From Actinotignum schaalii (GTDB lineage: Bacteria; Actinomycetota; Actinomycetes; Actinomycetales; Actinomycetaceae): a stretch of 64,000 bases of DNA. The translations under genes were made by a program, and so were the position numbers. Of this stretch, positions 1 through 64,000 are shown piece after piece. How positions within the stretch are numbered: the stretch's first letter is position 1; every line of letters begins with the position of its first letter. The stretch covers positions 124,001 through 188,000 of the forward strand of contig NZ_CP008802.1 of assembly GCF_000724605.1 (NCBI RefSeq). The letters are read 5' to 3'. The notes beneath the pieces are model-generated. The model was not told the DNA's origin, did no database searches, and worked only from the letters and a program-made list of their open reading frames with translations.

Positions 1-1
1 C

Positions 2-1498
2 GCCTTCGGGGCGATTCCTTTTGGTCCCCTGAAATTTGGGGCAGCGGGGGCGCTTTTCATCGGTTTGCTCGTCGGCGCGGTGGTACCGCCTTCCACTTCG
101 CTTCTTGTGCTGCTGCAAGACCTAGGCCTGGGAATTTTCGTTTATATGATCGGCTTGGAAGCCGGGGAAACATTCTTCCAGGAGATCCGCAAACAGTTGG
201 GCCTCATGCTCGCCTCGGTTATTGCGATTACAGCCGGGGCGGCAGCAGCGGTGGGACTGGGGGAACTCCTCGGTTTGCTCCGCGGTACCGCCGTGGGTGT
301 TTTCGCCGGCTCGCTTACTTCCACTCCCTCGCTTGCACTCGCCCAGGAAATGACCGATCCGGATAACCCCGCGGTGGGCTATTCCATTGGTTATCCGGTC
401 GGGGTCACACTCGCCATCGTCATGGTCGCTATCTTCATTAACCGGGAATGGAAAGCACGTAACGACCAGCTTGACCCCGATGATGTGGAATTGGAACAGG
501 CAACCGTCTACGTGGACCGGGAAATCTCCGCGGAGCAGATGCGGGATATCGCCGGCCAGCAGGTGCGATTCGTAGCCATGCGGCGCAATAGGCGCTGGCA
601 TGTGCTCGATATGGAACGCGCTCTAGAACCGGGGGACCGGGTTCGTATTTTCGCTTCCCGAGCCGCACTTTCCGAAGCTATTGAACGCCTGGGCAGCCGT
701 ATGCGCCATCGGCGCCTGACCGATCCGTATCTAACGGTGCACCGTTTTACGGTATCCAATCGGGATATTGCCGGACTCACGGTGGGTTCCCTCCCGCTCT
801 ACCGCCGCTTTGAAGCGCGCGTAACGGTGATTCGCCGTGCCGACGATGAAATCCTGGCCACCCCGGATACCTACCTGGAAATGGGCGACGTGGTAGAGGT
901 CGCCCTACCCACCTCACGGGTCGAGGAACTCGAAGAATACTTCGGCGATTCGGTCTCCAGCTCCTCGGAACTTGACTGGGTGGCGGCAGCCGGTGGGCTT
1001 GCCCTCGGCTTCGCCCTCGGACTGGTGGAAATCCCGCTTCCGGGTGGCGCGGCTTTCTCCCTGGGTGCGGCCGGCGGCCCGCTCGTCGTGGGGCTGATCC
1101 TCGGGGCGGTGCACCGCACCGGTCGGGTGCCCTGGCAGCTCCCGCGCCCCGCGAATCTCACCCTGCGCCAGTTTGGGCTCATGCTCTTCCTCGCGGCGGT
1201 GGGCCTCAACTCCGGTTCGGCTTTCGCCTCCACCGTCTTCACAATGGTGGGCTTGAAATCGTTGCTCTTGGCCGCAGCGGTGAGCATCGTCGGATGCGGG
1301 GTTATGATGGCGGCCGCCTGGATCCTCGGTTCCTCGGCCACTCGTTCTTCTGGTGCGGTGGCCGGGCTGCTCGGCCAGCCGGCGGTGCTGTCCTACGCCA
1401 CCTCGCGCACCACCGATAACCGGGTGATGACCGGCTACGCCACCACCTTCGCGATTGCGCTCATTTATAAGATCGTCGTCGTCCCCTTCATGTTCTAG
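2..1498 (+). CDS. AspT/YidE-type putative transporter (5' partial)
   Basis: Membrane protein of the aspartate-alanine exchanger (AAE) family, which also includes YidE and YbjL. The reading frame is open to the window edge, so the true start lies upstream. Family layout is visible: a hydrophobic N-terminal half, a central soluble part with two TrkA-C/RCK-C-like domains (roughly residues 165-230 and 245-305 of the visible protein), and a hydrophobic C-terminal half with small-residue-rich helices. AAE proteins exchange amino acids or dicarboxylates across the cytoplasmic membrane; the substrate here cannot be read from sequence. It ends 163 bp before smc and is probably a separate unit, because smc has its own -10 box. 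This is not a usual smc neighbour. Confidence 0.85.
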   Translation, partial: AFGAIPFGPLKFGAAGALFIGLLVGAVVPPSTSLLVLLQDLGLGIFVYMIGLEAGETFFQEIRKQLGLMLASVIAITAGAAAAVGLGELLGLLRGTAVGVFAGSLTSTPSLALAQEMTDPDNPAVGYSIGYPVGVTLAIVMVAIFINREWKARNDQLDPDDVELEQATVYVDREISAEQMRDIAGQQVRFVAMRRNRRWHVLDMERALEPGDRVRIFASRAALSEAIERLGSRMRHRRLTDPYLTVHRFTVSNRDIAGLTVGSLPLYRRFEARVTVIRRADDEILATPDTYLEMGDVVEVALPTSRVEELEEYFGDSVSSSSELDWVAAAGGLALGFALGLVEIPLPGGAAFSLGAAGGPLVVGLILGAVHRTGRVPWQLPRPANLTLRQFGLMLFLAAVGLNSGSAFASTVFTMVGLKSLLLAAAVSIVGCGVMMAAAWILGSSATRSSGAVAGLLGQPAVLSYATSRTTDNRVMTGYATTFAIALIYKIVVVPFMF

Positions 1499-1661
1499 GA
1501 ACCCGTAACGATGCGTCGCACCGTCGCACCTTAGCCGCACGCCGTTACCGGTGTCTGTCGCCCAGCGCCGGCGTGCCACGAATGGCGCCGGTGCTCCGTG
1601 GCACCGTATCGACGCCACGTCGGAGTCCCACCGGTGGCGCCGTCTGGCATAATCTGTAATC
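1499..1661 (+). other. aspT-smc intergenic region
   Basis: No gene seen. It holds several copies of the window-wide GCACCGT motif (for example in gtcgcaccgtcgcacc and gtggcaccgt) and ends with the smc -10 box. Confidence 0.6.
1648..1653 (+). promoter_or_regulatory. -10 box of smc (leaderless)
   Basis: CATAAT lies 8 nt before the GTG start of smc and no Shine-Dalgarno sequence is present. This suggests transcription begins at or next to the start codon. Confidence 0.6.
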
Positions 1662-4600
1662 GTGCACTTAAAAACCTTGACCATGCGAGGATTCAAATCC
1701 TTTGCCACCGCCACCACAGTGCGCTTTGAACCCGGAATTAACGCGGTGGTCGGCCCCAATGGTTCAGGGAAATCCAATGTGGTAGATGCTCTCGCCTGGG
1801 TGATGGGCGAGCAGGGCGCGAAAACCTTACGGGGCGGCTCCATGGCGGATGTTATTTTCGCCGGCACCTCGCGCCGTCCCGCGCTCGGACGCGCGGAAGT
1901 TTCCCTCACCATCGATAATTCCGATGGCGTGCTCCCCATCGAATATTCCGAAGTGACCATCACTCGCACTCTCTTCCGCGCCGGAGGTTCCGAATACGCC
2001 ATTAATGGCACCCCGGCGCGCCTCCTCGATGTCCAGGAACTGCTCTCGGATACCGGCATGGGGCGGGAAATGCACGTCATTATCGGGCAGGGCCGCCTCG
2101 ACGAAGTCCTTACCTCCAGCCCCGAAGAGCGCCGCAATATCGTTGAAGAAGCCGCCGGGGTGCTCAAACACCGCCGTCGTAAAGAAAAAACCCTGCGCAA
2201 ACTCGAAGCGATGAAAGGCTCGTTCACGCGGGTGGAGGACCTCACCGCGGAGCTGCGCCGTCAGCTCGGACCGCTCGCCAAACAGGCGGAGGCCGCCCGC
2301 CGTGCCCAGGTGATCCAAGCAACCGAGCGTGATGCCAGGGCCCGCCTCCTCGCCGATGATCTAGCCCAGGCTCAGGCGCGGCTGGAAGCCGGGGCCGCCG
2401 AAGACCACCGCACCGCCCAGCTGCGTGAAGAAAACCAAGCGGCCCTCACCCAGGCCCGCGCCGCCCTCGCCGAGGCAGAAGAACACCACGCGCGCCTGAG
2501 CCCCCAGCTCTCTGCGTTGCGCGATAGCTCCGAGCGACTCGCTTCCCTCGAGGAACGATTCCGCGCCATGGACGAACTGGCGCGCGAACGCGAACGCACC
2601 CTGAGCGCGATGCCGGCACGGGGCGGCCAAGATGACCCCGAGGAGCTCCAGGCGCGCGCCGTCCGGGCCCGAGCCGAAGAAGAAGAACTGGAGGTGCGGG
2701 TACGCCAGGCCCAGGACGCCCTGCGCACCGTACTCACCCAGCGTGAGGAAACCGAAGGTGCGGAAGCTGCCGCTGAGCGCGCTTATAACCAGGCGAGCCG
2801 TGCCCGTGCTGACGCGCGGGAGAATGCCGCGCGCCGGGCCGGGAAAGTTTCCGCGGTGCGCTCTCGGCTCGAGGCACTCCAGGCCGAAGTTGAACGCGTG
2901 GATAAGGACGTGGCGGCCGCGCGCCAGCGCGTGCAAACCACGAGCGTGCAGGTCACGGACATCGAAGAAGAACTCGTTGCCACCTCCGCCGGGGACGATA
3001 CCCTCGCTACCACCCACGAAGAACATACCCGGGCTCATCTCGCGGCCCGCGCCGCCGTGGAAGAAGCCCGCGCAAACGAGGCACGCGCCCGCGAGGAGAT
3101 GGCGCGCTTACAAGCGATTGTCGATACCCTTGCGCTCTCGCTGGAACCCGAAGACGCCACCGCTTGGGCCATCGAGCACGGTGCGGCCCTGTTGCGCGAC
3201 CATCTCCATGTGGAACGCGGCTGGGAAAGCGCGGCGGAAAATGCGCTCGCGGGCGCCGCTGCCGGAGCGGTGGTGGACGATCTGAACAGCGCCGTCGATA
3301 TTTTGCGAGGTGCCGCGCAAGCGCAAGCCGGGCGCCTCACCCTCACCATTGTGGGAGGGAAGAACGACGACGCCGCAGCCGCCGCGCGCGAAGCTGCGCT
3401 CAATGCTGCTTTCGAAACGGTGCGCCCAGATCCGGATGCCGCCGTGCACGCTCTGGCAGTGGTGAGCGGGTCCCAGGCAGGCAGCGATCTAGCTGGCCTC
3501 CTCACACAGCTCCTGGCGGGCACCGCCCTCACTGCCGATCTTGTGACCGCCCGCCAGCTCGTGAGTGCCGGGGCGCCCCGTGCGGTGACACGGAGCGGAG
3601 ACATCATCACCGCGTGCACCGCTACCGGGGGAGAGGCCACCGCCGCTGCTACCCTCGCCCGCCAAGCCGCCTACCAGGATGCCTCCGAGCAGCTTGATGC
3701 CGCCGCCACCGCAGCCGATGAGGCAGCCGCGGCGCTCCGGAAAGCGGAGAGCGCTGAAGAAGATGCCCGCGCCCGCGCCGAAGCCTCCGGGAGCGAACTA
3801 ACGGCGCGCGATTCTAACCTGGCAGCCGCAACTGCCCAATTGGGAGCCCTGCGCCAGGCCCTCTCCGCGGCCCGTGCCGATGAAGAGCGCGCCGTCGCCC
3901 GCGCCGTCTCCTTGCGAAAAGATATCGCCGCCCGGCAAGCAGAGCTGGATAGCTTTGCGGAGCCTGAGGAAGATACTGCCGATATTCCCGATGATGGCGA
4001 ACTTGCCTGGCTCTCTCAGCAGCGCGATAGCGCGCATGAGGCCACCGTGCGAGCCCGCAAACAGGAAACGGAGGCTCGCCTGGCGCTGCGCACCGCCGAA
4101 GAACGCTTCCGGGCCTTGAGTGGGCGCGCCGATGCCCTGGATAATCGGGCCCGGCTGGCCCGCGAACGTATTGAGCGGGAAGAACGCGCTCGCCAGGTCC
4201 GTGGCCAGCATGCGGTGTTGGCGGGGCAGGTCGCAGCCGGGGCGGTGCGCGCCTTAGGTCACGTGCGCAGCCTGCGTGCTGAAGTGGCCGAGCGGCGTCG
4301 TCGGGTAGAAGAAGAACAACACGGCGCCGAGGGGCAGCTCACGCACCTACGCGAACGCGTCGATCAGCTGCGTACCCGCGAACGCGAGCTCGCAGATTCG
4401 ACCCATGCCCGCGAACTGGCGACCGCCCGTGCCCGCATGGAATACGAACAGCTGGCCACCCGCGCCCTCGAGGACCTGGGCGTCGATAGCACTACCCTCG
4501 TCGAAGAATTCGGACCGCATATCCAAGTACCCACCGAGGACGGTGCGGTGCCCTACGTGCGCGCTGAACAGGAACGGCGCCTGGCTACGGCGCAGCGTGC

Positions 4601-5219
4601 CCTCGCGCGGCTGGGCACCATTAACCCACTCGCCCTGGAGGAACACGCCGCGCTGGAAGAACGCCAAAAGTACCTGGCGCAGCAACTTGATGACCTGAAG
4701 AAAACCCGCTCCGACCTTCTCGATATTGTGGCGGAGCTCGATGAACGAGTTACCCTCGTTATGAAATCCGCGCTCAGTGATATTAGCGCCCGTTTCGAGC
4801 AGGTTTTTTCCCGCCTTTTCCCTGGCGGGGAAGGGCGCCTCATTATTACTGACCCGGAGAACGTACTGACCACCGGGGTGGAAATTGAAGCGCGCCCGCC
4901 CGGTAAACGCGTCAAGCGGCTATCCCTCCTTTCGGGCGGGGAGCGCTCGCTCACCGCTATTGCTTTCCTCGTGGCGATCTTTATGGCTCGGCCCTCCCCG
5001 TTCTACGTGATGGACGAGGTGGAGGCAGCCCTCGATGATGTCAATCTGGGGCGCCTTCTCGAGATTTTCCGAGAATTGCAGCGCTCTTCCCAGCTCCTGG
5101 TCATCACCCACCAGAAACGCACCATGGAAATCGCCGATGCTCTGTACGGGGTGGCGATGCGCGAAGACGGGGTATCCACCGTGGTCTCCCAGCGCATGTC
5201 TGAGCTGCGCGAACAATGA
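1662..5219 (+). CDS. smc: Chromosome segregation protein SMC
   Basis: ATPase that forms the ScpAB-condensin ring and organises the chromosome. The 1185-residue protein has the normal SMC layout: an N-terminal head with Walker A GPNGSGKS near residue 32, two long charged Ala/Arg/Glu-rich coiled-coil arms, a central hinge at about residues 500-660, and a C-terminal head with the ABC signature LSGGERS near residue 1088 and Walker B FYVMDEVEAALDD near 1115. The GTG start gives the family N terminus and follows a -10 box directly. ftsY and ffh downstream are the usual actinobacterial neighbours. Confidence 0.98.
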   Translation: MHLKTLTMRGFKSFATATTVRFEPGINAVVGPNGSGKSNVVDALAWVMGEQGAKTLRGGSMADVIFAGTSRRPALGRAEVSLTIDNSDGVLPIEYSEVTITRTLFRAGGSEYAINGTPARLLDVQELLSDTGMGREMHVIIGQGRLDEVLTSSPEERRNIVEEAAGVLKHRRRKEKTLRKLEAMKGSFTRVEDLTAELRRQLGPLAKQAEAARRAQVIQATERDARARLLADDLAQAQARLEAGAAEDHRTAQLREENQAALTQARAALAEAEEHHARLSPQLSALRDSSERLASLEERFRAMDELARERERTLSAMPARGGQDDPEELQARAVRARAEEEELEVRVRQAQDALRTVLTQREETEGAEAAAERAYNQASRARADARENAARRAGKVSAVRSRLEALQAEVERVDKDVAAARQRVQTTSVQVTDIEEELVATSAGDDTLATTHEEHTRAHLAARAAVEEARANEARAREEMARLQAIVDTLALSLEPEDATAWAIEHGAALLRDHLHVERGWESAAENALAGAAAGAVVDDLNSAVDILRGAAQAQAGRLTLTIVGGKNDDAAAAAREAALNAAFETVRPDPDAAVHALAVVSGSQAGSDLAGLLTQLLAGTALTADLVTARQLVSAGAPRAVTRSGDIITACTATGGEATAAATLARQAAYQDASEQLDAAATAADEAAAALRKAESAEEDARARAEASGSELTARDSNLAAATAQLGALRQALSAARADEERAVARAVSLRKDIAARQAELDSFAEPEEDTADIPDDGELAWLSQQRDSAHEATVRARKQETEARLALRTAEERFRALSGRADALDNRARLARERIEREERARQVRGQHAVLAGQVAAGAVRALGHVRSLRAEVAERRRRVEEEQHGAEGQLTHLRERVDQLRTRERELADSTHARELATARARMEYEQLATRALEDLGVDSTTLVEEFGPHIQVPTEDGAVPYVRAEQERRLATAQRALARLGTINPLALEEHAALEERQKYLAQQLDDLKKTRSDLLDIVAELDERVTLVMKSALSDISARFEQVFSRLFPGGEGRLIITDPENVLTTGVEIEARPPGKRVKRLSLLSGGERSLTAIAFLVAIFMARPSPFYVMDEVEAALDDVNLGRLLEIFRELQRSSQLLVITHQKRTMEIADALYGVAMREDGVSTVVSQRMSELREQ

Positions 5220-5261
5220 GACTTACGTTGCAGTTCGGTAACAATTCCGCTCGCGGGCGGG

Positions 5262-5927
5262 TTGGAGGTAGCCGTCCGCCCCAAAAATTCTCATAATGAG
5301 ACCGTGCCCCTTATCATCGTTGTTATCGCCATCATTATCGCTGCCGCAGCGCTGGTGTATGCCCTGTCCTTTGCGCGGAATTCCGGGAAAAGCGCTGGAA
5401 CATCCGTCGTGGAATCTTTTGACGCGTGGCGCTCTGATGAACTCGATATGGACACCTATGACATCGTCCACCACGATACGGCGGTAGACGATATGTTCGA
5501 GGCTTTCGCGCACGAATCCGAAGCCTATATCACTTCCGAAACCCTCGATGAACACTTTGACCGCGCGCGGGAAACGGAGCGTGAAATCTCGGAAACGGTG
5601 CGCCGCAATAGTGAAAAGCTGCGGGCTCGTATTCCTGCCCCGCCGCTGCGCCGTCGCGCCGTGACCGCCGATGAAGAGAACCGCGCGGAGGCCGAGGGTG
5701 CGGGCGTCGCAGAAGTCGTGGACGGTGCCGACCCTGCGGATGGCTCCGTGGAGGCACCGGAAGAAGACCACGGTGCAGATATCACGGTGGAGCTGGAAGA
5801 AACGCTGATCGTGGATATGGGCAGTGACGTGGCGAGTGGCGGTATGAGCGAGCAAAGCCGCGGCGTTGATGATGCGGAAAGTTTCGTGCCTGAGGATACT
5901 GACGAGCGCGAACGGCGCAGTGCCTAA
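5262..5927 (+). CDS. Hypothetical membrane-anchored acidic protein
   Basis: I do not recognise a family. The 221-residue product begins with a short polar stretch, then one transmembrane helix (about residues 16-35, PLIIVVIAIIIAAAALVYAL), then an acidic, probably disordered or helical cytoplasmic region. The region near 5721-5780 has Gly-Ala-Asp repeats built from the GACGGTGC motif. The start is uncertain: TTG 5262 gives the full frame, and GTG 5304 would begin just before the membrane helix; neither has a strong ribosome binding site. It sits between smc and ftsY, 42 bp after smc and 10 bp before the ftsY start, so it is probably co-transcribed. Confidence 0.65.
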   Translation: MEVAVRPKNSHNETVPLIIVVIAIIIAAAALVYALSFARNSGKSAGTSVVESFDAWRSDELDMDTYDIVHHDTAVDDMFEAFAHESEAYITSETLDEHFDRARETEREISETVRRNSEKLRARIPAPPLRRRAVTADEENRAEAEGAGVAEVVDGADPADGSVEAPEEDHGADITVELEETLIVDMGSDVASGGMSEQSRGVDDAESFVPEDTDERERRSA

Positions 5928-5937
5928 AACCTTCTAG

Positions 5938-7164
5938 GTGGAAAAACTTGCCCCCCTCTGCAAGACTGGAGGGGTGGATAATCCTGTAGTTCTTGCACTT
6001 GTCATCGCGGGCGTTGCCGCCCTCCTCCTTGTTCCCCTCGTCATTTCCCTGGTTAAGAAAAACCAGCGGCGGGAGGAATTGGAACGCCGGGATACCCCGG
6101 TTCTTGAAGGGGATGGTGCGGCAGAAACCGCGGAGGGTACCGATGCGGAAGCGCCCGGCGAAACCCCCGGTGAAAGCGCCGGTGACGCCACCCCGGATAT
6201 TGTCACCGTCCCAGCGGTTGAACAACCCGAATCGATTCCCTCCCGAATGCAGCGCCTGCGGGCCCGGCTGGCCCGCTCGGGCGGCTTCGGGCAGGTACTC
6301 TTGGCGATTCTCTCCCGCGGGGATCTTTCCGCGGCGGATTGGGAAGAACTAGAAGATACCCTCATCATGGCCGATGTGGGGCTGGATGCTACCAGCGAGA
6401 TCATGGAGGGCCTGCGCTCGCGGGTGAAAATTGAAAGCACCAGCGACCCGCAGCGGGTGCGTGAGATTTTGCGCGAGGAACTGCTGCGCCACGTGGGTCC
6501 GGATATGGATCGTTCCCTCAACCTCACCCGCAGCGAAGCGGATTCTGGAGCGGTGCATCCCGCGGCGGTCCTTATGGTGGGAGTGAACGGCACCGGGAAA
6601 ACCACCACGGTGGGTAAGCTCGCGCGCCTGCTGCGCGCGCAGGGAACCACGGTGCTGCTCGGGGCAGCTGATACCTTCCGGGCGGCCGCAGCTGATCAGC
6701 TGGTCACCTGGGGTGACCGGGTGGGCGTGGACGTGGTGCGTTCGGATCGCGAAGGTGCCGATCCGGCCTCCGTGGCTTTCGATGCGGTGGCGCAGGCCGA
6801 TGCCGCCGGAGTGGACGTGGTTATTGTGGATACCGCTGGACGCCTCCAAAATAAGGCCGGGCTCATGGACGAACTTGGAAAGATCAAGCGTGTTATGGAA
6901 CGTACCGCGCCGGTCAATGAAGTTCTTCTCGTCCTGGATGCCACCACGGGGCAAAACGGGATGCAGCAGGCTCGCGTTTTCGCGGAGGTGACCGGGCTGA
7001 CCGGTATTGTGCTCACTAAGCTGGACGGCACCGCCAAGGGCGGCATCGTTATTTCGGTGCAGCGTGAACTAGGCGTGCCCGTCAAACTGGTGGGTCTGGG
7101 GGAGGGGCCGGACGACCTGGCCCCCTTCGATCCGGAAGGTTTTGTCGATTCCCTGCTGAGCTAG
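5938..7164 (+). CDS. ftsY: Signal recognition particle receptor FtsY
   Basis: SRP-family GTPase that docks ribosome-Ffh complexes at the membrane for co-translational insertion. An N-terminal membrane anchor (about residues 15-36) is followed by an acidic linker and the NG domain. Motifs are Walker A GVNGTGKTTT near residue 215, DTFRAAAADQL, DTAGRLQNK and TKLDGTAKGG. A start at GTG 5974, just after a GGAGGG run, would give 396 residues and place the anchor at the extreme N terminus; both starts are possible. The next gene but one is its partner ffh. Confidence 0.97.
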   Translation: MEKLAPLCKTGGVDNPVVLALVIAGVAALLLVPLVISLVKKNQRREELERRDTPVLEGDGAAETAEGTDAEAPGETPGESAGDATPDIVTVPAVEQPESIPSRMQRLRARLARSGGFGQVLLAILSRGDLSAADWEELEDTLIMADVGLDATSEIMEGLRSRVKIESTSDPQRVREILREELLRHVGPDMDRSLNLTRSEADSGAVHPAAVLMVGVNGTGKTTTVGKLARLLRAQGTTVLLGAADTFRAAAADQLVTWGDRVGVDVVRSDREGADPASVAFDAVAQADAAGVDVVIVDTAGRLQNKAGLMDELGKIKRVMERTAPVNEVLLVLDATTGQNGMQQARVFAEVTGLTGIVLTKLDGTAKGGIVISVQRELGVPVKLVGLGEGPDDLAPFDPEGFVDSLLS

Positions 7165-7362
7165 GTGTGGGAAGCGCGGCGCGCGGGACAAGGAGCGGGC
7201 AGAGATGCGCGGACGGGGTATACCTGCGCCACGTTTGCGGGTAGCTCTACCGCCGCACCATACCTCCGCACCAGCGGGCACGCCGCCGCACCAGCGGTAC
7301 ATATGCGTGCCCGCAACCCCTGCTTTACAATGGAACGAGTTTGTTGACGCGAAGGCTGGCCA
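7165..7362 (+). promoter_or_regulatory. ftsY-ffh intergenic region with candidate ffh promoter
   Basis: Contains three CCGCACCA-type repeats (about 7250-7300) and a -10-like TACAAT at 7326-7331, 31 nt before the ffh start. A GAAGG ribosome binding site lies at about 7350. No other gene seen. Confidence 0.4.
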
Positions 7363-8925
7363 GTGTTTAATAATCTTTCCGACCGGATTTCCGGTGCATT
7401 CAAGAATCTGCGCTCCAAGGGTGTCCTCACCCAGGCGGATGTAGAAACCACCATTAGCGAGATTCGGCGTGCCCTCCTGGACGCCGACGTCGCGCTTCCC
7501 GTGGTGCGCGAGTTCACCGCGGCGGTGCGCGAACGCGCCACCGGTGCGGTGCGCTCCCAGGCCCTCAACCCCTCCCAGCAGATCGTCAAAATTGTTAATG
7601 ACGAACTCATCGAGATTCTCGGCGGGGAAACCAGGGAACTGAATTTCGCGCAGGGGCGGCCCACCGTGGTCATGCTCGCCGGCCTCCAGGGAGCGGGTAA
7701 AACCACGCTGGCCGGTAAGCTCGGGCGCTGGTTCGCGCGCGGGGGCCGCAAGGCGCTCCTCGTGGCCTCCGATTTGCAGCGCCCCAACGCCGTGCAGCAG
7801 CTCCAGGTGGTGGGCGAACGCGCCGGGGTAGATGTGTGGGCTCCCGAACCCGGTAACGGGGTGGGTGACCCCATCCAGGTGGCCGCGAGCGGCGTGGACT
7901 ACGCCGCCGCGAACGGCTACGGCGCCGTTGTAGTGGACACCGCCGGGCGTTTGGGTATCGACGAGGTGCTCATGCAGCAGGCCGCTGATATCCGGGCCGC
8001 CGTCAATCCCGACGAAGTACTCTTCGTTATCGACGCCATGATCGGCCAGGACGCGGTTGCCACCGCGAAGGCATTCCAAGACGGCGTTGGCTTCACCGGC
8101 GTGGTTATCACGAAGCTCGACGGCGATACCCGCGGCGGCGCGGCGCTCTCGGTGCGCGGCGTGACCGGTAAACCGATCCTCTTCGCATCCACCGGCGAAA
8201 AACTGGAAGATTTCGAACGCTTCCACGCTGATCGCATGGCTTCTCGCATCCTCGATATGGGCGATATTCTCTCCCTCATCGAACGGGCCGAAGCCACCTG
8301 GACACAGGAACAGCAGCGCGAACTCTCCGAGAAAATGAGCGAGGGATCCTTCGACCTCAATGATTTCCTCGTGCAAATGAACCAAATCAAACGGATGGGT
8401 TCCCTCAAGAAACTCATGGGGATGCTGCCCGGAATGGGGCAGTACCGCGAAGCCCTCGAGCAGTGGGATGAATCCTCGATGGGGCGCGTGGAAGCGATTA
8501 TCCAGTCCATGACGCCCGCCGAGCGCCGTACCCCGAAAATCCTCAACGGCTCGCGCCGCCAGCGCATCGCTCGCGGCTCAGGAACCACCGTCCAGGAAGT
8601 CAATCAGCTGGTGCAGCGCTTTGAGGGCGCCGCGAAGATGATGACGCAGATGAGTCGCGGCGGCGGGATGCCGGGAATGCCCGGTATGCCCGGCGTTGGC
8701 GGTGGCTCACGCAAACAGAAGCGCGCGAAGAAGAACGTTTCGGGCGGTAAGAAGGGGCGTTCGGGGAATCCGGCGAAACGCGCCCGCCAGGAAGCCGAAG
8801 CCGCGGCGGCACGGCAGCGTGCCGAACAGGGTTCGGCCTTCGGAAAGGGAGCCCAGCTTCCCGGCGCAGGCCAGGCTGGGCCCGATATGGCAAGTATGGA
8901 AGAGCTCAAGCGCTTCCTTAAATAA
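7363..8925 (+). CDS. ffh: Signal recognition particle protein Ffh
   Basis: GTPase and signal-sequence-binding subunit of SRP. The N domain is followed by a G domain (GLQGAGKTTLAGKLG near residue 106, DTAGRLG near 192, TKLDGDTRGG near 247) and the Met-rich M domain (residues about 300-435, including MGMLPGMG and the SRP-RNA-binding stretch before it). The C-terminal tail from about 430 has Gly-Met-Pro repeats and is very basic, as in other actinobacterial Ffh. GTG 7363 is preceded by GAAGG. The gene is followed by a hairpin terminator and a convergent CDF gene. Confidence 0.98.
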   Translation: MFNNLSDRISGAFKNLRSKGVLTQADVETTISEIRRALLDADVALPVVREFTAAVRERATGAVRSQALNPSQQIVKIVNDELIEILGGETRELNFAQGRPTVVMLAGLQGAGKTTLAGKLGRWFARGGRKALLVASDLQRPNAVQQLQVVGERAGVDVWAPEPGNGVGDPIQVAASGVDYAAANGYGAVVVDTAGRLGIDEVLMQQAADIRAAVNPDEVLFVIDAMIGQDAVATAKAFQDGVGFTGVVITKLDGDTRGGAALSVRGVTGKPILFASTGEKLEDFERFHADRMASRILDMGDILSLIERAEATWTQEQQRELSEKMSEGSFDLNDFLVQMNQIKRMGSLKKLMGMLPGMGQYREALEQWDESSMGRVEAIIQSMTPAERRTPKILNGSRRQRIARGSGTTVQEVNQLVQRFEGAAKMMTQMSRGGGMPGMPGMPGVGGGSRKQKRAKKNVSGGKKGRSGNPAKRARQEAEAAAARQRAEQGSAFGKGAQLPGAGQAGPDMASMEELKRFLK

Positions 8926-8937
8926 CGACGACGGCGC

Positions 8938-8975
8938 AGCGGGCAGGAGGAATCTTGCCCGCTACGTTGTTCTTG
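8938..8975 (+). terminator. Hairpin after ffh
   Basis: Perfect 8-bp inverted repeat AGCGGGCA (8938-8945) / TGCCCGCT (8956-8963) with a 10-nt loop and a weakly T-rich tail, between the convergent ffh and CDF genes. Confidence 0.6.
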
Positions 8976-8984
8976 GCCACGTGG

Positions 8985-10073
8985 TTATTTCTGGGAGGTG
9001 GCGTCGTCGTCGTTCTTCCCCGTGGTTAAAGCCTCCACCACGATATCCGGAACCGCATCAGAAATACCGCCCAGCGGCACGTAACCTTCCGGAATGTCCT
9101 CGTAGGAACGCGGGTCTTCCAAGGGCTCCACGTGGATGAGGGCACGCAGATGGGGCACGGCAGCGCGTAATTCCTCCGCGATATCCTCGGCGAGTTCGTG
9201 GCCCTCGCGCACCGTCCAGGTGGAGGGCACCAGCAGATCAAAATTACAAAACGATTCACGCCCCGCCACCCGGGTCTGCAGCCCGTGGAAACGCACCTCA
9301 CGGCGGGTATGCGAACGCAGAATCGCCACGATTTTCTCGGTATCCGGCTCGGGAAGGGCCGCGTCCATGAGGCCCGCCAGTGACTCGCGCAGCAGCTTAA
9401 CCCCGGTGAATAGAATATTGGCCGCGACCAGGATAGCGACGATGGGGTCGAGAAGAGGCTGATCGGTTAGCGCCACCAGCCCCACACCCACGATCACCCC
9501 GGCGGACGTGACCACGTCGGTGAGGAGGTGTTTGCCGTCGGCACGCAGGGTGGGGGAGCGGTGCTTCGCACCGGCGCGCAGCAGGATAGCGCCGACAATC
9601 CCGTTAACTAGCGACGCAAGCGCCACGATGCCCAGCCCCCATCCCAGGTCCGAGAGTGGCTGGGGGTGAATAATCCGATCAACGGCGGAAAAAATAATAA
9701 AACCGGCCGCCGCGAAAATCATTGCGCCTTCCACGGCGGAAGAAAAATATTCAGCCTTCGAACGCCCGTAGGTATAGCGTTCATTGGCGGGTTTCGCGGC
9801 CGCGGAAAGGGCCAGCACCGCAACGACCGCCGCTGCCAGATTGACCAGCGATTCCGAGGCATCGGAGAGGAGACCCACCGAACCCGTGAGCCAATATCCA
9901 GCCGCTTTGAGCGCAATAGTGATGAGAGCTGCCGCAACGGAGAGCCAGGCATAGCGCACCAGCTTCGAGGTAGGCGCGGGTGTGGCGGCGGAGGAGTCCA
10001 CGGCGGCGACGGTGCCCGTGGGCGCGGCGGTGGGAGAGACGGTGGTATTCACGCCTCCCATCTTGCCAGGCAC
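8985..10073 (-). CDS. Cation diffusion facilitator (CDF) metal exporter
   Basis: Proton-coupled exporter of divalent metals such as zinc, iron or manganese. The protein has about six membrane helices between residues 38 and 225, the second-helix motif SDASESLVN and the fifth-helix metal-site motif HLLTDVVTS. A C-terminal cytoplasmic domain follows (about residues 230-340), typical of the CDF dimerisation domain. The N-terminal 30 residues are Thr/Ala-rich and low complexity. GTG at 10073 is the longest start; a second GTG at 10052 is possible. It is divergent from rpsP and convergent with ffh, so it forms its own unit. Which metal it carries is not determined. Confidence 0.9.
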   Translation of the reverse strand: MPGKMGGVNTTVSPTAAPTGTVAAVDSSAATPAPTSKLVRYAWLSVAAALITIALKAAGYWLTGSVGLLSDASESLVNLAAAVVAVLALSAAAKPANERYTYGRSKAEYFSSAVEGAMIFAAAGFIIFSAVDRIIHPQPLSDLGWGLGIVALASLVNGIVGAILLRAGAKHRSPTLRADGKHLLTDVVTSAGVIVGVGLVALTDQPLLDPIVAILVAANILFTGVKLLRESLAGLMDAALPEPDTEKIVAILRSHTRREVRFHGLQTRVAGRESFCNFDLLVPSTWTVREGHELAEDIAEELRAAVPHLRALIHVEPLEDPRSYEDIPEGYVPLGGISDAVPDIVVEALTTGKNDDDATSQK

Positions 10074-10148
10074 CGTGGGGCTTGTCAGGTTGAAACGGTG
10101 GGACGGTGGGCCGGCGCGGCGTAAGTGATCTCACCGCACGGACGCGCA

Positions 10149-10181
10149 CTGCCAGTTCCCTCCGCCGGGAAATTCTGGCAG
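10149..10181 (+). promoter_or_regulatory. Nested inverted repeat upstream of rpsP
   Basis: CTGCCAG (10149-10155) and CTGGCAG (10175-10181) enclose a second pair, TTCCC/GGGAA, around TCCGCC. The right arm runs into a -10-like CAGAAT that would drive rpsP. It could be an operator or a DNA cruciform over the promoter. Confidence 0.45.
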
Positions 10182-10218
10182 AATAGCTAGATGTACTTGG
10201 AAGATGCCGGGTCCCTCT

Positions 10219-10248
10219 CAACCCGGTGTTATCTGTGTTCACGGGTTG
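10219..10248 (+). promoter_or_regulatory. rpsP 5' leader hairpin
   Basis: CAACCCG (10219-10225) and CGGGTTG (10242-10248) form a 7-bp stem in the roughly 120-nt untranslated leader of rpsP. Ribosomal-protein leaders often bind their own product; this is an inference only. Confidence 0.35.
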
Positions 10249-10311
10249 CACGGTGCGCGTCCCCCAACCGGCCGGGTAACCCACCCCAATGAGAAAGGAT
10301 TGACCACAAAA

Positions 10312-10791
10312 GTGGCAGTCAAAATTCGTTTGAAGCGCATGGGTAAGATCCGTGCGGCCCAGTACCGTATCGTCGTGGCGGATTCGCGTGTCAAGCGCGA
10401 TGGCAAGGTTATTGAGGAAATCGGTTACTACGATCCGAATACCCAGCCGTCCACCATCCGCATTGATTCTGATCGGGCCCAGTACTGGCTCGGCGTGGGC
10501 GCTCAGCCCACCGAAGCCGTGCTCGCGCAGCTCAAAGTGACCGGTGACTGGCAGAAGTTCAAGGGATACAAGGATGGCCAGGAAGGCCGCCTGCGTGTTC
10601 CGGAAACTGTGAACGCTGAAGAAGCGCGCGCCGCAGCGGTCAAGAAGGTTCAGGACGACGCCGAGAAGCGCCGTGCTGCCGCCGCCGAAGCAAAGGCGAA
10701 GGCCGAAGCGGAAGCCGCGGCTGCTGCCGCCGCTGAAGCTGGGGAAGCCGAAGCTGGCGACGCTACCGAAGCGGAAACTGAGGAAGCCTAA
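10312..10791 (+). CDS. rpsP: 30S ribosomal protein S16
   Basis: Small-subunit protein S16. The conserved core ([20 protein letters not shown], then DSRVKRDGK and EIGYYDPN) fills the first ~80 residues. A long Ala/Glu/Lys-rich helical tail follows, giving 159 residues against about 80-90 in Escherichia coli; such tails are common in actinobacteria. The start is GTG 10312, which gives the conserved [10 protein letters not shown] terminus and has an AAAGGA ribosome binding site 12 nt upstream. The longer frame from 10204 is not used. The stop overlaps the khpA start (TAATG), implying translational coupling. Confidence 0.97.
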
Positions 10792-11030
10792 TGCTGACGG
10801 ACGCTCTGGAACACCTGGTCAAGGGAATTGTTGATTACCCGGATGATGTCAAGGTTTCGGCATCACGTAATCGTCGTGGCGAACTTCTGGAAGTTCGGGT
10901 GAACCCTGACGATCTCGGTCGGGTGATCGGCCGTGGCGGGCGTACCGCCAAGGCTCTGCGTACCGTCGTCAACGCGCTTTCGGACGAAGGCTCCGTGCGC
11001 GTGGACGTTATCGAAACGGATCGTAACTAA
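10791..11030 (+). CDS. khpA: KhpA family KH-domain RNA-binding protein
   Basis: Small (79-residue) single-KH-domain protein with the GxxG-type loop VIGRGGRTAKALR at about residues 44-56. It is found next to rpsP and rimM in most Gram-positive bacteria, where it pairs with KhpB and binds small and messenger RNAs. ATG 10791 overlaps the rpsP stop by one base. A strong terminator follows directly. Confidence 0.93.
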   Translation: MLTDALEHLVKGIVDYPDDVKVSASRNRRGELLEVRVNPDDLGRVIGRGGRTAKALRTVVNALSDEGSVRVDVIETDRN

Positions 11031-11041
11031 CGTAGCGGCAG

Positions 11042-11080
11042 ACCGGCCCTCAACCTTTCGGGGTTGCGGGCCGGTTTTGT
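11042..11080 (+). terminator. Intrinsic terminator between khpA and rimM
   Basis: Stem ACCGGCCC-T-CAACC / GGTTG-C-GGGCCGGT with one internal mismatch and a TTTCG loop, followed by TTTTGT. It lies inside the rpsP-rimM-trmD cluster, so it probably reduces rather than abolishes downstream expression. Confidence 0.85.
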
Positions 11081-11130
11081 ATGAGCCACCACCGTTTCCC
11101 GCCGTGCGCGGGAGCTGAAAGAAGGACACG

Positions 11131-11790
11131 ATGCAACTGACGGTAGCTATTATCGGGGCGCCGCACGGACTCAAAGGGGAAGTCCGCCTGGATGTGCGCA
11201 CGGATTCACCCGCACGCCGCCTCGCGGTCGGGACCCAGCTAGAAACCGATCCGGCGGATTTCGGGCCGCTCACCATCACCCGCACCCGCGAATACCGGGG
11301 AGTCACCTACGCGCTCTTCGCTGAATCAACCACCCGCGATACCGCCGAAGCACTGCGCGGGGTGCGACTCATCGTGGAAACCGATGAAGACGAGCCCGAA
11401 GAAGACGCCTATTACGCCCACGAGCTACGCGGTCTGGAAGTACTCGACCCAGAAGGCTACGAGCTCGGAATTATCACCGGTTTGGAGAATGGCCCCGCCC
11501 AGGATGTCCTGGTGGTGCGTGAGCCTGATGGCCGCATTGCCCGCGTTCCCTTTGTCCGTGAGATTGTGACCGCCGTGGACCTGGACGACCATTGCGTCGT
11601 TGTGGATGCCCCGGCCGGGCTTTTCTCCGATGATGACATGATCGTGGTGGAAGGTGATGACCTGGCCGGTGCCCTCAGTGCGGCGGGGGAAAGTACCCCG
11701 GGGGAAAACGGCGCAGGTGAAAGAGGCGCGGAGCAAAGCACTTCCGAGGCGAACGCTATGGAGGAAGACGGTGCGGAGGACGCTGAGTAA
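11131..11790 (+). CDS. rimM: Ribosome maturation factor RimM
   Basis: 30S assembly factor that acts on the S19-containing head. The N-terminal RimM domain (GAPHGLKGEVRLD near residue 10) is followed by a PRC-barrel domain (YYAHELRGLEVLD to about residue 175). The last ~40 residues form an acidic Gly/Ala/Glu tail that includes ENGAGERGAE and EEDGAEDAE and carries the ACGGYGC repeat. ATG 11131 follows AGAAGGAC. The stop overlaps the trmD start. Confidence 0.96.
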   Translation: MQLTVAIIGAPHGLKGEVRLDVRTDSPARRLAVGTQLETDPADFGPLTITRTREYRGVTYALFAESTTRDTAEALRGVRLIVETDEDEPEEDAYYAHELRGLEVLDPEGYELGIITGLENGPAQDVLVVREPDGRIARVPFVREIVTAVDLDDHCVVVDAPAGLFSDDDMIVVEGDDLAGALSAAGESTPGENGAGERGAEQSTSEANAMEEDGAEDAE

Positions 11791-13337
11791 TGGCGGGCTT
11801 GCGCATTGACCTTGTCTCGGTTTTCCCGGAATTCTTCGATGTTCTCGATTTGTCACTGGTGGGCAAGGCGCGCCGTCGCGACGTCGTCGATATTCGCACC
11901 CACAATCTGCGCGACTGGACCAGCGACGTCCACCGCACCGTGGACGATACCCCCATCGGGGGCGGGGCCGGCATGGTCATGAAACCGGACGTCTGGGGCC
12001 GTGCACTCGACGACCTCATCGGCTCGAGTGCCCCGGAAACAATCACCCTCGCTATTCCCACCCCCTCCGGGCGGCCCCTCACCCAGCGCCTCGTGGAAGA
12101 CCTGGCAACCCGGGAACGGATCATCATCGCCTGCGGTCGCTACGAGGGAATCGATGCGCGGGTAGCTGAACATTACCGCGGGCACGGGGTGCGCGTAGAG
12201 GAGTTTTCCCTCGGGGACTATGTCCTCAACGGTGGGGAAGTGGCGGCAGTTGCTCTCGTGGAGGCGGTTACTCGCCTCATTCCCGGCATGGTGGGTAACC
12301 CGGAGTCCCTCGTGGAAGAATCGCACGGCGCGGCGGGTCTGCTCGAATACCGTGTCTACACCCGCCCCGTTAGCTGGCGCGAGCTCGAGGTACCCGCGGT
12401 GCTGCTGAGCGGTAACCACGGGGCGGTGGCGCGCTACCGGCGCGACGAAGCTATTGCGCGCACCGCCGCGCGCCGTCCCGATATGATCGCGGAGCTGGAT
12501 ACCTCGCAGCTGGACAAACACGACCGGCCGGCGCTCGCGGCGGCGGGTTATGTATGGCGCACCAGTGACCCCCATCCGGTAGCGGTGGATACTGAGGTGC
12601 TGGGGGCTGCTGGCGCCGTCGTTTCTGGCGATGGGGCGCGACCGGACGGTGCGCTTTCGTGTGAGGCACTCGAGAATGGGGCGTTACCATACGGCGCGGT
12701 CCCGAACGATACGCGACCGGACGGTGCGTTCCCGGACGGGGCGCGACGGCGCATCGCAACCGAGCTGGCTGAGCTGGCCACTCGCACCTTCCCCGATGCG
12801 TGCCCGCGTTACCTCAGCGAGTCGGATATCGCCGCTTTCGTGGCTGAGAACCTCTCCGTCGCAGCTTTCGAAAACTACCTTGCTGATCCGCATTGGATGG
12901 CGGTGGCGGTGCGTGCCGCGAGTGGAGAGTCGCGCGAGGAATTGCTGGGGTACAGTCTCACCTTGCTGCCCGATAGCGTGGTGGGAATGGGGGGCGACGA
13001 CGTAGCCGGGCGTGAGGACGGTGCGCCATTCATGCATCTTCCGGATCGAGACGGCCCGTTGCTCGAGCTCTCTAAGTTCTATGTGGAGCACAGCTGGCAC
13101 GGGAGCGGGGTAGCGGATCTGCTCTGGCGGGCAACGGTGGAGGCGTGCCGGGCACGAATCCCGGACGCCGATGCGGCGCCAGCACCCTACCTGTGGCTCG
13201 GAACGAATAAAGACAACCGGCGCGCTCAGCGCTTCTACAAACGCTGTGGCTTCCGAAAAGTCGCAACCCGAGAATTCCAGGTGGGTGAGGTAGTCAACTC
13301 GGATCTTATTTTTGCCTGTCCGCTGACTGTGGCATAA
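11790..13337 (+). CDS. trmD: tRNA (guanine-N1)-methyltransferase TrmD fused to a GNAT acetyltransferase domain
   Basis: Residues 1 to about 255 are a complete TrmD, which makes m1G37 in tRNA using S-adenosylmethionine. The trefoil-knot motifs are present: TPIGGGAGMVM, IIACGRYEGIDARVAEHY and EFSLGDYVLNGGE. Residues about 270-320 form a linker of imperfect (P)DGA/NGA repeats. Residues about 320-510 resemble a GNAT N-acetyltransferase, with LELSKFYVEHSWHGSGVADLL as the acetyl-CoA loop region and NRRAQRFYKRCGF near the end. TrmD is normally about 230-270 residues, so at 515 this is a fusion. No stop or start signal separates the halves. The acetyltransferase substrate is unknown. Confidence 0.93.
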   Translation: MAGLRIDLVSVFPEFFDVLDLSLVGKARRRDVVDIRTHNLRDWTSDVHRTVDDTPIGGGAGMVMKPDVWGRALDDLIGSSAPETITLAIPTPSGRPLTQRLVEDLATRERIIIACGRYEGIDARVAEHYRGHGVRVEEFSLGDYVLNGGEVAAVALVEAVTRLIPGMVGNPESLVEESHGAAGLLEYRVYTRPVSWRELEVPAVLLSGNHGAVARYRRDEAIARTAARRPDMIAELDTSQLDKHDRPALAAAGYVWRTSDPHPVAVDTEVLGAAGAVVSGDGARPDGALSCEALENGALPYGAVPNDTRPDGAFPDGARRRIATELAELATRTFPDACPRYLSESDIAAFVAENLSVAAFENYLADPHWMAVAVRAASGESREELLGYSLTLLPDSVVGMGGDDVAGREDGAPFMHLPDRDGPLLELSKFYVEHSWHGSGVADLLWRATVEACRARIPDADAAPAPYLWLGTNKDNRRAQRFYKRCGFRKVATREFQVGEVVNSDLIFACPLTVA

Positions 13338-13338
13338 T
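13333..13338 (+). promoter_or_regulatory. -10 box of rplS
   Basis: CATAAT overlaps the trmD stop codon; a second CATAAT lies at 13358-13363. Either would give an rplS transcript with a structured leader of about 90-115 nt. Confidence 0.5.
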
Positions 13339-13376
13339 AGTGGAGTTTCCTCGCTTTCATAATGCGCTGAGCCTGC

Positions 13377-13432
13377 CGCAGGGGGTCGCGCATCGGCGAG
13401 ATCTTAACCGATAACAGCGCCCCTGGCCTGCG
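13377..13432 (+). promoter_or_regulatory. Candidate structured leader of rplS
   Basis: CGCAGG (13377-13382) pairs with CCTGCG (13427-13432), the following GGG can pair with a CCCC run before it, and an apical stem ATCGG (13392-13396) / CCGAT (13408-13412) caps it. It ends about 25 nt before the rplS start. L19 leaders are known in Firmicutes; whether this binds L19 is inference. Confidence 0.45.
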
Positions 13433-13457
13433 TGCAGAGGCGGAAAGTGAATGAATA

Positions 13458-13811
13458 ATGCAGACTCTTGATGTAGTTGATGCTTCGCGTTTGCGCGACG
13501 ATATCCCCGATTTCCGCGCCGGTGACACCGTGCGTGTGAACGTGCGCGTCGTGGAAGGTAACCGCACCCGTACCCAGGCGTTCCAGGGTGTTGTTATCGC
13601 CCGCCAGGGTGATGGCCTGCGCGCCACCTTCGATGTCCGCAAGATTTCCTTCGGGGTGGGCGTGGAACGTAAGTTCCCGGTGCATTCGCCTTCCATCGAA
13701 TCAATCGAAGTGATTACGCGCGGTCGCGTGCGTCGCGCCAAGCTGTACTACCTGCGTGATCGTCACGGTAAGGCAGCGAAGATTCGCGAACGTCGCACCG
13801 ATTCCAAGTAA
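13458..13811 (+). CDS. rplS: 50S ribosomal protein L19
   Basis: Large-subunit protein L19 at the subunit interface. The 117 residues match the family throughout ([56 protein letters not shown]). ATG 13458 follows GGAAAGTGA. It appears to have its own promoter and leader after trmD and is followed by a strong terminator. Confidence 0.98.
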
Positions 13812-13838
13812 GGAACGGTACGAACTTCTCGTTCACAT

Positions 13839-13871
13839 ATGGACCCGCATCTCGGTGCGGGTCCATTTTTC
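13839..13871 (+). terminator. Intrinsic terminator after rplS
   Basis: Perfect 11-bp stem ATGGACCCGCA / TGCGGGTCCAT with a TCTCGG loop and a five-T run. This is one of the clearest terminators in the window. Confidence 0.95.
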
Positions 13872-14114
13872 TACCCGCGCTGATGCTGACCGCTACCCGA
13901 AGACCTCCACTAACCGGAGATAACCGATAAACAGTCCGCAGCCCCAAGTGTCCTATAGCCCCCTATAGAACCCAACCGTGATCGAGGGCTGGAGCATTCC
14001 TGGAGCCTGCCCAAAATAGCGTGGCGCGACGGCGCGGATAACCCTAGGTATGCTCACGTGCGCTGGTAGCATGGAATACGCATATCTTTTATCTAATCCA
14101 GGGCGGAGGGGCGT
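13872..14114 (+). promoter_or_regulatory. Upstream region of lepB
   Basis: No gene seen. Contains a doubled CCTATAG (about 13950-13965) and -10-like TATGCT (about 14050), TATCTT and TATCTAAT sequences (about 14085-14097) before the GGCGGAGG ribosome binding site of the long lepB frame. Confidence 0.35.
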
Positions 14115-15614
14115 ATGGGCGAGGGCACGTCAGGCGGGTCACGGGCATCGAAGGATGCTTCGCGGTGGCCAGCAGGGCGGACCTCCTGGAGCCAGATTCG
14201 CGGACGCCGAGCCGCTACCCCTACCTCCACCCCTACCTCATCCGAGTTGCCGAAGGTGCACGAGGTTCCGGCGTTCCTTGAGCCGTCAGCGGTGCCGGAC
14301 GTGGATGAGCTACCGGATCTTGATGAGCTATTTGATGCGGAGGAGTTACCAGCCTCGGAGGCCACTCCTGACGCTGCCCCTATTGCTCCCGCCACCGTTC
14401 CCGTCGCTTTCACCGGGGCTCCTGTCGCTCCCGCCGCAGCTGTTTCCGCCTCGCCCTCCGCAACGGGGCGCGCCTCAGCACCACCAGCAACACCAGCACC
14501 AGCGCCAGAGCCGGCGCCTTGCTCGCCCGCACCACCAGAATCCAACGGGGCAAAAAACGTGTCGGAGGGGCCGGCTAAGATAAATTCAGCTGAAGCCCGG
14601 TTACGGCTGACGCTCACGGAGCAGCTCTCCAACGCGGATGAAGGCCTCTATGCCGAAGCTTTGCGAGATGATCTGGCCCGGGCGGAAGCACATGTCAATC
14701 ACGGAGGAGTCACCATGAATACAACGGACGGTCAGTCCTCCGCTGCCAATATGGAGCAGCCGCCCTCGTACCCTCCTGAGGTTGCCCCGGTGCGCCCCGA
14801 TGCTGAGACCCGGGAAGCCCCCGTGCGTAATTCACGCTTGCGCAGCGTAGTGGAGATGGCCCTGACTGTCGCCGTCGTTCTTCTGGTCTCTGTCATTATC
14901 AAAACCTTCTTTATCCAAGCTTTTAACGTGCCTTCTGGTTCCATGGAAACCACGCTGAGTACCGGGGACAAGTTCTTCGTCAACCGCATGGTGACCGATA
15001 ATGAGGACTTACGCCGCGGCGATATCGTGGTCTTTGTGGACCCGGGCGGCTGGCTGGATGATGTGGAAGAAAACCGCTCCTGGATTGCCCAAACGGGTAC
15101 TCGCATCCTGCAAGGCATCGGGCTTCTCCCGGCGGATTCTGGTCACTACCTGGTGAAACGAATTATCGCGAAGGGCGGGGATACCGTCAGTTGCTGCGGG
15201 GAAGATGGCCGTTTGCAGGTCAACGGCGTGCCGATCACGGAGGAATATCTCAATTACGGGGTTTCACCCTCCTTGCAGAAATTTGAGGTGAAGGTCCCGG
15301 AAGGGTACCTGTGGATGATGGGGGATAACCGCGCCAATTCGAAGGATTCGCGGTGGCATCAACGTGAATCCGGAAACGGATTCGTGCCGGTAGATAACGT
15401 GGTGGGTCGGGCCTGGTACGTTTTTGCTCCGTGGAGCCGCCATGGGCGCCTGCCTGATATGAGCCACGTTTTCGCTGGTGTTCCCGAACCTGCCGCACCC
15501 GCACGTGTGCTGGTGCCAATCCCGGAGGATTCCGTTGATCCGCGCTCCTTATACGCGGCCACAGTGGCCCAGCCTGGGCTTCCCCTCGCTGCGTTTTCCG
15601 GGCAGGGCAGGTAG
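14115..15614 (+). CDS. lepB: Signal peptidase I with long N-terminal extension
   Basis: Type I leader peptidase that cleaves Sec and Tat signal peptides outside the membrane. A membrane helix (AVVLLVSVIIKTFFIQAF) is followed by the Ser motif NVPSGSMETTL, the Lys motif YLVKRIIAKGGD and the MGDNRANSKDSR box. From ATG 14115 the protein has 499 residues, with about 200 Pro/Ala/Glu-rich residues before the enzyme; a GGCGGAGG site precedes this start. ATG 14715, after GGAGGAGTCACC, would give a normal 299-residue enzyme. Both starts look usable, so two forms may exist. rnhB follows after 5 bp. Confidence 0.93.
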   Translation: MGEGTSGGSRASKDASRWPAGRTSWSQIRGRRAATPTSTPTSSELPKVHEVPAFLEPSAVPDVDELPDLDELFDAEELPASEATPDAAPIAPATVPVAFTGAPVAPAAAVSASPSATGRASAPPATPAPAPEPAPCSPAPPESNGAKNVSEGPAKINSAEARLRLTLTEQLSNADEGLYAEALRDDLARAEAHVNHGGVTMNTTDGQSSAANMEQPPSYPPEVAPVRPDAETREAPVRNSRLRSVVEMALTVAVVLLVSVIIKTFFIQAFNVPSGSMETTLSTGDKFFVNRMVTDNEDLRRGDIVVFVDPGGWLDDVEENRSWIAQTGTRILQGIGLLPADSGHYLVKRIIAKGGDTVSCCGEDGRLQVNGVPITEEYLNYGVSPSLQKFEVKVPEGYLWMMGDNRANSKDSRWHQRESGNGFVPVDNVVGRAWYVFAPWSRHGRLPDMSHVFAGVPEPAAPARVLVPIPEDSVDPRSLYAATVAQPGLPLAAFSGQGR

Positions 15615-15619
15615 CACGC

Positions 15620-16297
15620 GTGCAGGAACCTGATCGCACAGTTGAAAAAGAGCTGTTGGCTCGGCTCGAGGCGCACGGTGGGCGTATTCTCGCCGCCGTG
15701 GATGAGGTGGGCCGCGGCGCCATCGCCGGGCCGGTTTGCGTCGGTATCGCTCTCCTGGACGGGAATACTTCGGATGCTTTCCCGCCCGGATTACGCGATT
15801 CGAAAATGCTGAGCGCGCACCGCCGCGAAACGATCTACCAGGCTGCTCGTGATTGGCCGCTCGCGGTTGCGGTAGGAAGCGCCCCCGCCAGCGTTATCGA
15901 TCAGGTCGGAATTATTGAAGCCTTGCGCTGCGCCGCAGCGGATGCCCTCGCCCAGCTGGAAAAAGCCGGATTGCGCCCCGATGCTGTTCTCCTTGACGGA
16001 AAACACAATTGGTGGGCCCAGGATTCCCTTTTCGACGCCGAACCGACTGTCCCGCAGCTTCCGGTCACCACCGTGATTAAAGGGGATGCGTCCTGCGCCG
16101 GGGTTGCCGTGGCGTCCGTCGTCGCTAAAGTTGAGCGAGACCGCTACATGGAGGAGCTCGCGAAAGAATTTCCCGATTACGATTGGGAACATAACAAGGG
16201 GTACGGTACGCCCTCCCACCTCGAAGCTATCGCGCAGGTGGGGCCGAGCCCGTATCATCGAATGTCGTGGCATTTGCCCGCGGTAAGGAGTGAATAA
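15620..16297 (+). CDS. rnhB: Ribonuclease HII
   Basis: Removes ribonucleotides from DNA and RNA from RNA-DNA hybrids. The acidic active site is visible: DEVGRGAIAGPV near residue 28, RDSKMLS near 59, LLDGK near 123 and VIKGDASCAGVAVASVVAK near 148. GTG 15620 starts 5 bp after lepB. The stop overlaps the next ATG (TAATG). lepB-rnhB-DUF2469 is a conserved actinobacterial order. Confidence 0.96.
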   Translation: MQEPDRTVEKELLARLEAHGGRILAAVDEVGRGAIAGPVCVGIALLDGNTSDAFPPGLRDSKMLSAHRRETIYQAARDWPLAVAVGSAPASVIDQVGIIEALRCAAADALAQLEKAGLRPDAVLLDGKHNWWAQDSLFDAEPTVPQLPVTTVIKGDASCAGVAVASVVAKVERDRYMEELAKEFPDYDWEHNKGYGTPSHLEAIAQVGPSPYHRMSWHLPAVRSE

Positions 16298-16620
16298 TGA
16301 GCGAGATTGACGGCTACGAAGCCGAACTGGAACTCGCGTTATATCGCGAGTACCGCGATGTTGTGAAGATTTTTCGGTACGTGGTGGAAACCGAACGGCG
16401 TTTCTACCTCGCCAACGACGTAGATGTGAAAGTGCGCTCCTCCACGGCCGGGGATGTGTTCTTCGAAGTGAATCTCACCGACGCGTGGGTGTGGGACATC
16501 TACCGCACCTCCCGGTTCATTCGCTCCGTACGCGTGGTGACCTTCAAAGACGTCAATATTGAAGAACTCAACCAGACCGATATTACCCGCGAACTCGATC
16601 TGCCCGGTTCCTCTCTTTAA
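16297..16620 (+). CDS. DUF2469 family protein
   Basis: A 107-residue actinobacterial protein of unknown function, recognised by YEAELELALYREYRDVVKIF at the start and VNLTDAWVWDIYR in the middle. It is consistently found between rnhB and yraN. It starts at the ATG overlapping the rnhB stop. It appears soluble, with no membrane segment. Confidence 0.93.
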   Translation: MSEIDGYEAELELALYREYRDVVKIFRYVVETERRFYLANDVDVKVRSSTAGDVFFEVNLTDAWVWDIYRTSRFIRSVRVVTFKDVNIEELNQTDITRELDLPGSSL

Positions 16621-16660
16621 TTGGGGGCTGTTGCGTTGTAAGTTCCGAGGGAGCTCGCTT

Positions 16661-16669
16661 TTATCCACA
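16661..16669 (+). promoter_or_regulatory. Perfect DnaA-box match
   Basis: TTATCCACA, the DnaA consensus, lies in the 128-bp gap before yraN-comM-dprA. A single box is weak evidence; it may be chance. Confidence 0.3.
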
Positions 16670-16748
16670 GGTTTCTGAAACGACGACGCTATCCCCAGCC
16701 ACGCACCCCTCGAGCCACCATCGGTAATATCCGCGCCACACTAGGGGC

Positions 16749-17174
16749 ATGTACCAGTGTGAAACTTTGCATGCCAGCATTGCTCGCAGCGAGCTTGCCC
16801 CGCTTTCCGCTTCCGCTACCACCCGGGAGCTAGGGGAGTGGGGAGAAAACGTGGCCGCCGCATATGTGCGGGAGCACGGCTACCAGGTGCTGGCCCAGAA
16901 TTGGAGATGCCGGCGCGGGGAAATTGACCTGATCTGCCGCGAAGAACCCAGCGGGGCTTTGGTTGCGGTTGAGGTGAAAACCCGGCGCGGGCACAATACG
17001 GTGCCGGCACCACTGGCCGTCAGCCCCGAAAAATATCGCAGGCTCCGCTGCCTCTTGGCACAGTGGCTCCACGCGGATGGCGGGCACTACCCGGATCTTG
17101 CGGTGGATATCGTGGCTGTCACCGTGCCCACCTGTGGTCCCGTTACCATCGAGCATCTGCGGAATGCCTCATGA
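16749..17174 (+). CDS. yraN: UPF0102 (YraN) family endonuclease-like protein
   Basis: YraN proteins have a Holliday-junction-resolvase/restriction-like fold; their cellular role is not settled. The family core is clear: GEWGENVAAAYVREHGY, then the catalytic-like GEIDLICRE and AVEVKTRRG (about residues 55-80). ATG 16749 gives 141 residues. The stop overlaps the comM ATG (ATGA). A -10-like TAATAT lies about 17 nt upstream. The order yraN-comM-dprA is conserved in actinobacteria. Confidence 0.93.
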   Translation: MYQCETLHASIARSELAPLSASATTRELGEWGENVAAAYVREHGYQVLAQNWRCRRGEIDLICREEPSGALVAVEVKTRRGHNTVPAPLAVSPEKYRRLRCLLAQWLHADGGHYPDLAVDIVAVTVPTCGPVTIEHLRNAS

Positions 17175-18691
17175 TTGGCACCTCCCATACCGTCTCTATC
17201 CTCGGAGTGCGGGGCATGCCCATCCGGGTGGAAGTAGCGATCCTTTCGGGCCTGCCCAATTTCACGATCGTGGGCCTGCCCGATGCTGCGGTAAGCGAGT
17301 CACGCGAACGCATCCGGGCCGCTTTCGCCGCTGCCCGAATCGCCTTCCCGGCCGGGCGCGTCACCGTCAATCTGTCCCCGGCGGATACCCCGAAAGTCGG
17401 CACCGCTTTTGATGTGGCGATTGCTGCCGCTATCCTCGCCGCGCAAGCCCACACCCACCTGCCACCCGGCACTGTTTTCCTGGGCGAATTAGGGCTCGAT
17501 GGATCGGTACGCCCGGTGCGGGGAATATTGCCGTGCGTGCTGGGCGCCGCCCACCACGGCTTCCAGTACGCCATCGTTCCCCGCGGTTGCGGGGCGGAAG
17601 CTGCGCTCGCCCAGATCCAGGTGGGGGAAATCTGGCATATTACCCAGATCGCCCAGCGCCTGGGAGTGGCCAGTGACCCGGTGCCACCGCCGCCACCTGT
17701 GCCGGTATCCCAGCCTCGCACCAGCACTGATATGGGCGACCTCTCGGAGGTGCGGGGCCAATACCTGGCCCGCCACGCCCTGGAAATAGCAGCCGCGGGA
17801 AGCCACCACCTCCTCATGATCGGGGCACCAGGAGTGGGTAAATCTATGCTGGCCACCCGCCTACCGGGAATCATGCCGCCCCTCACCCGCGCCCAAGCGG
17901 TAGAAAGCGCGAGTATTCGCTCCATTGTGGGGCAGTTCGAGGAAATCACCACCCGACCTCCCTACGTGGCGCCCCATCACACGTCCAGTGCCACCGCGCT
18001 GGTGGGAGGCGGAAGCCGGCCCCGCCCCGGCGCCATCTCCCTGGCGCACCACGGCGTACTTTTCCTCGATGAACTTCCCGAATTCACCACCCGGGCTATC
18101 CAGTCGCTACGCGAACCCATGGAATCGGGAGAAATACATATTCACCGCGCCCAAGGCTCGGTATGCTTCCCGGCTCGTTTCCAACTGGTAGCAGCAGGAA
18201 ACCCGTGCCGGTGCGGCAGGCTACTAGATTCCCCAACCTCCTGCACCTGTTCGGGAGCGGACCGCGCCCACTACCAGCACCGTATTGGAGGTCCGCTCCG
18301 GGACCGCATCGATCTCATGGTGAATCTGCCCAGGCCGAGCCGGGCGGAATTAGCCGCGGGTCATAGCGGAGATAGCAGTGAAACGGTGGCCGCGCGGGTG
18401 CGCGAAGCACGCGAACGCCAGCACCACCGTTTCCGGGGTGAAACCTGGGATGTTAACGCCGCGATACCGGGCACCTGGCTCCGGTCCCACACCCAGCTAG
18501 CTCCCAGTTCAAGCACGAGCCTGAGCGAGGCCCTCACCCGCGGCCTCATCAGCATGCGAGCCGCGGATAAAATCCTGCGAGTTGCCTGGACCCTCGCAGA
18601 CCTAGCCGGCCATACACAACCCACCACCGACGACGTTGCCGGGGCGTTCGCCCTGCGCGGGAAAGGAAATTCTGGCTATGACGGAGGATAA
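17171..18691 (+). CDS. comM: ComM/YifB family AAA+ ATPase
   Basis: Mg-chelatase-like helicase; in naturally competent bacteria ComM promotes branch migration of incoming DNA. An N-terminal Lon-like ChlI domain (residues 1-165) is followed by the AAA+ core with Walker A GAPGVGKSMLA near residue 217, Walker B GVLFLDELPEF and the Cys-rich AAGNPCRCGR. The C-terminal Mg-chelatase domain ends the protein. ATG 17171 overlaps the yraN stop (ATGA), gives 506 residues and matches the family start MIGTSHTVSILG; the longer frame from 17063 is rejected. dprA overlaps its end by 14 bp. Confidence 0.96.
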   Translation: MIGTSHTVSILGVRGMPIRVEVAILSGLPNFTIVGLPDAAVSESRERIRAAFAAARIAFPAGRVTVNLSPADTPKVGTAFDVAIAAAILAAQAHTHLPPGTVFLGELGLDGSVRPVRGILPCVLGAAHHGFQYAIVPRGCGAEAALAQIQVGEIWHITQIAQRLGVASDPVPPPPPVPVSQPRTSTDMGDLSEVRGQYLARHALEIAAAGSHHLLMIGAPGVGKSMLATRLPGIMPPLTRAQAVESASIRSIVGQFEEITTRPPYVAPHHTSSATALVGGGSRPRPGAISLAHHGVLFLDELPEFTTRAIQSLREPMESGEIHIHRAQGSVCFPARFQLVAAGNPCRCGRLLDSPTSCTCSGADRAHYQHRIGGPLRDRIDLMVNLPRPSRAELAAGHSGDSSETVAARVREARERQHHRFRGETWDVNAAIPGTWLRSHTQLAPSSSTSLSEALTRGLISMRAADKILRVAWTLADLAGHTQPTTDDVAGAFALRGKGNSGYDGG

Positions 18692-20048
18692 AACACCCCG
18701 GACCAGCAGCGAAACAACGGGAGCTGCCGGCGCGATAGACACCGCCGCGGAAACGGCCGGCACGGGAGCAGCCCACCCGGGAACTACCGGCACGGGAGCT
18801 TCCGGTTGGGAAGAAGAAACCGCCGCAATGGCATGGACACGCTTGGCCGAAGGGGAGGACTACCACGCCGTCGCACTCACCGACAATCTCGGTTACGCCG
18901 GAGCGCTTGCCTGGCTCGAGGAAGCACGAGCGGGCGCCCCAGTTCCTGAGCCGTTGCGCGCGGCAGCTACCCGCTGGGGCGCCCGGTACGATGCACAGGG
19001 CTTTGCGCGTGACCGAGAACTCCTCAACCGAGGCTACGGATTCACCTACCCGGGTAGCCCCACCTGGCCGCAATCCTTAGCGCAGCTCGGGGAACAGCGT
19101 CCGCTGGGCCTGTGGTGGAAAGGAAATATTGCGGCACTGGATCGCCCCGCGCTCGCGATGGTGGGCTCACGCGCCGCTACCGACTATGGTGAAAAGATCG
19201 CCACTGATTTTAGTTACGAGCTGGCCGAACGCGGCGCCCTTATTGTTTCCGGGGGAGCCATGGGTATTGATGCGGCCGCCCACCGTGGCGCCGTGCTCGC
19301 GAATGCTCCGACCGCGGTGGTGTTCGCCAGCGGGATCAACCGCCCCTATCCCAAAGCCCACCAGGAACTCTTCGCGCGAATTCTTGATACTGGCGGACTT
19401 GCTCTTTCCGAAACCGCACCGGGCAATGCTCCCCACCGGCACCGTTTCCTGGCCCGAAACCGGATCATTGCGGGCCTATCGCAAGCCGTTGTTGTTATTG
19501 AAGCTCCCTACAGGTCGGGCGCCATTAATACCGCGGGGCACGCCCATACCTGCGGCATCCCGGTCGGCGCAGTACCCGGCTCCATTTACGCCATGTGCTC
19601 AACGGGCTGCCACCGGCTGCTGCGGGAAGGAGCAGTGTGTATTACCCGGGTAGAAGATATTGTGGAAATGCTCGGCTTTAGCGCCGGCCAGCAACTCCTC
19701 CACGTCAATCGCACTCGGACGGCGGCGGGGAACGCTGCGGCTCGTGACCGTACCGGAGCCGCAAGCCGGACGGTCACTCAGGCCCTTGCCAGCGGGGTGC
19801 AATTAGGGCTCGGGCTGGCCGTCACCGATCCGCTTGCCGGGGACCCGCGGGCGGTGCGGGTGAGAGATGCGCTGCCGGCTCGCAATTACCAGCCGCTGGA
19901 TAAAATAGCGCAGACCGCGGGAATGGGATTTGCTGAGGTAATGGCAGCCCTTGGGAAACTTGAGGTAGCAGGAATCGCGGAAAGTCGGGGAGGGAAGTGG
20001 CGCCTGACGCCCCAGGCCCGGGAGGCGAGCCGGCAGCGGGCCTCCTAA
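18678..20048 (+). CDS. dprA: DNA-processing protein DprA
   Basis: Loads RecA on incoming single-stranded DNA during transformation. The Rossmann-like core runs from AMVGSRAATDYGEKIA (about residue 155) through SGGAMGIDAAAHRGA and NRIIAGLSQAVVVIEA, and a winged-helix domain closes the C terminus. The first ~50 residues are Gly/Thr/Ala-rich, with a repeated ACCGGCACGGGAGC unit at DNA level. ATG 18678 follows AAAGGAA and overlaps comM by 14 bp. At 456 residues it is longer than the usual 290-390, because of the low-complexity N terminus and an insertion before the winged helix. Confidence 0.95.
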   Translation: MTEDKTPRTSSETTGAAGAIDTAAETAGTGAAHPGTTGTGASGWEEETAAMAWTRLAEGEDYHAVALTDNLGYAGALAWLEEARAGAPVPEPLRAAATRWGARYDAQGFARDRELLNRGYGFTYPGSPTWPQSLAQLGEQRPLGLWWKGNIAALDRPALAMVGSRAATDYGEKIATDFSYELAERGALIVSGGAMGIDAAAHRGAVLANAPTAVVFASGINRPYPKAHQELFARILDTGGLALSETAPGNAPHRHRFLARNRIIAGLSQAVVVIEAPYRSGAINTAGHAHTCGIPVGAVPGSIYAMCSTGCHRLLREGAVCITRVEDIVEMLGFSAGQQLLHVNRTRTAAGNAAARDRTGAASRTVTQALASGVQLGLGLAVTDPLAGDPRAVRVRDALPARNYQPLDKIAQTAGMGFAEVMAALGKLEVAGIAESRGGKWRLTPQAREASRQRAS

Positions 20049-20056
20049 GACTGGCA

Positions 20057-20062
20057 TAAACT
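20057..20062 (+). promoter_or_regulatory. -10 box of xerC (leaderless)
   Basis: TAAACT lies 7 nt before the ATG of xerC, just after the dprA stop. No ribosome binding site is placed for this start. Confidence 0.55.
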
Positions 20063-20069
20063 GGGGAGC

Positions 20070-21005
20070 ATGCGAGTAGCAGATATCTTGGAACGTTACG
20101 AGCGAGAATTGCGGCTGCGCCGCGGATACTCCGAACATACGATCCGCGCCTATCTGCACGAGGTGCTCTCCCTCCTCACTTTCCTCCACGAGCTATCCAC
20201 CGGGAACAAAGCGGGGGATGAGGACTTATCCGACCTCGATATTGACCTTGAACACCTGGATCTCGCTGATCTGCGGGCCTGGCTGGCCCATTCGCGCGAA
20301 CACGGCAGCGCTTTGGCTTCGATGGCTCGGCAATCGGCCGCGATTCGTACTTTTAGTTCTTGGGCATACCGGTGCGGCTACACCGCGTCGGATGCGGCTT
20401 CCAGGCTGAAATCGCCTCGGGTCACCAATGAGCTCCCGCATGTTCTCAACGAGCACCAGGCCCAACAATTGCTCAACAACGCGAAAAGCCACGCGGTTGA
20501 GAGCGGAGAAGCTCTCGCCTACCGGGACTGGGCGGCCCTCGAGCTCATGTACGCGGCGGGTTTGCGCGTGAGCGAAGTCTGTTCCTTGGATATTGACCAG
20601 GTTCGCCCTGATTTGACGGTGCGCGTCGTCGGAAAAGGAAATAAAGAACGCGTGGTCCCGTACGGGGTGCCGGCCATGCGGGCCGTGCAAGAATACTTGC
20701 CCGCGCGTGCCGCTCTTATGAAAGAACCGACCCGGGCCCTCTTTTTAGGGGCACAAGGTAGGCGCCTCAACCCGCGCTCGCTGCGCGACGTCGTGCACCG
20801 TGCTGCCAGCCGCGCGGGAGTGCCCGATATTACCCCCCACGATTTGCGCCATTCCGCCGCCACGCATCTCCTCAACGGCGGCTCGGATTTGCGCAGCGTC
20901 CAAGAGATCCTCGGTCACTCCTCCCTGCAAACTACGCAGCGCTACACCCACGTCAGTGCCGATAGGCTCCGTGCTGCTTTCGCGCAGGCCCACCCGCGGG
21001 CCTAA
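20070..21005 (+). CDS. xerC: Tyrosine recombinase XerC
   Basis: Site-specific recombinase that resolves chromosome dimers at dif with XerD. The N-terminal SAM-like DNA-binding domain (residues 1-105) is followed by the catalytic domain. Active-site residues are Arg in GLRVSEVC, Lys in GKGNKERVVP, HDLRHSAATHLL (His, Arg), LGHSSLQTTQRYTHV (His, Tyr nucleophile). The 311-residue length is normal. It is the last forward gene before a reverse-strand block. Confidence 0.95.
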   Translation: MRVADILERYERELRLRRGYSEHTIRAYLHEVLSLLTFLHELSTGNKAGDEDLSDLDIDLEHLDLADLRAWLAHSREHGSALASMARQSAAIRTFSSWAYRCGYTASDAASRLKSPRVTNELPHVLNEHQAQQLLNNAKSHAVESGEALAYRDWAALELMYAAGLRVSEVCSLDIDQVRPDLTVRVVGKGNKERVVPYGVPAMRAVQEYLPARAALMKEPTRALFLGAQGRRLNPRSLRDVVHRAASRAGVPDITPHDLRHSAATHLLNGGSDLRSVQEILGHSSLQTTQRYTHVSADRLRAAFAQAHPRA

Positions 21006-21018
21006 AGAATCCTTACCA

Positions 21019-21062
21019 GAAGCATCCCTGGAGTACCGAAGAAGCATCCCTGAAGTACCACA
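21019..21062 (+). repeat. 22-bp tandem repeat, two copies
   Basis: GAAGCATCCCTGGAGTACC and GAAGCATCCCTGAAGTACC, spaced 22 bp, between the convergent xerC and M23 peptidase genes. One mismatch in 19. Confidence 0.8.
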
Positions 21063-21089
21063 GGAACATTACTCAAGCGTCCACGGATG

Positions 21090-21842
21090 TTACGGGTACA
21101 GGCGGATTTCACGCCGGTAGAGGAGCGAGAGCGGGTTAATATAGGTTTTCCCGCGCCGTGCACCCCAGTGCAAAACATCCCCGGGGAAGCGCCCGCCATC
21201 CTCATGGCCGGCCAGCAATGTCCCAATCACGGTCCCGGCGCTCACGGTATCCCCGCGGTGCACGCTTGGCTCCACGGGTTCATAGGTGGTGCGCAGGCCA
21301 TTGGCGTGTTCAATAGAAATCACCGGCCTGTCCGCGAGCATCCCGGCATACACCACGGTGCCCGAGCCGGCAGCAAGGACGGGGCTACCAGCTGGAAGCT
21401 CAACATCGACACCGCGATGCCCGGGCAGCCAATTCTGCTTGGGCGGATCAAAGGGGCGGGTCACCACCGGCGCGCTACCGGTGGGGGAGCGGAAGCCAGT
21501 GGCGCGGGGCTGCGTAGCCTTCGTATGAGTCACATTGCTGACGTCCGCCACGGAGGTGGACGTCAGCGGTGTTTCCGGCTCGCTATCCGTTGTCGAGGTT
21601 GCGGCCGGCGCGGGGGTATTATCCGACGACGACGCCACCGTGCCAGATGCCGATTCTGAAATAAGGCTCGCCATCAGGGTAAGAGCCGCGCCTGCCGCAG
21701 CCAGGCAGCGTGCCACGATTATGCGCCCCGCACGGGAGCGGGAGCGCACTGTGGCCCGGGCACGGGTGCTGGTGTGAGTGCTGGTGCCCGGGCCGCAGCG
21801 CGCACCGGGGAATCGAGTCGCAAAAATCCTGAGAGTCTTCAT
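21090..21842 (-). CDS. M23 (LytM-like) family peptidase, probably degenerate
   Basis: Peptidoglycan endopeptidase family. A basic N terminus and one hydrophobic segment (AARCLAAAGAALTLMASLI-like) precede a Ser/Thr/Pro linker and the M23 domain. Zinc-ligand motif HRGVDVELPAGSPV is present. The usual second motif HxH reads VLHWG, so the zinc-binding His is kept but the catalytic first His is replaced by Val. It may therefore be a LytM regulator rather than an enzyme. ATG 21842 is my choice; 21854 and 21920 are in frame. It stands between xerC and rpsB, as in many actinobacteria. Confidence 0.8.
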   Translation of the reverse strand: MKTLRIFATRFPGARCGPGTSTHTSTRARATVRSRSRAGRIIVARCLAAAGAALTLMASLISESASGTVASSSDNTPAPAATSTTDSEPETPLTSTSVADVSNVTHTKATQPRATGFRSPTGSAPVVTRPFDPPKQNWLPGHRGVDVELPAGSPVLAAGSGTVVYAGMLADRPVISIEHANGLRTTYEPVEPSVHRGDTVSAGTVIGTLLAGHEDGGRFPGDVLHWGARRGKTYINPLSLLYRREIRLYP

Positions 21843-21971
21843 AGGGCTGAGCATGCCCTGGACAAGACTCGCCCGCCAGAGGGCCACCGCAGGCTGTGGA
21901 TAGTCGATGCGTCCCAGCATCCTGTGGATAGCTCTGGCTTATATCTGGGCGTTCACTCGGGTTTTGCGCTG

Positions 21972-23066
21972 TTATCCGCAGTTTTTACCTTTCAGGCGCA
22001 TCGTTTCCCGCCGCCCGCGGGTATTCTCTTTCGAAGCGTGCCGGTCCTGGCTCCGCGCCGTTCGCGCATTGCTGCGGGAACGTAACCGCTCCGCCTCCGC
22101 CATCATCCGCAGATAACGCTCCAGCCGCTCCGGATCCAAAGCCCCGCTCGCGCAGGCCTCGCGCACCGCACACCCCGGCTCACTTCCGTGGCTACAATTC
22201 GCGAAATGGCACGAAGTAGCTAAGGCGCGAATATCCGCGAAGGTATCCCCAATCGCCTCCGTGTCCATCGTGGCGCCTAAAGCGCGCACCCCGGGAGTGT
22301 CGATGACCGCGAAGTGTTCTCCGTATATCAACTGGCGCCCGGTGGTGGTGTGCCGACCCTTATGGTCGCTTTCGCGCACCGTTCCCACCGTCTGGGTGGC
22401 TCCGAGCAAGGTATTGGTGAGGGTGGATTTCCCCGCGCCGGAGCGCCCCACCACCACGACCGTGCCGGAGAGAAGCTCAACGAGTCGCGCCACGTCCGCA
22501 GCCGAGCGTGCATCAAGCGCAAGCACTTCTTCGCATCCCTCGCCCAGCTCCCGGAGATCTGCCGGGTTTGCGAGGTCCGCCTTCGTGAGCACCAGCCAGG
22601 GGCGGGCCCCGCTCGCGTGGGCCAGAGCCACGAAACGTTCGATACGCCCGCGACTGGCTGCTGGCACCACGGGTTCCACGATGAGAACCACATCAATATT
22701 CGCGCAGATAGGTTGCTCGAGAGCGGCTCGGCCCACCGACGGGCGGGTGAGATAGGTGCGGCGCGGCAAGATGTCGAGAATATGCCCGGCATCATCCATG
22801 CCTACCCAGTCACCCACCACCGGCGGCCAGGATTCACTATCTTGGCAGTGGCCCGGAATATCGAGGTCAATACGCACCGGCGCCCCGTCCGGCGCTCCGT
22901 GCGCAGCCCCGTTCGGCGCGCCGGTCTCATCAACGAGGAGCACCTCAACGGCGCCGCGATGTACCGCGGCAATCCGCCCGCCGTGCACTCGCGCGGCGCC
23001 GCCAAGGTTCATTTCCGCGACTTTCAGGTAGGCGGCCCAGCGTTCATCAAAACCCAGAAAACTCAT
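21972..23066 (-). CDS. rsgA: Ribosome small-subunit-dependent GTPase A
   Basis: Late 30S assembly GTPase with circularly permuted G motifs: VLTKADLA (G4), VVGRSGAGKST (G1) and VIDTPGVRALG (G3), in that order. An N-terminal OB fold precedes them and a zinc-binding tail with CHFANCSHGSEPGC follows. The OB fold carries an insertion rich in Gly-Ala-Pro (about residues 48-60, ETGAPNGAAHGAPDGAP) built from the GCACCG-type repeat. ATG 23066 follows AAGGGAT and overlaps the upstream permease stop by 4 bp (ATGA), so rsgA is co-translated with the ABC transporter operon. Confidence 0.94.
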   Translation of the reverse strand: MSFLGFDERWAAYLKVAEMNLGGAARVHGGRIAAVHRGAVEVLLVDETGAPNGAAHGAPDGAPVRIDLDIPGHCQDSESWPPVVGDWVGMDDAGHILDILPRRTYLTRPSVGRAALEQPICANIDVVLIVEPVVPAASRGRIERFVALAHASGARPWLVLTKADLANPADLRELGEGCEEVLALDARSAADVARLVELLSGTVVVVGRSGAGKSTLTNTLLGATQTVGTVRESDHKGRHTTTGRQLIYGEHFAVIDTPGVRALGATMDTEAIGDTFADIRALATSCHFANCSHGSEPGCAVREACASGALDPERLERYLRMMAEAERLRSRSNARTARSQDRHASKENTRGRRETMRLKGKNCG

Positions 23067-23815
23067 ACAACATCCCTTCGCATACCCGAACGCAGCCGAG
23101 CCACCGCATGGCGGGTCGCTAACACGCCAATACCGGCCCAGATCGCCGCAACCGCAATATCGCGGACTACCAGCCACCCGGCCGGCTCAGCGATACCAGC
23201 AATGGTTCCCGAGAGTGGGACGGCATTCGCTAGTGCTGCCAGCACGGGCGGATAGTACTCGAGGGGCACAATAACCCCGGTGAACACCGGCAGGAACGTC
23301 GCGAGCAATGTCGCTCCCAGATACGGATCGGGCAGATCCACCCCGACACCGGCCGCCGCCACTCCGAGCAACACCCCGCAGACCAAGGCCGCGCACGCCA
23401 GGAGCGTCACTCGCCCCAGTAGCAGCGCATCTTTGTCTGGGGACAGCAGGAAGACAGCGCCGATGGCCGCAATACCGGTGGAGACTGCCAAGATGCATGG
23501 GACGGTAGCCACCGCCACCCAGTACACCACATCGAAACGACGGCGCAGGTGAACTTCCTGGAAGATCCCCAGCGCCCGGTCGGTTGCCACCGCGCTGACC
23601 ACTCCGGAAGCCACCGAGGTGGCCAAAGCAACCAGCGCCGCGGCATAGCCGGTGCGCACCAGGTCCGGGGTTCCCACATCATTGCCGAGCACCACGTCAA
23701 AAAGCACGTCGAGGAGCGGAAGCACCAGGAGGGTGGTCACCGCCGTCCCCACCGTCGCAAAGGTCACCGAGGAAGCCCAGGAGACCCGAATAATCGAGCG
23801 ATAACGCGTCAGCAT
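23063..23815 (-). CDS. ABC transporter permease (ABC-2 type)
   Basis: Six-helix ABC-2-like membrane protein of 250 residues, partner of the ATPase at 24558-25586. Hydrophobic segments cover most of the chain, with a conserved-looking PVFTGVIVPLEYYPPVL stretch before the last helices, typical of ABC-2 exporters. ATG 23815 has a strong GGAGGT site and overlaps the stop of the other permease by one base. Substrate unknown; drug or peptide export would be typical for this architecture. Confidence 0.88.
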   Translation of the reverse strand: MLTRYRSIIRVSWASSVTFATVGTAVTTLLVLPLLDVLFDVVLGNDVGTPDLVRTGYAAALVALATSVASGVVSAVATDRALGIFQEVHLRRRFDVVYWVAVATVPCILAVSTGIAAIGAVFLLSPDKDALLLGRVTLLACAALVCGVLLGVAAAGVGVDLPDPYLGATLLATFLPVFTGVIVPLEYYPPVLAALANAVPLSGTIAGIAEPAGWLVVRDIAVAAIWAGIGVLATRHAVARLRSGMRRDVV

Positions 23816-24561
23816 CACATCACCTCCAAAGTCCCGGAGCGGGTAGCACGGCGCAGCGCCGCGCGCCCCGCCACTCCCGCCACCGCGAGCCACGCACCCA
23901 GCACGACCGCCCAGATCGCCACGTCACTCCAGGTAATAACCTCTCCGAAGAGTAGGGAGGTGGGCATCGAGAGGGGTACGACGAGGGAGAGATAGGCCAG
24001 CCACGTAGGTGGCGCCGTCGTCGTAAAAAGAATCCCGGATGCTAAAAACATCGGAACCAGAAGCAGACCTTCGTAACTAATCGCGTTCGGGGTGAGCACG
24101 AAAAGCGCGGCGATGACAAAGGACACGCTCAGGCAACCCATCCATAACAGAAGGACGCCGCACGCAAATCCCCAGGACGGTGCAGTAAAGGTAACTGAGG
24201 CGGAGCACAGGGCCCACGTCGTCCAGGCCACCGGGAATGCCGCCAGGCCGAAGGAGCCGGCCGATGCCACCACCGCGGCTACGCTCCGTAGCGCACCAAT
24301 CGGCGCGCTCACCAGGTAGACGAGGGTGCCCTTATAGCGCTCGAAACCAATAATTCCGGCGGCGCAGGTGGCCGTGGTCCACATGCCGATAATCCCGGCA
24401 CGCACCCACCCCTGCGTCGCGCTCATAGTCCCGAAAGCTCGGAAACTTAGGAATTGCACCAGTGCGGTGGCGAGCGTCGTCGTCACCATGAGCTGGATGA
24501 AATAGGGGACAGACACAAATTGGCGCACATGAAAAGCGCTCATACGTAACTGCCGGATCAC
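23815..24561 (-). CDS. ABC transporter permease (ABC-2 type)
   Basis: Second ABC-2-type permease, 248 residues, with about six membrane segments and a PMFLASGILFTTTAPPTWLA segment matching the equivalent region of its neighbour. GTG 24561 overlaps the ATPase stop (GTGA), which indicates translational coupling; an internal ATG at 24543 is the alternative. The two permeases probably form a heterodimer with the ATPase dimer. Confidence 0.86.
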   Translation of the reverse strand: MIRQLRMSAFHVRQFVSVPYFIQLMVTTTLATALVQFLSFRAFGTMSATQGWVRAGIIGMWTTATCAAGIIGFERYKGTLVYLVSAPIGALRSVAAVVASAGSFGLAAFPVAWTTWALCSASVTFTAPSWGFACGVLLLWMGCLSVSFVIAALFVLTPNAISYEGLLLVPMFLASGILFTTTAPPTWLAYLSLVVPLSMPTSLLFGEVITWSDVAIWAVVLGAWLAVAGVAGRAALRRATRSGTLEVM

Positions 24562-25586
24562 CGCGCCAACCCATCTGCCAGCGCAAGATACGTTTCTTCC
24601 AGCGAGGCCGGGCGGGTAACCAGGTCCTCCGGCTCGTGCCCGAGAAGCGCCACTAGGCGTTCGGCTTGCGCACCGGAGCGCGCATCCCAATAGATCGTGA
24701 CTGCCCAATTGCCCGCGCGCGGACGGCGAATAATCACCGCTTCGGGGAACGCAGCTTCGAGACTCGCGAAAATATCAGCCTTGCGCGCACCCAGCGTGAA
24801 CGTTGTGGTTGCACCCACCCCGGCATAGTCCGCAATATCGCGAACGCTGCCGCGCACCGCGATTTTACCGGCACCGATGACGGTGATGATATCCGCTAGC
24901 TCTTCCACCTCCGGCATGGAATGCGAGGTGAGGAGCACGGCGGTGCCGTTGGCGGCAACGTCGCGGATAATATCGCGCACCGTCAGCGCGACGTCGGGGT
25001 CCAGCCCCGTGGTTGGTTCGTCAAGAAGGAGGAGTGGCGGGGCGCCCAATAAGGCGCGCGCCAGGTGGAGACGCTGGCGCATCCCGCGCGAAAACTGGCC
25101 CACCTTAGACCCGGCAGAATCGGTGAGCTTGACACGCTCAAGAACATCAGCGACGGTGCCGCGCCGCTTCCCGCTCGCCACCCCTTGCAGGTCGGCAAAA
25201 TAGAGGAGATTATCGCGCGCCGTAGCCCGGGGATAAAACCCGAGGTCGCCGCCTAGCACCAGACCCAGGCGCGAGCGTGCCTTCTCCGGATGGCGCACCG
25301 CGTCAATCCCCGCGATCCGCACCTGTCCCGACGTGGGAGCCAGCAAGGTGGCGCACATCCGCACCGTTGTGGTTTTCCCAGCCCCGTTCGGACCGAGTAG
25401 GGCATGCACCTGGCCTGTCTGTACCTGGAGGGACACATCTTCAACTGCAACAAATTTTTCTTTCCCGAAAACGCGCCGCACATGGGCGACGTCAAGGACG
25501 GGAATATGAGGATCTATCAAAATCCTTGTCCTTATCAATCCACTTGCCGTATTCAGGGCAGCATGAGCCCCTCTCGCACGCGCCAT
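24558..25586 (-). CDS. ABC transporter ATP-binding protein
   Basis: ATPase of the exporter encoded by the next two genes. Walker A LLGPNGAGKTTT is near residue 63, the signature is the variant FSRGMRQRL, and Walker B LLLLDEPTTGLD is followed by the H-loop TSHSM. A C-terminal domain of about 90 residues follows, as in DrrA/CcmA-like drug exporters. ATG 25586 is the longest start; the domain begins near residue 30. A perfect palindrome overlaps its predicted -10 box, suggesting repressor control. It is the first gene of a four-gene operon ending with rsgA. Confidence 0.93.
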   Translation of the reverse strand: MARARGAHAALNTASGLIRTRILIDPHIPVLDVAHVRRVFGKEKFVAVEDVSLQVQTGQVHALLGPNGAGKTTTVRMCATLLAPTSGQVRIAGIDAVRHPEKARSRLGLVLGGDLGFYPRATARDNLLYFADLQGVASGKRRGTVADVLERVKLTDSAGSKVGQFSRGMRQRLHLARALLGAPPLLLLDEPTTGLDPDVALTVRDIIRDVAANGTAVLLTSHSMPEVEELADIITVIGAGKIAVRGSVRDIADYAGVGATTTFTLGARKADIFASLEAAFPEAVIIRRPRAGNWAVTIYWDARSGAQAERLVALLGHEPEDLVTRPASLEETYLALADGLAR

Positions 25587-25593
25587 TTAGGAA

Positions 25594-25609
25594 AGTACAT
25601 AGGTGTACT
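25594..25609 (-). promoter_or_regulatory. Palindromic operator candidate of the ABC operon
   Basis: Perfect inverted repeat AGTACA-TAGG-TGTACT. On the reverse strand it contains a -10-like TATGTA (25596-25601), 9 nt before the ATPase ATG, so a bound dimeric repressor would block transcription. The regulator is not in this window. Confidence 0.55.
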
Positions 25610-26000
25610 CACCCGGATGCTTGAGAAAGATAGACATAGGCTCCGGGCGCGCATCATCGCTAAACGCGTGCGAGAATACAGCTTTCTCGCATTTTTATAT
25701 AAAGAGAATTTCCTTGATGCGATAGGTATTGGATTCAAGGACTCTCATAGGGCAGGTCGCTCCTAGATTGCAGTGTTAGTAACTATGCGTGTCATCCTAT
25801 AGTCATGTGGCAACGCTGTACAACCTCAATCACATTTTGAGACGTGGCGTGTGTGCGTTTGTGAGCGGAGCTCGCTCTGACGGTCCCGCCCCGTATACGG
25901 CGTTGGCCGCCCAGCCCCGTGCGCACACTCCCTAACTGCAATATTCCCGCGAAAATCACATCTGCCCGCCGTTCCCCGTTTTTCCGGGTGGGGTAATATG
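25610..26000. other. Gene-free, A+T-richer spacer upstream of rpsB
   Basis: No supported gene on either strand. It contains an orphan forward-strand terminator (25669-25700) and then featureless sequence up to the rpsB promoter region. Confidence 0.5.
25669..25700 (+). terminator. Orphan intrinsic terminator on the forward strand
   Basis: Stem TGCGAGAA (25669-25676) / TTCTCGCA (25684-25691), 7-nt loop, then TTTTTATAT. The nearest upstream forward gene is xerC, 4.7 kb away, so it may end a small or antisense RNA. Confidence 0.65.
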
Positions 26001-26001
26001 T
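25996..26001 (+). promoter_or_regulatory. Candidate -10 box of rpsB (approximate position)
   Basis: TAATAT in the context ggggtaatatgtac, about 200 nt upstream of rpsB. It implies a long structured leader. Confidence 0.45.
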
Positions 26002-26126
26002 ACAGGCGGCCGGTTATCGCCGGTCGTAATACGCGTGCCCGCATACGAGGGTCGCGGATCGGTCCCGGCATGGGCTGCCCAGTGGGTGGCGCATATGGGG
26101 AACCGCGGTTCGTGGGCACCAGGGCG

Positions 26127-26183
26127 CGGCGGCAATTCCGCCGTCGTGCAAGAACCGATACCGCGCCATCGCCCCGATGGCGC
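26127..26183 (+). promoter_or_regulatory. rpsB leader with two perfect hairpins
   Basis: Hairpin 1: CGGCGG (26127-26132) / CCGCCG (26138-26143). Hairpin 2: perfect 9-bp stem GCGCCATCG (26163-26171) / CGATGGCGC (26175-26183) with a CCC loop, ending four bases before the GAGAAAGGA ribosome binding site. Position suggests control of rpsB translation, possibly by S2; not shown. Confidence 0.5.
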
Positions 26184-26200
26184 CTGAGAAAGGACGCCGC

Positions 26201-27007
26201 ATGGCTGTCGTCACCATGAGCCAGCTGCTGGAAGCTGGTGTGCACTTCGGGCATCAGACCCGCCGTTGGAACCCGAAGATGAAGCGTTACATCCTCACGG
26301 ATCGTAACTCGATTTACATTATTGACCTGCGCAAGACGGTCGCCGATATCGACCGCACCTACGATTTCGTCAAGGAAACCGTGGCGCACGGCGGAAATAT
26401 CCTTTTTGTGGGCACCAAGAAGCAGGCGCAGGAAGCCGTGAAGGAACAGGCCGAACGCACCGGGATGCCCTACGTGAACGAACGTTGGCTGGGCGGCATG
26501 CTCACCAACTTCCAGACCGTTGCCAAGCGTATTGAGCGCCTCAAGGAACTTGAGCAGATGGACTTCGAAGATGTCGCCGGCTCGGGCCTGACCAAGAAGG
26601 AACTCCTCATGCTGTCCCGCGAAAAGGACAAGCTGGAGAAGACCCTCGGCGGCCTGCGCGATATGCACCGTCTGCCCTCCGCCGTGTGGGTTGTGGACAC
26701 CAACAAGGAACACCTCGCGGTCTCCGAAGCGAACAAGCTCAACATTCCGGTGGTTGCCATCCTGGACACCAACTGCGATCCGGACGAAGTGGCCTACCCG
26801 ATTCCGGGTAACGACGACGCCATCGGCGCCGTCGGGCTGCTCACCCGCGTCATCGGTGATGCGGTAGCCGAAGGCCTCCTGGCCCGCGGCGCCGGCAAGA
26901 ACGCCACCGAAGATGCGATGCCCGAATGGGAACGCGAAGTTCTCGCGGCCGGGGAAGCTACCGAATCCGAAGAAAACAAGTCCGAAGAAGCTGACGCCCA
27001 GGCCTAA
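26201..27007 (+). CDS. rpsB: 30S ribosomal protein S2
   Basis: Small-subunit protein S2. Family sequence throughout: [50 protein letters not shown] and [13 protein letters not shown] 26201 gives the conserved [13 protein letters not shown] start and follows GAGAAAGGA; the frame is open to 26177 but that start is not needed. An acidic tail of about 30 residues follows the core. tsf follows after 29 bp. Confidence 0.98.
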
Positions 27008-27036
27008 GCCTGAGCGCTACAAGTGAGGAGTGAAGC

Positions 27037-27885
27037 ATGGCTAATTACACAGCCGCCGATGTGAAGGCGCTGCGTGACAAGACCGGCGCCGGCATGATGG
27101 ACGCCAAGAAGGCTCTCGACGAAGCCCAGGGGGATTCCGCCAAGGCCGAAGAGATCCTGCGCGTCAAGGGCATGAAGTCCGCCGCCAAGCGTTCGGACCG
27201 CACCGCTGCGAACGGTCTGGTTGCCTCGCACGTATCCGATACCGCTGCCGGCCAGCGCGGCATTCTCGTGGAGATCAACGCCGAAACCGACTTCGTGGCC
27301 AAGAACGAGAAGTTCATCGGGATGGCCGATGAGATCCTCACCGCCGCCGTGGATTCCGGCGCCGATACCGTGGAAGCGCTGCTCGCCGCCAAGCTGGGCG
27401 ACGGCACCGTTGCGGATCGCATCACCGCCATGACCGCCGTCATCGGCGAAAAGATGGAAGTCTCCCACCTCGAAGTCCTCGAGGGCGAGCACGTGGAAGC
27501 CTATATGCACCGCACCAACCCCGACCTGCCCCCGCAGGTGGGCGTGCTGGTGGCCACCGATGCCAAGGCTGCCGAAGTTGCGCACGACGTCGCCGTGCAC
27601 ATCGCCGCGCTCGACCCGAAGTATCTCTCCATTGAGGACGTTCCGGCCGACGTGGTGGAAACCGAGAAGCGCATCGCCACCGAAACGACCATCGCCGAAG
27701 GCAAGCCGGAAAAGGCCGTGCCGAAGATCGTGGAAGGCCGCATGCACGGCTTCTACAAGCAGGTTGTTCTCGAGGAGCAGGGCTACGCCCGCGAGCCGAA
27801 GACCCCGGTCAAGACCATCGTGTCCCAGACCGGCGGCAAGGTGACCGGTTTCAAGCGCCTGCGCGTCGGTTCGCACGCTGAGTAA
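27037..27885 (+). CDS. tsf: Elongation factor Ts
   Basis: Guanine nucleotide exchange factor for EF-Tu. N-terminal UBA-like domain (VKALRDKTGAGMMDAKKAL), then the EF-Tu-contacting motif ETDFVAKNEKF near residue 85, and two core subdomains. 282 residues, normal length. ATG 27037 follows GAGGAG. It forms an operon with rpsB and is ended by a strong terminator. Confidence 0.98.
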   Translation: MANYTAADVKALRDKTGAGMMDAKKALDEAQGDSAKAEEILRVKGMKSAAKRSDRTAANGLVASHVSDTAAGQRGILVEINAETDFVAKNEKFIGMADEILTAAVDSGADTVEALLAAKLGDGTVADRITAMTAVIGEKMEVSHLEVLEGEHVEAYMHRTNPDLPPQVGVLVATDAKAAEVAHDVAVHIAALDPKYLSIEDVPADVVETEKRIATETTIAEGKPEKAVPKIVEGRMHGFYKQVVLEEQGYAREPKTPVKTIVSQTGGKVTGFKRLRVGSHAE

Positions 27886-27957
27886 GTTTGCGCGCACCGG
27901 GACGTAGTTTCCGGTTGCCGGGAGCCTAGCTTTCGGTTGCGTGAACGATAGACGCCG

Positions 27958-27991
27958 GAGGGCGGGATGTACGAGAGTACGTCCCGCCCTC
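27958..27991 (+). terminator. Terminator after tsf
   Basis: Stem GAGGGCGGGA-T-GTAC / GTAC-G-TCCCGCCCTC with a GAGA loop, followed by TGTTGTATG. Confidence 0.85.
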
Positions 27992-28011
27992 TGTTGTATG
28001 TAGCACCTGTG

Positions 28012-28097
28012 CCTTGCGTGTAGGTGCGGTTATGTGTGCATGCAGGTGCGGCGCGATTGATGGGCACCGGTCCCTTGCGTGCAGGCGCGGCGCGATT
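28012..28097 (+). repeat. Degenerate direct repeats upstream of focA
   Basis: GCAGGTGCGGCGCGATT (28042-28058) recurs as GCAGGCGCGGCGCGATT (28081-28097), 39 bp apart. CCTTGCGTG precedes the outer two of three AGG.GCGG copies. Confidence 0.6.
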
Positions 28098-28376
28098 ACC
28101 GGTGCGATGTGTGCGCGCAGTGATGCGCGCCGTTAGTACGACGACGGCGCCCCGCGTGCCGCGGGGCGGGGCCAGCCCACCGTGTGCACCGTAGGTGCAT
28201 GTTGATCACCAGGATGTGCCGCGCAACTGGCCCGCCGCCCCGGAGCGCCGTTAGCCTGCACCGTCGGGCCCGCCGTTCGCGCCGTGCCCCGTCTCTATCT
28301 GCTCATAAATATCTATAGCTCCCAGCGGGCACTTTCACATAAGATGAGGGGCGCTGAACTGACAAAGGAGTAAGAG

Positions 28377-29258
28377 GTGAGCATAACCATTCCTGATCCG
28401 CATACCCTCGCGGTTGAAAACGCCCGCGCGGCATACAAGAAAACTAAGAAACCGCTGACGCGATCCTTCGTGATGGCGCTCTCCGGCGGTGCCTTCATTG
28501 GCATGGGATACATTTTCTATATCACGTCGCAACAGGGCCTGGCTGACGGGCCGCTCGGCCCGGCGAAAGTCCTGGGAGGCCTGTGCTTCTCCGTCGGCCT
28601 CATCTTGGTGGTGCTGACCGGCTCAGACCTCTTCACCTCAACCACGATGACGGTCATGCCGCTCTACCACAAGCGGGTGCGCCCACGGCGCTTCTTCGCC
28701 CACTGGGGCACCTCCCTGGCCGGCAACCTAGTTGGGGCACTGTTCCTGGCGCTGCTCGTCTTCGGGGCCGGCCAGGCGCTCTCTAACGGCGGGGCATGGG
28801 GCGAAGTTGCCCTCCATACGGCGGCGGGCAAGGCCGCGCATTCTATCCCCGAGTCTTTCCTCCTGGGTGTGCTCGCGAATATCGCGGTGTGCGCCGGCGT
28901 GTGGATCGCGCAATCGGGGCGGTCCACGGCGGATAAGATTCTCGCCTGCCTGTGCCCCATCCCGCTCTTCGTTGCCGCCGGATTCGAGCACTCCATCGCC
29001 AATATGTTCCTGCTCCCGCTTGGCCTCATGTGCAAGTACTGGGGCGGGGATGCCTTCTGGAATTCCGAAGCGGTGCTCGCCTCCGGCCACGGGCTCGCCG
29101 ACTACGCCGCGTTCACGCCGGGCGCCGTCGCCCTCAATATCGGTGTGGTGATTCTCGGCAATATTGTGGGCGGCGGTTTCATCCTCGCGACCTACTTCTG
29201 GGTTGCGTATCTGCGTGACGACGACGCAGCCGACGTTTACGACGCGCCGCTCAAGTAA
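28377..29258 (+). CDS. Formate/nitrite transporter (FNT) family protein
   Basis: Pentameric channel family moving formate, nitrite or related monovalent anions. The 293-residue protein has six membrane segments and FNT features: an early ALSGGAFIGMGYIFY helix, LTGSDLFTSTTM (first re-entrant loop region) and GFEHSIANMFLLPLG (second). GTG 28377 follows AAAGGAG. It lies between tsf and the convergent yeiH gene, where pyrH usually follows tsf directly, so it looks like an insertion into the backbone. Closest in type to FocA; substrate not proven. Confidence 0.92.
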   Translation: MSITIPDPHTLAVENARAAYKKTKKPLTRSFVMALSGGAFIGMGYIFYITSQQGLADGPLGPAKVLGGLCFSVGLILVVLTGSDLFTSTTMTVMPLYHKRVRPRRFFAHWGTSLAGNLVGALFLALLVFGAGQALSNGGAWGEVALHTAAGKAAHSIPESFLLGVLANIAVCAGVWIAQSGRSTADKILACLCPIPLFVAAGFEHSIANMFLLPLGLMCKYWGGDAFWNSEAVLASGHGLADYAAFTPGAVALNIGVVILGNIVGGGFILATYFWVAYLRDDDAADVYDAPLK

Positions 29259-29278
29259 TCCACGGTGCCGTAGCATCG

Positions 29279-29400
29279 CCCCGGGTACGGGGCAACCATC
29301 CCCAGGTGCGGGCACACGATCATTTCTGGCGGGACGGCGCATAACCATCCCGGGCACGGGGCAAGATTTCTCCCGGCTACGGGGCAAAGAACGGGGCAAA
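29279..29400 (+). repeat. CACGGGGCAA-type short repeats after the FNT gene
   Basis: Core (C/T)ACGGGGCAA occurs at about 29286, 29356 and 29379, with a truncated ACGGGGCAAAG at about 29391; flanks also share CATCCC. Non-coding. Confidence 0.55.
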
Positions 29401-29436
29401 GAAAGCGGGGGCTCTCCTAAGTGGAGGCCCCCGCTT
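29401..29436. terminator. Bidirectional terminator between the FNT gene and yeiH
   Basis: Perfect 12-bp stem GAAAGCGGGGGC / GCCCCCGCTTTC with an inner CTCC/GGAG pair, serving two convergent genes. Confidence 0.9.
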
Positions 29437-29456
29437 TCGTGTATCTCACGCGGCTG

Positions 29457-30551
29457 CTACACCACGAAAACGGCCACGCAGGCCAGCCCGATCCCCACAA
29501 TCACCAAGGTGAGAAGGAAACCGAAGAGGACGGTGCGTGCCCCCGTGTGCATGATCGTCTTGAGGTGGACGCCGGCGCCCATGGCGCCCATGGCGGCGAT
29601 GAGAAGCCAGTTGGCGACGTCGTTACCAAGAATCTGCAAGGCGCTGGCCGCCCATGCCTGGTTTTCCAGCACGGAGGCGATCCCCACCGCGATAAGGAAG
29701 CCGAGCACAAACAGCGGGATGAGGGGAGCGGAGCTACGGGTATGCCCGTGGGCGTCAAGCGCCGCCCCGTCCAGCCCCGCGGCGCGGGCCTCACGTTGCT
29801 TAGCGGCGCGCTCCAGTAGCCCCACCACGGCGATGACGGCGGCCAGGCACACCACGCGCCCGAGCTTGGCGGCGGTCGCGGTATCGGCCACCCCACCGTA
29901 AATATTCGCGGCAGCCACCACCTGGCCGACCTCGTGAATGGTGGCACCCATCCACACAGCCGCCTGATTGGCGCTCAAATCCAGCAGGTGGGCGAGCCAG
30001 GGGAGGGCCACCAGGGTGAGGGTACCGAAGAGCGTGACGCAGGCGATAGCGGTTGCTGCGGCGGTATCACGTTCATCTTCGTTACGCACCCGCACCACGG
30101 CGGAGGTTCCCGCCACCGCGGAGGCCCCGCAGATTGAGGTGCCCACGGCGGTGAGAATAGCCGAGGCATGGGGCACCCGCAGGAGTTTACTCAGCGGCAC
30201 CGAAATGAGCATCGTTGCGGTCACGCAGGTGATGATGGTGATAAGAGTGCCCCAGCCCAGGCCCAAAATCGCGGGGATGGACAGGCGTAGCCCCAGGAGT
30301 ACCACTCCGGTGCGTAGCACCCGCTTGGACGTGAAGGTGAGACCGCGGTTGGCCGAGCGGGGAATAAGTCCCAGGTTACGCACCAGCATGCCCAGTACGA
30401 TGGCGAAGAGCATGGCAGAGAGCAGGGGCATCAACTTACTCAAGCCCCAGGATGCCACCGCGATGAGAGCGGCGAGCAGCACGCCCGGCGTGAGGGCGCG
30501 CAGGGATGCCGCCCACGTGGCGGCGTCGAAAGACGTATTTTTGTTAGACAC
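29457..30551 (-). CDS. YeiH/UPF0324 family putative sulfate exporter
   Basis: Membrane protein of 364 residues with about ten hydrophobic segments. The family motif VGTSICGASAVAGTSAV is at about residues 136-152 and ATIHEVGQVVAAA at about 205. YeiH relatives are proposed to export sulfate or related anions, but evidence is thin. GTG 30551 follows a CATAAT -10 box by 6 nt. It is divergent from pyrH and convergent with the FNT gene. Confidence 0.9.
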   Translation of the reverse strand: MSNKNTSFDAATWAASLRALTPGVLLAALIAVASWGLSKLMPLLSAMLFAIVLGMLVRNLGLIPRSANRGLTFTSKRVLRTGVVLLGLRLSIPAILGLGWGTLITIITCVTATMLISVPLSKLLRVPHASAILTAVGTSICGASAVAGTSAVVRVRNEDERDTAAATAIACVTLFGTLTLVALPWLAHLLDLSANQAAVWMGATIHEVGQVVAAANIYGGVADTATAAKLGRVVCLAAVIAVVGLLERAAKQREARAAGLDGAALDAHGHTRSSAPLIPLFVLGFLIAVGIASVLENQAWAASALQILGNDVANWLLIAAMGAMGAGVHLKTIMHTGARTVLFGFLLTLVIVGIGLACVAVFVV

Positions 30552-30557
30552 CCGGAT

Positions 30558-30563
30558 ATTATG
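30558..30563 (-). promoter_or_regulatory. -10 box of yeiH (leaderless)
   Basis: CATAAT on the reverse strand, 6 nt before the GTG start at 30551. Confidence 0.6.
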
Positions 30564-30615
30564 CCTCAGCGCGCGCTGGTATGGTTAAGCCCGATGAACT
30601 GAGCGACGGGAGGCA

Positions 30616-31365
30616 ATGGTGACACTACTGGAACATGACGCGAGCTCGGATGGAGTCCGCCGAGTTCTTCTCAAACTATCTGGAGAAACTTTTGGGGCGG
30701 GTAGCGTCGGTGTCGATGCCGCAGTGCTCCAGCGCGTCGCCGGAGAAATTGCCGAAGCGGCGGCTTCGGGAATCCAAGTGGCCATCGTTGTAGGCGGAGG
30801 AAACTTCTTCCGCGGAGCTGAATTGCAGCAGTCCGGAATGGACCGGGCCCGGGCGGACTATATGGGGATGCTCGGCACCGTCATGAACGCGATCGCGCTC
30901 CAGGATTTCATTGAGCAGGCCGGCACCCAGTGCCGCGTGCAAACCGCGATCCAGATGACCCAGATTGCCGAACCGTATATTCCTCTGCGCGCCATCCGCC
31001 ACCTCCAGAAAGGGCGGGTGGTTATTTTCGGCGCCGGGGCCGGCATGCCCTACTTCTCGACCGATACCGTGTCCGCCCAGCGCGCCCTGGAACTGCGCTG
31101 CGATGAGCTCCTCATGGGCAAGAACGGGGTAGACGGAGTCTATACCGCCGATCCGCGTACCCATCCGGAAGCGGAAAAGCTCAGCGCCATTAGCTACGAT
31201 ACGGTGCTTTCCCACAACCTCCAGGTGGCCGACGGCGCCGCCTTTGCCCTGGCGCGGAATAACTCCCTGCCGATGCGGGTTTTCGGGATGACTGAGCCGG
31301 GTAATGTTACCGCCGCGCTGCGCGGTGAGAATATTGGAACGGTGGTCTCCGCTCAGGGCGCATAG
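30616..31365 (+). CDS. pyrH: UMP kinase
   Basis: Phosphorylates UMP to UDP in pyrimidine nucleotide synthesis. Amino-acid-kinase fold with [10 protein letters not shown] at the N terminus, [11 protein letters not shown] for substrate binding, and [13 protein letters not shown] as the family signature. 249 residues. ATG 30616 follows GGGAGGC. A -10-like TATGGT lies upstream, with a two-codon mini-frame (ATG AAC TGA at 30594-30602) in the leader. Upstream of frr, as usual. Confidence 0.97.
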
Positions 31366-31467
31366 CCCCGCTAAGCCGGTAAGATATGTCACATCGGGCG
31401 CGTGGACGCTGCTGCGTCGTCGTACCACGTAGCTACGCGCCGTGAACGAAACTGCGAAGGAAAAAAC

Positions 31468-32025
31468 ATGATTGAAGAAGCTTTGCGCGAAGCCCGCGAA
31501 AAGATGGGCAAAACTATTGAAGCAACCAGCGAAGAATTTTCGCATATTCGCTCCGGGCGGGCCAGCGCCGGGATGTTCAACCCGATTCTGGTGGACTACT
31601 ACGGCACCCTCACGCCGCTCCAGCAGCTGGCCACCATCACCATTCCCGAACCGCGCACCGTGATGATCACGCCCTTCGATCCGGGCGCCAAGCAGGGCAT
31701 CGACAAGGCACTGCGCGAATCTGACCTGGGTGTCAATCCTTCCGATGACGGCAATGTGCTGCGCGTGAACCTCCCGGCCCTGACCGAGGAACGCCGCAAG
31801 GACTACGTCAAGCTGGCCCGTACCCGCGCTGAAGATGGGCGCGTGTCCATCCGCGCGGTGCGTCGCAAGGCGAAGGACACCCTCGAAGCTATTCAAAAAG
31901 ATGGCGAGGCCGGGGAAGATGAAGTCAAGCGCGCCGAAGACGAACTGGAAAAGCTGACGAAGAGCTTCGTGGAGCAGATCGATAAGCTCCTCGAAGGCAA
32001 GGAAAAGGACCTGCTCGAAATCTAA
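31468..32025 (+). CDS. frr: Ribosome recycling factor
   Basis: Splits post-termination ribosomes with EF-G. 185 residues, all family-like: EFSHIRSGRASAGMFNPILV, IPEPRTVMITPFD and LTEERRKDYVKLAR. ATG 31468 follows GAAGGA; the longer frame from 31402 is rejected because the family starts at this methionine. The stop overlaps the cdsA start (TAATG). Confidence 0.98.
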   Translation: MIEEALREAREKMGKTIEATSEEFSHIRSGRASAGMFNPILVDYYGTLTPLQQLATITIPEPRTVMITPFDPGAKQGIDKALRESDLGVNPSDDGNVLRVNLPALTEERRKDYVKLARTRAEDGRVSIRAVRRKAKDTLEAIQKDGEAGEDEVKRAEDELEKLTKSFVEQIDKLLEGKEKDLLEI

Positions 32026-32903
32026 TGTCGCGCCCCTCGTTGCGGAGCATGCTCGCTCCGCGTCCCCCGCAACCGCCGCGCCCCACCTCCTCGCGGGCCG
32101 GCCGTAATCTCAAAGCCGCCGTCCCCACCGCGCTGATTCTGCTGGCGCTGGTGGCGCTCAGTGTTCTCTGGCGCATCGAGCTTTTTGTGGTGCTCGTGGT
32201 GGTGGCGCTCAGCTTCGCTGTATGGGAGGCCGCGGGCGCGTTTCTCGCGCGCCGTATTCGACTCCCGCTCACGATGCTGCTGGCCGGGAATATCGCGATA
32301 CTGGCGCTTGCCTGGTGGCGCGGACTCGGCGCTGCTGTGCTGGCTTTCGGGGTGACGGTGGTGGCCTGCGCCGTGTGGCTGGGGATACGCGACCGGGCGC
32401 AGGCACAGGTGAGCGACGCCGCCTGCGCAGTTTTCGTTTCCCTGTGGATTAGCGTGCTGGGGAGTTTCGCGGTAGCGCTGTGCCAGCTTGATTCCCCAGC
32501 GTGGATGGTGGCAGCGCTCATCCTCCTGCCCGTTGCGAATGACACGGGGGGCTGGGCCGCCGGGGTACTTTTCGGGCGCCATCCGCTCGCCCCGCGCATT
32601 TCCCCGAAGAAAACCTGGGAGGGGCTGGCCGGCTCGGTTCTGGCCTGCCTGGTGGTGGCGCTGCTTCTTGCCACGGTGGTCCTGGGGCATGGCGTGTGGT
32701 GGGCGCTGGCCATTGGTATGGCGGCGGTGGTGTGCTGCACCGCCGGTGATCTGCTTGAATCACGCCTCAAGCGCTGGCTCGGTGTCAAAGATATGGGAGC
32801 AATTTTCCCCGGGCACGGCGGCATGCTGGATCGCATCGATTCCATCCTGCTCTGGGCGCCGTTCTGCTACCTCTTCTTCGCTGCGGCGCAAGGGGTGCTC
32901 TGA
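32025..32903 (+). CDS. cdsA: Phosphatidate cytidylyltransferase
   Basis: Makes CDP-diacylglycerol from phosphatidate and CTP, the precursor for PgsA encoded at the window end. About seven or eight membrane segments. The C-terminal signature is intact: SPKKTWEG, then SRLKRWLGVKDMG and PGHGGMLDRIDS. The first 30 residues are Pro/Arg-rich and cytoplasmic. ATG 32025 overlaps the frr stop. Confidence 0.96.
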   Translation: MSRPSLRSMLAPRPPQPPRPTSSRAGRNLKAAVPTALILLALVALSVLWRIELFVVLVVVALSFAVWEAAGAFLARRIRLPLTMLLAGNIAILALAWWRGLGAAVLAFGVTVVACAVWLGIRDRAQAQVSDAACAVFVSLWISVLGSFAVALCQLDSPAWMVAALILLPVANDTGGWAAGVLFGRHPLAPRISPKKTWEGLAGSVLACLVVALLLATVVLGHGVWWALAIGMAAVVCCTAGDLLESRLKRWLGVKDMGAIFPGHGGMLDRIDSILLWAPFCYLFFAAAQGVL

Positions 32904-33062
32904 AAGACGCTCTAAATTTCCGCACCGTAGTACCGGTCGGTGCTGCGCTGTGAGCGAGAGCGGCGCGTGGCGGGCGCATATGGCAAAATGAGTGCGGCAC
33001 ATTAAAGAGGGAAGGTCGGCATGTCGGCACCGTGGTGCTGGCACAGACAAGTGAGGTGAGTT

Positions 33063-33602
33063 GTGAGCACGTTTAAGCGAGTGGGTCCGCTCACGCGCGG
33101 ATACAATACCGAGCAGGTCGATGATTTCCTCGCCCGCGCGAAAGACGCATATTCGCGGGGAACTGGCGATATGGACGAGACGGATGTGCGGCGCGTCGGC
33201 TTTTCCCGCCAGCGCGGCGGATACGATCCGGCCCGTGTGGATGCTGCCCTCGACCGCCTCGAAGCCGCTTTTATTCACCTCAAGCGCGCGAATACCATCG
33301 GGGCGCGCGGGGAACAGGCCTGGCTCAACCTCGCCTACCAGGATGCCAAAAGTCTCTATCCGCGCCTGCTACGCCCGGCCGGGCAGCGTTTTGCCGATGC
33401 TGAAGGCTGGGGATACCGCAAAACGGACGTTGATGAACTTCTTGACCGCCTCGCCCGATATTTCGACGGTGAAGAAACCGTAACTTCGGAAGTGGTACGG
33501 GATGCTATTTTCCCGGAATCACGCGGAAAAAATGCTTATGATGAGGCCGTCGTGGACGTATTCCTCGAGCGGGCTGTCAGCGTCTTGCTTGCGGTGGAGT
33601 AA
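33063..33602 (+). CDS. DivIVA-repeat (DivI1A) family protein
   Basis: 179-residue protein made of four degenerate copies of a GYxxxxVDxFL unit: GYNTEQVDDFL (residue 14), GYDPARVDAAL (53), GYRKTDVDELL (near 119) and AYDEAVVDVFL (near 159). DivIVA N-terminal domains share this unit and act at cell poles and septa, but here there is no long coiled coil, so the role is unclear. GTG 33063 follows GAGGTGAG. A -10-like CAAAAT lies about 80 nt upstream. The family is actinobacterial and often near cdsA. Confidence 0.85.
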   Translation: MSTFKRVGPLTRGYNTEQVDDFLARAKDAYSRGTGDMDETDVRRVGFSRQRGGYDPARVDAALDRLEAAFIHLKRANTIGARGEQAWLNLAYQDAKSLYPRLLRPAGQRFADAEGWGYRKTDVDELLDRLARYFDGEETVTSEVVRDAIFPESRGKNAYDEAVVDVFLERAVSVLLAVE

Positions 33603-33612
33603 ACGCACCGCG

Positions 33613-34476
33613 ATGAAACGCTCCATTTGGCCGCATCGAGCCGCATCCTCGCTGCGCCGTCTCACGGGCGCGGATAAATCCCGCGCCCTGGAATTTTTAG
33701 CCCGCGACCCAATCAATTCCGTGCTCGCCCGCGTCAATGTAGAACGCATGGGCGTGGGAACCTCCTCGGCGCTGGCGGTGATGCACCGCCGCGATATTGA
33801 AGCCCTCGCCTGGGACGGCGGGAATATTATTCCCCTCGGCTTTTCCGCGGCCGGGCTGCGCGAACTAGGCGACGATATTCTGTCCCGGCATCGGGTAGCC
33901 TGCTCCATCCTCGGACCGGCTGATCAGGTTCTTGGGCTGTGGGAGCACCTGGAGCGCTCCTGGAGCCCTGCCCGCGAGGTTCGCGCGCGCCAATATTCTC
34001 TCTCCCTGACCCACGCCTCTCCGGTGGTGCCCGATCCGCAGGTGCGCCCGGCCGAACCCTGGGAATTTGGCGCTGTTTTCCCGGCGGCAGTAGCTATGTT
34101 CACCGAGGAAGTCGGATACGACCCCACCGTGTACGGGCCCACCTACGCGCGCCGGGTTCGCGAGCTCATCCGCGCCGGCCGCACCTTCGTGCGCATGGGC
34201 ATCGACCCCGCCACCGGCGCCCCGCGGGTGGAATTCAAGGCGGATATCGGTGCGCTGGCCGGGGGAGTGGCGCAGATCCAAGGAGTATGGACCGCTCCTG
34301 ACCTGCGCGGGCACGGGATCGCAACCCGAGCGATGGCGAGCGTCGTCGATCAGGTGCGCGCCCGCCATGCGCCCACCGTCTCCCTCTACGTCAATGACTA
34401 CAATGCCGCCGCGGTGCGGCTCTACCAGCATGTCGGCTTCAGCCGCGCGGGGGAGTGGGCGACGGTCCTTCTCTAG
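33613..34476 (+). CDS. DUF4081-GNAT family N-acetyltransferase
   Basis: Two-part protein of 287 residues. Residues 1 to about 140 match the DUF4081-type domain (ALEFLARDPINSVLARVNVE). Residues about 145-285 form a GNAT domain with VWTAPDLRGHGIATRAMASVV (acetyl-CoA loop) and VNDYNAAAVRLYQHVGF. In actinobacteria this gene is usually found just upstream of proS, as here. Substrate unknown. ATG 33613 lies 11 bp after the preceding gene; longer frames overlap that gene and are not family-like. Confidence 0.9.
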   Translation: MKRSIWPHRAASSLRRLTGADKSRALEFLARDPINSVLARVNVERMGVGTSSALAVMHRRDIEALAWDGGNIIPLGFSAAGLRELGDDILSRHRVACSILGPADQVLGLWEHLERSWSPAREVRARQYSLSLTHASPVVPDPQVRPAEPWEFGAVFPAAVAMFTEEVGYDPTVYGPTYARRVRELIRAGRTFVRMGIDPATGAPRVEFKADIGALAGGVAQIQGVWTAPDLRGHGIATRAMASVVDQVRARHAPTVSLYVNDYNAAAVRLYQHVGFSRAGEWATVLL

Positions 34477-34510
34477 CTGCGGGGCACCGTATTCGCTCCG
34501 GGCACCGTGC

Positions 34511-34570
34511 TGCGCCTCGTATGCACCGTGTTGCGCCGTATGTGCCTCGTATGCACCGTGTTGCGCCGTC
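34511..34570 (+). repeat. 30-bp tandem repeat upstream of proS
   Basis: Two head-to-tail copies (34511-34540 and 34541-34570) differing at two positions, sharing CCTCGTATGCACCGTG and TTGCGCCGT. It contains the GCACCGT heptamer. It is non-coding if proS starts at 34633. Confidence 0.9.
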
Positions 34571-34619
34571 GCCCCTCCGCCACCAGTGCCGCGCCGTCGC
34601 CCCGTTCCCGGCAAGCGGG

Positions 34620-34625
34620 TAGAAT
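34620..34625 (+). promoter_or_regulatory. -10 box of proS (leaderless)
   Basis: TAGAAT lies 7 nt before GTG 34633. This supports 34633 as both transcription and translation start and makes the frame back to 34507 non-coding. Confidence 0.65.
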
Positions 34626-34632
34626 GGCGGGC

Positions 34633-36465
34633 GTGCTGAGAATGTCTAGTCTTTTTGTGCGCACCTTGCGCGAAGACCCGGCCGACGCCGAGGTCGCCAG
34701 TCATAAGCTCCTAGTCCGTGGCGGGTACGTGCGGCGTGTGGCTCCCGGTATTTACACCTGGCTGCCGCTGGGCCTGCGGGTGCTGCGGAAAGTGGAACAG
34801 GTTGTCCGCGAAGAAATGGATGCATCCGGGGCTCAGGAAGTACTTTTCCCGGCGCTCCTCCCGCGCGAACCCTACGAGGCCACCAACCGCTGGAGCGAAT
34901 ACGGCCCCACTCTTTTCAAGCTGGCGGACCGCAAAGGCAACGACATGTTGCTCGCTCCCACGCACGAGGAAATGTTCACGCTCCTCGTCAAGGATCTTTA
35001 TTCTTCCTACAAGGATCTACCCCTCACGCTCTACCAGATCCAAACGAAGTACCGTGATGAGGCCCGTCCGCGCGCCGGTGTGATTCGCGGGCGCGAATTC
35101 GTTATGAAGGATGCTTATTCCTTTGATATGGACGAGGCGGGGCTGGACGCTTCCTACAATACGATGCGTGCGGCTTACCAGCGTATTTTTGAGCGCCTGG
35201 GCCTGCCTTACGCGATTGTCTCCGCCATGTCCGGGGCAATGGGTGGCTCGCGTTCGGAAGAGTTCCTTTTCCCCACCGCTATTGGGGAGGATACTTTTGT
35301 CCGGTCCGCCGGTGGTTACGCCGCGAATACCGAAGCTGTTACGACGCCGCCACTCCCCGAGCAGGACTTCTCCGGCGTTCCGGCACCCGAGCTGGTGGAC
35401 ACCCCCGGGGCAAAAACCATCGCTGACCTAGTTGAGATGGCAAACCGGGTACATCCCCGCTCGGATCGCCCCTGGAACGCGGCCGATACCCTCAAGTCGG
35501 TTATCGTGACCCTCACCCATCCCGATGGGGAGAAGGAAGTGGTGGTTATCGCCCTTCCCGGGGATCGCGAAGTCGATATGAAGCGTGTGGAAGCCAGCTT
35601 GGCTCCGGCCGAAGTGGAGCTTGCTTCGCCTGAGGATATGGAGAAGTACCCGGGAATCGTGCCGGGTTATACCGGCCCCGGTGCGGTTGGCCCGCAAGCC
35701 CGCGGCGGCGCCGTTGCCGACGGTGCCGATGACGGTGCAGCTACCGGCGACGGCGCAACGGTGCCGGTGGCGCGCCTCCTCCTTGACCCCCACGTGGCCC
35801 GTGGCTCGCGCTGGATCGCGGGTGGAAACGCGGTGGATAAGCATGTATTCAACCTGGTGTACGGGCGTGATTTCGAGGCCGATGGCGCCATCGAAGCCGC
35901 GGAAGTGCGCGCCGGCGACGAGGCCCCGGACGGCTCGGGCCCGCTCGATATCGCACGCGGTATTGAAATTGGCCATATTTTCCAGCTGGGGCGCAAATAC
36001 GCCGAAGCTCTCGGTCTGACGGTGCTCGACGAAAACGGTAAAACCCGCGTGGTCACCATGGGTTCCTACGGTGTGGGTGTTTCCCGCGTCCTCGCCGCTA
36101 TCGCCGAGCAGTACCACGATGAGAAGGGCCTGGTCTGGCCGGTGGGCGTCGCGCCCGCGCAGGTACATATCCTGGCCACCGGTAAGGACGACGCCGTCTT
36201 CTCCGCCGCGGAGGACTTAGCCACGCAGCTGACCGCCGCGGGTATCGAAGTCCTCTTTGATGATCGCCGTAAAGTGAGCGCCGGGGTGAAATTCGCTGAT
36301 TACGAGCTCCTCGGTATGCCCTATGCAGTGGTGGTTGGGCGGGGCCTGGCCAACGGGACTGTGGAAGTACGCACCCGCGCCACTGGGGAATCCGAAGATG
36401 TGGCGGTGGCGGATGCTGCCGCTCGGGTACAGGAGATTCTGGCTGCTGCCCAAGCGGGCGAGTAA
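34633..36465 (+). CDS. proS: Proline-tRNA ligase
   Basis: Class II aminoacyl-tRNA synthetase of the bacterial type with the editing (INS) domain. Motif 1 region is near [11 protein letters not shown], motif 2 [21 protein letters not shown] is near residue 137, the INS domain spans about residues 220-400, motif 3 is [14 protein letters not shown], and the anticodon-binding domain ends the protein. The INS domain has an insertion near residues 355-378 ([18 protein letters not shown]) made of GACGGTGC-type repeats. GTG 34633 matches the family N terminus and the -10 box. Confidence 0.96.
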
Positions 36466-36514
36466 TCGTTCCCACGCCGGGTAGCTGTGTGCCCGGCCCG
36501 AAGAATTAAAACTG

Positions 36515-36565
36515 CAAAATGCGCTTCCAGCTACATAAATATGTATGCTCTGGAAGCGCATTTTG
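36515..36565. terminator. Long palindromic bidirectional terminator after proS
   Basis: Perfect 16-bp stem CAAAATGCGCTTCCAG / CTGGAAGCGCATTTTG. The 19-nt loop contains its own TACAT-AAAT-ATGTA palindrome. It lies between convergent genes. Confidence 0.9.
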
Positions 36566-36616
36566 TGTGCCCGGGGGTGCCAGGCCGGATCCGACCGATA
36601 GCCGGGTTACGTTCGG

Positions 36617-37021
36617 CTAAAACGCTCCTATCACTCCCACTGCGAAGCAGAAAGCCAGGAGAGTCCCCATATCCGCGACGGTCTCAAGGTTGAACCCGAA
36701 ACGTGGCGGTTTACTGCCGGGCTTGCGGTATTTCTTGACGATGACGAATAAAACTGTGAAAACGGCGCAGGCGCCCAGTAAACGCGGCCACTGGTAGGCG
36801 AGTGCTTCGCCATAGCCAACTTTTTTCTCGAGTAGTGCCCGTGAATTGTTTGCGTGGACGAAGAGAATCAATGATATCCACAAGATGTAATCGTAAAATA
36901 TTTCCAGTACCTTCAGTATGCTCCATGGGCGCTCTTCTTTATATGTTTCCTGGGTTTCTAAGGAAGCGGGACAACAACTATTTGATAATTCGTATTTTCT
37001 TGTTCGCTTGTTTGTTGTCAT
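36617..37021 (-). CDS. Hypothetical membrane protein of A+T-rich island
   Basis: No family recognised. The 134-residue product has a polar N terminus of about 35 residues, then three membrane segments (about residues 37-58, 80-98 and 117-134, the last ending in AFCFAVGVIGAF). It begins 20 bp after the upstream secreted-protein gene, on the same strand, so the two are probably one operon. Base composition is clearly more A+T-rich than the flanks, which suggests recent acquisition. Size and topology would fit an immunity or partner protein, but this is inference. ATG 37021 has no obvious ribosome binding site. Confidence 0.7.
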   Translation of the reverse strand: MTTNKRTRKYELSNSCCPASLETQETYKEERPWSILKVLEIFYDYILWISLILFVHANNSRALLEKKVGYGEALAYQWPRLLGACAVFTVLFVIVKKYRKPGSKPPRFGFNLETVADMGTLLAFCFAVGVIGAF

Positions 37022-37041
37022 TGTTAAGGCCGATTACTGTA

Positions 37042-37509
37042 TTATTTGCATACTGTAGTGAATGGGATGTATTTTTCTGTTTTATACCCTACTCTCAGGC
37101 ATCGGAAAAACCACGTAGGTGAAGTACCCAAGGCAATGGGTGTACACACAAGACCGCCATAGAAGATTCGATATGTCCAGTTCCCAAGGCGACTTCTGAA
37201 ACATCCTTCGGGAATAGAAACGATCGGACTCTGGCCTTCGTCTATGTAATGCCAAAGTTTGTTGGGTGTTTTGATTTGATGATCGTCGTTCAGTAACTTA
37301 TTCCACATTGAGTCTGGGTCCGGTGAATTGCCCGGATTGTCTGGTGTCGTCGCGCCTCGTGGGGTTTCAGATTCCTTAGAAAAATTCTCGTGCACAAAAT
37401 ATGTAGAATGTGGTGGTGCTGGGGCTATTTCATCAGGGACTGGATGCGTCGTTAGTGTCAGAAATTGAAAAAGGGTAAGTGATGAAGCTAGGGCTTTAAC
37501 GAGTATCAT
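37042..37509 (-). CDS. Hypothetical secreted protein of A+T-rich island
   Basis: No family recognised. ATG 37509 follows AAAGGAG and gives a 155-residue product with a signal-peptide-like N terminus (ILVKALASSLTLFQFLTLT). A Pro/Ser/Asp-rich linker follows, then a C-terminal region of about 90 residues rich in Trp, Tyr, Phe and Gly with four cysteines (EGCF, LVCT, FRCL and a near-terminal TVCK), possibly two disulfides. Partner of the downstream membrane protein. The pair resembles secreted toxin or bacteriocin plus immunity layouts, without sequence support. Confidence 0.7.
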   Translation of the reverse strand: MILVKALASSLTLFQFLTLTTHPVPDEIAPAPPHSTYFVHENFSKESETPRGATTPDNPGNSPDPDSMWNKLLNDDHQIKTPNKLWHYIDEGQSPIVSIPEGCFRSRLGNWTYRIFYGGLVCTPIALGTSPTWFFRCLRVGYKTEKYIPFTTVCK

Positions 37510-38020
37510 TTTTCTCCTTTGAAATGTCAACGTAAGAATAACGATAAACTAATGTTGAGTTTAGTTTCGGTATGTCCGAATAGTGAGACCGATATGCTTG
37601 TGCGTTAGAATTCGACTTGTGTGTCGTCGTAGGCGTGAATGCAATTCCTATTGCTCAGATCTTTTACGGGCAGGTTTTTAGTGGTTTAGACCGGGGTGCG
37701 GATTGTCGGAGCCGTTCGTGAATCGTGCTCAGATAATAGTTATTTCTTCTTACTAGCCACTTCTGACGGCGGGCGACTCAGTTCTTATCAGCGTAGCTGT
37801 GAATGTAAATTCCGTTGTGTTGGATGCAAGGGCATGGTGCCAGGATTTTGCGAACACGGTAGGTGCTTGACAGTGTCTAGGGTTGATGCGCAACAGGAAT
37901 AGCTGGTCTTGACAGATCTTCATTACTAATAGCTCGAAGTATGCGTTTGCAACATCCAGGAGTTGCGCCACGGTTTCGTGGTGTTTAGTTTTTGACTTGT
38001 GGTACGCTTCCTTTCGGCCA
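37510..38020. other. A+T-rich gene-free stretch
   Basis: No convincing gene on either strand; short frames at 37696-37902 (+) and 37753-38061 (-) lack start signals and recognisable domains. Two TTGACA sequences (about 37868 and 37911) have no matching -10 at 17 bp. It may be decayed foreign DNA or the control region of the secreted-protein operon. Confidence 0.45.
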
Positions 38021-39139
38021 TTATGTGGACGGACTCTCGAGTCCTGGGAGAGCTGTTTCATCTCTCGAAGCGTGTTTGTTTGCCCCGTTCAAAGCCATTG
38101 CAAAGCTCAGAGCGTCACTGGCAGGCACCGGGCTATGCCACAGCGCACCGATCAAAGTGGCATACGCGGCGGATGCGAGTTCATCGTCCGCAACAGCAGG
38201 GAGGGGAACGCTGGCGGCTCGGGTATCCGGGGTACCGGCGCGAAGTAGGGCTTCCTCCAGATCGGTGATGCGCGCAATGCGTTCCATGCGCTCGGTATGC
38301 CCTTCCATGCCGCGGCGTGTCGCATCAACTTCGTACCATTGGCGGGCCGTATTCGCAGCCGCGAGAAGCGTCTCGTCGCCGCCCGCCGGCACCAGTTGGG
38401 CGACGTCGTACCTAGAGCCACCCGCACCCTCGGCACCAAAGGTAGCTGGGGCGGGTAACCCGGCAGCCTCAGCCACGGCCTGAGCATCCCACGTTGCCCG
38501 CAGCGCAATAGCTAAATAAAGCGCGCGCTCCCCAGCTGCTTCCTCGGAGATCTCCTCGCGAGCGACGGCGCCTTTCGCTGCGCCGTCTACCGCACCATCC
38601 GCCCCGTCAGCTACTGCTGCACTTGCCGCACCATCTGCCCCGTCTTTCGCCGGAGTTTCCGCTTCAGGCAGTAGCGCATCTGCCGCCGACGCTGCCACGG
38701 TGCTGATCTTGGTTAATTCTGCGAGTAATTCAGCAGCATCCGGAGCAAGGGGAGAAGGCTCGGGAGAATTTGTGTGCCCGGCCGGGGCACCGCTCGGCCA
38801 CGCCTGCCACACCCCGCCCAATTGGTTCTCCCACGCGCTCGCGTGCTCGGCAACATCCTGGTACACCTGTGCGGCGTAGCCACCCGCTTCGGCGGCCAGA
38901 TCGGTGGCGGCCGCGGAGCACCGTTGGGATGCCACGGCGAGGCCTTGGCGCAGTTCTTGCGTCGTCGTCATGGGTGCGGGGGAGGGATCCTCGTGTTCCC
39001 ACCGCGCTCCCATCGCAATAAGAATGGCGCCAATAATGAGCATGGCGAGCACGGCGGTGCCCACCAGCTGCACCGTGGTTCGAACCGGCTGAGAGGTGCG
39101 CCGATGAGCGGGCGCTCCGCTCCGGGGTGCAGCTGCCAT
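38021..39139 (-). CDS. DUF4439 domain protein with N-terminal membrane anchor
   Basis: 372-residue protein with one membrane helix (about residues 24-46, VQLVGTAVLAMLIIGAILIA) and an external Ala/Glu-rich domain. The C-terminal 130 residues (GERALYLAIALRATWDAQAV to the end) match the ferritin-like DUF4439 domain. It is commonly divergent from rimP in actinobacteria, as here. A Asp-Gly-Ala repeat (about residues 162-192, encoded near 38560-38660) interrupts the middle. ATG 39139 follows GCGGAGAATC. The A+T-rich island begins immediately after its stop. Confidence 0.82.
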   Translation of the reverse strand: MAAAPRSGAPAHRRTSQPVRTTVQLVGTAVLAMLIIGAILIAMGARWEHEDPSPAPMTTTQELRQGLAVASQRCSAAATDLAAEAGGYAAQVYQDVAEHASAWENQLGGVWQAWPSGAPAGHTNSPEPSPLAPDAAELLAELTKISTVAASAADALLPEAETPAKDGADGAASAAVADGADGAVDGAAKGAVAREEISEEAAGERALYLAIALRATWDAQAVAEAAGLPAPATFGAEGAGGSRYDVAQLVPAGGDETLLAAANTARQWYEVDATRRGMEGHTERMERIARITDLEEALLRAGTPDTRAASVPLPAVADDELASAAYATLIGALWHSPVPASDALSFAMALNGANKHASRDETALPGLESPST

Positions 39140-39203
39140 GATTCTCCGCTTTCTTGACGAGAATAAAACCGCTTACATTGTGCCACCTTCGTCGGTCCTG
39201 GAG

Positions 39204-39257
39204 ACGGTGCGCGCGCGGATAACGGTGCGCGCGCTGATGACGGTGCGTGGCGCACCG
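39204..39257 (+). repeat. 18-bp triplicate repeat upstream of rimP
   Basis: Three copies beginning ACGGTGCGCGCGCGGATA, ACGGTGCGCGCGCTGATG and ACGGTGCGTGGCGCACCG. A further pair, TGCACCGTGGGC at 39287-39298 and 39314-39325, is spaced 27 bp. All contain the ACGGTGC/GCACCGT heptamer. Confidence 0.85.
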
Positions 39258-39368
39258 TGCCACCGTTGGCAACGGCGGGTGATACCTGCACCGTGGGCAA
39301 CGGCAACGCTAACTGCACCGTGGGCGCCGTCTGGCACGCCCGTGTACCACGGTGCGGCGCGGAAACTG

Positions 39369-39374
39369 TAGGAT
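39369..39374 (+). promoter_or_regulatory. -10 box of rimP (leaderless)
   Basis: TAGGAT, 6 nt before the ATG at 39381. It would drive rimP-nusA-ylxR. Confidence 0.65.
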
Positions 39375-39380
39375 TAGCCC

Positions 39381-39932
39381 ATGAGTCATTCCAAGAGTTC
39401 GCGTCCTCCCGCGCGGCGGGACCGCCGCTCTACCGGGCCCCGGAAATCCAGTCAGGCACAGCGGACCGGTGAAATCATCGCCGCGATTGAACCTCTTGTC
39501 TCGCAATGCGGACTCTACCTGGAAGGCGTGACGGTGGGCCGTGCCGGCGGGCGCGCCGTCGTACAGGTCACCGTCGATCTTCCCAGCGGTCCCGGCGGTG
39601 TTGGCTCGGATCAGCTCACCGACGTTTCGCGTCTTATTTCCGCGCGGTTGGACGATGTCGACCTTGTCCAGGGCGCCTATAACCTTGAAGTGTCCACCCC
39701 CGGTACCACCCGGCCACTCGTGGAGCCGCGCCACTTTTCTCGCGCCGTGGGGCGCCTGCTGCGTTTGACGCCTTCCGGTGAAGATGAGATCGTGACTCGG
39801 CTGCGTGCCGTTGAGGGCGATACCCTCGTTCTCGCATCAGATAACGGGGGAGCGGAACGGCGCTTACCAATTGGCCGGGTGGAACGGGCCCGCGTTGATA
39901 TTGAATTCCATCGCGACGGCGAGGAAGAGTAG
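39381..39932 (+). CDS. rimP: Ribosome maturation factor RimP
   Basis: 30S assembly factor. After a basic 25-residue N terminus the RimP fold follows, with VTVDLPSGPGGVGSDQLTDV and the conserved YNLEVSTPGTTRPL near residue 100, then the C-terminal SH3-like domain. 183 residues. nusA follows after 8 bp, the near-universal rimP-nusA order. Confidence 0.95.
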   Translation: MSHSKSSRPPARRDRRSTGPRKSSQAQRTGEIIAAIEPLVSQCGLYLEGVTVGRAGGRAVVQVTVDLPSGPGGVGSDQLTDVSRLISARLDDVDLVQGAYNLEVSTPGTTRPLVEPRHFSRAVGRLLRLTPSGEDEIVTRLRAVEGDTLVLASDNGGAERRLPIGRVERARVDIEFHRDGEEE

Positions 39933-39940
39933 GAGAAATC

Positions 39941-41056
39941 GTGGATATTCAAATTCACATGAACGAGCTGCGGGCCCTGGAAAGTGAACTTGGCCTGAGC
40001 TCCGATGTACTCGTCGAAGCAATTGAAGATGCCTTGTTGCACGCTTACGCGCGGGTGCCCGGCGCGATTCGCGGGGCTCGGGTCGATATGGATCGGCGCA
40101 CCGGCAAAATCGTGGTGTGGGCCCCAGAAATTGACGAAGAAGGCAATGTCGTTGGCGAATTCGATGACACGCCGCACGATTTTGGGCGCATCGCAACGGC
40201 GACGGCGAAATCCGTGATCGCCCAGCGTCTCAAGGAAGCCGAAGCGAATCGCGTGCTCGGCTCCTTCAAAAATAAGCAGGGTGACATTATTTCCGGCGTG
40301 GTGCAAGGCCGGGCCGGGCGCGATAGCTTCTCCCGCGATCTCCTCGTGGAGGTAGGGGATCACGAAGCTATTTTGCGTGCGGAAGAACAGGTTCCCACCG
40401 AGCACCTCAACCGTGGGGATCGCATCCGCGCCCTTGTTTTGGATGTGGTAGTCACCAGCCGCGGGGCCTCCATTCGGCTTTCGCGTACCCACCCGGATTT
40501 TGTGCGCCGTCTCTTCGAACTCGAAGTGCCTGAAATCGCTAGCGGCACCGTCGAACTTGTAGCGCTTGCGCGCGAGGCGGGGCATCGCTCCAAGCTCGCC
40601 GTGTACGCCGAGGATCCGGAGGTCAACGCCAAAGGTGCGTGTATTGGCCATAACGGTCAGCGCGTGCGCGCGGTTACCACGGAGCTGGGCGGGGAGAAAA
40701 TTGACATCGTTGATTACAACGATGACCCTGCGGTATTTATCGCCGCCTCGCTGTCACCCGCGAAGGTAACCCGGGTGGATATTCTTTCCGCGGAGAAGCG
40801 CCAGGCCCGCGCCATTGTTCCCGATGGGCAGGCGTCCCTCGCTATCGGTAAAGAAGCGCAGAATGTGCGCCTGGCCGCCAAGCTCACCGGGTGGTCTATC
40901 GATATTCGTAAAGAATCCGATGTGCAAGAAGCCTCCGGTGGCGACGTCGCAGATAGTGCCGCTCCCAGCGCCTCTCCCGCTACCCCCGCCGTTGAAGCAA
41001 GCGCCGCTGAACACGGGGAAGATCACGCGCCGCATCCGCTTGATGACGTGCGTTAG
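39941..41056 (+). CDS. nusA: Transcription termination/antitermination protein NusA
   Basis: RNA polymerase-associated elongation factor. N-terminal domain (residues 1-120), S1 domain (GDIISGVVQGRAGRDSF near residue 108), then two KH domains including GACIGHNGQRVRAV near 228 and SLAIGKEAQNVRLAAKLTGW near 300. The C-terminal tail is Ala/Pro/Glu-rich, and the acidic repeats of proteobacterial NusA are absent, as in other actinobacteria. GTG 39941 follows GTAGGAGAAATC. Confidence 0.97.
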   Translation: MDIQIHMNELRALESELGLSSDVLVEAIEDALLHAYARVPGAIRGARVDMDRRTGKIVVWAPEIDEEGNVVGEFDDTPHDFGRIATATAKSVIAQRLKEAEANRVLGSFKNKQGDIISGVVQGRAGRDSFSRDLLVEVGDHEAILRAEEQVPTEHLNRGDRIRALVLDVVVTSRGASIRLSRTHPDFVRRLFELEVPEIASGTVELVALAREAGHRSKLAVYAEDPEVNAKGACIGHNGQRVRAVTTELGGEKIDIVDYNDDPAVFIAASLSPAKVTRVDILSAEKRQARAIVPDGQASLAIGKEAQNVRLAAKLTGWSIDIRKESDVQEASGGDVADSAAPSASPATPAVEASAAEHGEDHAPHPLDDVR

Positions 41057-41105
41057 TAGCATCTTGCCGCTAAAATAGATAGGGTGTGACTTTCGAGGCG
41101 GTGGG

Positions 41106-41363
41106 ATGATGGCGAAAAATCCGCGCATGTGCGTGGGCTGCCGTCAGCGTGCTGCCCGAGAGGATCTGGTGCGCTTAGCGCTCACCGATGCGGGAGTCGT
41201 TGTGGATAAGGAACAGCGGCTACCCGGCCGGGGAGCGTGGGTGCACCCCCGCCCTGACTGTTTAGCCAGGGGAATGCGGACGGGACAACTTGCGCATGCC
41301 TTTCGCTGCGCCGTCGTTCTTCCTCCGCATGCCGTAACAGAAGTAATCAGTTCGCTCGCGTGA
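41106..41363 (+). CDS. ylxR: YlxR family RNA-binding protein
   Basis: Small basic protein of 85 residues, almost always found between nusA and infB. The family motif RMCVGCRQRAAREDLVRLA is at the N terminus, followed by LPGRGAWVHPRPDCL. It binds RNA or RNase P RNA in some species. Two adjacent ATG codons (41106, 41109) could serve as start. A -10-like TAAAAT is at about 41071. Confidence 0.93.
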   Translation: MMAKNPRMCVGCRQRAAREDLVRLALTDAGVVVDKEQRLPGRGAWVHPRPDCLARGMRTGQLAHAFRCAVVLPPHAVTEVISSLA

Positions 41364-41490
41364 GCGGAGCGAAAACCCGAGACCAAGAAAGCGGGTTGGA
41401 AGCTGATGGGCACCCGATGAGTACCCAACGATGAACAACCGGATTTAACGGGTCCGCGCGCACTTTTGCCGGGCCCAACGAAGGAGAACT

Positions 41491-44400
41491 GTGGCAAAAG
41501 TCCGCGTCCATGAACTCGCCAAAGAACTGGGGGTGACCAGCAAGAAGCTGCTGGCTACGCTCAAGGAGAATGGCGAATTCGTCAAATCTGCCTCGTCCAC
41601 CATTGAGGCACCTGTTGTGCGTAAAGCACGTGAATACTTTGAAGCGCACCCCGAATTGGTCGAATCCAAGGGGAGCGGCAAGCCGGCACCACGCAAGCCG
41701 GTTCGTAAGCATCCTGTGGCCCCCGATGCGGTGGATATGCCCGCCGGTTCGGCCTCGATTGTCGATGTGACGGCGCAGGCGAAGGCCGCCGCGAAATCCG
41801 ATGCGGCCGGTACCGCTGGCACCGGTGCCCCCAAACCCGGCCCGAAGCCGGCCCCGGCCAAGCAGCATGCGGATAGCGCCGCGGCGCCCACCCCGGCCGC
41901 GGTGGCAGGCAGCACCGGGGCTAACGCCGGAACCGCCACTGGCACCGCTGCACCCAAGCCCGGTGCCGCAGCTGGCGCCCACGGCGGGGCAGCCCCGAAG
42001 CCCGGTAAGCCCGGCTCGCAGCAGGCCACGCCGAAACCGGCTCCTAAGCCCGGCGCTCCCGCACCGTCCGGTAAGTCCGGGGAGGCGGGTTCCGCCCAGG
42101 GCTCCGGTGCCTCGCACGGCGGCGCTAAGCCCCAGGAAACGGGGCACGCCGGCCGTTCCAATATTCCTACCCCGCGCGGCGCGGTGAAATCCGCCAAGGC
42201 CGCGCGCGCCGAAGCCGATCAGCGCACCCCGCGCCCCGGCAATAACCCCTACGCCACTTCGCAGGGCATGCCCCGTCCGGGTGGCGGGCGCGGTCCGCGG
42301 CCCGGAAATAATCCGTATGCCACCTCGCAGGGTATGCCCCGTCCGGGTGGCGGGCGCAAGAATACGGGTACTCCCCGCCCCGGTGCGCATCAAGGCGCGC
42401 ATCAGAACAACCACGGCGGCGGGCAGCGCTCTGGTGGCGGGCGCGGGCACGGTGGTTCGCGTCCCTCGCCGGCGATGATGCCTAACCAGATGGCCGGTGC
42501 TCCGTCCTCCGGGCGGGGCGGTCGCGGCGGTGGCCGCGGGCGTGGTCCGGCAGGTGGCGGTCAGAATCGTGGCGGGCAAGGTCGGCCCACGGGCGGCTTC
42601 ACCCGCAGTGGTGGGCGTTCGCGTGGCGGCTCCACCGCCGGTGCTTTCGGGCGCCGTGGAGGCGGCGGGGGTCGCAAATCCAAGCGGACTCGGCGCGAAG
42701 AATACGAAGCACAGTCCTCGCCGATGCTTTCCGGTGTCCAGGTTCCCCGCGGGGATGGCTCCACCGTGGTGCGCCTGCGCCAGGGTGCTTCGCTCGCGGA
42801 CTTCGCCGAACGTATCGGTGCGTCCTCGGCGGCCCTCATCACCGTGCTCTTCCGCATGGGTGAAATGGCCACGATGAACCAGTCGCTGGACGAAGATACC
42901 TTCAAGCTGCTGGGCGCCGAGCTCGGCTACGAGGTTGAAGTTCTCTCCGCCGAAGATGAGGATCGTGAAATCCTGGAGAGCTTCGATATTAACCTCGAAG
43001 AAGAAGAGCTCCTGGAAGACGAAGAGAATCTCAAGCCGCGTCCCCCGGTTGTGACCGTTATGGGCCACGTGGACCACGGTAAAACCAAGCTTCTCGATGC
43101 GTTCCGCCATTCGCGGGTGGAAGGTACCGAATCGGGTGGTATTACCCAGGCCATTGGTGCGTTCCAGACCGATATCGAATACGAAGGCGAAACCCGGGCG
43201 ATCACATTCATCGATACCCCCGGTCACGAAGCCTTCACCCAGATGCGTGCCCGCGGTGCGGATATTACCGACATCGCGATCCTCGTGGTCGCCGCAGACG
43301 ACGGCGTGATGCCCCAGACGGTGGAAGCTATCAACCACGCGCAATCCGCGGGTGTGAAGATCATCGTCGCGGTCAACAAGATCGACGTGGAAGGTGCCAA
43401 CCCGCAGAAGGTGCGCAGCCAGCTGACCGAATACGGCCTCATTGCCGAAGAATACGGCGGGGACACCATGTTCCTCGACGTGTCGGCCAAGCAGCGTATC
43501 GGCATCGACGATCTGCTCGAAGCCATTCTCTACGTGGCGGATGCCGAACTGGAACTCAAGGCCAATCCGGATCGCACCGCGCGCGGCGTTGCCATCGAAG
43601 CGAAGCTCGATCAGGGCCGCGGCTCGGTCATTACCGCCCTGGTGCAAACCGGTACGCTGCGGATCTCCGATCCCATCGTGGTGGGTATTGCCCACGGGCG
43701 CGTGCGCGCCATGTTCGACGCCAGCGGCAACCCGGTCAAGGAAGCCGGCCCCTCCATGCCAGTCCAGGTACTCGGTTTGGACGCGGTGCCCTCCGCCGGG
43801 GATGCCTTCCTGGTGGCGGACGACGAACGCACCGCACGCCAGATCGCCGAACAGCGCGAATCGGCCCAGCGGGCGGCTTCCCTGGCGCGGCGTCGCAAGC
43901 GCGTCTCGCTGGAGAACCTCGGGGATGTCCTCAAGGAAGGCAGCGTCGAAACGCTCAACCTTATTATCAAGGGCGATTCCTCCGGTGCCGTGGAAGCACT
44001 GGAATCCTCGCTCCTCGATATTGAGGTCGACGACGAAGTGGCGCTGCAGATCATCCACCGTGGCGTGGGCGCCATCACCCAGAACGACGTCAATCTCGCA
44101 ACGGTTGATAATGCCGTCATTATCGGCTTCAACGTGCGCCCCGCCGAACGCGTGGCCGATATGGCCGAACGCGAAGGCGTGGAGATGAAGTTCTACTCGG
44201 TCATCTACCAGGCCATCGAGGAAGTGGAAGCGGCCCTCAAGGGCATGCTCAAGCCCGTCCTCGAGGAAGTTCAGCTGGGCAGCGCCGAAGTGCGTCAGCT
44301 CTTCCGCTCGGGCAAGGCCGGCACCATTGCTGGCTCCATTGTCCGCACCGGCGCGATCAAGCGCGGGGCGAAGGCCCGGTTGGTACGCGACGGCGTCGTG

Positions 44401-44559
44401 GTACAACCCGAGCTCGAAATTGTCTCGCTGCGCCGCGAAAAGGACGATGTTACCGAAGTGCGCGAAGGCTACGAATGCGGCATTACGCTTGGCTACCGCG
44501 ATATTCACGAAGGCGACATTATTGAAACCTTCGAGATGCAGGAGAAGGCCCGTAGCTAA
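41491..44559 (+). CDS. infB: Translation initiation factor IF-2
   Basis: GTPase that places initiator tRNA on the 30S subunit. 1022 residues: an N-terminal helical domain ([21 protein letters not shown]), a 340-residue Pro/Gly/Ala and RGG-rich linker, then the G domain with [15 protein letters not shown] near residue 522, DTPGHEAF near 575 and AVNKID near 628, and domains II-IV to the end. The linker has a duplicated 22-residue block ([20 protein letters not shown], encoded at 42232-42363). GTG 41491 follows GAAGGAGAACT. Confidence 0.98.
42232..42363 (+). repeat. 66-bp in-frame duplication within infB
   Basis: Two adjacent 66-bp copies (42232-42297, 42298-42363) encode the same [20 protein letters not shown] block, with about ten synonymous or conservative differences, so the duplication is not brand new. 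Confidence 0.85.
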
Positions 44560-44577
44560 GGGGCTGTCCTGAGGAAC

Positions 44578-44620
44578 GCTGCGGCCCGCCGGCTCGCCAC
44601 TGGCGCTGGCGGGCCGCAGC
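44578..44620 (+). terminator. Hairpin between infB and rbfA
   Basis: Perfect 13-bp stem GCTGCGGCCCGCC (44578-44590) / GGCGGGCCGCAGC (44608-44620) with a 17-nt loop but little T after it. It may be an attenuator or processing signal within the operon. Confidence 0.7.
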
Positions 44621-44648
44621 ATATCCACCAGCAATAAAGGAGACGAAG

Positions 44649-45200
44649 ATGGCTAATCCCCGTGCGGAACGGGTGGCGAAACGTATCCAGCAGATCGTGG
44701 CGCAAACCATTAACACCCGTATGAAAGACCCGCGGCTGAATATGGTGACCATCACCGATACCCGCGTGACCGGCGACCTCCAGCACGCCACCGTATTCTT
44801 CACCGCCATCGGGCACGAACACCAGGTGAAGGATGCCGCCCGCGGACTGGAAGCAGCCAAGGGTGCGTTGCGCTCGGAGGTGGGGCGCCAGCTCGGGTTG
44901 CGGCTTACCCCGACCCTGGAATTCGTGGCGGACGAACTACCCGAAGGAGCCCGCACTTTTGAGGATGTGCTGGCCGCTGCCCTGCACCGTGACGCCGAAT
45001 TGGCGCGCAACGCGGAGGGGAAGGAATACGCGGGGGAGGCTGATCCCTACCGCAAGCCCCGTGAGGTAACGGAGGACGACGGCGCCGCCGCACCGTCAGG
45101 TACCGCCGCACCATCGGGCCCCGTCGCGCCGTCTGTTCCTGAAGCGCCGTTAGCCCCTGAGGCATCTCATGAAACCGATGCGCCAGAATCCCTGGCCTGA
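44649..45200 (+). CDS. rbfA: 30S ribosome-binding factor RbfA
   Basis: Late 30S assembly factor. The KH-like core (RAERVAKRIQQIVAQTIN to ADELPEGARTFEDVL) fills the first 115 residues. A tail of Pro/Ala/Ser repeats (AAAPSGTAAPSGPVAPSVPE) follows, encoded by GCACCGTC-type repeats. ATG 44649 follows AAAGGAG. Its last 32 bp overlap truB. Confidence 0.95.
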   Translation: MANPRAERVAKRIQQIVAQTINTRMKDPRLNMVTITDTRVTGDLQHATVFFTAIGHEHQVKDAARGLEAAKGALRSEVGRQLGLRLTPTLEFVADELPEGARTFEDVLAAALHRDAELARNAEGKEYAGEADPYRKPREVTEDDGAAAPSGTAAPSGPVAPSVPEAPLAPEASHETDAPESLA

Positions 45201-46362
45201 TCTGCCCCGCGCGCAGCATCCAGCGCCGAGCGGCGTCCTGGTTATTGATAAACCTGCCGGGGTGACCTCGCACGACGTCGTTGCCGCGCTGCGCCGTCTA
45301 TGTGGCACTCGCAAAGTGGGGCACGCCGGCACTCTCGACCCGATGGCCACCGGGGTGCTCGTGGTGGGTATCGGCGCCGGTACTCGGCTCCTCACCTACC
45401 TGAGCGGGTCCGATAAAGATTACCGGGCCACGTTCACGCTCGGCATCGGCTCCGATACGGAGGATTGCACCGGTACCGTCACGTCCGCCCCAGGTTTTTC
45501 CGGTACGACGGCGCAGCTCGACGCTGCCCTCTCATCCCTCCAAGGTGATATCTCGCAGGTGCCCTCGGCGTATTCGGCCAAGAAAATCGCCGGGCAGCGT
45601 GCCTACGACCTGGTCCGGGCCGGGCAGCAGGTGGTGCTCGAAGCGGTGCCAATCCATATTGCCCGCCTGGAACGGAGTGGGGAACTCCGCTGGCGCCAGG
45701 TGCCGGTCGGCGGCGTGGCGCTGGGTGGCTCAGCTTTGACGGATGGCACGGCGGCGCTGGGTGGCTCGGCTCTAGCGGATGGCGCGGCGCAATTCGATGG
45801 GGCGGAGCCGGTAGAGGCTCAAGAAGCGGCTGTGCCGGTTGCGGATGTTGATGTGGGGGTGAGCTGCTCCTCGGGTACCTACGTGCGTGCCATTGCCCGT
45901 GATACCGGGATAGCGTTGGGAAGCGCAGCCCTCATGAGCGCGCTGCGGCGTACCCGCGTGGGTGGCTTCCGGCAAGAAGAAGCGGTGAGCATAGCGGAAC
46001 TGGCGCAACTGGTGCGGGGTGGGGCACAGCCCCCCGTTATCCCACTGGCGCAGGTGGCGGCCCGTGCACTCCCGACGGTGCAGATTGCGGCAGCTGAAGC
46101 CGAATCCGCGCGCCACGGCCAGTTTCTTGAGGCACGGGGGAAAACAGTGGCCCCCGCTGCAGGAACGGTCTCGGGAGATGCACACGTCGCCGGAACGGCG
46201 CAGACAGATTCACGTGCTACGGGAACGGTACCGGGACAAGCACCAGCCGCGGGAAACGAAGCTGGCACCGTCGCCCTGCTGCACGGCGATGAGCTTGTTG
46301 CGGTGGCACGCCGGCACGGGGATTCGTTCCGGCCCGCTACCGTATTCCCGCCCGGCGCATAA
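45169..46362 (+). CDS. truB: tRNA pseudouridine(55) synthase TruB
   Basis: Converts U55 to pseudouridine in tRNA. Catalytic Asp is in GHAGTLDPMATGVLVV near residue 45; DKDYRATFTLG and CSSGTYVRAIARDTG are present. Two low-complexity insertions interrupt the fold, one at about residues 183-215 (GGSALTDGTAALGGSALADG) and one at about 325-365 in the C-terminal part, both rich in Gly/Ala/Thr and in ACGGNGC-type DNA. 397 residues against about 300 usually. ATG 45169 overlaps rbfA; ATG 45178 is the alternative. Confidence 0.95.
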   Translation: MKPMRQNPWPDLPRAQHPAPSGVLVIDKPAGVTSHDVVAALRRLCGTRKVGHAGTLDPMATGVLVVGIGAGTRLLTYLSGSDKDYRATFTLGIGSDTEDCTGTVTSAPGFSGTTAQLDAALSSLQGDISQVPSAYSAKKIAGQRAYDLVRAGQQVVLEAVPIHIARLERSGELRWRQVPVGGVALGGSALTDGTAALGGSALADGAAQFDGAEPVEAQEAAVPVADVDVGVSCSSGTYVRAIARDTGIALGSAALMSALRRTRVGGFRQEEAVSIAELAQLVRGGAQPPVIPLAQVAARALPTVQIAAAEAESARHGQFLEARGKTVAPAAGTVSGDAHVAGTAQTDSRATGTVPGQAPAAGNEAGTVALLHGDELVAVARRHGDSFRPATVFPPGA

Positions 46363-46398
46363 ATACATAGATACGTAGGCGCACAGCTGCATAAAAAT

Positions 46399-46433
46399 CC
46401 CCGCGCCGTCACCTCTCGGGTGACGGCGCGGGG
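46399..46433. terminator. Bidirectional terminator between truB and the DUF4862 gene
   Basis: Perfect 15-bp stem CCCCGCGCCGTCACC / GGTGACGGCGCGGGG with a 5-nt loop. On the reverse strand it is followed by GGATTTTTATG, so it best fits the reverse-strand cassette. Confidence 0.9.
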
Positions 46434-46461
46434 TGATGCACGCGCTAGCGATAATGTGCGG

Positions 46462-47361
46462 TTAGTTCGCTACCGCGGCACGGTGGATATGCTCGAGCAT
46501 GGCCACGCGCTCGGGCAAGGAAGCATTGGCCGGCACGCAGATCTTGGCGCCCAGATATTGCGCCCCGCCCTCGCGAGCGGCCGTGGCACAGCGGGTGATT
46601 TCTTCCGCCGTCATAATCGACGTCGGTTCATCGGCCCGCGAGGGGAGATGCCCATCAATCCAGGAGTAGCCGTACTGGGTTTCTGCCGGGCCCGCCCCGG
46701 AGAACATGAGACCGGCGAGCACACCCGCCTGCGCGCATGCCTCGATATGCGCGAAAGCAGTATCAGCGCTGCGCTCCTCAAGTGCGGAGCGGCCCCAGTT
46801 AATATGAATACCAAGACCCAGCTCCTGGCAGAGGGCGATTTCTTCCTCGAGAGGAAGGAAGCCCTTTTCCGGAGCCTGACCTTCGATATAGCGGTCACAA
46901 TGCTCAATCACGGGAACTGCCCCGGACCAATCCCACTCCGATAGCTCGGCGAGGGAGGCGCGGAAAGCTGCGCCGTCGGCCTGCTTGGTGGGGGCCGAAT
47001 GGAGCTGCACCTTCGTGGTGACGGGGCGGCCGCTGAGCTGAGCGAGGGAGGCAATGGCGTCGCGAATCTCGCGTGTGAAAGCGAGAGCGGCCGCGCGGCC
47101 CTCCTCATCGGGGGAAGCCAGTCCGAAAGCCGGGTTCTTGCCGACATTCTGCATGGTGCCAGGAATCGCGGTAATTGTGTTAAGCGTCCAATGCGGGGCG
47201 ATGACGTCCGCGATGGCCTTGGGCTCGCCGGCGAGGACTCCGGGGAAAGGAATCTCGATTCCGGAGACCCATTCCTGCTCCGCCAGCAGGCGATAGTAGT
47301 CAGGTTGCAACGCGGGTTCGGGGAGCGATGCATAAGCCCCAACAACGAAGGGGAGTGTCAT
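46462..47361 (-). CDS. DUF4862 family protein (TIM-barrel-like)
   Basis: 299-residue soluble protein of a family of unknown function with a sugar-isomerase-like TIM-barrel look. Features include IEIPFPGVL early, HCDRYIEGQAPEKGFLPLEE in the middle and LGIHINWGRSALEER later, with a His/Asp/Glu pattern suited to metal or sugar binding. It lies 23 bp downstream of a PfkB sugar kinase on the same strand, so the pair likely forms a small carbohydrate-use operon. A terminator follows. The DUF4862 call rests on recognition of its start (PFVVGAYASLP) and overall layout. Confidence 0.75.
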   Translation of the reverse strand: MTLPFVVGAYASLPEPALQPDYYRLLAEQEWVSGIEIPFPGVLAGEPKAIADVIAPHWTLNTITAIPGTMQNVGKNPAFGLASPDEEGRAAALAFTREIRDAIASLAQLSGRPVTTKVQLHSAPTKQADGAAFRASLAELSEWDWSGAVPVIEHCDRYIEGQAPEKGFLPLEEEIALCQELGLGIHINWGRSALEERSADTAFAHIEACAQAGVLAGLMFSGAGPAETQYGYSWIDGHLPSRADEPTSIMTAEEITRCATAAREGGAQYLGAKICVPANASLPERVAMLEHIHRAAVAN

Positions 47362-47384
47362 TTATTTTCCTTCCAAAATAATAT

Positions 47385-48338
47385 TTAGCGCAGCGCCGGA
47401 TCGCCGGTGCGGACGGTGTCTACCTCCGCGGGAGTGGGGGAGTAGGCACCGTCGTGGCTGACGGTCAGCCCCGCCGTAATAACCGCCTGGTGCAGGGCGG
47501 GGCGCACGTCGGAGAAGTGGGCGGCGCGCAGGCGCTGCTTGGCTTCCACCGATCCGAGGAGCCCGGCCTCCAGGAGCCCGGCCAGCATTCCGGCCATGAA
47601 GGAATCACCGGCGCCCACGGTGTCGCCCAGCTCCACATTGAGCGGATCGACGACGAGCATATCGCGCTCCCCGGCCAGCTTGACATAAGCACCCCACGGC
47701 CCGCGGGTGACCACCACCATGCCCGGCCCGGAGGTAACCCACCGGCGCATAATCCGCTCCACCGGCTCACCCGGGTAGAGCCACTCAAGGTCCTCATCGG
47801 AGGCCTTGACCACATCGCACAGCGCCACCAGCTCCTCAATGCTCTCCCGCACCTTTTCCGGAGAACCCATCAGATCCGGGCGGGCATTGGGATCGTAAGA
47901 TACCGTGCCGGTCAGTGCCTGGCGCTTGACGGCGCGTAAAATCTTCTTGCTCGAGGCACCCACCACCGCAGAGTACGAGCCGCAGTGCAGGTGGCCCACC
48001 GTATCCGGGTCCGGGATCTCGGGGAAGTCCGATTCGACGTCGAACTCATAACGCGCCCGGCCCTCCGCGTCGAGGAAGGCGCTCGCGGTGGTGGTGCGGC
48101 TGGCGCCGTCGGATCCTGGGACGATCTCCACACCCATGGCGGCGGCCTGCGCGGCGATCCGTTCCCCGCGCTCGTCACGCCCGAACCAGGTGGCGAGTTC
48201 CACGTGCTGGCCGAGCCGGGCGACGCCGGATGCCACATTGAGAAGTGAGCCGCCCACGACCTCGGTGCCGGGTCCGCTTTCTCCCTCACGGATAATAATG
48301 TCCACAAGCGCTTCACCGGCGCTCACAAATCGTGCCAT
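47385..48338 (-). CDS. PfkB family carbohydrate kinase (fructokinase-like)
   Basis: Ribokinase-fold sugar kinase of 317 residues. N-terminal glycines and substrate site: AGEALVDIIIREGE and GGSLLNVASGVARLG. The C-terminal signature with catalytic Asp is LGDTVGAGDSFMAGML near residue 255. ATG 48338 follows GGGAGG and gives the family start; the frame continues upstream to 48506 but that is not used. It probably phosphorylates a ketose; the exact sugar is unknown. First gene of the reverse-strand cassette inserted between truB and ribF. Confidence 0.92.
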   Translation of the reverse strand: MARFVSAGEALVDIIIREGESGPGTEVVGGSLLNVASGVARLGQHVELATWFGRDERGERIAAQAAAMGVEIVPGSDGASRTTTASAFLDAEGRARYEFDVESDFPEIPDPDTVGHLHCGSYSAVVGASSKKILRAVKRQALTGTVSYDPNARPDLMGSPEKVRESIEELVALCDVVKASDEDLEWLYPGEPVERIMRRWVTSGPGMVVVTRGPWGAYVKLAGERDMLVVDPLNVELGDTVGAGDSFMAGMLAGLLEAGLLGSVEAKQRLRAAHFSDVRPALHQAVITAGLTVSHDGAYSPTPAEVDTVRTGDPALR

Positions 48339-48429
48339 TGGTGCCTCCCATCGCCACAGCTGTTCTGCGCGCAGGCCCGGGGCACCGTAACCTGGCTGCC
48401 CGACGCTGCGCACGCTTTCTTCGCACACC

Positions 48430-48457
48430 AGTTTATCTGGAAAATCACCGTGATTTT
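48430..48457 (-). promoter_or_regulatory. Promoter and perfect palindrome of the pfkB-DUF4862 operon
   Basis: Reverse-strand -10-like TAAACT (48430-48435) is preceded by the 17-bp palindrome AAAATCAC-C-GTGATTTT (48441-48457), which covers the spacer and -35. This is the position of a repressor operator. Confidence 0.6.
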
Positions 48458-48514
48458 GGGGCATACGGGGCGCGCAAGGCCCCGCGCCGTGGCATAAAAA
48501 TGTCAAGTCCGGGT

Positions 48515-48539
48515 GCGCAAAAAATTCTGGTTTTTGCGC
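48515..48539. promoter_or_regulatory. Inverted repeat upstream of ribF
   Basis: Perfect 9-bp arms GCGCAAAAA / TTTTTGCGC with a 7-nt centre, 26 bp before the ribF -10 box. It could be an operator for either divergent unit. Confidence 0.5.
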
Positions 48540-48564
48540 GGGTGGGATAACGGGGCGAATAAGC

Positions 48565-48570
48565 TACCCT
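48565..48570 (+). promoter_or_regulatory. -10 box of ribF (leaderless)
   Basis: TACCCT, 7 nt before the GTG at 48578. Confidence 0.55.
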
Positions 48571-48577
48571 GGAGAAC

Positions 48578-49567
48578 GTGCAGATTTGGACATCTCCTTC
48601 AGATATTTCGCCGGATTTTGACCGGAGCGTCGTGACCTTCGGGGTGTACGACGGCGTCCACCGTGGGCACCGTGCCGTGCTCGCCCGCGCCGTTGATATT
48701 GGCCGGGAGCTCGGCTGGCCCGTTATTGTTCTCACGTTTGATCCCCATCCGGCCACCGTCCACCGCCCCGAGGCACATATCCGCCTCGTTATGAGCCTGC
48801 AAGATCGCATTAACCGCATTGAAACGCTGGGTGTGGATGCGCTCTATCTTCAGCATTACGACGCCGCCTACGCCCGCGCCACCGCCGCAGAATTTGTACG
48901 GGACCAGCTGGTGGGCCAACTCCGGGCCGGCTTCGTGGTGGTCGGGCATGATGCCCGCTTCGGGGCAGGGAACACCGGGGACGAGGCAGTGCTACGCTCG
49001 CTCAGCACGGAGCTGGGCTTCGGCGTGGAAATCGTAGGTGAGCGATGCGATGCGGCGGGGAAACGGTGGTCCTCCACCCGGGTGCGTGCCGCGCTCGCCA
49101 CCGGCAACGTTGATCACGCCGCGCAGATCCTGGGGCGCCCGCACCGTATCCACGGCACCGTGGTACACGGGGCGCGCCGCGGGCGCGAATTGGGATTCCC
49201 CACCGCCAACCTCAGCGGGGATGACCTGGGTGAAGTTCCGGCTGACGGCGTCTACGCCGGGTGGCTCGTGCGCCGCGTGCCGGGCGGCAGCGCTGAAGAA
49301 TACCTCCCGGCTGCCATTTCCGTGGGCACCAACCCCCAATTCGATGGCCAAGAACGCACCGTGGAAGCCCACGTGCTCGGGCGTAGCGACCTCAACCTCT
49401 ACGGGGAGCCCATCAGTATTGATTTCGTCTCCCGCATCCGCCCTATGCTCACATTTGGTTCGGTTGATGAATTGCTGGCCCGCATCGACCTTGACGTTTT
49501 AGAAACGGCGGATCGCCTGGGTGTTCCGCCCGCCGGCCGCGTCTCACCCGGCGCCGTGCAAGCCTAG
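48578..49567 (+). CDS. ribF: Bifunctional riboflavin kinase/FAD synthetase
   Basis: Converts riboflavin to FMN and FMN to FAD. The N-terminal FAD-synthetase domain has FGVYDGVHRGH near residue 21 and VVVGHDARFGAGNTGD near 118. The C-terminal kinase domain has GRELGFPTANLSGDD near 205 and AISVGTNPQFDG. 329 residues. In many actinobacteria it follows truB directly; here the reverse-strand sugar cassette separates them. Confidence 0.97.
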   Translation: MQIWTSPSDISPDFDRSVVTFGVYDGVHRGHRAVLARAVDIGRELGWPVIVLTFDPHPATVHRPEAHIRLVMSLQDRINRIETLGVDALYLQHYDAAYARATAAEFVRDQLVGQLRAGFVVVGHDARFGAGNTGDEAVLRSLSTELGFGVEIVGERCDAAGKRWSSTRVRAALATGNVDHAAQILGRPHRIHGTVVHGARRGRELGFPTANLSGDDLGEVPADGVYAGWLVRRVPGGSAEEYLPAAISVGTNPQFDGQERTVEAHVLGRSDLNLYGEPISIDFVSRIRPMLTFGSVDELLARIDLDVLETADRLGVPPAGRVSPGAVQA

Positions 49568-49606
49568 CGCCGCCTGCACCGTCAGGAAACAGCGGGCCGT
49601 ATTCGC

Positions 49607-49612
49607 TAGGGT
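49607..49612 (+). promoter_or_regulatory. -10 box of the holin-like gene (leaderless)
   Basis: TAGGGT, 6 nt before the ATG at 49619. Confidence 0.6.
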
Positions 49613-49618
49613 AGGTGC

Positions 49619-49999
49619 ATGAGTACATTCGCTCTTCGCGTCGCCATCAATGCTGTTGCGCTGTGGGTGGCCACGCTCCTGATTCCCGGTCTGGCAATGG
49701 TGGGGGAGGCCCCCGATACGCTCCGTCTCATCGGATGGTTCGTGGTGGCCGGCCTCATTCTTGCCATTCTCAACGCTGTCATCCGGCCGATCTTGAAGTT
49801 CCTGTCCTTCCCGCTCTATATCCTCACCCTCGGGCTTTTCTCCCTGGTGATTAACGCGGCGATGATCTCGCTCACCGCCTGGGCCTCCCAGGGCTTGGCG
49901 GTGCACCTGGTGGTGGGTAGCTTCTGGGCGGCGCTCTTCGGCGGGATTGTTGTCTCCCTTGTCAATATGGTGCTCAGCGGCTTCGTAGACCGCTCGTAG
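49619..49999 (+). CDS. Phage-holin-family (PF04020-type) membrane protein
   Basis: 126-residue protein with four membrane helices and the family motif VIRPILKFLSFPLYILTLGL at about residues 54-73. Widespread chromosomal proteins of this type (E. coli YvlD-like relatives) are not phage genes despite the name; function is unknown, with links to envelope stress in some species. It stands alone between ribF and rpsO. Confidence 0.88.
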   Translation: MSTFALRVAINAVALWVATLLIPGLAMVGEAPDTLRLIGWFVVAGLILAILNAVIRPILKFLSFPLYILTLGLFSLVINAAMISLTAWASQGLAVHLVVGSFWAALFGGIVVSLVNMVLSGFVDRS

Positions 50000-50130
50000 C
50001 GCCCCGTCAGGACCCACCTCCGACCCGCCGTCAAACGCCCACCGCCCGACCCGCGCCGTCAGCTCCGTCAGTCCCACCGTCTACCCAGTCACCACCACCG
50101 ACCGGCAAACGGAAAGCGGGGAAGGCCACA

Positions 50131-50158
50131 CCCGCGCTGGCGGATACGCCAGTGCGGG
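50131..50158 (+). promoter_or_regulatory. Strong hairpin upstream of rpsO
   Basis: 12-bp stem CCCGCGCTGGCG / CGCCAGTGCGGG with one G-U pair and a GATA tetraloop. It ends about 16 bp before the rpsO -10 box (TAGAAT, about 50175-50180). It could be the terminator of the holin-like gene. Confidence 0.6.
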
Positions 50159-50269
50159 GCGTCGTCGCCGTGTGCTAGAATTTTCAGGCCGTTTACATCG
50201 GCCACGGTAGCGTCATGCCTGGGAGAACATGCCCCGGAGCTCCGTGCAACGGAAACTAAGGAGAATCGC

Positions 50270-50539
50270 ATGGCCCTCAAGCCTGAAGAAAAGCAGAAGA
50301 TCATTGCCGAATACGCCACGCACGAGGGCGATACCGGTTCCCCCGAAGTGCAGGTGGCTTTGCTCTCGGCTCGTATTTCGCAGCTGACGGAGCACTTCCG
50401 CTCGCACATCCACGACCACCATTCGCGTCGTGGCCTCATGCTTCTTATCGGCCAGCGCCGCCGCCTTCTCAGCTACCTCGCTGAGGAAGATATCGAGCGG
50501 TACCGGTCGCTGATCGCACGCCTCGGCTTGCGTCGATAA
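50270..50539 (+). CDS. rpsO: 30S ribosomal protein S15
   Basis: Small-subunit protein S15, 89 residues, matching the family throughout: [40 protein letters not shown] and [15 protein letters not shown] 50270 follows TAAGGAGA. The promoter is probably the TAGAAT about 90 nt upstream. A terminator follows, then pnp, the usual rpsO-pnp order. Confidence 0.99.
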
Positions 50540-50545
50540 GTACTT

Positions 50546-50577
50546 AAAGCGGCTCGGGTTTCATCCCGGGCCGCTTT
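50546..50577 (+). terminator. Terminator after rpsO
   Basis: Stem AAAGCGGC-T-CGGG / CCCG-G-GCCGCTTT with a TTTCAT loop. Confidence 0.85.
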
Positions 50578-50780
50578 CCGTATGCCCGCAGGCGTGAGAA
50601 GCGGCTCAGCATCGCCGCAAGTGAACTGCGCGCGGCGCTCAGCTGCTTGCTCGGGCATTACGATAGACAGGGTGCGGTGCGCCTGCGCACCCCAACATGT
50701 GGAGTACCGCGAACGTGGTCTTCGGTGATGGTTGACGAAGGCGGGAACGCTAGGGTCCGTTTTCGTGAATTACCACTGAT

Positions 50781-50810
50781 GGCCGCCTCGCGGCCGAAAT
50801 AAAAGGAGGT
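50781..50810 (+). promoter_or_regulatory. Small hairpin and strong ribosome binding site before pnp
   Basis: GGCCGC-CTC-GCGGCC (50781-50795) directly precedes AAAAGGAGGT (50801-50810). In E. coli pnp is autoregulated through a leader hairpin; the analogy is only positional. Confidence 0.45.
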
Positions 50811-50813
50811 CCC

Positions 50814-53252
50814 GTGGAGGGTCCCAATATTCATAGTGTGGAAGCCGTTGTTGATAACGGCTCCTTTGGAACACGTACTATCCGTTTCGAAACCGGGCTG
50901 CTGGCCCAGCAGGCCAACGGCGCCGCCCTGGCCTACCTGGACGGGGAAACCACCGTTTTCTCCGCCACCACCGCCTCGAAAAGCCCGAAGGAACACTTCG
51001 ATTTCTTCCCGCTGACGGTGGACGTGGAAGAACGTTCCTACGCGGCCGGTAAAATTCCCGGCTCCTTCTTCCGCCGCGAAGGCCGGCCCGGTACGGACGC
51101 CATTCTGGCCGCCCGCCTCATCGACCGCCCGCTGCGCCCGCTCTTCACCAAGGGCATGCGTAACGAAGTGCAGATCGTGGAAACCGTCCTCTCCATCCAC
51201 CCGGATGACGCCTACGACGTTCTCGCGATCAACGCCGCGTCCCTGTCCACCTCGCTGACGGATCTGCCCTTCGCCGGGCCGGTCGGCGGCACCCGCGTGT
51301 CCCTCGTGGACGGGCAGTGGATCGCCTTCCCGCGCTGGTCGGAAATGGCGCGCGCCACCTTCTCCATGGACATTGCCGGGCGCATTGTTGGGGACGACGT
51401 CGCTATCACCATGGTGGAGGCCCAAGCTCCCGAACAAACGGAATCGAACGTGGCCGCCGGTGGTATTGCCCCCACCGAAGAGGTTATTACCCAGGGCCTG
51501 GAAGCTGCCAAGGGCGTTATCCGCACCCTTTGCGAAGCGCAGCTCAGCCTCATCAACGAATGCGGGAAGCCCACCGCGGACTACCCCTTCTTCCCGAATT
51601 ACACCGATGCCCAGTTCGAGGCCGTCGGGAATGTTCTCGGTGATCGTTTCAACACCATCCTCGGGATTGTGGACAAGGTGGAGCGCGATACCGCACTCAA
51701 TGACCTCACCGATCAGATCGTTTCCGAGCTGACGGTGCCCGCCGATGCCCAGTTCAACCTGGAAGAAGACGGCCCCGGGCTCGCCGCGGCGGTCAATGAT
51801 CACTTCAAGGAAGTCATGCGCCGCCACGTCCTCACCGAAAACGTGCGTATGGACGGACGCCGCCCCACCGATATTCGTTCGATTTCCGCGCAGGCCGGCG
51901 TGTTGCCGCGCGTGCACGGCTCGGCGATCTTCCAGCGTGGCGAAACCCAGATCCTCGGGGTGACCACCCTCAATATGCTCAAGATGGAGCAGCCGCTGGA
52001 TAATCTTTCCCCGATTACCCACAAGCGCTACATCCACCACTACAACTTCCCGCCCTACTGCACCGGCGAAACCGGGCGCGTGGGCAGTCCCAAGCGCCGC
52101 GAAATCGGGCACGGGCACCTGGCTGAAATGGCGCTGGAATCCCAGCTGCCCAGCCGCGAGGAATTCCCCTACGCGATCCGCCAGGTCTCCGAGACGATGG
52201 GCTCGAATGGCTCCTCCTCCATGGGCTCGGTGTGCGCCTCCACGATGTCTCTGCTCAACGCGGGTGTGCCGCTCAAGGCCCCGGTTGCCGGTATCGCCAT
52301 GGGTCTCATCTCCGCCCAGATTGATGGGGAAACCAAGTACGTGACCCTCACCGATATTCTCGGTGCCGAAGATGCCCTGGGTGATATGGACTTCAAGGTG
52401 GCCGGTACCCGCGATTACGTGACCGCGCTGCAGCTGGACACCAAGCTGGACGGCATCCCCGCGGAAGTCCTCTCCGCGGCGCTGTCCCAGGCCCGCGATG
52501 CCCGCCTGGCCATCCTCGATCTCATGAACCAGGCCATTGACGGCCCCGATGAGATGGCGCCCACCGCCCCCCGTATCCTCACCGTAAAGATCCCGGTGGA
52601 TAAGATCGGTGAAGTTATCGGCCCCAAGGGCAAGATGATCAACCAGATCCAGGAAGATACCGGCGCGGAAATCACCATCGAGGACGACGGCACCGTCTTC
52701 ATCGGTGCTGCCGACGGCGCCTCCGCGGAAGCCGCCCGCGACACCGTCAATTCCATCGCCAATCCGCAGCTCCCCGAAGTGGGCGAACGCTACGTGGGTA
52801 CCGTGGTCAAGACCACCACCTTCGGCGCGTTCATCTCCCTCACCCCGGGCCGCGACGGCCTCCTCCACATCTCCCAGATTCGCCGCCTCGTGGGTGGCAA
52901 GCGCGTGGAGAACGTGGAAGATGTCCTCAACGTGGGCGACAAGGTCGAGGTCGAAATCGGCGAAATCGATGATCGCGGCAAGATCTCCCTGGAAGCGGTT
53001 GTTCCGGAAGGCGAAGCGAACGCCGAAGCGGAAAGCTCCGATCAGGGCGATAACGGCGATCACGGCGAAGCGGAGGAGAGCGCCCCGCGGCAGGCCCGTG
53101 CGCGTTCCCGTTCGCGCCGGCGCAGCGAGTCCTCGGCGCCCAGCGCACCCTCGGCAGACGACTCCGATGCTGACTCCAGCTCGAGCCGCGGTTCGCGCGG
53201 AAGTCGCGGTTCGCGGCGGCGTCGTCGCACCGTCCACACGGACGAAGACTAA
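50814..53252 (+). CDS. pnp: Polyribonucleotide nucleotidyltransferase (PNPase)
   Basis: 3'-5' phosphorolytic exoribonuclease of RNA decay. Two RNase PH domains (the second with [18 protein letters not shown] near residue 345 and [11 protein letters not shown]), a KH domain ([17 protein letters not shown] near 600) and an S1 domain ([20 protein letters not shown] near 660). 812 residues; the last ~70 are Ser/Arg/Ala-rich and probably disordered. GTG 50814 has the strongest ribosome binding site in the window. Confidence 0.98.
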
Positions 53253-53283
53253 AACCCGCGCCCACGGGCGCTCAGGCATAGTG

Positions 53284-53318
53284 AACTCCCCGAATGTTTC
53301 CGGACGTTCGGGGAGTTT
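53284..53318 (+). terminator. Terminator after pnp
   Basis: Perfect 11-bp stem AACTCCCCGAA (53284-53294) / TTCGGGGAGTT (53307-53317). Confidence 0.85.
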
Positions 53319-53344
53319 GCGTAACTATCCAGGAAAGTATTCCC

Positions 53345-54658
53345 ATGATGTATAGCGAACTGCCCCTTCCGCTTAACGCGGGCGCCGGTCTCAATATTGA
53401 CGACGACGGCGCACTCCTACGCCGCACCGTCCTCCCCGGCGGGCTACGTGTCCTCAGCTACCGCCTGCCCCATATTCACTCCACCTACGTCAGCATGTGG
53501 GTGGGCGCCGGGTCACGCGACGAAGTGGCGGATACCCAAGGATCCACCCATTTCCTTGAGCACCTGCTGTTCAAAGGAACGAAGCGGCGCAGCTCCCTCG
53601 ATATTTCGCGAGAAACGGACTACCTGGGCGGGGGATTCAACGCGGCCACCTCGAAGCAATACACCCACTATCACGGCCATATTTTTGACGAGGACCTGCC
53701 CCAGGCCATCGATATCCTCGCCGATATGCTCACCAGCGCGACCCTCAGCGCCGAAGATTTCGCGGTGGAGCGCGGCGTTATCCTCGAGGAGCTCGCCATG
53801 TATGCCGACGACGCTACCGATACCGCCATGGAAAAAATCCCGCAGTTGGTCTTCGGGGATCACCCGCTGGCGCGCCCCGTCGGGGGAACGGCGCAGACGG
53901 TGCGGGCCCTCCAGCACGAGGCACTCCTCGAGCACTACCACGGGGTCTACCATCCCGATGAAGTGGTGGTGGTTGCCGCGGGCGCCGTCGATCACGACAA
54001 GCTATGCGAACTTGCGGTGGAGGCGCTGAGCGCCGGGGGCTGGGATTTGAGCACGGAGCGCGATGCCCACCCGCGCCGTATCGCCCCGCCTATCGTTTAC
54101 CAGGAAGCCCGCGAGCTGCACGTTCCGAAGGAAGTGGAGCAGGCAGCGGTTATCGTGGGGATGCCGGGGCTGAGCTTGACCAGCGAAGACCTGCCCACTT
54201 TGCTCGCTCTCAATGCGATTCTGGGCGGGGGAACTTCCTCGCGGCTCTTCCAGGAAATTCGGGAACGGCGCGCCCTGGCCTACTCGACCTACTCCTTCCC
54301 GATCAGCTACCGCGAAGGCGGCATGTTCTGCCTGGCGGCCGGCTGCGCCCCGCATAATGTGGGCACCGTGCGCGAACTCATGATGACCGAATTGGATCGC
54401 ATTGCCCGCGACGGCGTGAGCGAAGAAGAAACGGAATCCGCCTTCCGGCGCCTGCGCGCCGATATTGTGTTCGACGCCGAACGGGTGGGCACCGCCATGA
54501 CTCGGCTTGGTACTTCCGAGCTGGTGCGGGGCAGCCTCATTTCGCATGAGGAACACCTGCGCCGGGCCCGCGCCGTGCGCGCCGCCGATATAAACGAGCT
54601 GGCCCGCCGCATCGCGGCAGGCCAGCGTTCGTGCGTAACGGTCGGACCGGAGAACTAG
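53345..54658 (+). CDS. M16 family zinc metallopeptidase
   Basis: Mitochondrial-processing-peptidase-like enzyme. The zinc motif HFLEHLLFKGT (HxxEH) is near residue 75 with a distal Glu in RGVILEEL; the second, inactive half carries YSTYSFPISYREGGMF. 437 residues. ATG 53345 (or 53348) follows AGGAAAG; an upstream in-frame ATG at 53294 lies inside the pnp terminator and is rejected. It is the usual gene after pnp in actinobacteria. Substrate unknown. Confidence 0.93.
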   Translation: MMYSELPLPLNAGAGLNIDDDGALLRRTVLPGGLRVLSYRLPHIHSTYVSMWVGAGSRDEVADTQGSTHFLEHLLFKGTKRRSSLDISRETDYLGGGFNAATSKQYTHYHGHIFDEDLPQAIDILADMLTSATLSAEDFAVERGVILEELAMYADDATDTAMEKIPQLVFGDHPLARPVGGTAQTVRALQHEALLEHYHGVYHPDEVVVVAAGAVDHDKLCELAVEALSAGGWDLSTERDAHPRRIAPPIVYQEARELHVPKEVEQAAVIVGMPGLSLTSEDLPTLLALNAILGGGTSSRLFQEIRERRALAYSTYSFPISYREGGMFCLAAGCAPHNVGTVRELMMTELDRIARDGVSEEETESAFRRLRADIVFDAERVGTAMTRLGTSELVRGSLISHEEHLRRARAVRAADINELARRIAAGQRSCVTVGPEN

Positions 54659-54690
54659 CGGGCGCTCCGCTGGGCCGCTAATTCTCCGGT
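54646..54690. terminator. Convergent terminator overlapping the M16 stop codon
   Basis: ACCGGAGAACTAGCGG (54646-54661) pairs with CCGCTAATTCTCCGGT (54675-54690) over 16 bp with one mismatch; the left arm contains the TAG stop. Confidence 0.75.
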
Positions 54691-54700
54691 CGGTTTCCGG

Positions 54701-56749
54701 CTATTCGGTGTCCTCCGGGCTGGGCGCGGACGGGGCGCTTTCGGGCGACGGTGCGGATGGGGCACTGGGTGCGGAGCCTGCGCTCGGGGCGGACGGTGCG
54801 GACGGAGCACTGGGTGCGGACGGCGCAGACGCCGCAGTCTCCGCGCCGTCCGTCTCCTTTTCGTCCATTTCCGCCTCATCCGCCACGGGCTCGCCCACCG
54901 GAGAATGCACCACCTTGAGGGTGCGGTAGCGGTTGAGCGCCGCGGCAATATCCACCGCGCGCGGCCGGGCCAGGAAGGCCGGTTTTTCGCCGGCACCCAA
55001 GGCATCCAGGCCGTGCGTGGCAATGGTCTCCTCCAAGCGTGCAATACCTTCCGGAACGGTGTATCTGCCACGCAGGCACAGAGCGCGGGTGGGGTCGGTC
55101 AGGGAACGGATAGCCCAGGCAATCGCGGCGGTCTGACCCGGATCCACAATCTGGGGCACATCGCTGAGATCAATATCGGCGCGATCCAGAGAAATGAGAT
55201 CCACCCCGCGCGACTTCGTTTTCGCCTTGACCCCGTGGGCCTTGAGGGGGAGCGGGTAGCGCGGCGCCGGGTGTGCAAACTCGGCAATATCGTTGCGCTC
55301 CCGCGGGTGCGCCGCGGCAACCTCGCGGGCCTGCTCCGTGACATCGTGGCACACATAGTGGTCCATAAGGAGCACCCGATCCGCGGCATCCAAGTAATCG
55401 CCCGAGCCACCCATGACCATAATGGTGGAAATACCGGCGCGCGCCATACCTGCCACCCGATCCACAAAAGGCGTAATCGGTTCCTGGTTTGCCGGCACCA
55501 GAGCGCGCATTCGCTCATCACGAATCATGAGATTGGTGGCTGAGGTGTCCTCGTCAATAAGCAAGACCCGCGAACCGGCCTCAATGGACTCAGCGATCGC
55601 GGCGGCCTGCGAAGTAGAACCCGACGCATTTTCGGTGGAAAAATCAGTGGTATCCGTGCCATCGGGCAGGGAATTAATGAAAGCTGAGACATCCACACCG
55701 GTCACCCAGCGCCCGTCGGCGGCGCGCACCTTCATCGCGCTGGGATCCATGGCGACCAGCTCGCGCCCATCCCCGGGAATATGCGCGTAGACGCTGCGCT
55801 CCAGCGCCGAGAGCAGCGTGGACTTACCGTGGTAGCCCCCGCCAACGATCACCGTAATACCGGGAATAACCGGCATGCCGGTCACCTCCCCGGCATGGGG
55901 CAGGCACACGCTTTCGCGCAAATTCTCCGGGCTGGAGAAAGCAATGGCATCACTCAAAGGCAGATCGGAAATACCCGACCGGCGCACCAGTACTGCGCCG
56001 TCGTTAATAAAACCAATCCAGCCGCGTTCCCGAATCACGTCCTGAAGGGCGAGATAATCCTCATACGTTTCCACATGTTTACGTAACGCGTCCCGGTGAG
56101 CTGCGAATTCTTCCCCTTCGGAGGAGAAATTGAGCGTGGCTTCGATGATCTCGGGAAGGTACTCATCGGCGGTTTGGGCCATGGCATGCCCGAGGATTGT
56201 GCGCCCCTGCGCGGGGAAATGACATTGGAAACGCAGCTCCACATGATTGGCGAAAACGGTGGCGCTCGAGCGTTCCAAAATCTCTTGCCCCACTTTCGCG
56301 ATGGAAATATCGCGAGAATGGCGGGCGCGCTCCGCAAAAGTACGGGCTAGGAAATCAGCAACAGCCAGGCGCTGCTCCGGGGTGGTGAGCAGATTAGCGG
56401 GAATCCCCACCTTCGCCGGATCGGCCGTCACCCGCAGCGCGGACGGCGGGGCGTAGGGATCGGATTGCACCCGATCAATATGCACCGTGTACATGCCGTA
56501 GTCGTAATCGCCGATAACAGACTTGTAGGCAGGGTAATTGCGTCCGTCCAGTTCGTGGAGGCGGTCGATAAGGTCGACGTCGTCTCCTTCGACCCGCGCA
56601 AATTCGCGCCGTTCACGGGGCGCCCCGCCCCGCCTATCCCGACGGTCGAATTGGCGATCCCGGCCCCCGCGCGGGCTCCGGCCTCCCCGGTAGTCGCGCC
56701 CGCCGCGGGCATCGTAACGTTCCGAGCTGTGCTCATATCCAAAACTCAT
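54701..56749 (-). CDS. PF09818-type P-loop ATPase with RGG-rich N terminus
   Basis: Predicted ATPase of the ABC-ATPase/MRB1590 family, often misnamed isopentenyl-diphosphate isomerase. From ATG 56749 it has 682 residues. Residues 5-50 are RGG/RDR repeats like an RNA-binding tail. The core has Walker A IVGGGYHGKSTLL near residue 310 and Walker B RVLLIDEDTSATNLMIRD near 400. The last ~45 residues are Ala-Pro-Ser repeats. An mRNA or RNA-protein role is suggested by the RGG tail and by the kinetoplastid relative MRB1590, but not shown. It shares a short divergent promoter region with dapB. Confidence 0.85.
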   Translation of the reverse strand: MSFGYEHSSERYDARGGRDYRGGRSPRGGRDRQFDRRDRRGGAPRERREFARVEGDDVDLIDRLHELDGRNYPAYKSVIGDYDYGMYTVHIDRVQSDPYAPPSALRVTADPAKVGIPANLLTTPEQRLAVADFLARTFAERARHSRDISIAKVGQEILERSSATVFANHVELRFQCHFPAQGRTILGHAMAQTADEYLPEIIEATLNFSSEGEEFAAHRDALRKHVETYEDYLALQDVIRERGWIGFINDGAVLVRRSGISDLPLSDAIAFSSPENLRESVCLPHAGEVTGMPVIPGITVIVGGGYHGKSTLLSALERSVYAHIPGDGRELVAMDPSAMKVRAADGRWVTGVDVSAFINSLPDGTDTTDFSTENASGSTSQAAAIAESIEAGSRVLLIDEDTSATNLMIRDERMRALVPANQEPITPFVDRVAGMARAGISTIMVMGGSGDYLDAADRVLLMDHYVCHDVTEQAREVAAAHPRERNDIAEFAHPAPRYPLPLKAHGVKAKTKSRGVDLISLDRADIDLSDVPQIVDPGQTAAIAWAIRSLTDPTRALCLRGRYTVPEGIARLEETIATHGLDALGAGEKPAFLARPRAVDIAAALNRYRTLKVVHSPVGEPVADEAEMDEKETDGAETAASAPSAPSAPSAPSAPSAGSAPSAPSAPSPESAPSAPSPEDTE

Positions 56750-56756
56750 AACACCT

Positions 56757-56762
56757 AGTCTA
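56757..56762 (-). promoter_or_regulatory. -10 box of the PF09818 ATPase gene (leaderless)
   Basis: Reverse-strand TAGACT, 7 nt before ATG 56749. It is only 11 bp from the dapB -10 box on the other strand, so the two promoters overlap. Confidence 0.6.
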
Positions 56763-56773
56763 TCCAGGCCACG

Positions 56774-56779
56774 TAGCAT
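56774..56779 (+). promoter_or_regulatory. -10 box of dapB (leaderless)
   Basis: TAGCAT, 7 nt before ATG 56787. It includes the first bases of an in-frame ATG at 56778, which therefore is unlikely to be the start. Confidence 0.6.
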
Positions 56780-56786
56780 GGACGGT

Positions 56787-57533
56787 ATGACTATCAACGT
56801 AGCTGTGGTGGGAGCGGCGGGACGGATGGGGAGCACCGTGTGCACCGCCGTCACCGCCGCCCCCGATATGAACCTGACCGCCCGGATCACCAAGGACGAT
56901 CCCATCAACGCCCAGACCCTGGCGGGCGCCACCGTGGGAGTGGATTTCACCGTTCCCGATGCCACGGAAGATACCGTGCGAGCCCTCCTGACTCACGGCT
57001 GCCACGCCGTCGTCGGGGCAACGGGATGGACCCCGGAAAAAATCGCGCGTATTGAGGCGGTGGCCAAGGAAACGGGGCGCCATGTGCTCATCGCCCCGAA
57101 TTTCGGTTTGAGCGCCGTGCTCACGATGATATTCGCGGAAATGGCCGCCCCGTATTTCGAATCCGTCGAAGTGGTGGAAATGCACCATCCCGATAAAGTG
57201 GATGCTCCATCGGGAACGGCGCGCGCCACCGCGGAGAAAATCGCGGCGGCCCGGGCGGCGGCCGGATGCGCACCCGCCCCCGATGCGACCTGCGGGCCGG
57301 CGCCCGCCCGCGGGGAGAAAATTGCCGGCATCCCGGTGCACGCGGTGCGCCTACGGGGCCTGAACGCCCACGAAACGGTGCTGTTGGGCAACCCGGGCGA
57401 ACAGCTCACCTTGCGCCAGGATTCTTTCACCCGCGAATCGTTTATGCCCGGGGTGCTCCTCGCTATCCGCGGCATTGACCAGCATCCGGGCGTGCAGGTG
57501 GGATTAGAGCAGTACATGAGCTGGGGACGATAG
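56787..57533 (+). CDS. dapB: 4-hydroxy-tetrahydrodipicolinate reductase
   Basis: Second step of the lysine/diaminopimelate branch, after DapA. NAD(P)H site VAVVGAAGRMG at the N terminus, substrate site VEMHHPDKVDAPSGTA near residue 130. 248 residues, normal length. I place the start at ATG 56787 because it gives the family N terminus and follows a -10 box by 7 nt; 56778 is in frame. The dapA -10 box overlaps its stop. Confidence 0.96.
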   Translation: MTINVAVVGAAGRMGSTVCTAVTAAPDMNLTARITKDDPINAQTLAGATVGVDFTVPDATEDTVRALLTHGCHAVVGATGWTPEKIARIEAVAKETGRHVLIAPNFGLSAVLTMIFAEMAAPYFESVEVVEMHHPDKVDAPSGTARATAEKIAAARAAAGCAPAPDATCGPAPARGEKIAGIPVHAVRLRGLNAHETVLLGNPGEQLTLRQDSFTRESFMPGVLLAIRGIDQHPGVQVGLEQYMSWGR

Positions 57534-57536
57534 GCT
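57531..57536 (+). promoter_or_regulatory. -10 box of dapA (leaderless)
   Basis: TAGGCT, 6 nt before ATG 57543; its first three bases are the dapB stop codon. Confidence 0.55.
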
Positions 57537-57542
57537 GAGCCC

Positions 57543-58451
57543 ATGGACGAGCACACTTTGCCTTCACGCAGTTTCGGATCCGTCAGCGTCGCTATGGTGA
57601 CCCCCTTCCACGCCGACGGCTCCTTGGATGTTGATGCCGCGGTGGCGCTGGCCACCACCCTCGTGGACCAGGGCTGCGATGCGCTGCTCCTCTCGGGTAC
57701 CACCGGGGAATCTCCCACCACGCACCAGCCCGAAAAAGATGTACTGGTGCGGGAAGTGTGCGCGGCGGTGAGGAATCGCGCCATGGTTATCGCCGGCGCC
57801 GGTTCCAATGACACCGCCCACGCCGTGCGCATTGCCCGCGGTGCCGAAAAAAGTGGGGCGCAGGGGCTGCTCGTCGTCGCCCCGTATTACAACCGCCCCT
57901 CCCAAGAGGGTGTGTACCAGCATATTTTGAACGTGACGGAAGCAACCGATCTGCCCGTCATGGTTTACGATATCCCGGGGCGCACCGGGGTGCGGCTCGA
58001 ACTGGATACGCTGCTACGGCTAGCGGAGCATCCGCGCATCCTCGCCGTCAAAGATGCCACCGGGGACGTGGCGGGCGGTTTCGTGAAAATGGCGCGTACC
58101 GGCCTGGAATACTACTCCGGGGACGACGCCCTCAATTTCGCTTGGCTCGCCCACGGGGCGTCCGGGGTGATTTCGGTGGCCGGACACGTTATCGCGGCGC
58201 GCTTGCGGGCCCTGGTGGAGCAGGTAGACGCCGGGGATCTTCCCGCTGCCCGCCGAGAAGCCGCCGCGCAGCGCCATATTATTTCCGCGATTATGGGAAG
58301 TGGCCAGGGCGCCGTTATGGCCAAAGAGGCGCTTAAACTCCTCGGGGTTATCCCCTCGGCAACCTTGCGGCTACCCCTGGTGGGGGCCTCCGCGGTGCAG
58401 ATCGCAGAACTGGCGGAAGCGCTGCGCGCCGAGGGGCTCCTCGCGGACTAG
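57543..58451 (+). CDS. dapA: 4-hydroxy-tetrahydrodipicolinate synthase
   Basis: Condenses pyruvate and aspartate semialdehyde, the first committed step of lysine and diaminopimelate synthesis. TIM barrel with LLLSGTTGESPTTHQPEK near residue 50, VYDIPGRTG (Tyr) near 140 and the Schiff-base Lys in ILAVKDATGD near 170. 302 residues. With dapB it supplies diaminopimelate or lysine for the cell wall. Confidence 0.97.
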   Translation: MDEHTLPSRSFGSVSVAMVTPFHADGSLDVDAAVALATTLVDQGCDALLLSGTTGESPTTHQPEKDVLVREVCAAVRNRAMVIAGAGSNDTAHAVRIARGAEKSGAQGLLVVAPYYNRPSQEGVYQHILNVTEATDLPVMVYDIPGRTGVRLELDTLLRLAEHPRILAVKDATGDVAGGFVKMARTGLEYYSGDDALNFAWLAHGASGVISVAGHVIAARLRALVEQVDAGDLPAARREAAAQRHIISAIMGSGQGAVMAKEALKLLGVIPSATLRLPLVGASAVQIAELAEALRAEGLLAD

Positions 58452-58482
58452 CCGATGCGGGCACGGCGGCAACGGTGGTGGG

Positions 58483-58570
58483 CACCGTGCCGTGCCGTGC
58501 CGCAACGAGGTGGCAGGCCCCGTGCCGCGCCATGCCACAACGAGGTGGGGCGCCCCGTGCCGCACCGTGC
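58483..58570 (+). repeat. 35-bp tandem repeat between dapA and rnj
   Basis: Two full copies (58483-58517, 58518-58552) and a half copy (58553-58570) share CCGTGCCG, TGCC and CAACGAGGTGG. It is non-coding and rich in GCACCGT/CCGTGCC. Confidence 0.9.
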
Positions 58571-58658
58571 ACCGTCGTCGCGGGCTTGCGAGCCACGAGT
58601 TTTACGCCCGGGCATGAAGCACCTATGGAAGCGCCCCGCTTCGTGAGAGAATACAGGG

Positions 58659-60335
58659 GTGAGTGATGAAGTGAAGAAATCTGTACCACCGCTGCGGAAC
58701 GCCGTTCGTATTGTTCCCTTAGGTGGGCTCGGTGAAGTTGGCCGCAATTGCAATGTTCTTGAATACCAGGGAAAACTGGTGGTTGCTGATTGCGGCGTGC
58801 TGTTCCCCGAAGAAGCCCAGCCCGGTGTTGATCTTATTCTCCCCAATCTTGACTACTTGGAAGATCGCCTCGAGGATATTGCCGCCATCGTGCTCACCCA
58901 CGGGCATGAAGACCATATCGGGGCGGTTCCCTACCTGCTGAAAATGCGCCCGGATATCCCGGTGATCGGCTCCCAATTGACCATTGCTTTCGTGGAGGCG
59001 AAGCTCCAGGAGCACCACATCACCCCGCATGTCACCGTGGTGGCCGAAGGGGATTCCATGAGTATCGCGGGCATGGAATTTGAGTTCATTGCCGTCAACC
59101 ATTCCATTCCGGATGCGCTGGCCCTCTTCATCCGTACCCCGGAGGGCAATATTCTCATCACCGGTGATTTCAAGATGGACCAGCTTCCGCTGGACGGGCG
59201 CCTCACCGACCTGCGTGCTTTCGCGGCGGCCGGGGATGAAGGCGTGGACCTGTTCATGTGCGATTCCACCAACGCGGAAATCCCCGGTTTTGTGCATTCC
59301 GAATCAGAAATTCAGCCGGTGATCGATTCGGTGATCGGCGGGGCCACCGGGCAGATCGTCGTCGCGTCCTTTGCCTCGCACGTGCACCGGGTCCAGCAGG
59401 TTCTCAACGCCGCGGCCCACAACGGGCGCAAGGTCGCCTTCGTGGGTCGCTCCATGGTGCGCAATATGAAAATTGCGGAGGACCTGGGGTATTTGGACGT
59501 GCCAGAGGGCACCGTCGTCGATCTTAAAAATATGAAGGACCTGCCCGAAAATCGCCGCATCTACATGTCCACCGGCTCCCAGGGCGAACCCATGGCGGTG
59601 CTTTCCCGTATCGCGAATCGTTCCCACCCCAAGGTGGCGATTAATCCCGGGGATACGGTGCTGCTGGCCTCCTCGCTCATTCCCGGAAACGAAAATTCGG
59701 TGTTCCGGGTGATCAACGGGCTTATCAAGCTCGGCGCGAATGTTATCCACCAGGGAAATGCGCGGGTGCACGTATCCGGGCACGCCGCCCAGGGCGAATT
59801 GCTCTATTGCTACAACATTTTGCAGCCGGCTTACGCCATGCCCATTCACGGGGAGGTGCGCCACCAGGTCGCTAATGCCGGTGTCGCGGTGAAAACCGGG
59901 GTGCCTGCCGATAATGTGATTCTGGCGGAAAACGGTTCGGTTATCGATATGATCGACGGCGAAGTGCGCCTCGTCGGTTCGGTTCCTTTCCAGAATATTT
60001 ACGTGGACGGTTCCTCGGTCGGGGATATTACCGAATCCGAACTCAAGGACCGCCAAATTCTCTCCAACGAAGGCTTTATTGCTATTTTCGCGGTGGTGGA
60101 TACCAATGCGCGGCGCATTGTTACCGGCCCGCATCTCCAGGCACGTGCCATGGCCGAAGATGAAACCGTCTTTGACAGCATTACTCCGGAAGTCACGCGT
60201 GCCCTGGAAGAAGCCGTGGCGAAGGGCTCGGATAGCTACGGGATGCAGCAGGCCATGCGGCGCGTGGTGGGGCGCTGGGTGTCGCGCAAATTGCGCCGTT
60301 CGCCCATGATTATTCCGACCGTCGTGGAGGTGTAG
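58659..60335 (+). CDS. rnj: Ribonuclease J
   Basis: Metallo-beta-lactamase/beta-CASP nuclease with 5'-3' exonuclease and endonuclease activity in RNA maturation and decay. VRIVPLGGLGEVGRNCNVLE at the N terminus, zinc motif LTHGHEDHIGAVPYLL near residue 78, the beta-CASP region with CDSTNAE, and IHGEVRHQ near residue 400. 558 residues. GTG 58659 gives the family start; a weak -10-like GAGAAT lies 6 nt before it. Downstream of dapA, as in mycobacteria and relatives. Confidence 0.97.
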   Translation: MSDEVKKSVPPLRNAVRIVPLGGLGEVGRNCNVLEYQGKLVVADCGVLFPEEAQPGVDLILPNLDYLEDRLEDIAAIVLTHGHEDHIGAVPYLLKMRPDIPVIGSQLTIAFVEAKLQEHHITPHVTVVAEGDSMSIAGMEFEFIAVNHSIPDALALFIRTPEGNILITGDFKMDQLPLDGRLTDLRAFAAAGDEGVDLFMCDSTNAEIPGFVHSESEIQPVIDSVIGGATGQIVVASFASHVHRVQQVLNAAAHNGRKVAFVGRSMVRNMKIAEDLGYLDVPEGTVVDLKNMKDLPENRRIYMSTGSQGEPMAVLSRIANRSHPKVAINPGDTVLLASSLIPGNENSVFRVINGLIKLGANVIHQGNARVHVSGHAAQGELLYCYNILQPAYAMPIHGEVRHQVANAGVAVKTGVPADNVILAENGSVIDMIDGEVRLVGSVPFQNIYVDGSSVGDITESELKDRQILSNEGFIAIFAVVDTNARRIVTGPHLQARAMAEDETVFDSITPEVTRALEEAVAKGSDSYGMQQAMRRVVGRWVSRKLRRSPMIIPTVVEV

Positions 60336-60384
60336 TCCCCCTCGCATGCGGCGCGCCGGGAGGGGCAAGTTTTTGCACAAAGGC

Positions 60385-60390
60385 TAGGCT
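60385..60390 (+). promoter_or_regulatory. -10 box of ftsK (leaderless)
   Basis: TAGGCT, 6 nt before GTG 60397. Confidence 0.55.
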
Positions 60391-60396
60391 TTTGAT

Positions 60397-63351
60397 GTGA
60401 AGTTTCAGCGACGTGTCAAAAAAACCGAGAAAGAGACGACGGCGCCCGCGCGCCGCCCGTCCCGCCGTACCGCACCGTCCGCTAACGGTGCGGGTACGGA
60501 GCGGGCGGAGGGCCGCCAGTTGACGGGGAACGTGCGCAACGCCCTCGTCGCGACCTTCCTCGGTCTCGCGGTTATCGTGGCACTGCGCGAATGGTTCAAT
60601 ATTTCCGGGGTGCTCGGCGGGGTTATTCACCACGCCACCGCCGGTATCTTTGGGCTACTCTCCGTTCTTATTCCCGCAGTCTTTCTGGCCCTGGCTATCA
60701 GACTGGTGGTTCCGGCACGCGGGAACGAACACCGGCGGGTACTGCTCGGTGTATTGATGATCGTGGTGTGCCTGGCCGGCATTATTCACGTCGTGAAACA
60801 ACCGCGCAGCCCGGCCGACCACTTCGCGGACGTGGAAAACGCCGGCGGCCTGATCGGCTGGCTCGGCGGGGGCGTCCTCGAGATGCTGTTCTCCCCGTGG
60901 GGCGCCGTTCCTATCCTCGTCATTATTATTTTGTGGGCGGGGCTCTATATTGCCGACGTCTCCATGGCGGATATTGCCGCCACCATTCGGGACCGGCGCG
61001 AACAGCGCCAGCTTGATGCGGGGGAGGAGATCGCCAACCGCGGGCATTCCGCATCGGTGCCCTACGATTCCCCCCACGATATTGACGCGGCGGAGAACAC
61101 CACCCGGCTCCCCAGCGCCGGGCGCACGTCGCGGCGCGGCAAGAAATCCGCGCGCAGTTACTTGGATGCGGCACTGTCCGGGGCTTCTTCTGAGCACGAC
61201 GCCGCCGCTACCGATCCCGCCTCCAGTAACGGCGGGAATGGCGCAGACGGGGCAGCGGGGGCCGCCTGGGCAGACGGTGCCAATGGTGCTAGTGGGGCCA
61301 ATGGTGCGCAGGCCCACGGCGCCACCACGGTGCTACCGCAAGCCACGGCGGGCAGCGGGGCGGCGGGCCGGGCGGCGTCGTCGCCGAAAAAAACGGGGCG
61401 CACCAAGAAAAGCGGCAGCGCGGGAGAGACCCAGGATGCGGCGGCCACGGTGCCCGATCTTCCCGCCCCCGATACCGGCGCACCGTTCACCCGCACCCAG
61501 CAACTAGCTCTCGACCCGAGTATTTTGTATGAGCTGCCCTCCCCGGATCTGCTCAAACGCGGGGCGGTGCATCCCGAACGTACCGAGGCAAATGATCGCG
61601 TTGTTGCTGCGCTCACCCAGGTCTTCACCGATTTCGGGGTGGATGCGCAGGTGGTTGGCTTTTCACGCGGACCGACGGTCACCCAGTACGAAGTGGAACT
61701 GGGGCCGGGCGTCAAAGTCGAGCGCATCACCCAGCTCTCGAAAAATATTGCTTATGCGGTGGCAAGCGCCGATGTACGTATTCTTTCGCCCATTCCTGGC
61801 AAATCTGCGATCGGTATTGAGATTCCCAATGCGGACCGTGAAGTGGTGCAGCTAGGCGACGTCTTGGCCTCCGACGTGGCGCGCCGTGACCACCATCCCC
61901 TCACCGTGGCGGTGGGGAAGAATGTGCGCGGGCAGTTCGTGGTGACCAACCTGGCGAAAATGCCGCACCTGCTGGTGGCGGGAGCCACCGGTGCGGGGAA
62001 GTCGTCGTTCATTAACTCGATGATTACTTCGGTACTTATGCGCTGCACCCCGGACGAAGTACGGATGATCCTCGTGGATCCCAAGCGCGTGGAGCTGACG
62101 ATTTACGCGGGTATTCCCCATCTCATCACACCGATTATTACCAACCCGAAGAAGGCTGCCGAAGCGCTGGAATGGGTGGTCAAGGAGATGGATGCGCGCT
62201 ACGACGATATGCAGTCCTACCGCTTCAAGAACATTACCGATTTCAACGAGGCGATCCGGGCGGGCACCGTTAAGGCACATGACCCGCACCGTACCCTCCA
62301 GCCTTACCCCTACCTGCTGGTCGTGGTGGACGAATTAGCCGACATGATGATGGTGGCGCCGCGCGACGTGGAATCCTCCATCCAGCGCATCACCCAGCTG
62401 GCGCGCGCCGCCGGTATTCACCTGGTGCTCGCCACACAGCGTCCCTCCGTGGACGTGGTTACCGGCCTCATTAAAGCCAATATTCCCTCCCGCCTGGCCT
62501 TTATGACCTCCTCGCTGGCCGATTCGCGCACCATTCTCGACCAGGGTGGGGCGGAAAAGCTCATTGGGCAAGGTGACGCCCTCTTCATGCCCGGCGGTGC
62601 CCAGCCGATTCGTCTCCAGGGGGCCTGGGTGGACGAGGCGGAAATTGAGCGCGTTGTCGAGCATGTGAAAACGCAGCTGCGCCCCCAGTACCGCGAAGAT
62701 TTCCAAGAAACGGTGGAGGCCGCCGGGCGCGAAAAGAAACAGCGCGAAGAAATCGGCGAGGATCTCGATATTCTGCTCCAGGCTGCGGAAATCGTGATTA
62801 CCACCCAATTCGGATCCACCTCCATGCTGCAACGTAAATTGCGCATTGGTTTCGCCAAGGCGGGGCGGATGATGGATCTGCTCGAACAATACGAAATCGT
62901 GGGGCCCTCCGAAGGCTCCAAGGCCCGCGACGTACTGGTGGCGCCGGAACTGGTGGAGGATGCCCTTGCCATGCTGCGCGGAGAACGTGAATCTATTTAC
63001 GAGGACGAACCGGGGCAGGCGGAAGCCGGGGCCGGGGCAGCTGGCGCCGGCATGCCGGGAACTGGAGCGCCCGGCGGGGCGAACGGCGCGGCAACGGGGC
63101 ACGGTGCGGACGGCGGGAATGCCGGGAACGGTGCGAACGGCGCCTACGTTGGAAACGGGGCAGGCGGCGCGAACGGTGGTAACGGGGCGCCTAACGGTGC
63201 GAACGGTGCCGGTGCTGGCACCGTGCCCGTGAACCGCTACGCAGAAGATCCGCTGGCACACGACCCGGAGGACACCGCCCCCACCTGGTACGACGATGAT
63301 GATCCCGCCGGTGAATCCGGTGAGGACGCCTGGCAGCTCACGGGGCGGTAA
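60397..63351 (+). CDS. ftsK: DNA translocase FtsK
   Basis: Septal DNA pump that clears the terminus and activates XerC/XerD recombination. Four membrane helices (residues about 50-190), a Gly/Ala/Asn-rich linker (about 255-330, with [18 protein letters not shown]), then the motor: VEHPE-like ERTEANDRV, Walker [17 protein letters not shown] near 526, [18 protein letters not shown] near 645, and the gamma winged helix ([21 protein letters not shown]). A second repeat tail ([19 protein letters not shown]) lies at about residues 905-945, after the gamma domain, which is unusual. Both repeats are built from ACGGTGC. Confidence 0.97.
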
Positions 63352-63354
63352 AGT
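63349..63354 (+). promoter_or_regulatory. -10 box of pgsA (leaderless)
   Basis: TAAAGT, 6 nt before ATG 63361; it includes the ftsK stop codon. Confidence 0.5.
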
Positions 63355-63360
63355 AGGGCC

Positions 63361-63972
63361 ATGTCTCACACGAACGCGCCGGAGGCGAGCGAGCCGCCCC
63401 TCCTCAATATTGCCAATGCTTTGACGGTCGCGCGGATCATCCTCATCCCCGTTTTTGTCTGGGTGTTCTGGGAGCCGACCGCTACCCGCAGCTTCTGGGC
63501 ATGGGTAGTTTTTGCCGTCGCCGCGTTCACTGACCGCCTCGACGGGCAGCTGGCGCGTTCGCGCGGTCTGATTACTAACTTCGGGAAGCTCGCTGATTCC
63601 ATCGCCGATAAAGGACTCATCGCGGCGGCGCTCATTATGCTCTCGCTCCATGACCGGCTGTGGTGGTGGGTCACCATCCTCATGATCGCCCGTGAAATTT
63701 TCATCACGCTGGTGCGGATGCTCGTGGTGACCAAACAGGTCATGGCGGCCGGATGGATCGGCAAACTCAAAATGTTTGCCCAGTCCATCGGCGCCGGCAT
63801 CCTCATGCTGCCGTGGATCGCTTGGCTCGGGCACCCGGGCGGAGACATTTTCCAATGGCTCGGGTGGATCACCCTCGGGGTGGCACTTGTGCTTTCGGTA
63901 TGGTCCGCCGTCGGATACGTCGGCGACGCGGTGCGGATCGCTCGCGGTAGCGACCACGAGGCGCATTCATGA
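63361..63972 (+). CDS. pgsA: CDP-diacylglycerol-glycerol-3-phosphate 3-phosphatidyltransferase
   Basis: Makes phosphatidylglycerol phosphate from the product of CdsA. CDP-alcohol phosphotransferase motif TDRLDGQLARSRGLITNFGK followed by LADSIADK, with all four aspartates at about residues 58-83. Several membrane helices; 203 residues. Found between ftsK and cinA, the common actinobacterial order. Its stop overlaps the next ATG. Confidence 0.95.
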   Translation: MSHTNAPEASEPPLLNIANALTVARIILIPVFVWVFWEPTATRSFWAWVVFAVAAFTDRLDGQLARSRGLITNFGKLADSIADKGLIAAALIMLSLHDRLWWWVTILMIAREIFITLVRMLVVTKQVMAAGWIGKLKMFAQSIGAGILMLPWIAWLGHPGGDIFQWLGWITLGVALVLSVWSAVGYVGDAVRIARGSDHEAHS

Positions 63973-64000
63973 CGACGGCGCAGTCAAGTGGCGCCGCGGA
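63969..64000 (+). CDS. Start of the next gene, probably cinA (3' partial)
   Basis: ATG 63969 overlaps the pgsA stop (ATGA) and opens a frame of ten codons to the window edge. Too short to identify; cinA is expected here from conserved gene order only. Confidence 0.45.
   Translation, partial: MTTAQSSGAA

Follow-up and report, generated by a model that had tools for sequence, protein, structure and literature searches.

The window, by which we mean the whole 64-kb stretch of DNA analysed here, comes from the chromosome of a member of the Actinotignum group, which are bacteria of the urinary tract. Its genes and intergenic gaps carry, in many copies, the short word ACGGNGC (GCNCCGT on the other strand). 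The features in which the word was followed are listed below; the names ftsK and trmD-GNAT come from the original prediction, an earlier note on this DNA.

1..64000, no strand: the whole window, lying in the interior of a word-rich block that extends about 79 kb further to the left and 40.5 kb further to the right
1499..1661, no strand: intergenic gap; 4 ACGGNGC, 2 of them ACGGTGC
11790..13337, plus strand: trmD-GNAT gene; 13 ACGGNGC (8.4/kb), with a 30-bp array at 12691-12747
34477..34623, no strand: intergenic gap upstream of proS; 8 ACGGNGC (4 ACGGTGC) with unlike linkers
34624..36465, plus strand: proS; 6 ACGGNGC
39074..39380, no strand: divergent intergenic gap; 8 ACGGNGC (7 ACGGTGC), with an 18-bp tandem array at 39204-39247
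54701..56854, minus strand: gene with 12 ACGGNGC, including a 45-bp tandem array at 54720-54823
58452..58658, no strand: intergenic gap; 5 ACGGNGC (3 ACGGTGC), partly a 35-bp tandem array at 58474-58570
60397..63351, plus strand: ftsK; 26 ACGGNGC, 13 being ACGGTGC
63101-63209: degenerate 9-bp array within ftsK

Over-representation was judged against low-order Markov nulls (orders 0-3) and synonymous-codon shuffles. Maximum-order Markov nulls were rejected because they absorb the word and thus hide it. ACGGTGC was found 103 times in the window (46 on the plus and 57 on the minus strand), whereas 13.6, 12.1, 20.1 and 28.5 copies were expected under orders 0, 1, 2 and 3, respectively. The count of ACGGCGC was 103 too, and that of ACGGNGC 280. 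In the coding DNA of the window, 75 copies of ACGGTGC were observed against 26.8 ± 4.9 in 300 codon shuffles, in agreement with the original prediction that this word lies far above chance. The 13 copies reported for ftsK were recovered as well (500 codon shuffles gave 3.4 copies on average and never more than 9), and so was its presence in the four intergenic gaps listed above.

For the comparison of words, positions 48-232 kb of the chromosome were set against the examined DNA outside, within 270-2,080 kb. The leading 7-mers were ACGGTGC (258 copies against 54.0 expected), ACGGGGC (154 against 24.0) and ACGGCGC (268 against 110.0). At position 5 of ACGGNGC every base was enriched, T (4.8-fold) and G (6.5-fold) being favoured and A (2.9-fold) and C (2.45-fold) following. 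ACGGTGC and ACGGCGC, which had been proposed together as the repeated unit, were therefore truly enriched, but this unit was narrower than the word found, which admits all four bases at N. The remaining one-base variants were mostly at about background; those above it were ACGTCGC (2.95-fold), ACGGCGG (2.37-fold), ACGGTGG (2.35-fold), ACGGGAC (2.05-fold), ATGGCGC (1.86-fold), ACGTTGC (1.79-fold) and ACGAGGC (1.64-fold). The bases flanking the sites in the block differed little from those flanking sites outside. Between 48 and 232 kb there were 746 copies of ACGGNGC, balanced between the strands (357 plus and 389 minus). The hexamer ACGTCG was also raised in the block (z of 7.2 in the window genome and 8.3 in A. 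timonense).

Expanding mini-repeats had been offered as the main explanation of the word. Arrays of this kind do exist, since 9 of the 20 tandem-array rows in the window carried the word, but they were a minor component: they covered 32 of the 280 sites, so most copies did not lie in head-to-tail arrays together with their flanks, and the flanks resembled those outside. Word pairs at most 60 bp apart numbered 268 against 161 expected, 171 in the same and 97 in opposite orientation, and this excess of close same-orientation pairs indicates that local duplication contributes. The number and spacing of the words in the gap upstream of proS differed among the window genome, A. timonense and A. sanguinis, and much of the gap at 39074-39380 was missing in A. 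sanguinis. A search of the whole window for structured RNA gave no Rfam match at the gathering score.

A bounded block and its presence in related genomes

On the whole chromosome (2,159,306 bp) ACGGTGC occurred 891 times, with a density of 1.61/kb in the window against 0.38/kb elsewhere. The density profile, drawn over 809,306 bp of examined chromosome stretches, revealed one sharply bounded block rich in ACGGNGC. A two-changepoint fit over 1-350 kb placed it at 45,001-228,500 (about 184 kb, or about 8.5% of the 2.16-Mb chromosome), with border support at 43-47 kb and 225.5-229.5 kb and a log-likelihood gain of 131.2 over a flat profile. The density of ACGGBGC was 3.78/kb in the block and 1.12/kb in the flanks; between 24 and 40 kb the profile had some stretches of intermediate density, and it showed a weaker bump at 2.088-2.126 Mb. 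The examined DNA (897,306 bp) contained 476 copies of ACGGTGC, leaving 415 for the other 1,262,000 bp; since this amounts to only 0.33/kb, a second block of like size is unlikely. The enrichment is regional, not genome-wide. The original prediction had called it window-wide and had proposed counts across the complete genome: the enrichment held, but it was limited to one block. Comparison of the block with the rest gave a top 7-mer z of 22.8 for the window genome and of 20.9 for A. timonense, against 4.8, 5.4 and 6.2 in three arbitrary non-domain comparisons. A blastn comparison of the two border regions for a common boundary element gave nothing convincing (best match 78 bp at 76%).

In the window genome dnaA lies at 1,531,748, and a dif-like site, an exact match to the dif pattern, lies at 529,262. 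The block was located in mid-replichore, about 301-484 kb from the dif-like site and at neither dif nor dnaA. In A. timonense (dif-like site 1,777,384; dnaA 721,205) it was 203-404 kb from the dif-like site. Leading- and lagging-strand copies in the examined DNA were 232 and 244 for ACGGTGC and 152 and 121 for ACGGGGC. An explanation by origin, terminus or strand was rejected in view of the mid-replichore place and the balanced orientation. A break in synteny with A. timonense lies close to 243.5 kb, just beyond the block. Judged by eye, the block contains ordinary genes, among them smc, ffh, the rimM-trmD group, proS, infB, ftsK and the mraZ-ftsZ division cluster; the right border coincides with the start of a dnaE-like gene (228,586).

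Regional profiles were made for the window genome, A. timonense, G002, A. sanguinis and G005, a congener with 72% identity in proS DNA, and proS was used to locate orthologous loci. The block was present in the first four. In A. timonense the changepoint fit gave 1,980,501-2,181,000, and both borders align at homologous places of the window genome (1,977,101-1,982,267 with 227,055-232,176, and 2,177,372-2,180,614 with 43,961-47,183). The G002 block spans about 928-1,131 kb, with borders poorly fixed because little flanking DNA was covered, and that of A. sanguinis starts at 42-65 kb and continues to the contig end. Enrichment was absent in both outgroups. The G005 genome had 229 copies of ACGGTGC against 410 of the reversed control, and across the orthologous stretch of 140 kb no word was comparably enriched (the top 7-mer had a z of 4.9). 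The genome of Actinobaculum massiliense had 129 copies of ACGGKGCGS against 146 of the control, and its proS locus (21.8 kb) had 0.32 ACGGTGC/kb. The genome count for G003 was 847 copies. Among 200 genomes of the window's family, several other genera (g4, g9 and g22, for example) were well above the reversed control for ACGGTGC; whole-genome counts are therefore not diagnostic, and the regional profile alone is informative.

Composition and divergence of the block were close to those of the DNA outside. GC3 was 0.736 inside and 0.734 outside, and the median identity to G005 was 65.1 (70 genes) and 67.9 (71 genes), respectively, for matches of at least 50%, or 64.2 (86 genes) and 61.6 (111 genes) for all matches. 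A foreign block was rejected because these values hardly differ inside and outside. Synonymous divergence to A. timonense was 0.116 inside and 0.105 outside, which gives no sign of a recombination-hot domain.

Apparent retention of the word at the DNA level

Genes were called with a simple hexamer-based caller made for this analysis. In noncoding DNA, site density was 8.76/kb in the block (40-236 kb) and 1.19/kb outside, a 7.3-fold difference (171 and 89 sites), and the type of gap mattered little (tandem 9.0, divergent 6.5 and convergent 9.3 sites/kb). In coding DNA, all six frame-and-strand classes were enriched over outside, by 1.9- to 6.7-fold. The 163 block genes had 607 sites against 281.6 ± 9.8 in 40 codon shuffles (2.2-fold), whereas the 444 genes outside had 520 against 489.3 ± 17.6 (40 shuffles). 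On the examined parts of the genome, the codon-aware null was thus left unmatched in the block and nearly matched outside. With six frames and noncoding DNA enriched and the codon-aware null exceeded, the original prediction was right in taking DNA rather than peptide as the unit. It had also placed the word in protein insertions, but most copies were elsewhere: of the 343 sites in 77 block genes that have an orthologue in the examined DNA of G005, 291 were inside aligned protein segments, at 2.12 times the shuffle value. The other 52 sites, in unaligned segments of the same genes, were denser (7.6/kb), yet stood at 2.14 times their own shuffle. For 78 outside genes with a G005 match, the shuffle ratios were 1.03 (aligned) and 1.47 (unaligned). 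The word appears to be kept as DNA and not for the proteins that it encodes.

Synonymous third positions in the six-base core of the word diverged less than codon-matched expectation, at 0.53 of it against A. timonense (63 changes against 117.9, z -5.5), 0.60 against G002 (139 against 230.4, z -6.9) and 0.70 against A. sanguinis (86 against 123.1, z -3.9). The N position diverged freely (0.99, 0.98 and 0.91 of expectation for A. timonense, G002 and A. sanguinis, respectively). Against G002, ACGGNGC was the most constrained among 60 same-letter words; against A. timonense and with a next-base control it was second to GACGNCG (z -5.1 and -5.2, respectively). The constraint on GACGNCG was alike inside and outside the block. 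Outside the block, with sites overlapping GACGNCG kept, the core of ACGGNGC changed 36 times against 50.7 expected (z -2.2, A. timonense); in a smaller outside sample the values had been 11 and 11.7, and the apparent lack of constraint weakened in the larger one.

The test was refined for A. timonense by combining the next-base control with removal of the sites that overlap GACGNCG. For all N, core changes were then 59 against 101.0 expected inside and 31 against 37.5 outside. For ACGG[TG]GC they were 27 against 53.8 inside and 18 against 18.1 outside, so that with these controls the lack of constraint outside reappeared for T/G sites. The contrast of inside and outside is about 2.2 standard errors and hence suggestive. 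At the N position inside, T was kept (5 changes against 14.2 expected) and C changed above expectation (8 against 3.6). Whole-word change was 0.146 inside and 0.142 outside. Since outside sites also looked constrained when overlaps were kept and whole-word change was alike, a constraint specific to the block domain is no more than suggested.

Gains and losses of sites were polarised with G002, a change at N being counted as a gain or loss when sites were split by N. Recent gains were not raised (25 against 21.0 expected; control words averaged 1.34-fold; rank 37 of 60, high first), whereas losses were 49 against 77.6 expected (0.63; control words 1.32-fold on average; rank 4 of 60, low first). 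Gains and losses were 25 and 49 on the window branch and 27 and 51 on the A. timonense branch; the control words had 1,685 losses and 1,369 gains, a smaller loss excess than that of ACGGNGC. Losses were not reduced for ACGGGGC alone (24 against 19.3 expected). They were 23 against 31.0 for ACGGTGC and 19 against 33.1 for ACGGCGC, for which gains were raised (28 against 11.8). The stock of sites is retained, with losses about half as frequent as usual, and shows no visible growth. That gains were not raised argues against uniform weak selection, which should raise them.

Known systems and possible readings

Several known systems resemble the block in part. In E. coli, matS is a 13-bp site of the Ter macrodomain at the terminus, present in 23 copies over 800 kb, with flanking insulator sites (PMC3330122). 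As described there, MatP/matS is like the present case in that a site is repeated within one large domain with defined limits. ACGGNGC was likewise confined to one chromosomal domain, judged from the examined DNA and the 0.33/kb in the remainder. Unlike the 13-bp terminus site, it has 7 bp, is asymmetric and has hundreds of copies in about 184 kb, 301-484 kb from dif. What is shared with matS is the logic of domain confinement only. MaoP/maoS acts from a single site, in the origin region, whereas ACGGNGC forms a dense array far from dnaA. The two are alike in that MaoP/maoS, a site-specific system organising the Ori macrodomain of E. coli, is described as having one chromosomal region as its target (PMC5023128). 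AIMS and KOPS are also short words held to be selected on the chromosome, and AIMS are described as strand-biased and rising towards the terminus (PMC5993296). ACGGNGC is unlike AIMS in being unbiased and ending at two borders: no leading-strand bias was seen between 48 and 232 kb, and its density was at background about 301 kb before the dif-like site. In Neisseria and Pasteurellaceae, DNA uptake sequences occur all over the genome, unlike ACGGNGC, which is enriched in one block and was not over-represented genome-wide (0.38 ACGGTGC/kb outside the window, with coding DNA outside the block close to shuffle). They are like ACGGNGC in being short over-represented words (PMC2397512, PMC1939737). 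HIP1 of cyanobacteria is described as an 8-bp, methyltransferase-linked palindrome common across the genome, and is like ACGGNGC in being a short GC-rich word in very high copy number (PMC4390886). ACGGNGC is neither palindromic nor common genome-wide.

Searches of open-licence PMC texts listed no paper on a domain or word of this kind, and none with GCACCGT as a whole word. No system known to us or found in these searches concentrates a single short asymmetric word, in hundreds of copies, within one sharply bounded block, which does not prove that there is none. Our best reading, which we advance tentatively and by analogy with MatP/matS, is that the sites serve a putative DNA-binding factor and mark one chromosomal domain. 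The block would carry a lineage-specific DNA "address" of some 750 ACGGNGC copies on both strands. Through these sites, which are far denser and shorter than matS, a putative sequence-specific DNA-binding protein would confer on the whole block a shared property, for instance its folding, anchoring or segregation, much as MatP does. What the data show is the word, the block with its borders, the genomes that carry or lack it, the DNA-level excess over codon-aware nulls and the lowered synonymous divergence of the core beside a free N. We infer that selection, not conversion bias or history, keeps the word; the contrast between core and N and the reduced losses support selection, and the lack of extra gains challenges it.

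The main rival, rather unlikely in our estimate, is that the word is the relic of an old burst: a regional process in the ancestor of the four genomes (a mobile or mutagenic element, or gene conversion) would have spread it and then stopped, and the copies would be slowly lost, some of them otherwise kept. Gains at background, losses above gains on both branches, the same orientation of most close pairs and the highest densities in noncoding DNA and unaligned protein segments all agree with such a history. A neutral relic, however, predicts neither loss at about half the control rate nor a constrained core beside a free N, and the many sites in segments aligning with G005 are hard to reconcile with an insertional burst. 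Same-orientation neighbours and dense unaligned segments would also fit the expansion of mini-repeats or a mutational bias acting locally, as would the array rows that carry the word. This we consider improbable, for most window sites lie outside arrays, most one-base variants are unenriched, the flanks are like those outside, gains are not raised, the sharp borders are conserved in A. timonense and the core is constrained.

Introgression, by which about 184 kb entered the ancestor of the clade from a donor with a word-rich genome, is less probable still. It would account for the very sharp borders and the lack of enrichment in the deeper congener G005, but the block has the same GC3 as the DNA outside, both medians of identity to G005 are close and no donor was seen. 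That the word is a DNA uptake sequence and owes its spread to natural transformation, the bolder suggestion of the original prediction, is very unlikely: that prediction lists comM and dprA as present and the word is short, dense and on both strands, yet its enrichment is confined to about 8.5% of the chromosome, gains show no excess and synonymous divergence within the block is no lower than outside.

Bacterial chromosomes are believed to consist of domains, and few domain-defining sequences are known. If the word is instead a relic, the block would be the record of a regional burst of motif spread, without a known process to explain it. If the sites do mark a domain, the dense bounded array would be a domain with directly testable limits and a directly testable reader. 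It is possible, though short of probable, that the Actinotignum block represents a new kind of chromosomal domain: about 184 kb of housekeeping genes with fixed borders, carrying a lineage-specific word through synonymous choices for a putative reader protein. A DNA-level address could then shape codon choice within one block of the chromosome.

A second word family and GCAGATC

A second over-represented word family, CGACGRCGC, was found in the A. schaalii chromosome, with CGACGACGC (232 copies) and CGACGGCGC (246 copies) as examples in the 897 kb examined. The family was spread across the examined DNA and was not confined to the block rich in the ACGGNGC word. The synonymous positions underlying GACGNCG were strongly conserved, at 0.55 inside the block and 0.42 outside. 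The copies of CGACGACGC leaned to the lagging strand (136 lagging versus 96 leading). In initial samples, GCAGATC seemed to be more frequent in the block (48-232 kb) than outside.

Local ACGGBGC bumps and the right border

A weaker bump of the block word ACGGBGC, reaching at most 2.6/kb, was observed in A. schaalii at 2,088,000-2,126,000, and it takes in a protein with an N-terminus rich in repeats of the NGA/DGA type. In A. timonense, a local bump (3.6 ACGGBGC/kb) lies at 525,001-535,000, away from the main block of that genome; no orthologous place for it was found in the examined part of the A. schaalii chromosome. One gene was noted just beyond the right border of the A. schaalii block:

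243,698-245,263, transposase-like gene, recognized by eye

The synteny break with A. timonense falls at the site of this gene.

A CRISPR-like repeat

A CRISPR-like repeat, with about 50 copies in the examined part of the A. schaalii chromosome, was located at ~1,246,382-1,251,771, inside a noncoding stretch. A 29-bp repeat is described for A. schaalii DSM 15541 in PMC5720513, and 16-mers of the CRISPR-like repeat match it as given there.
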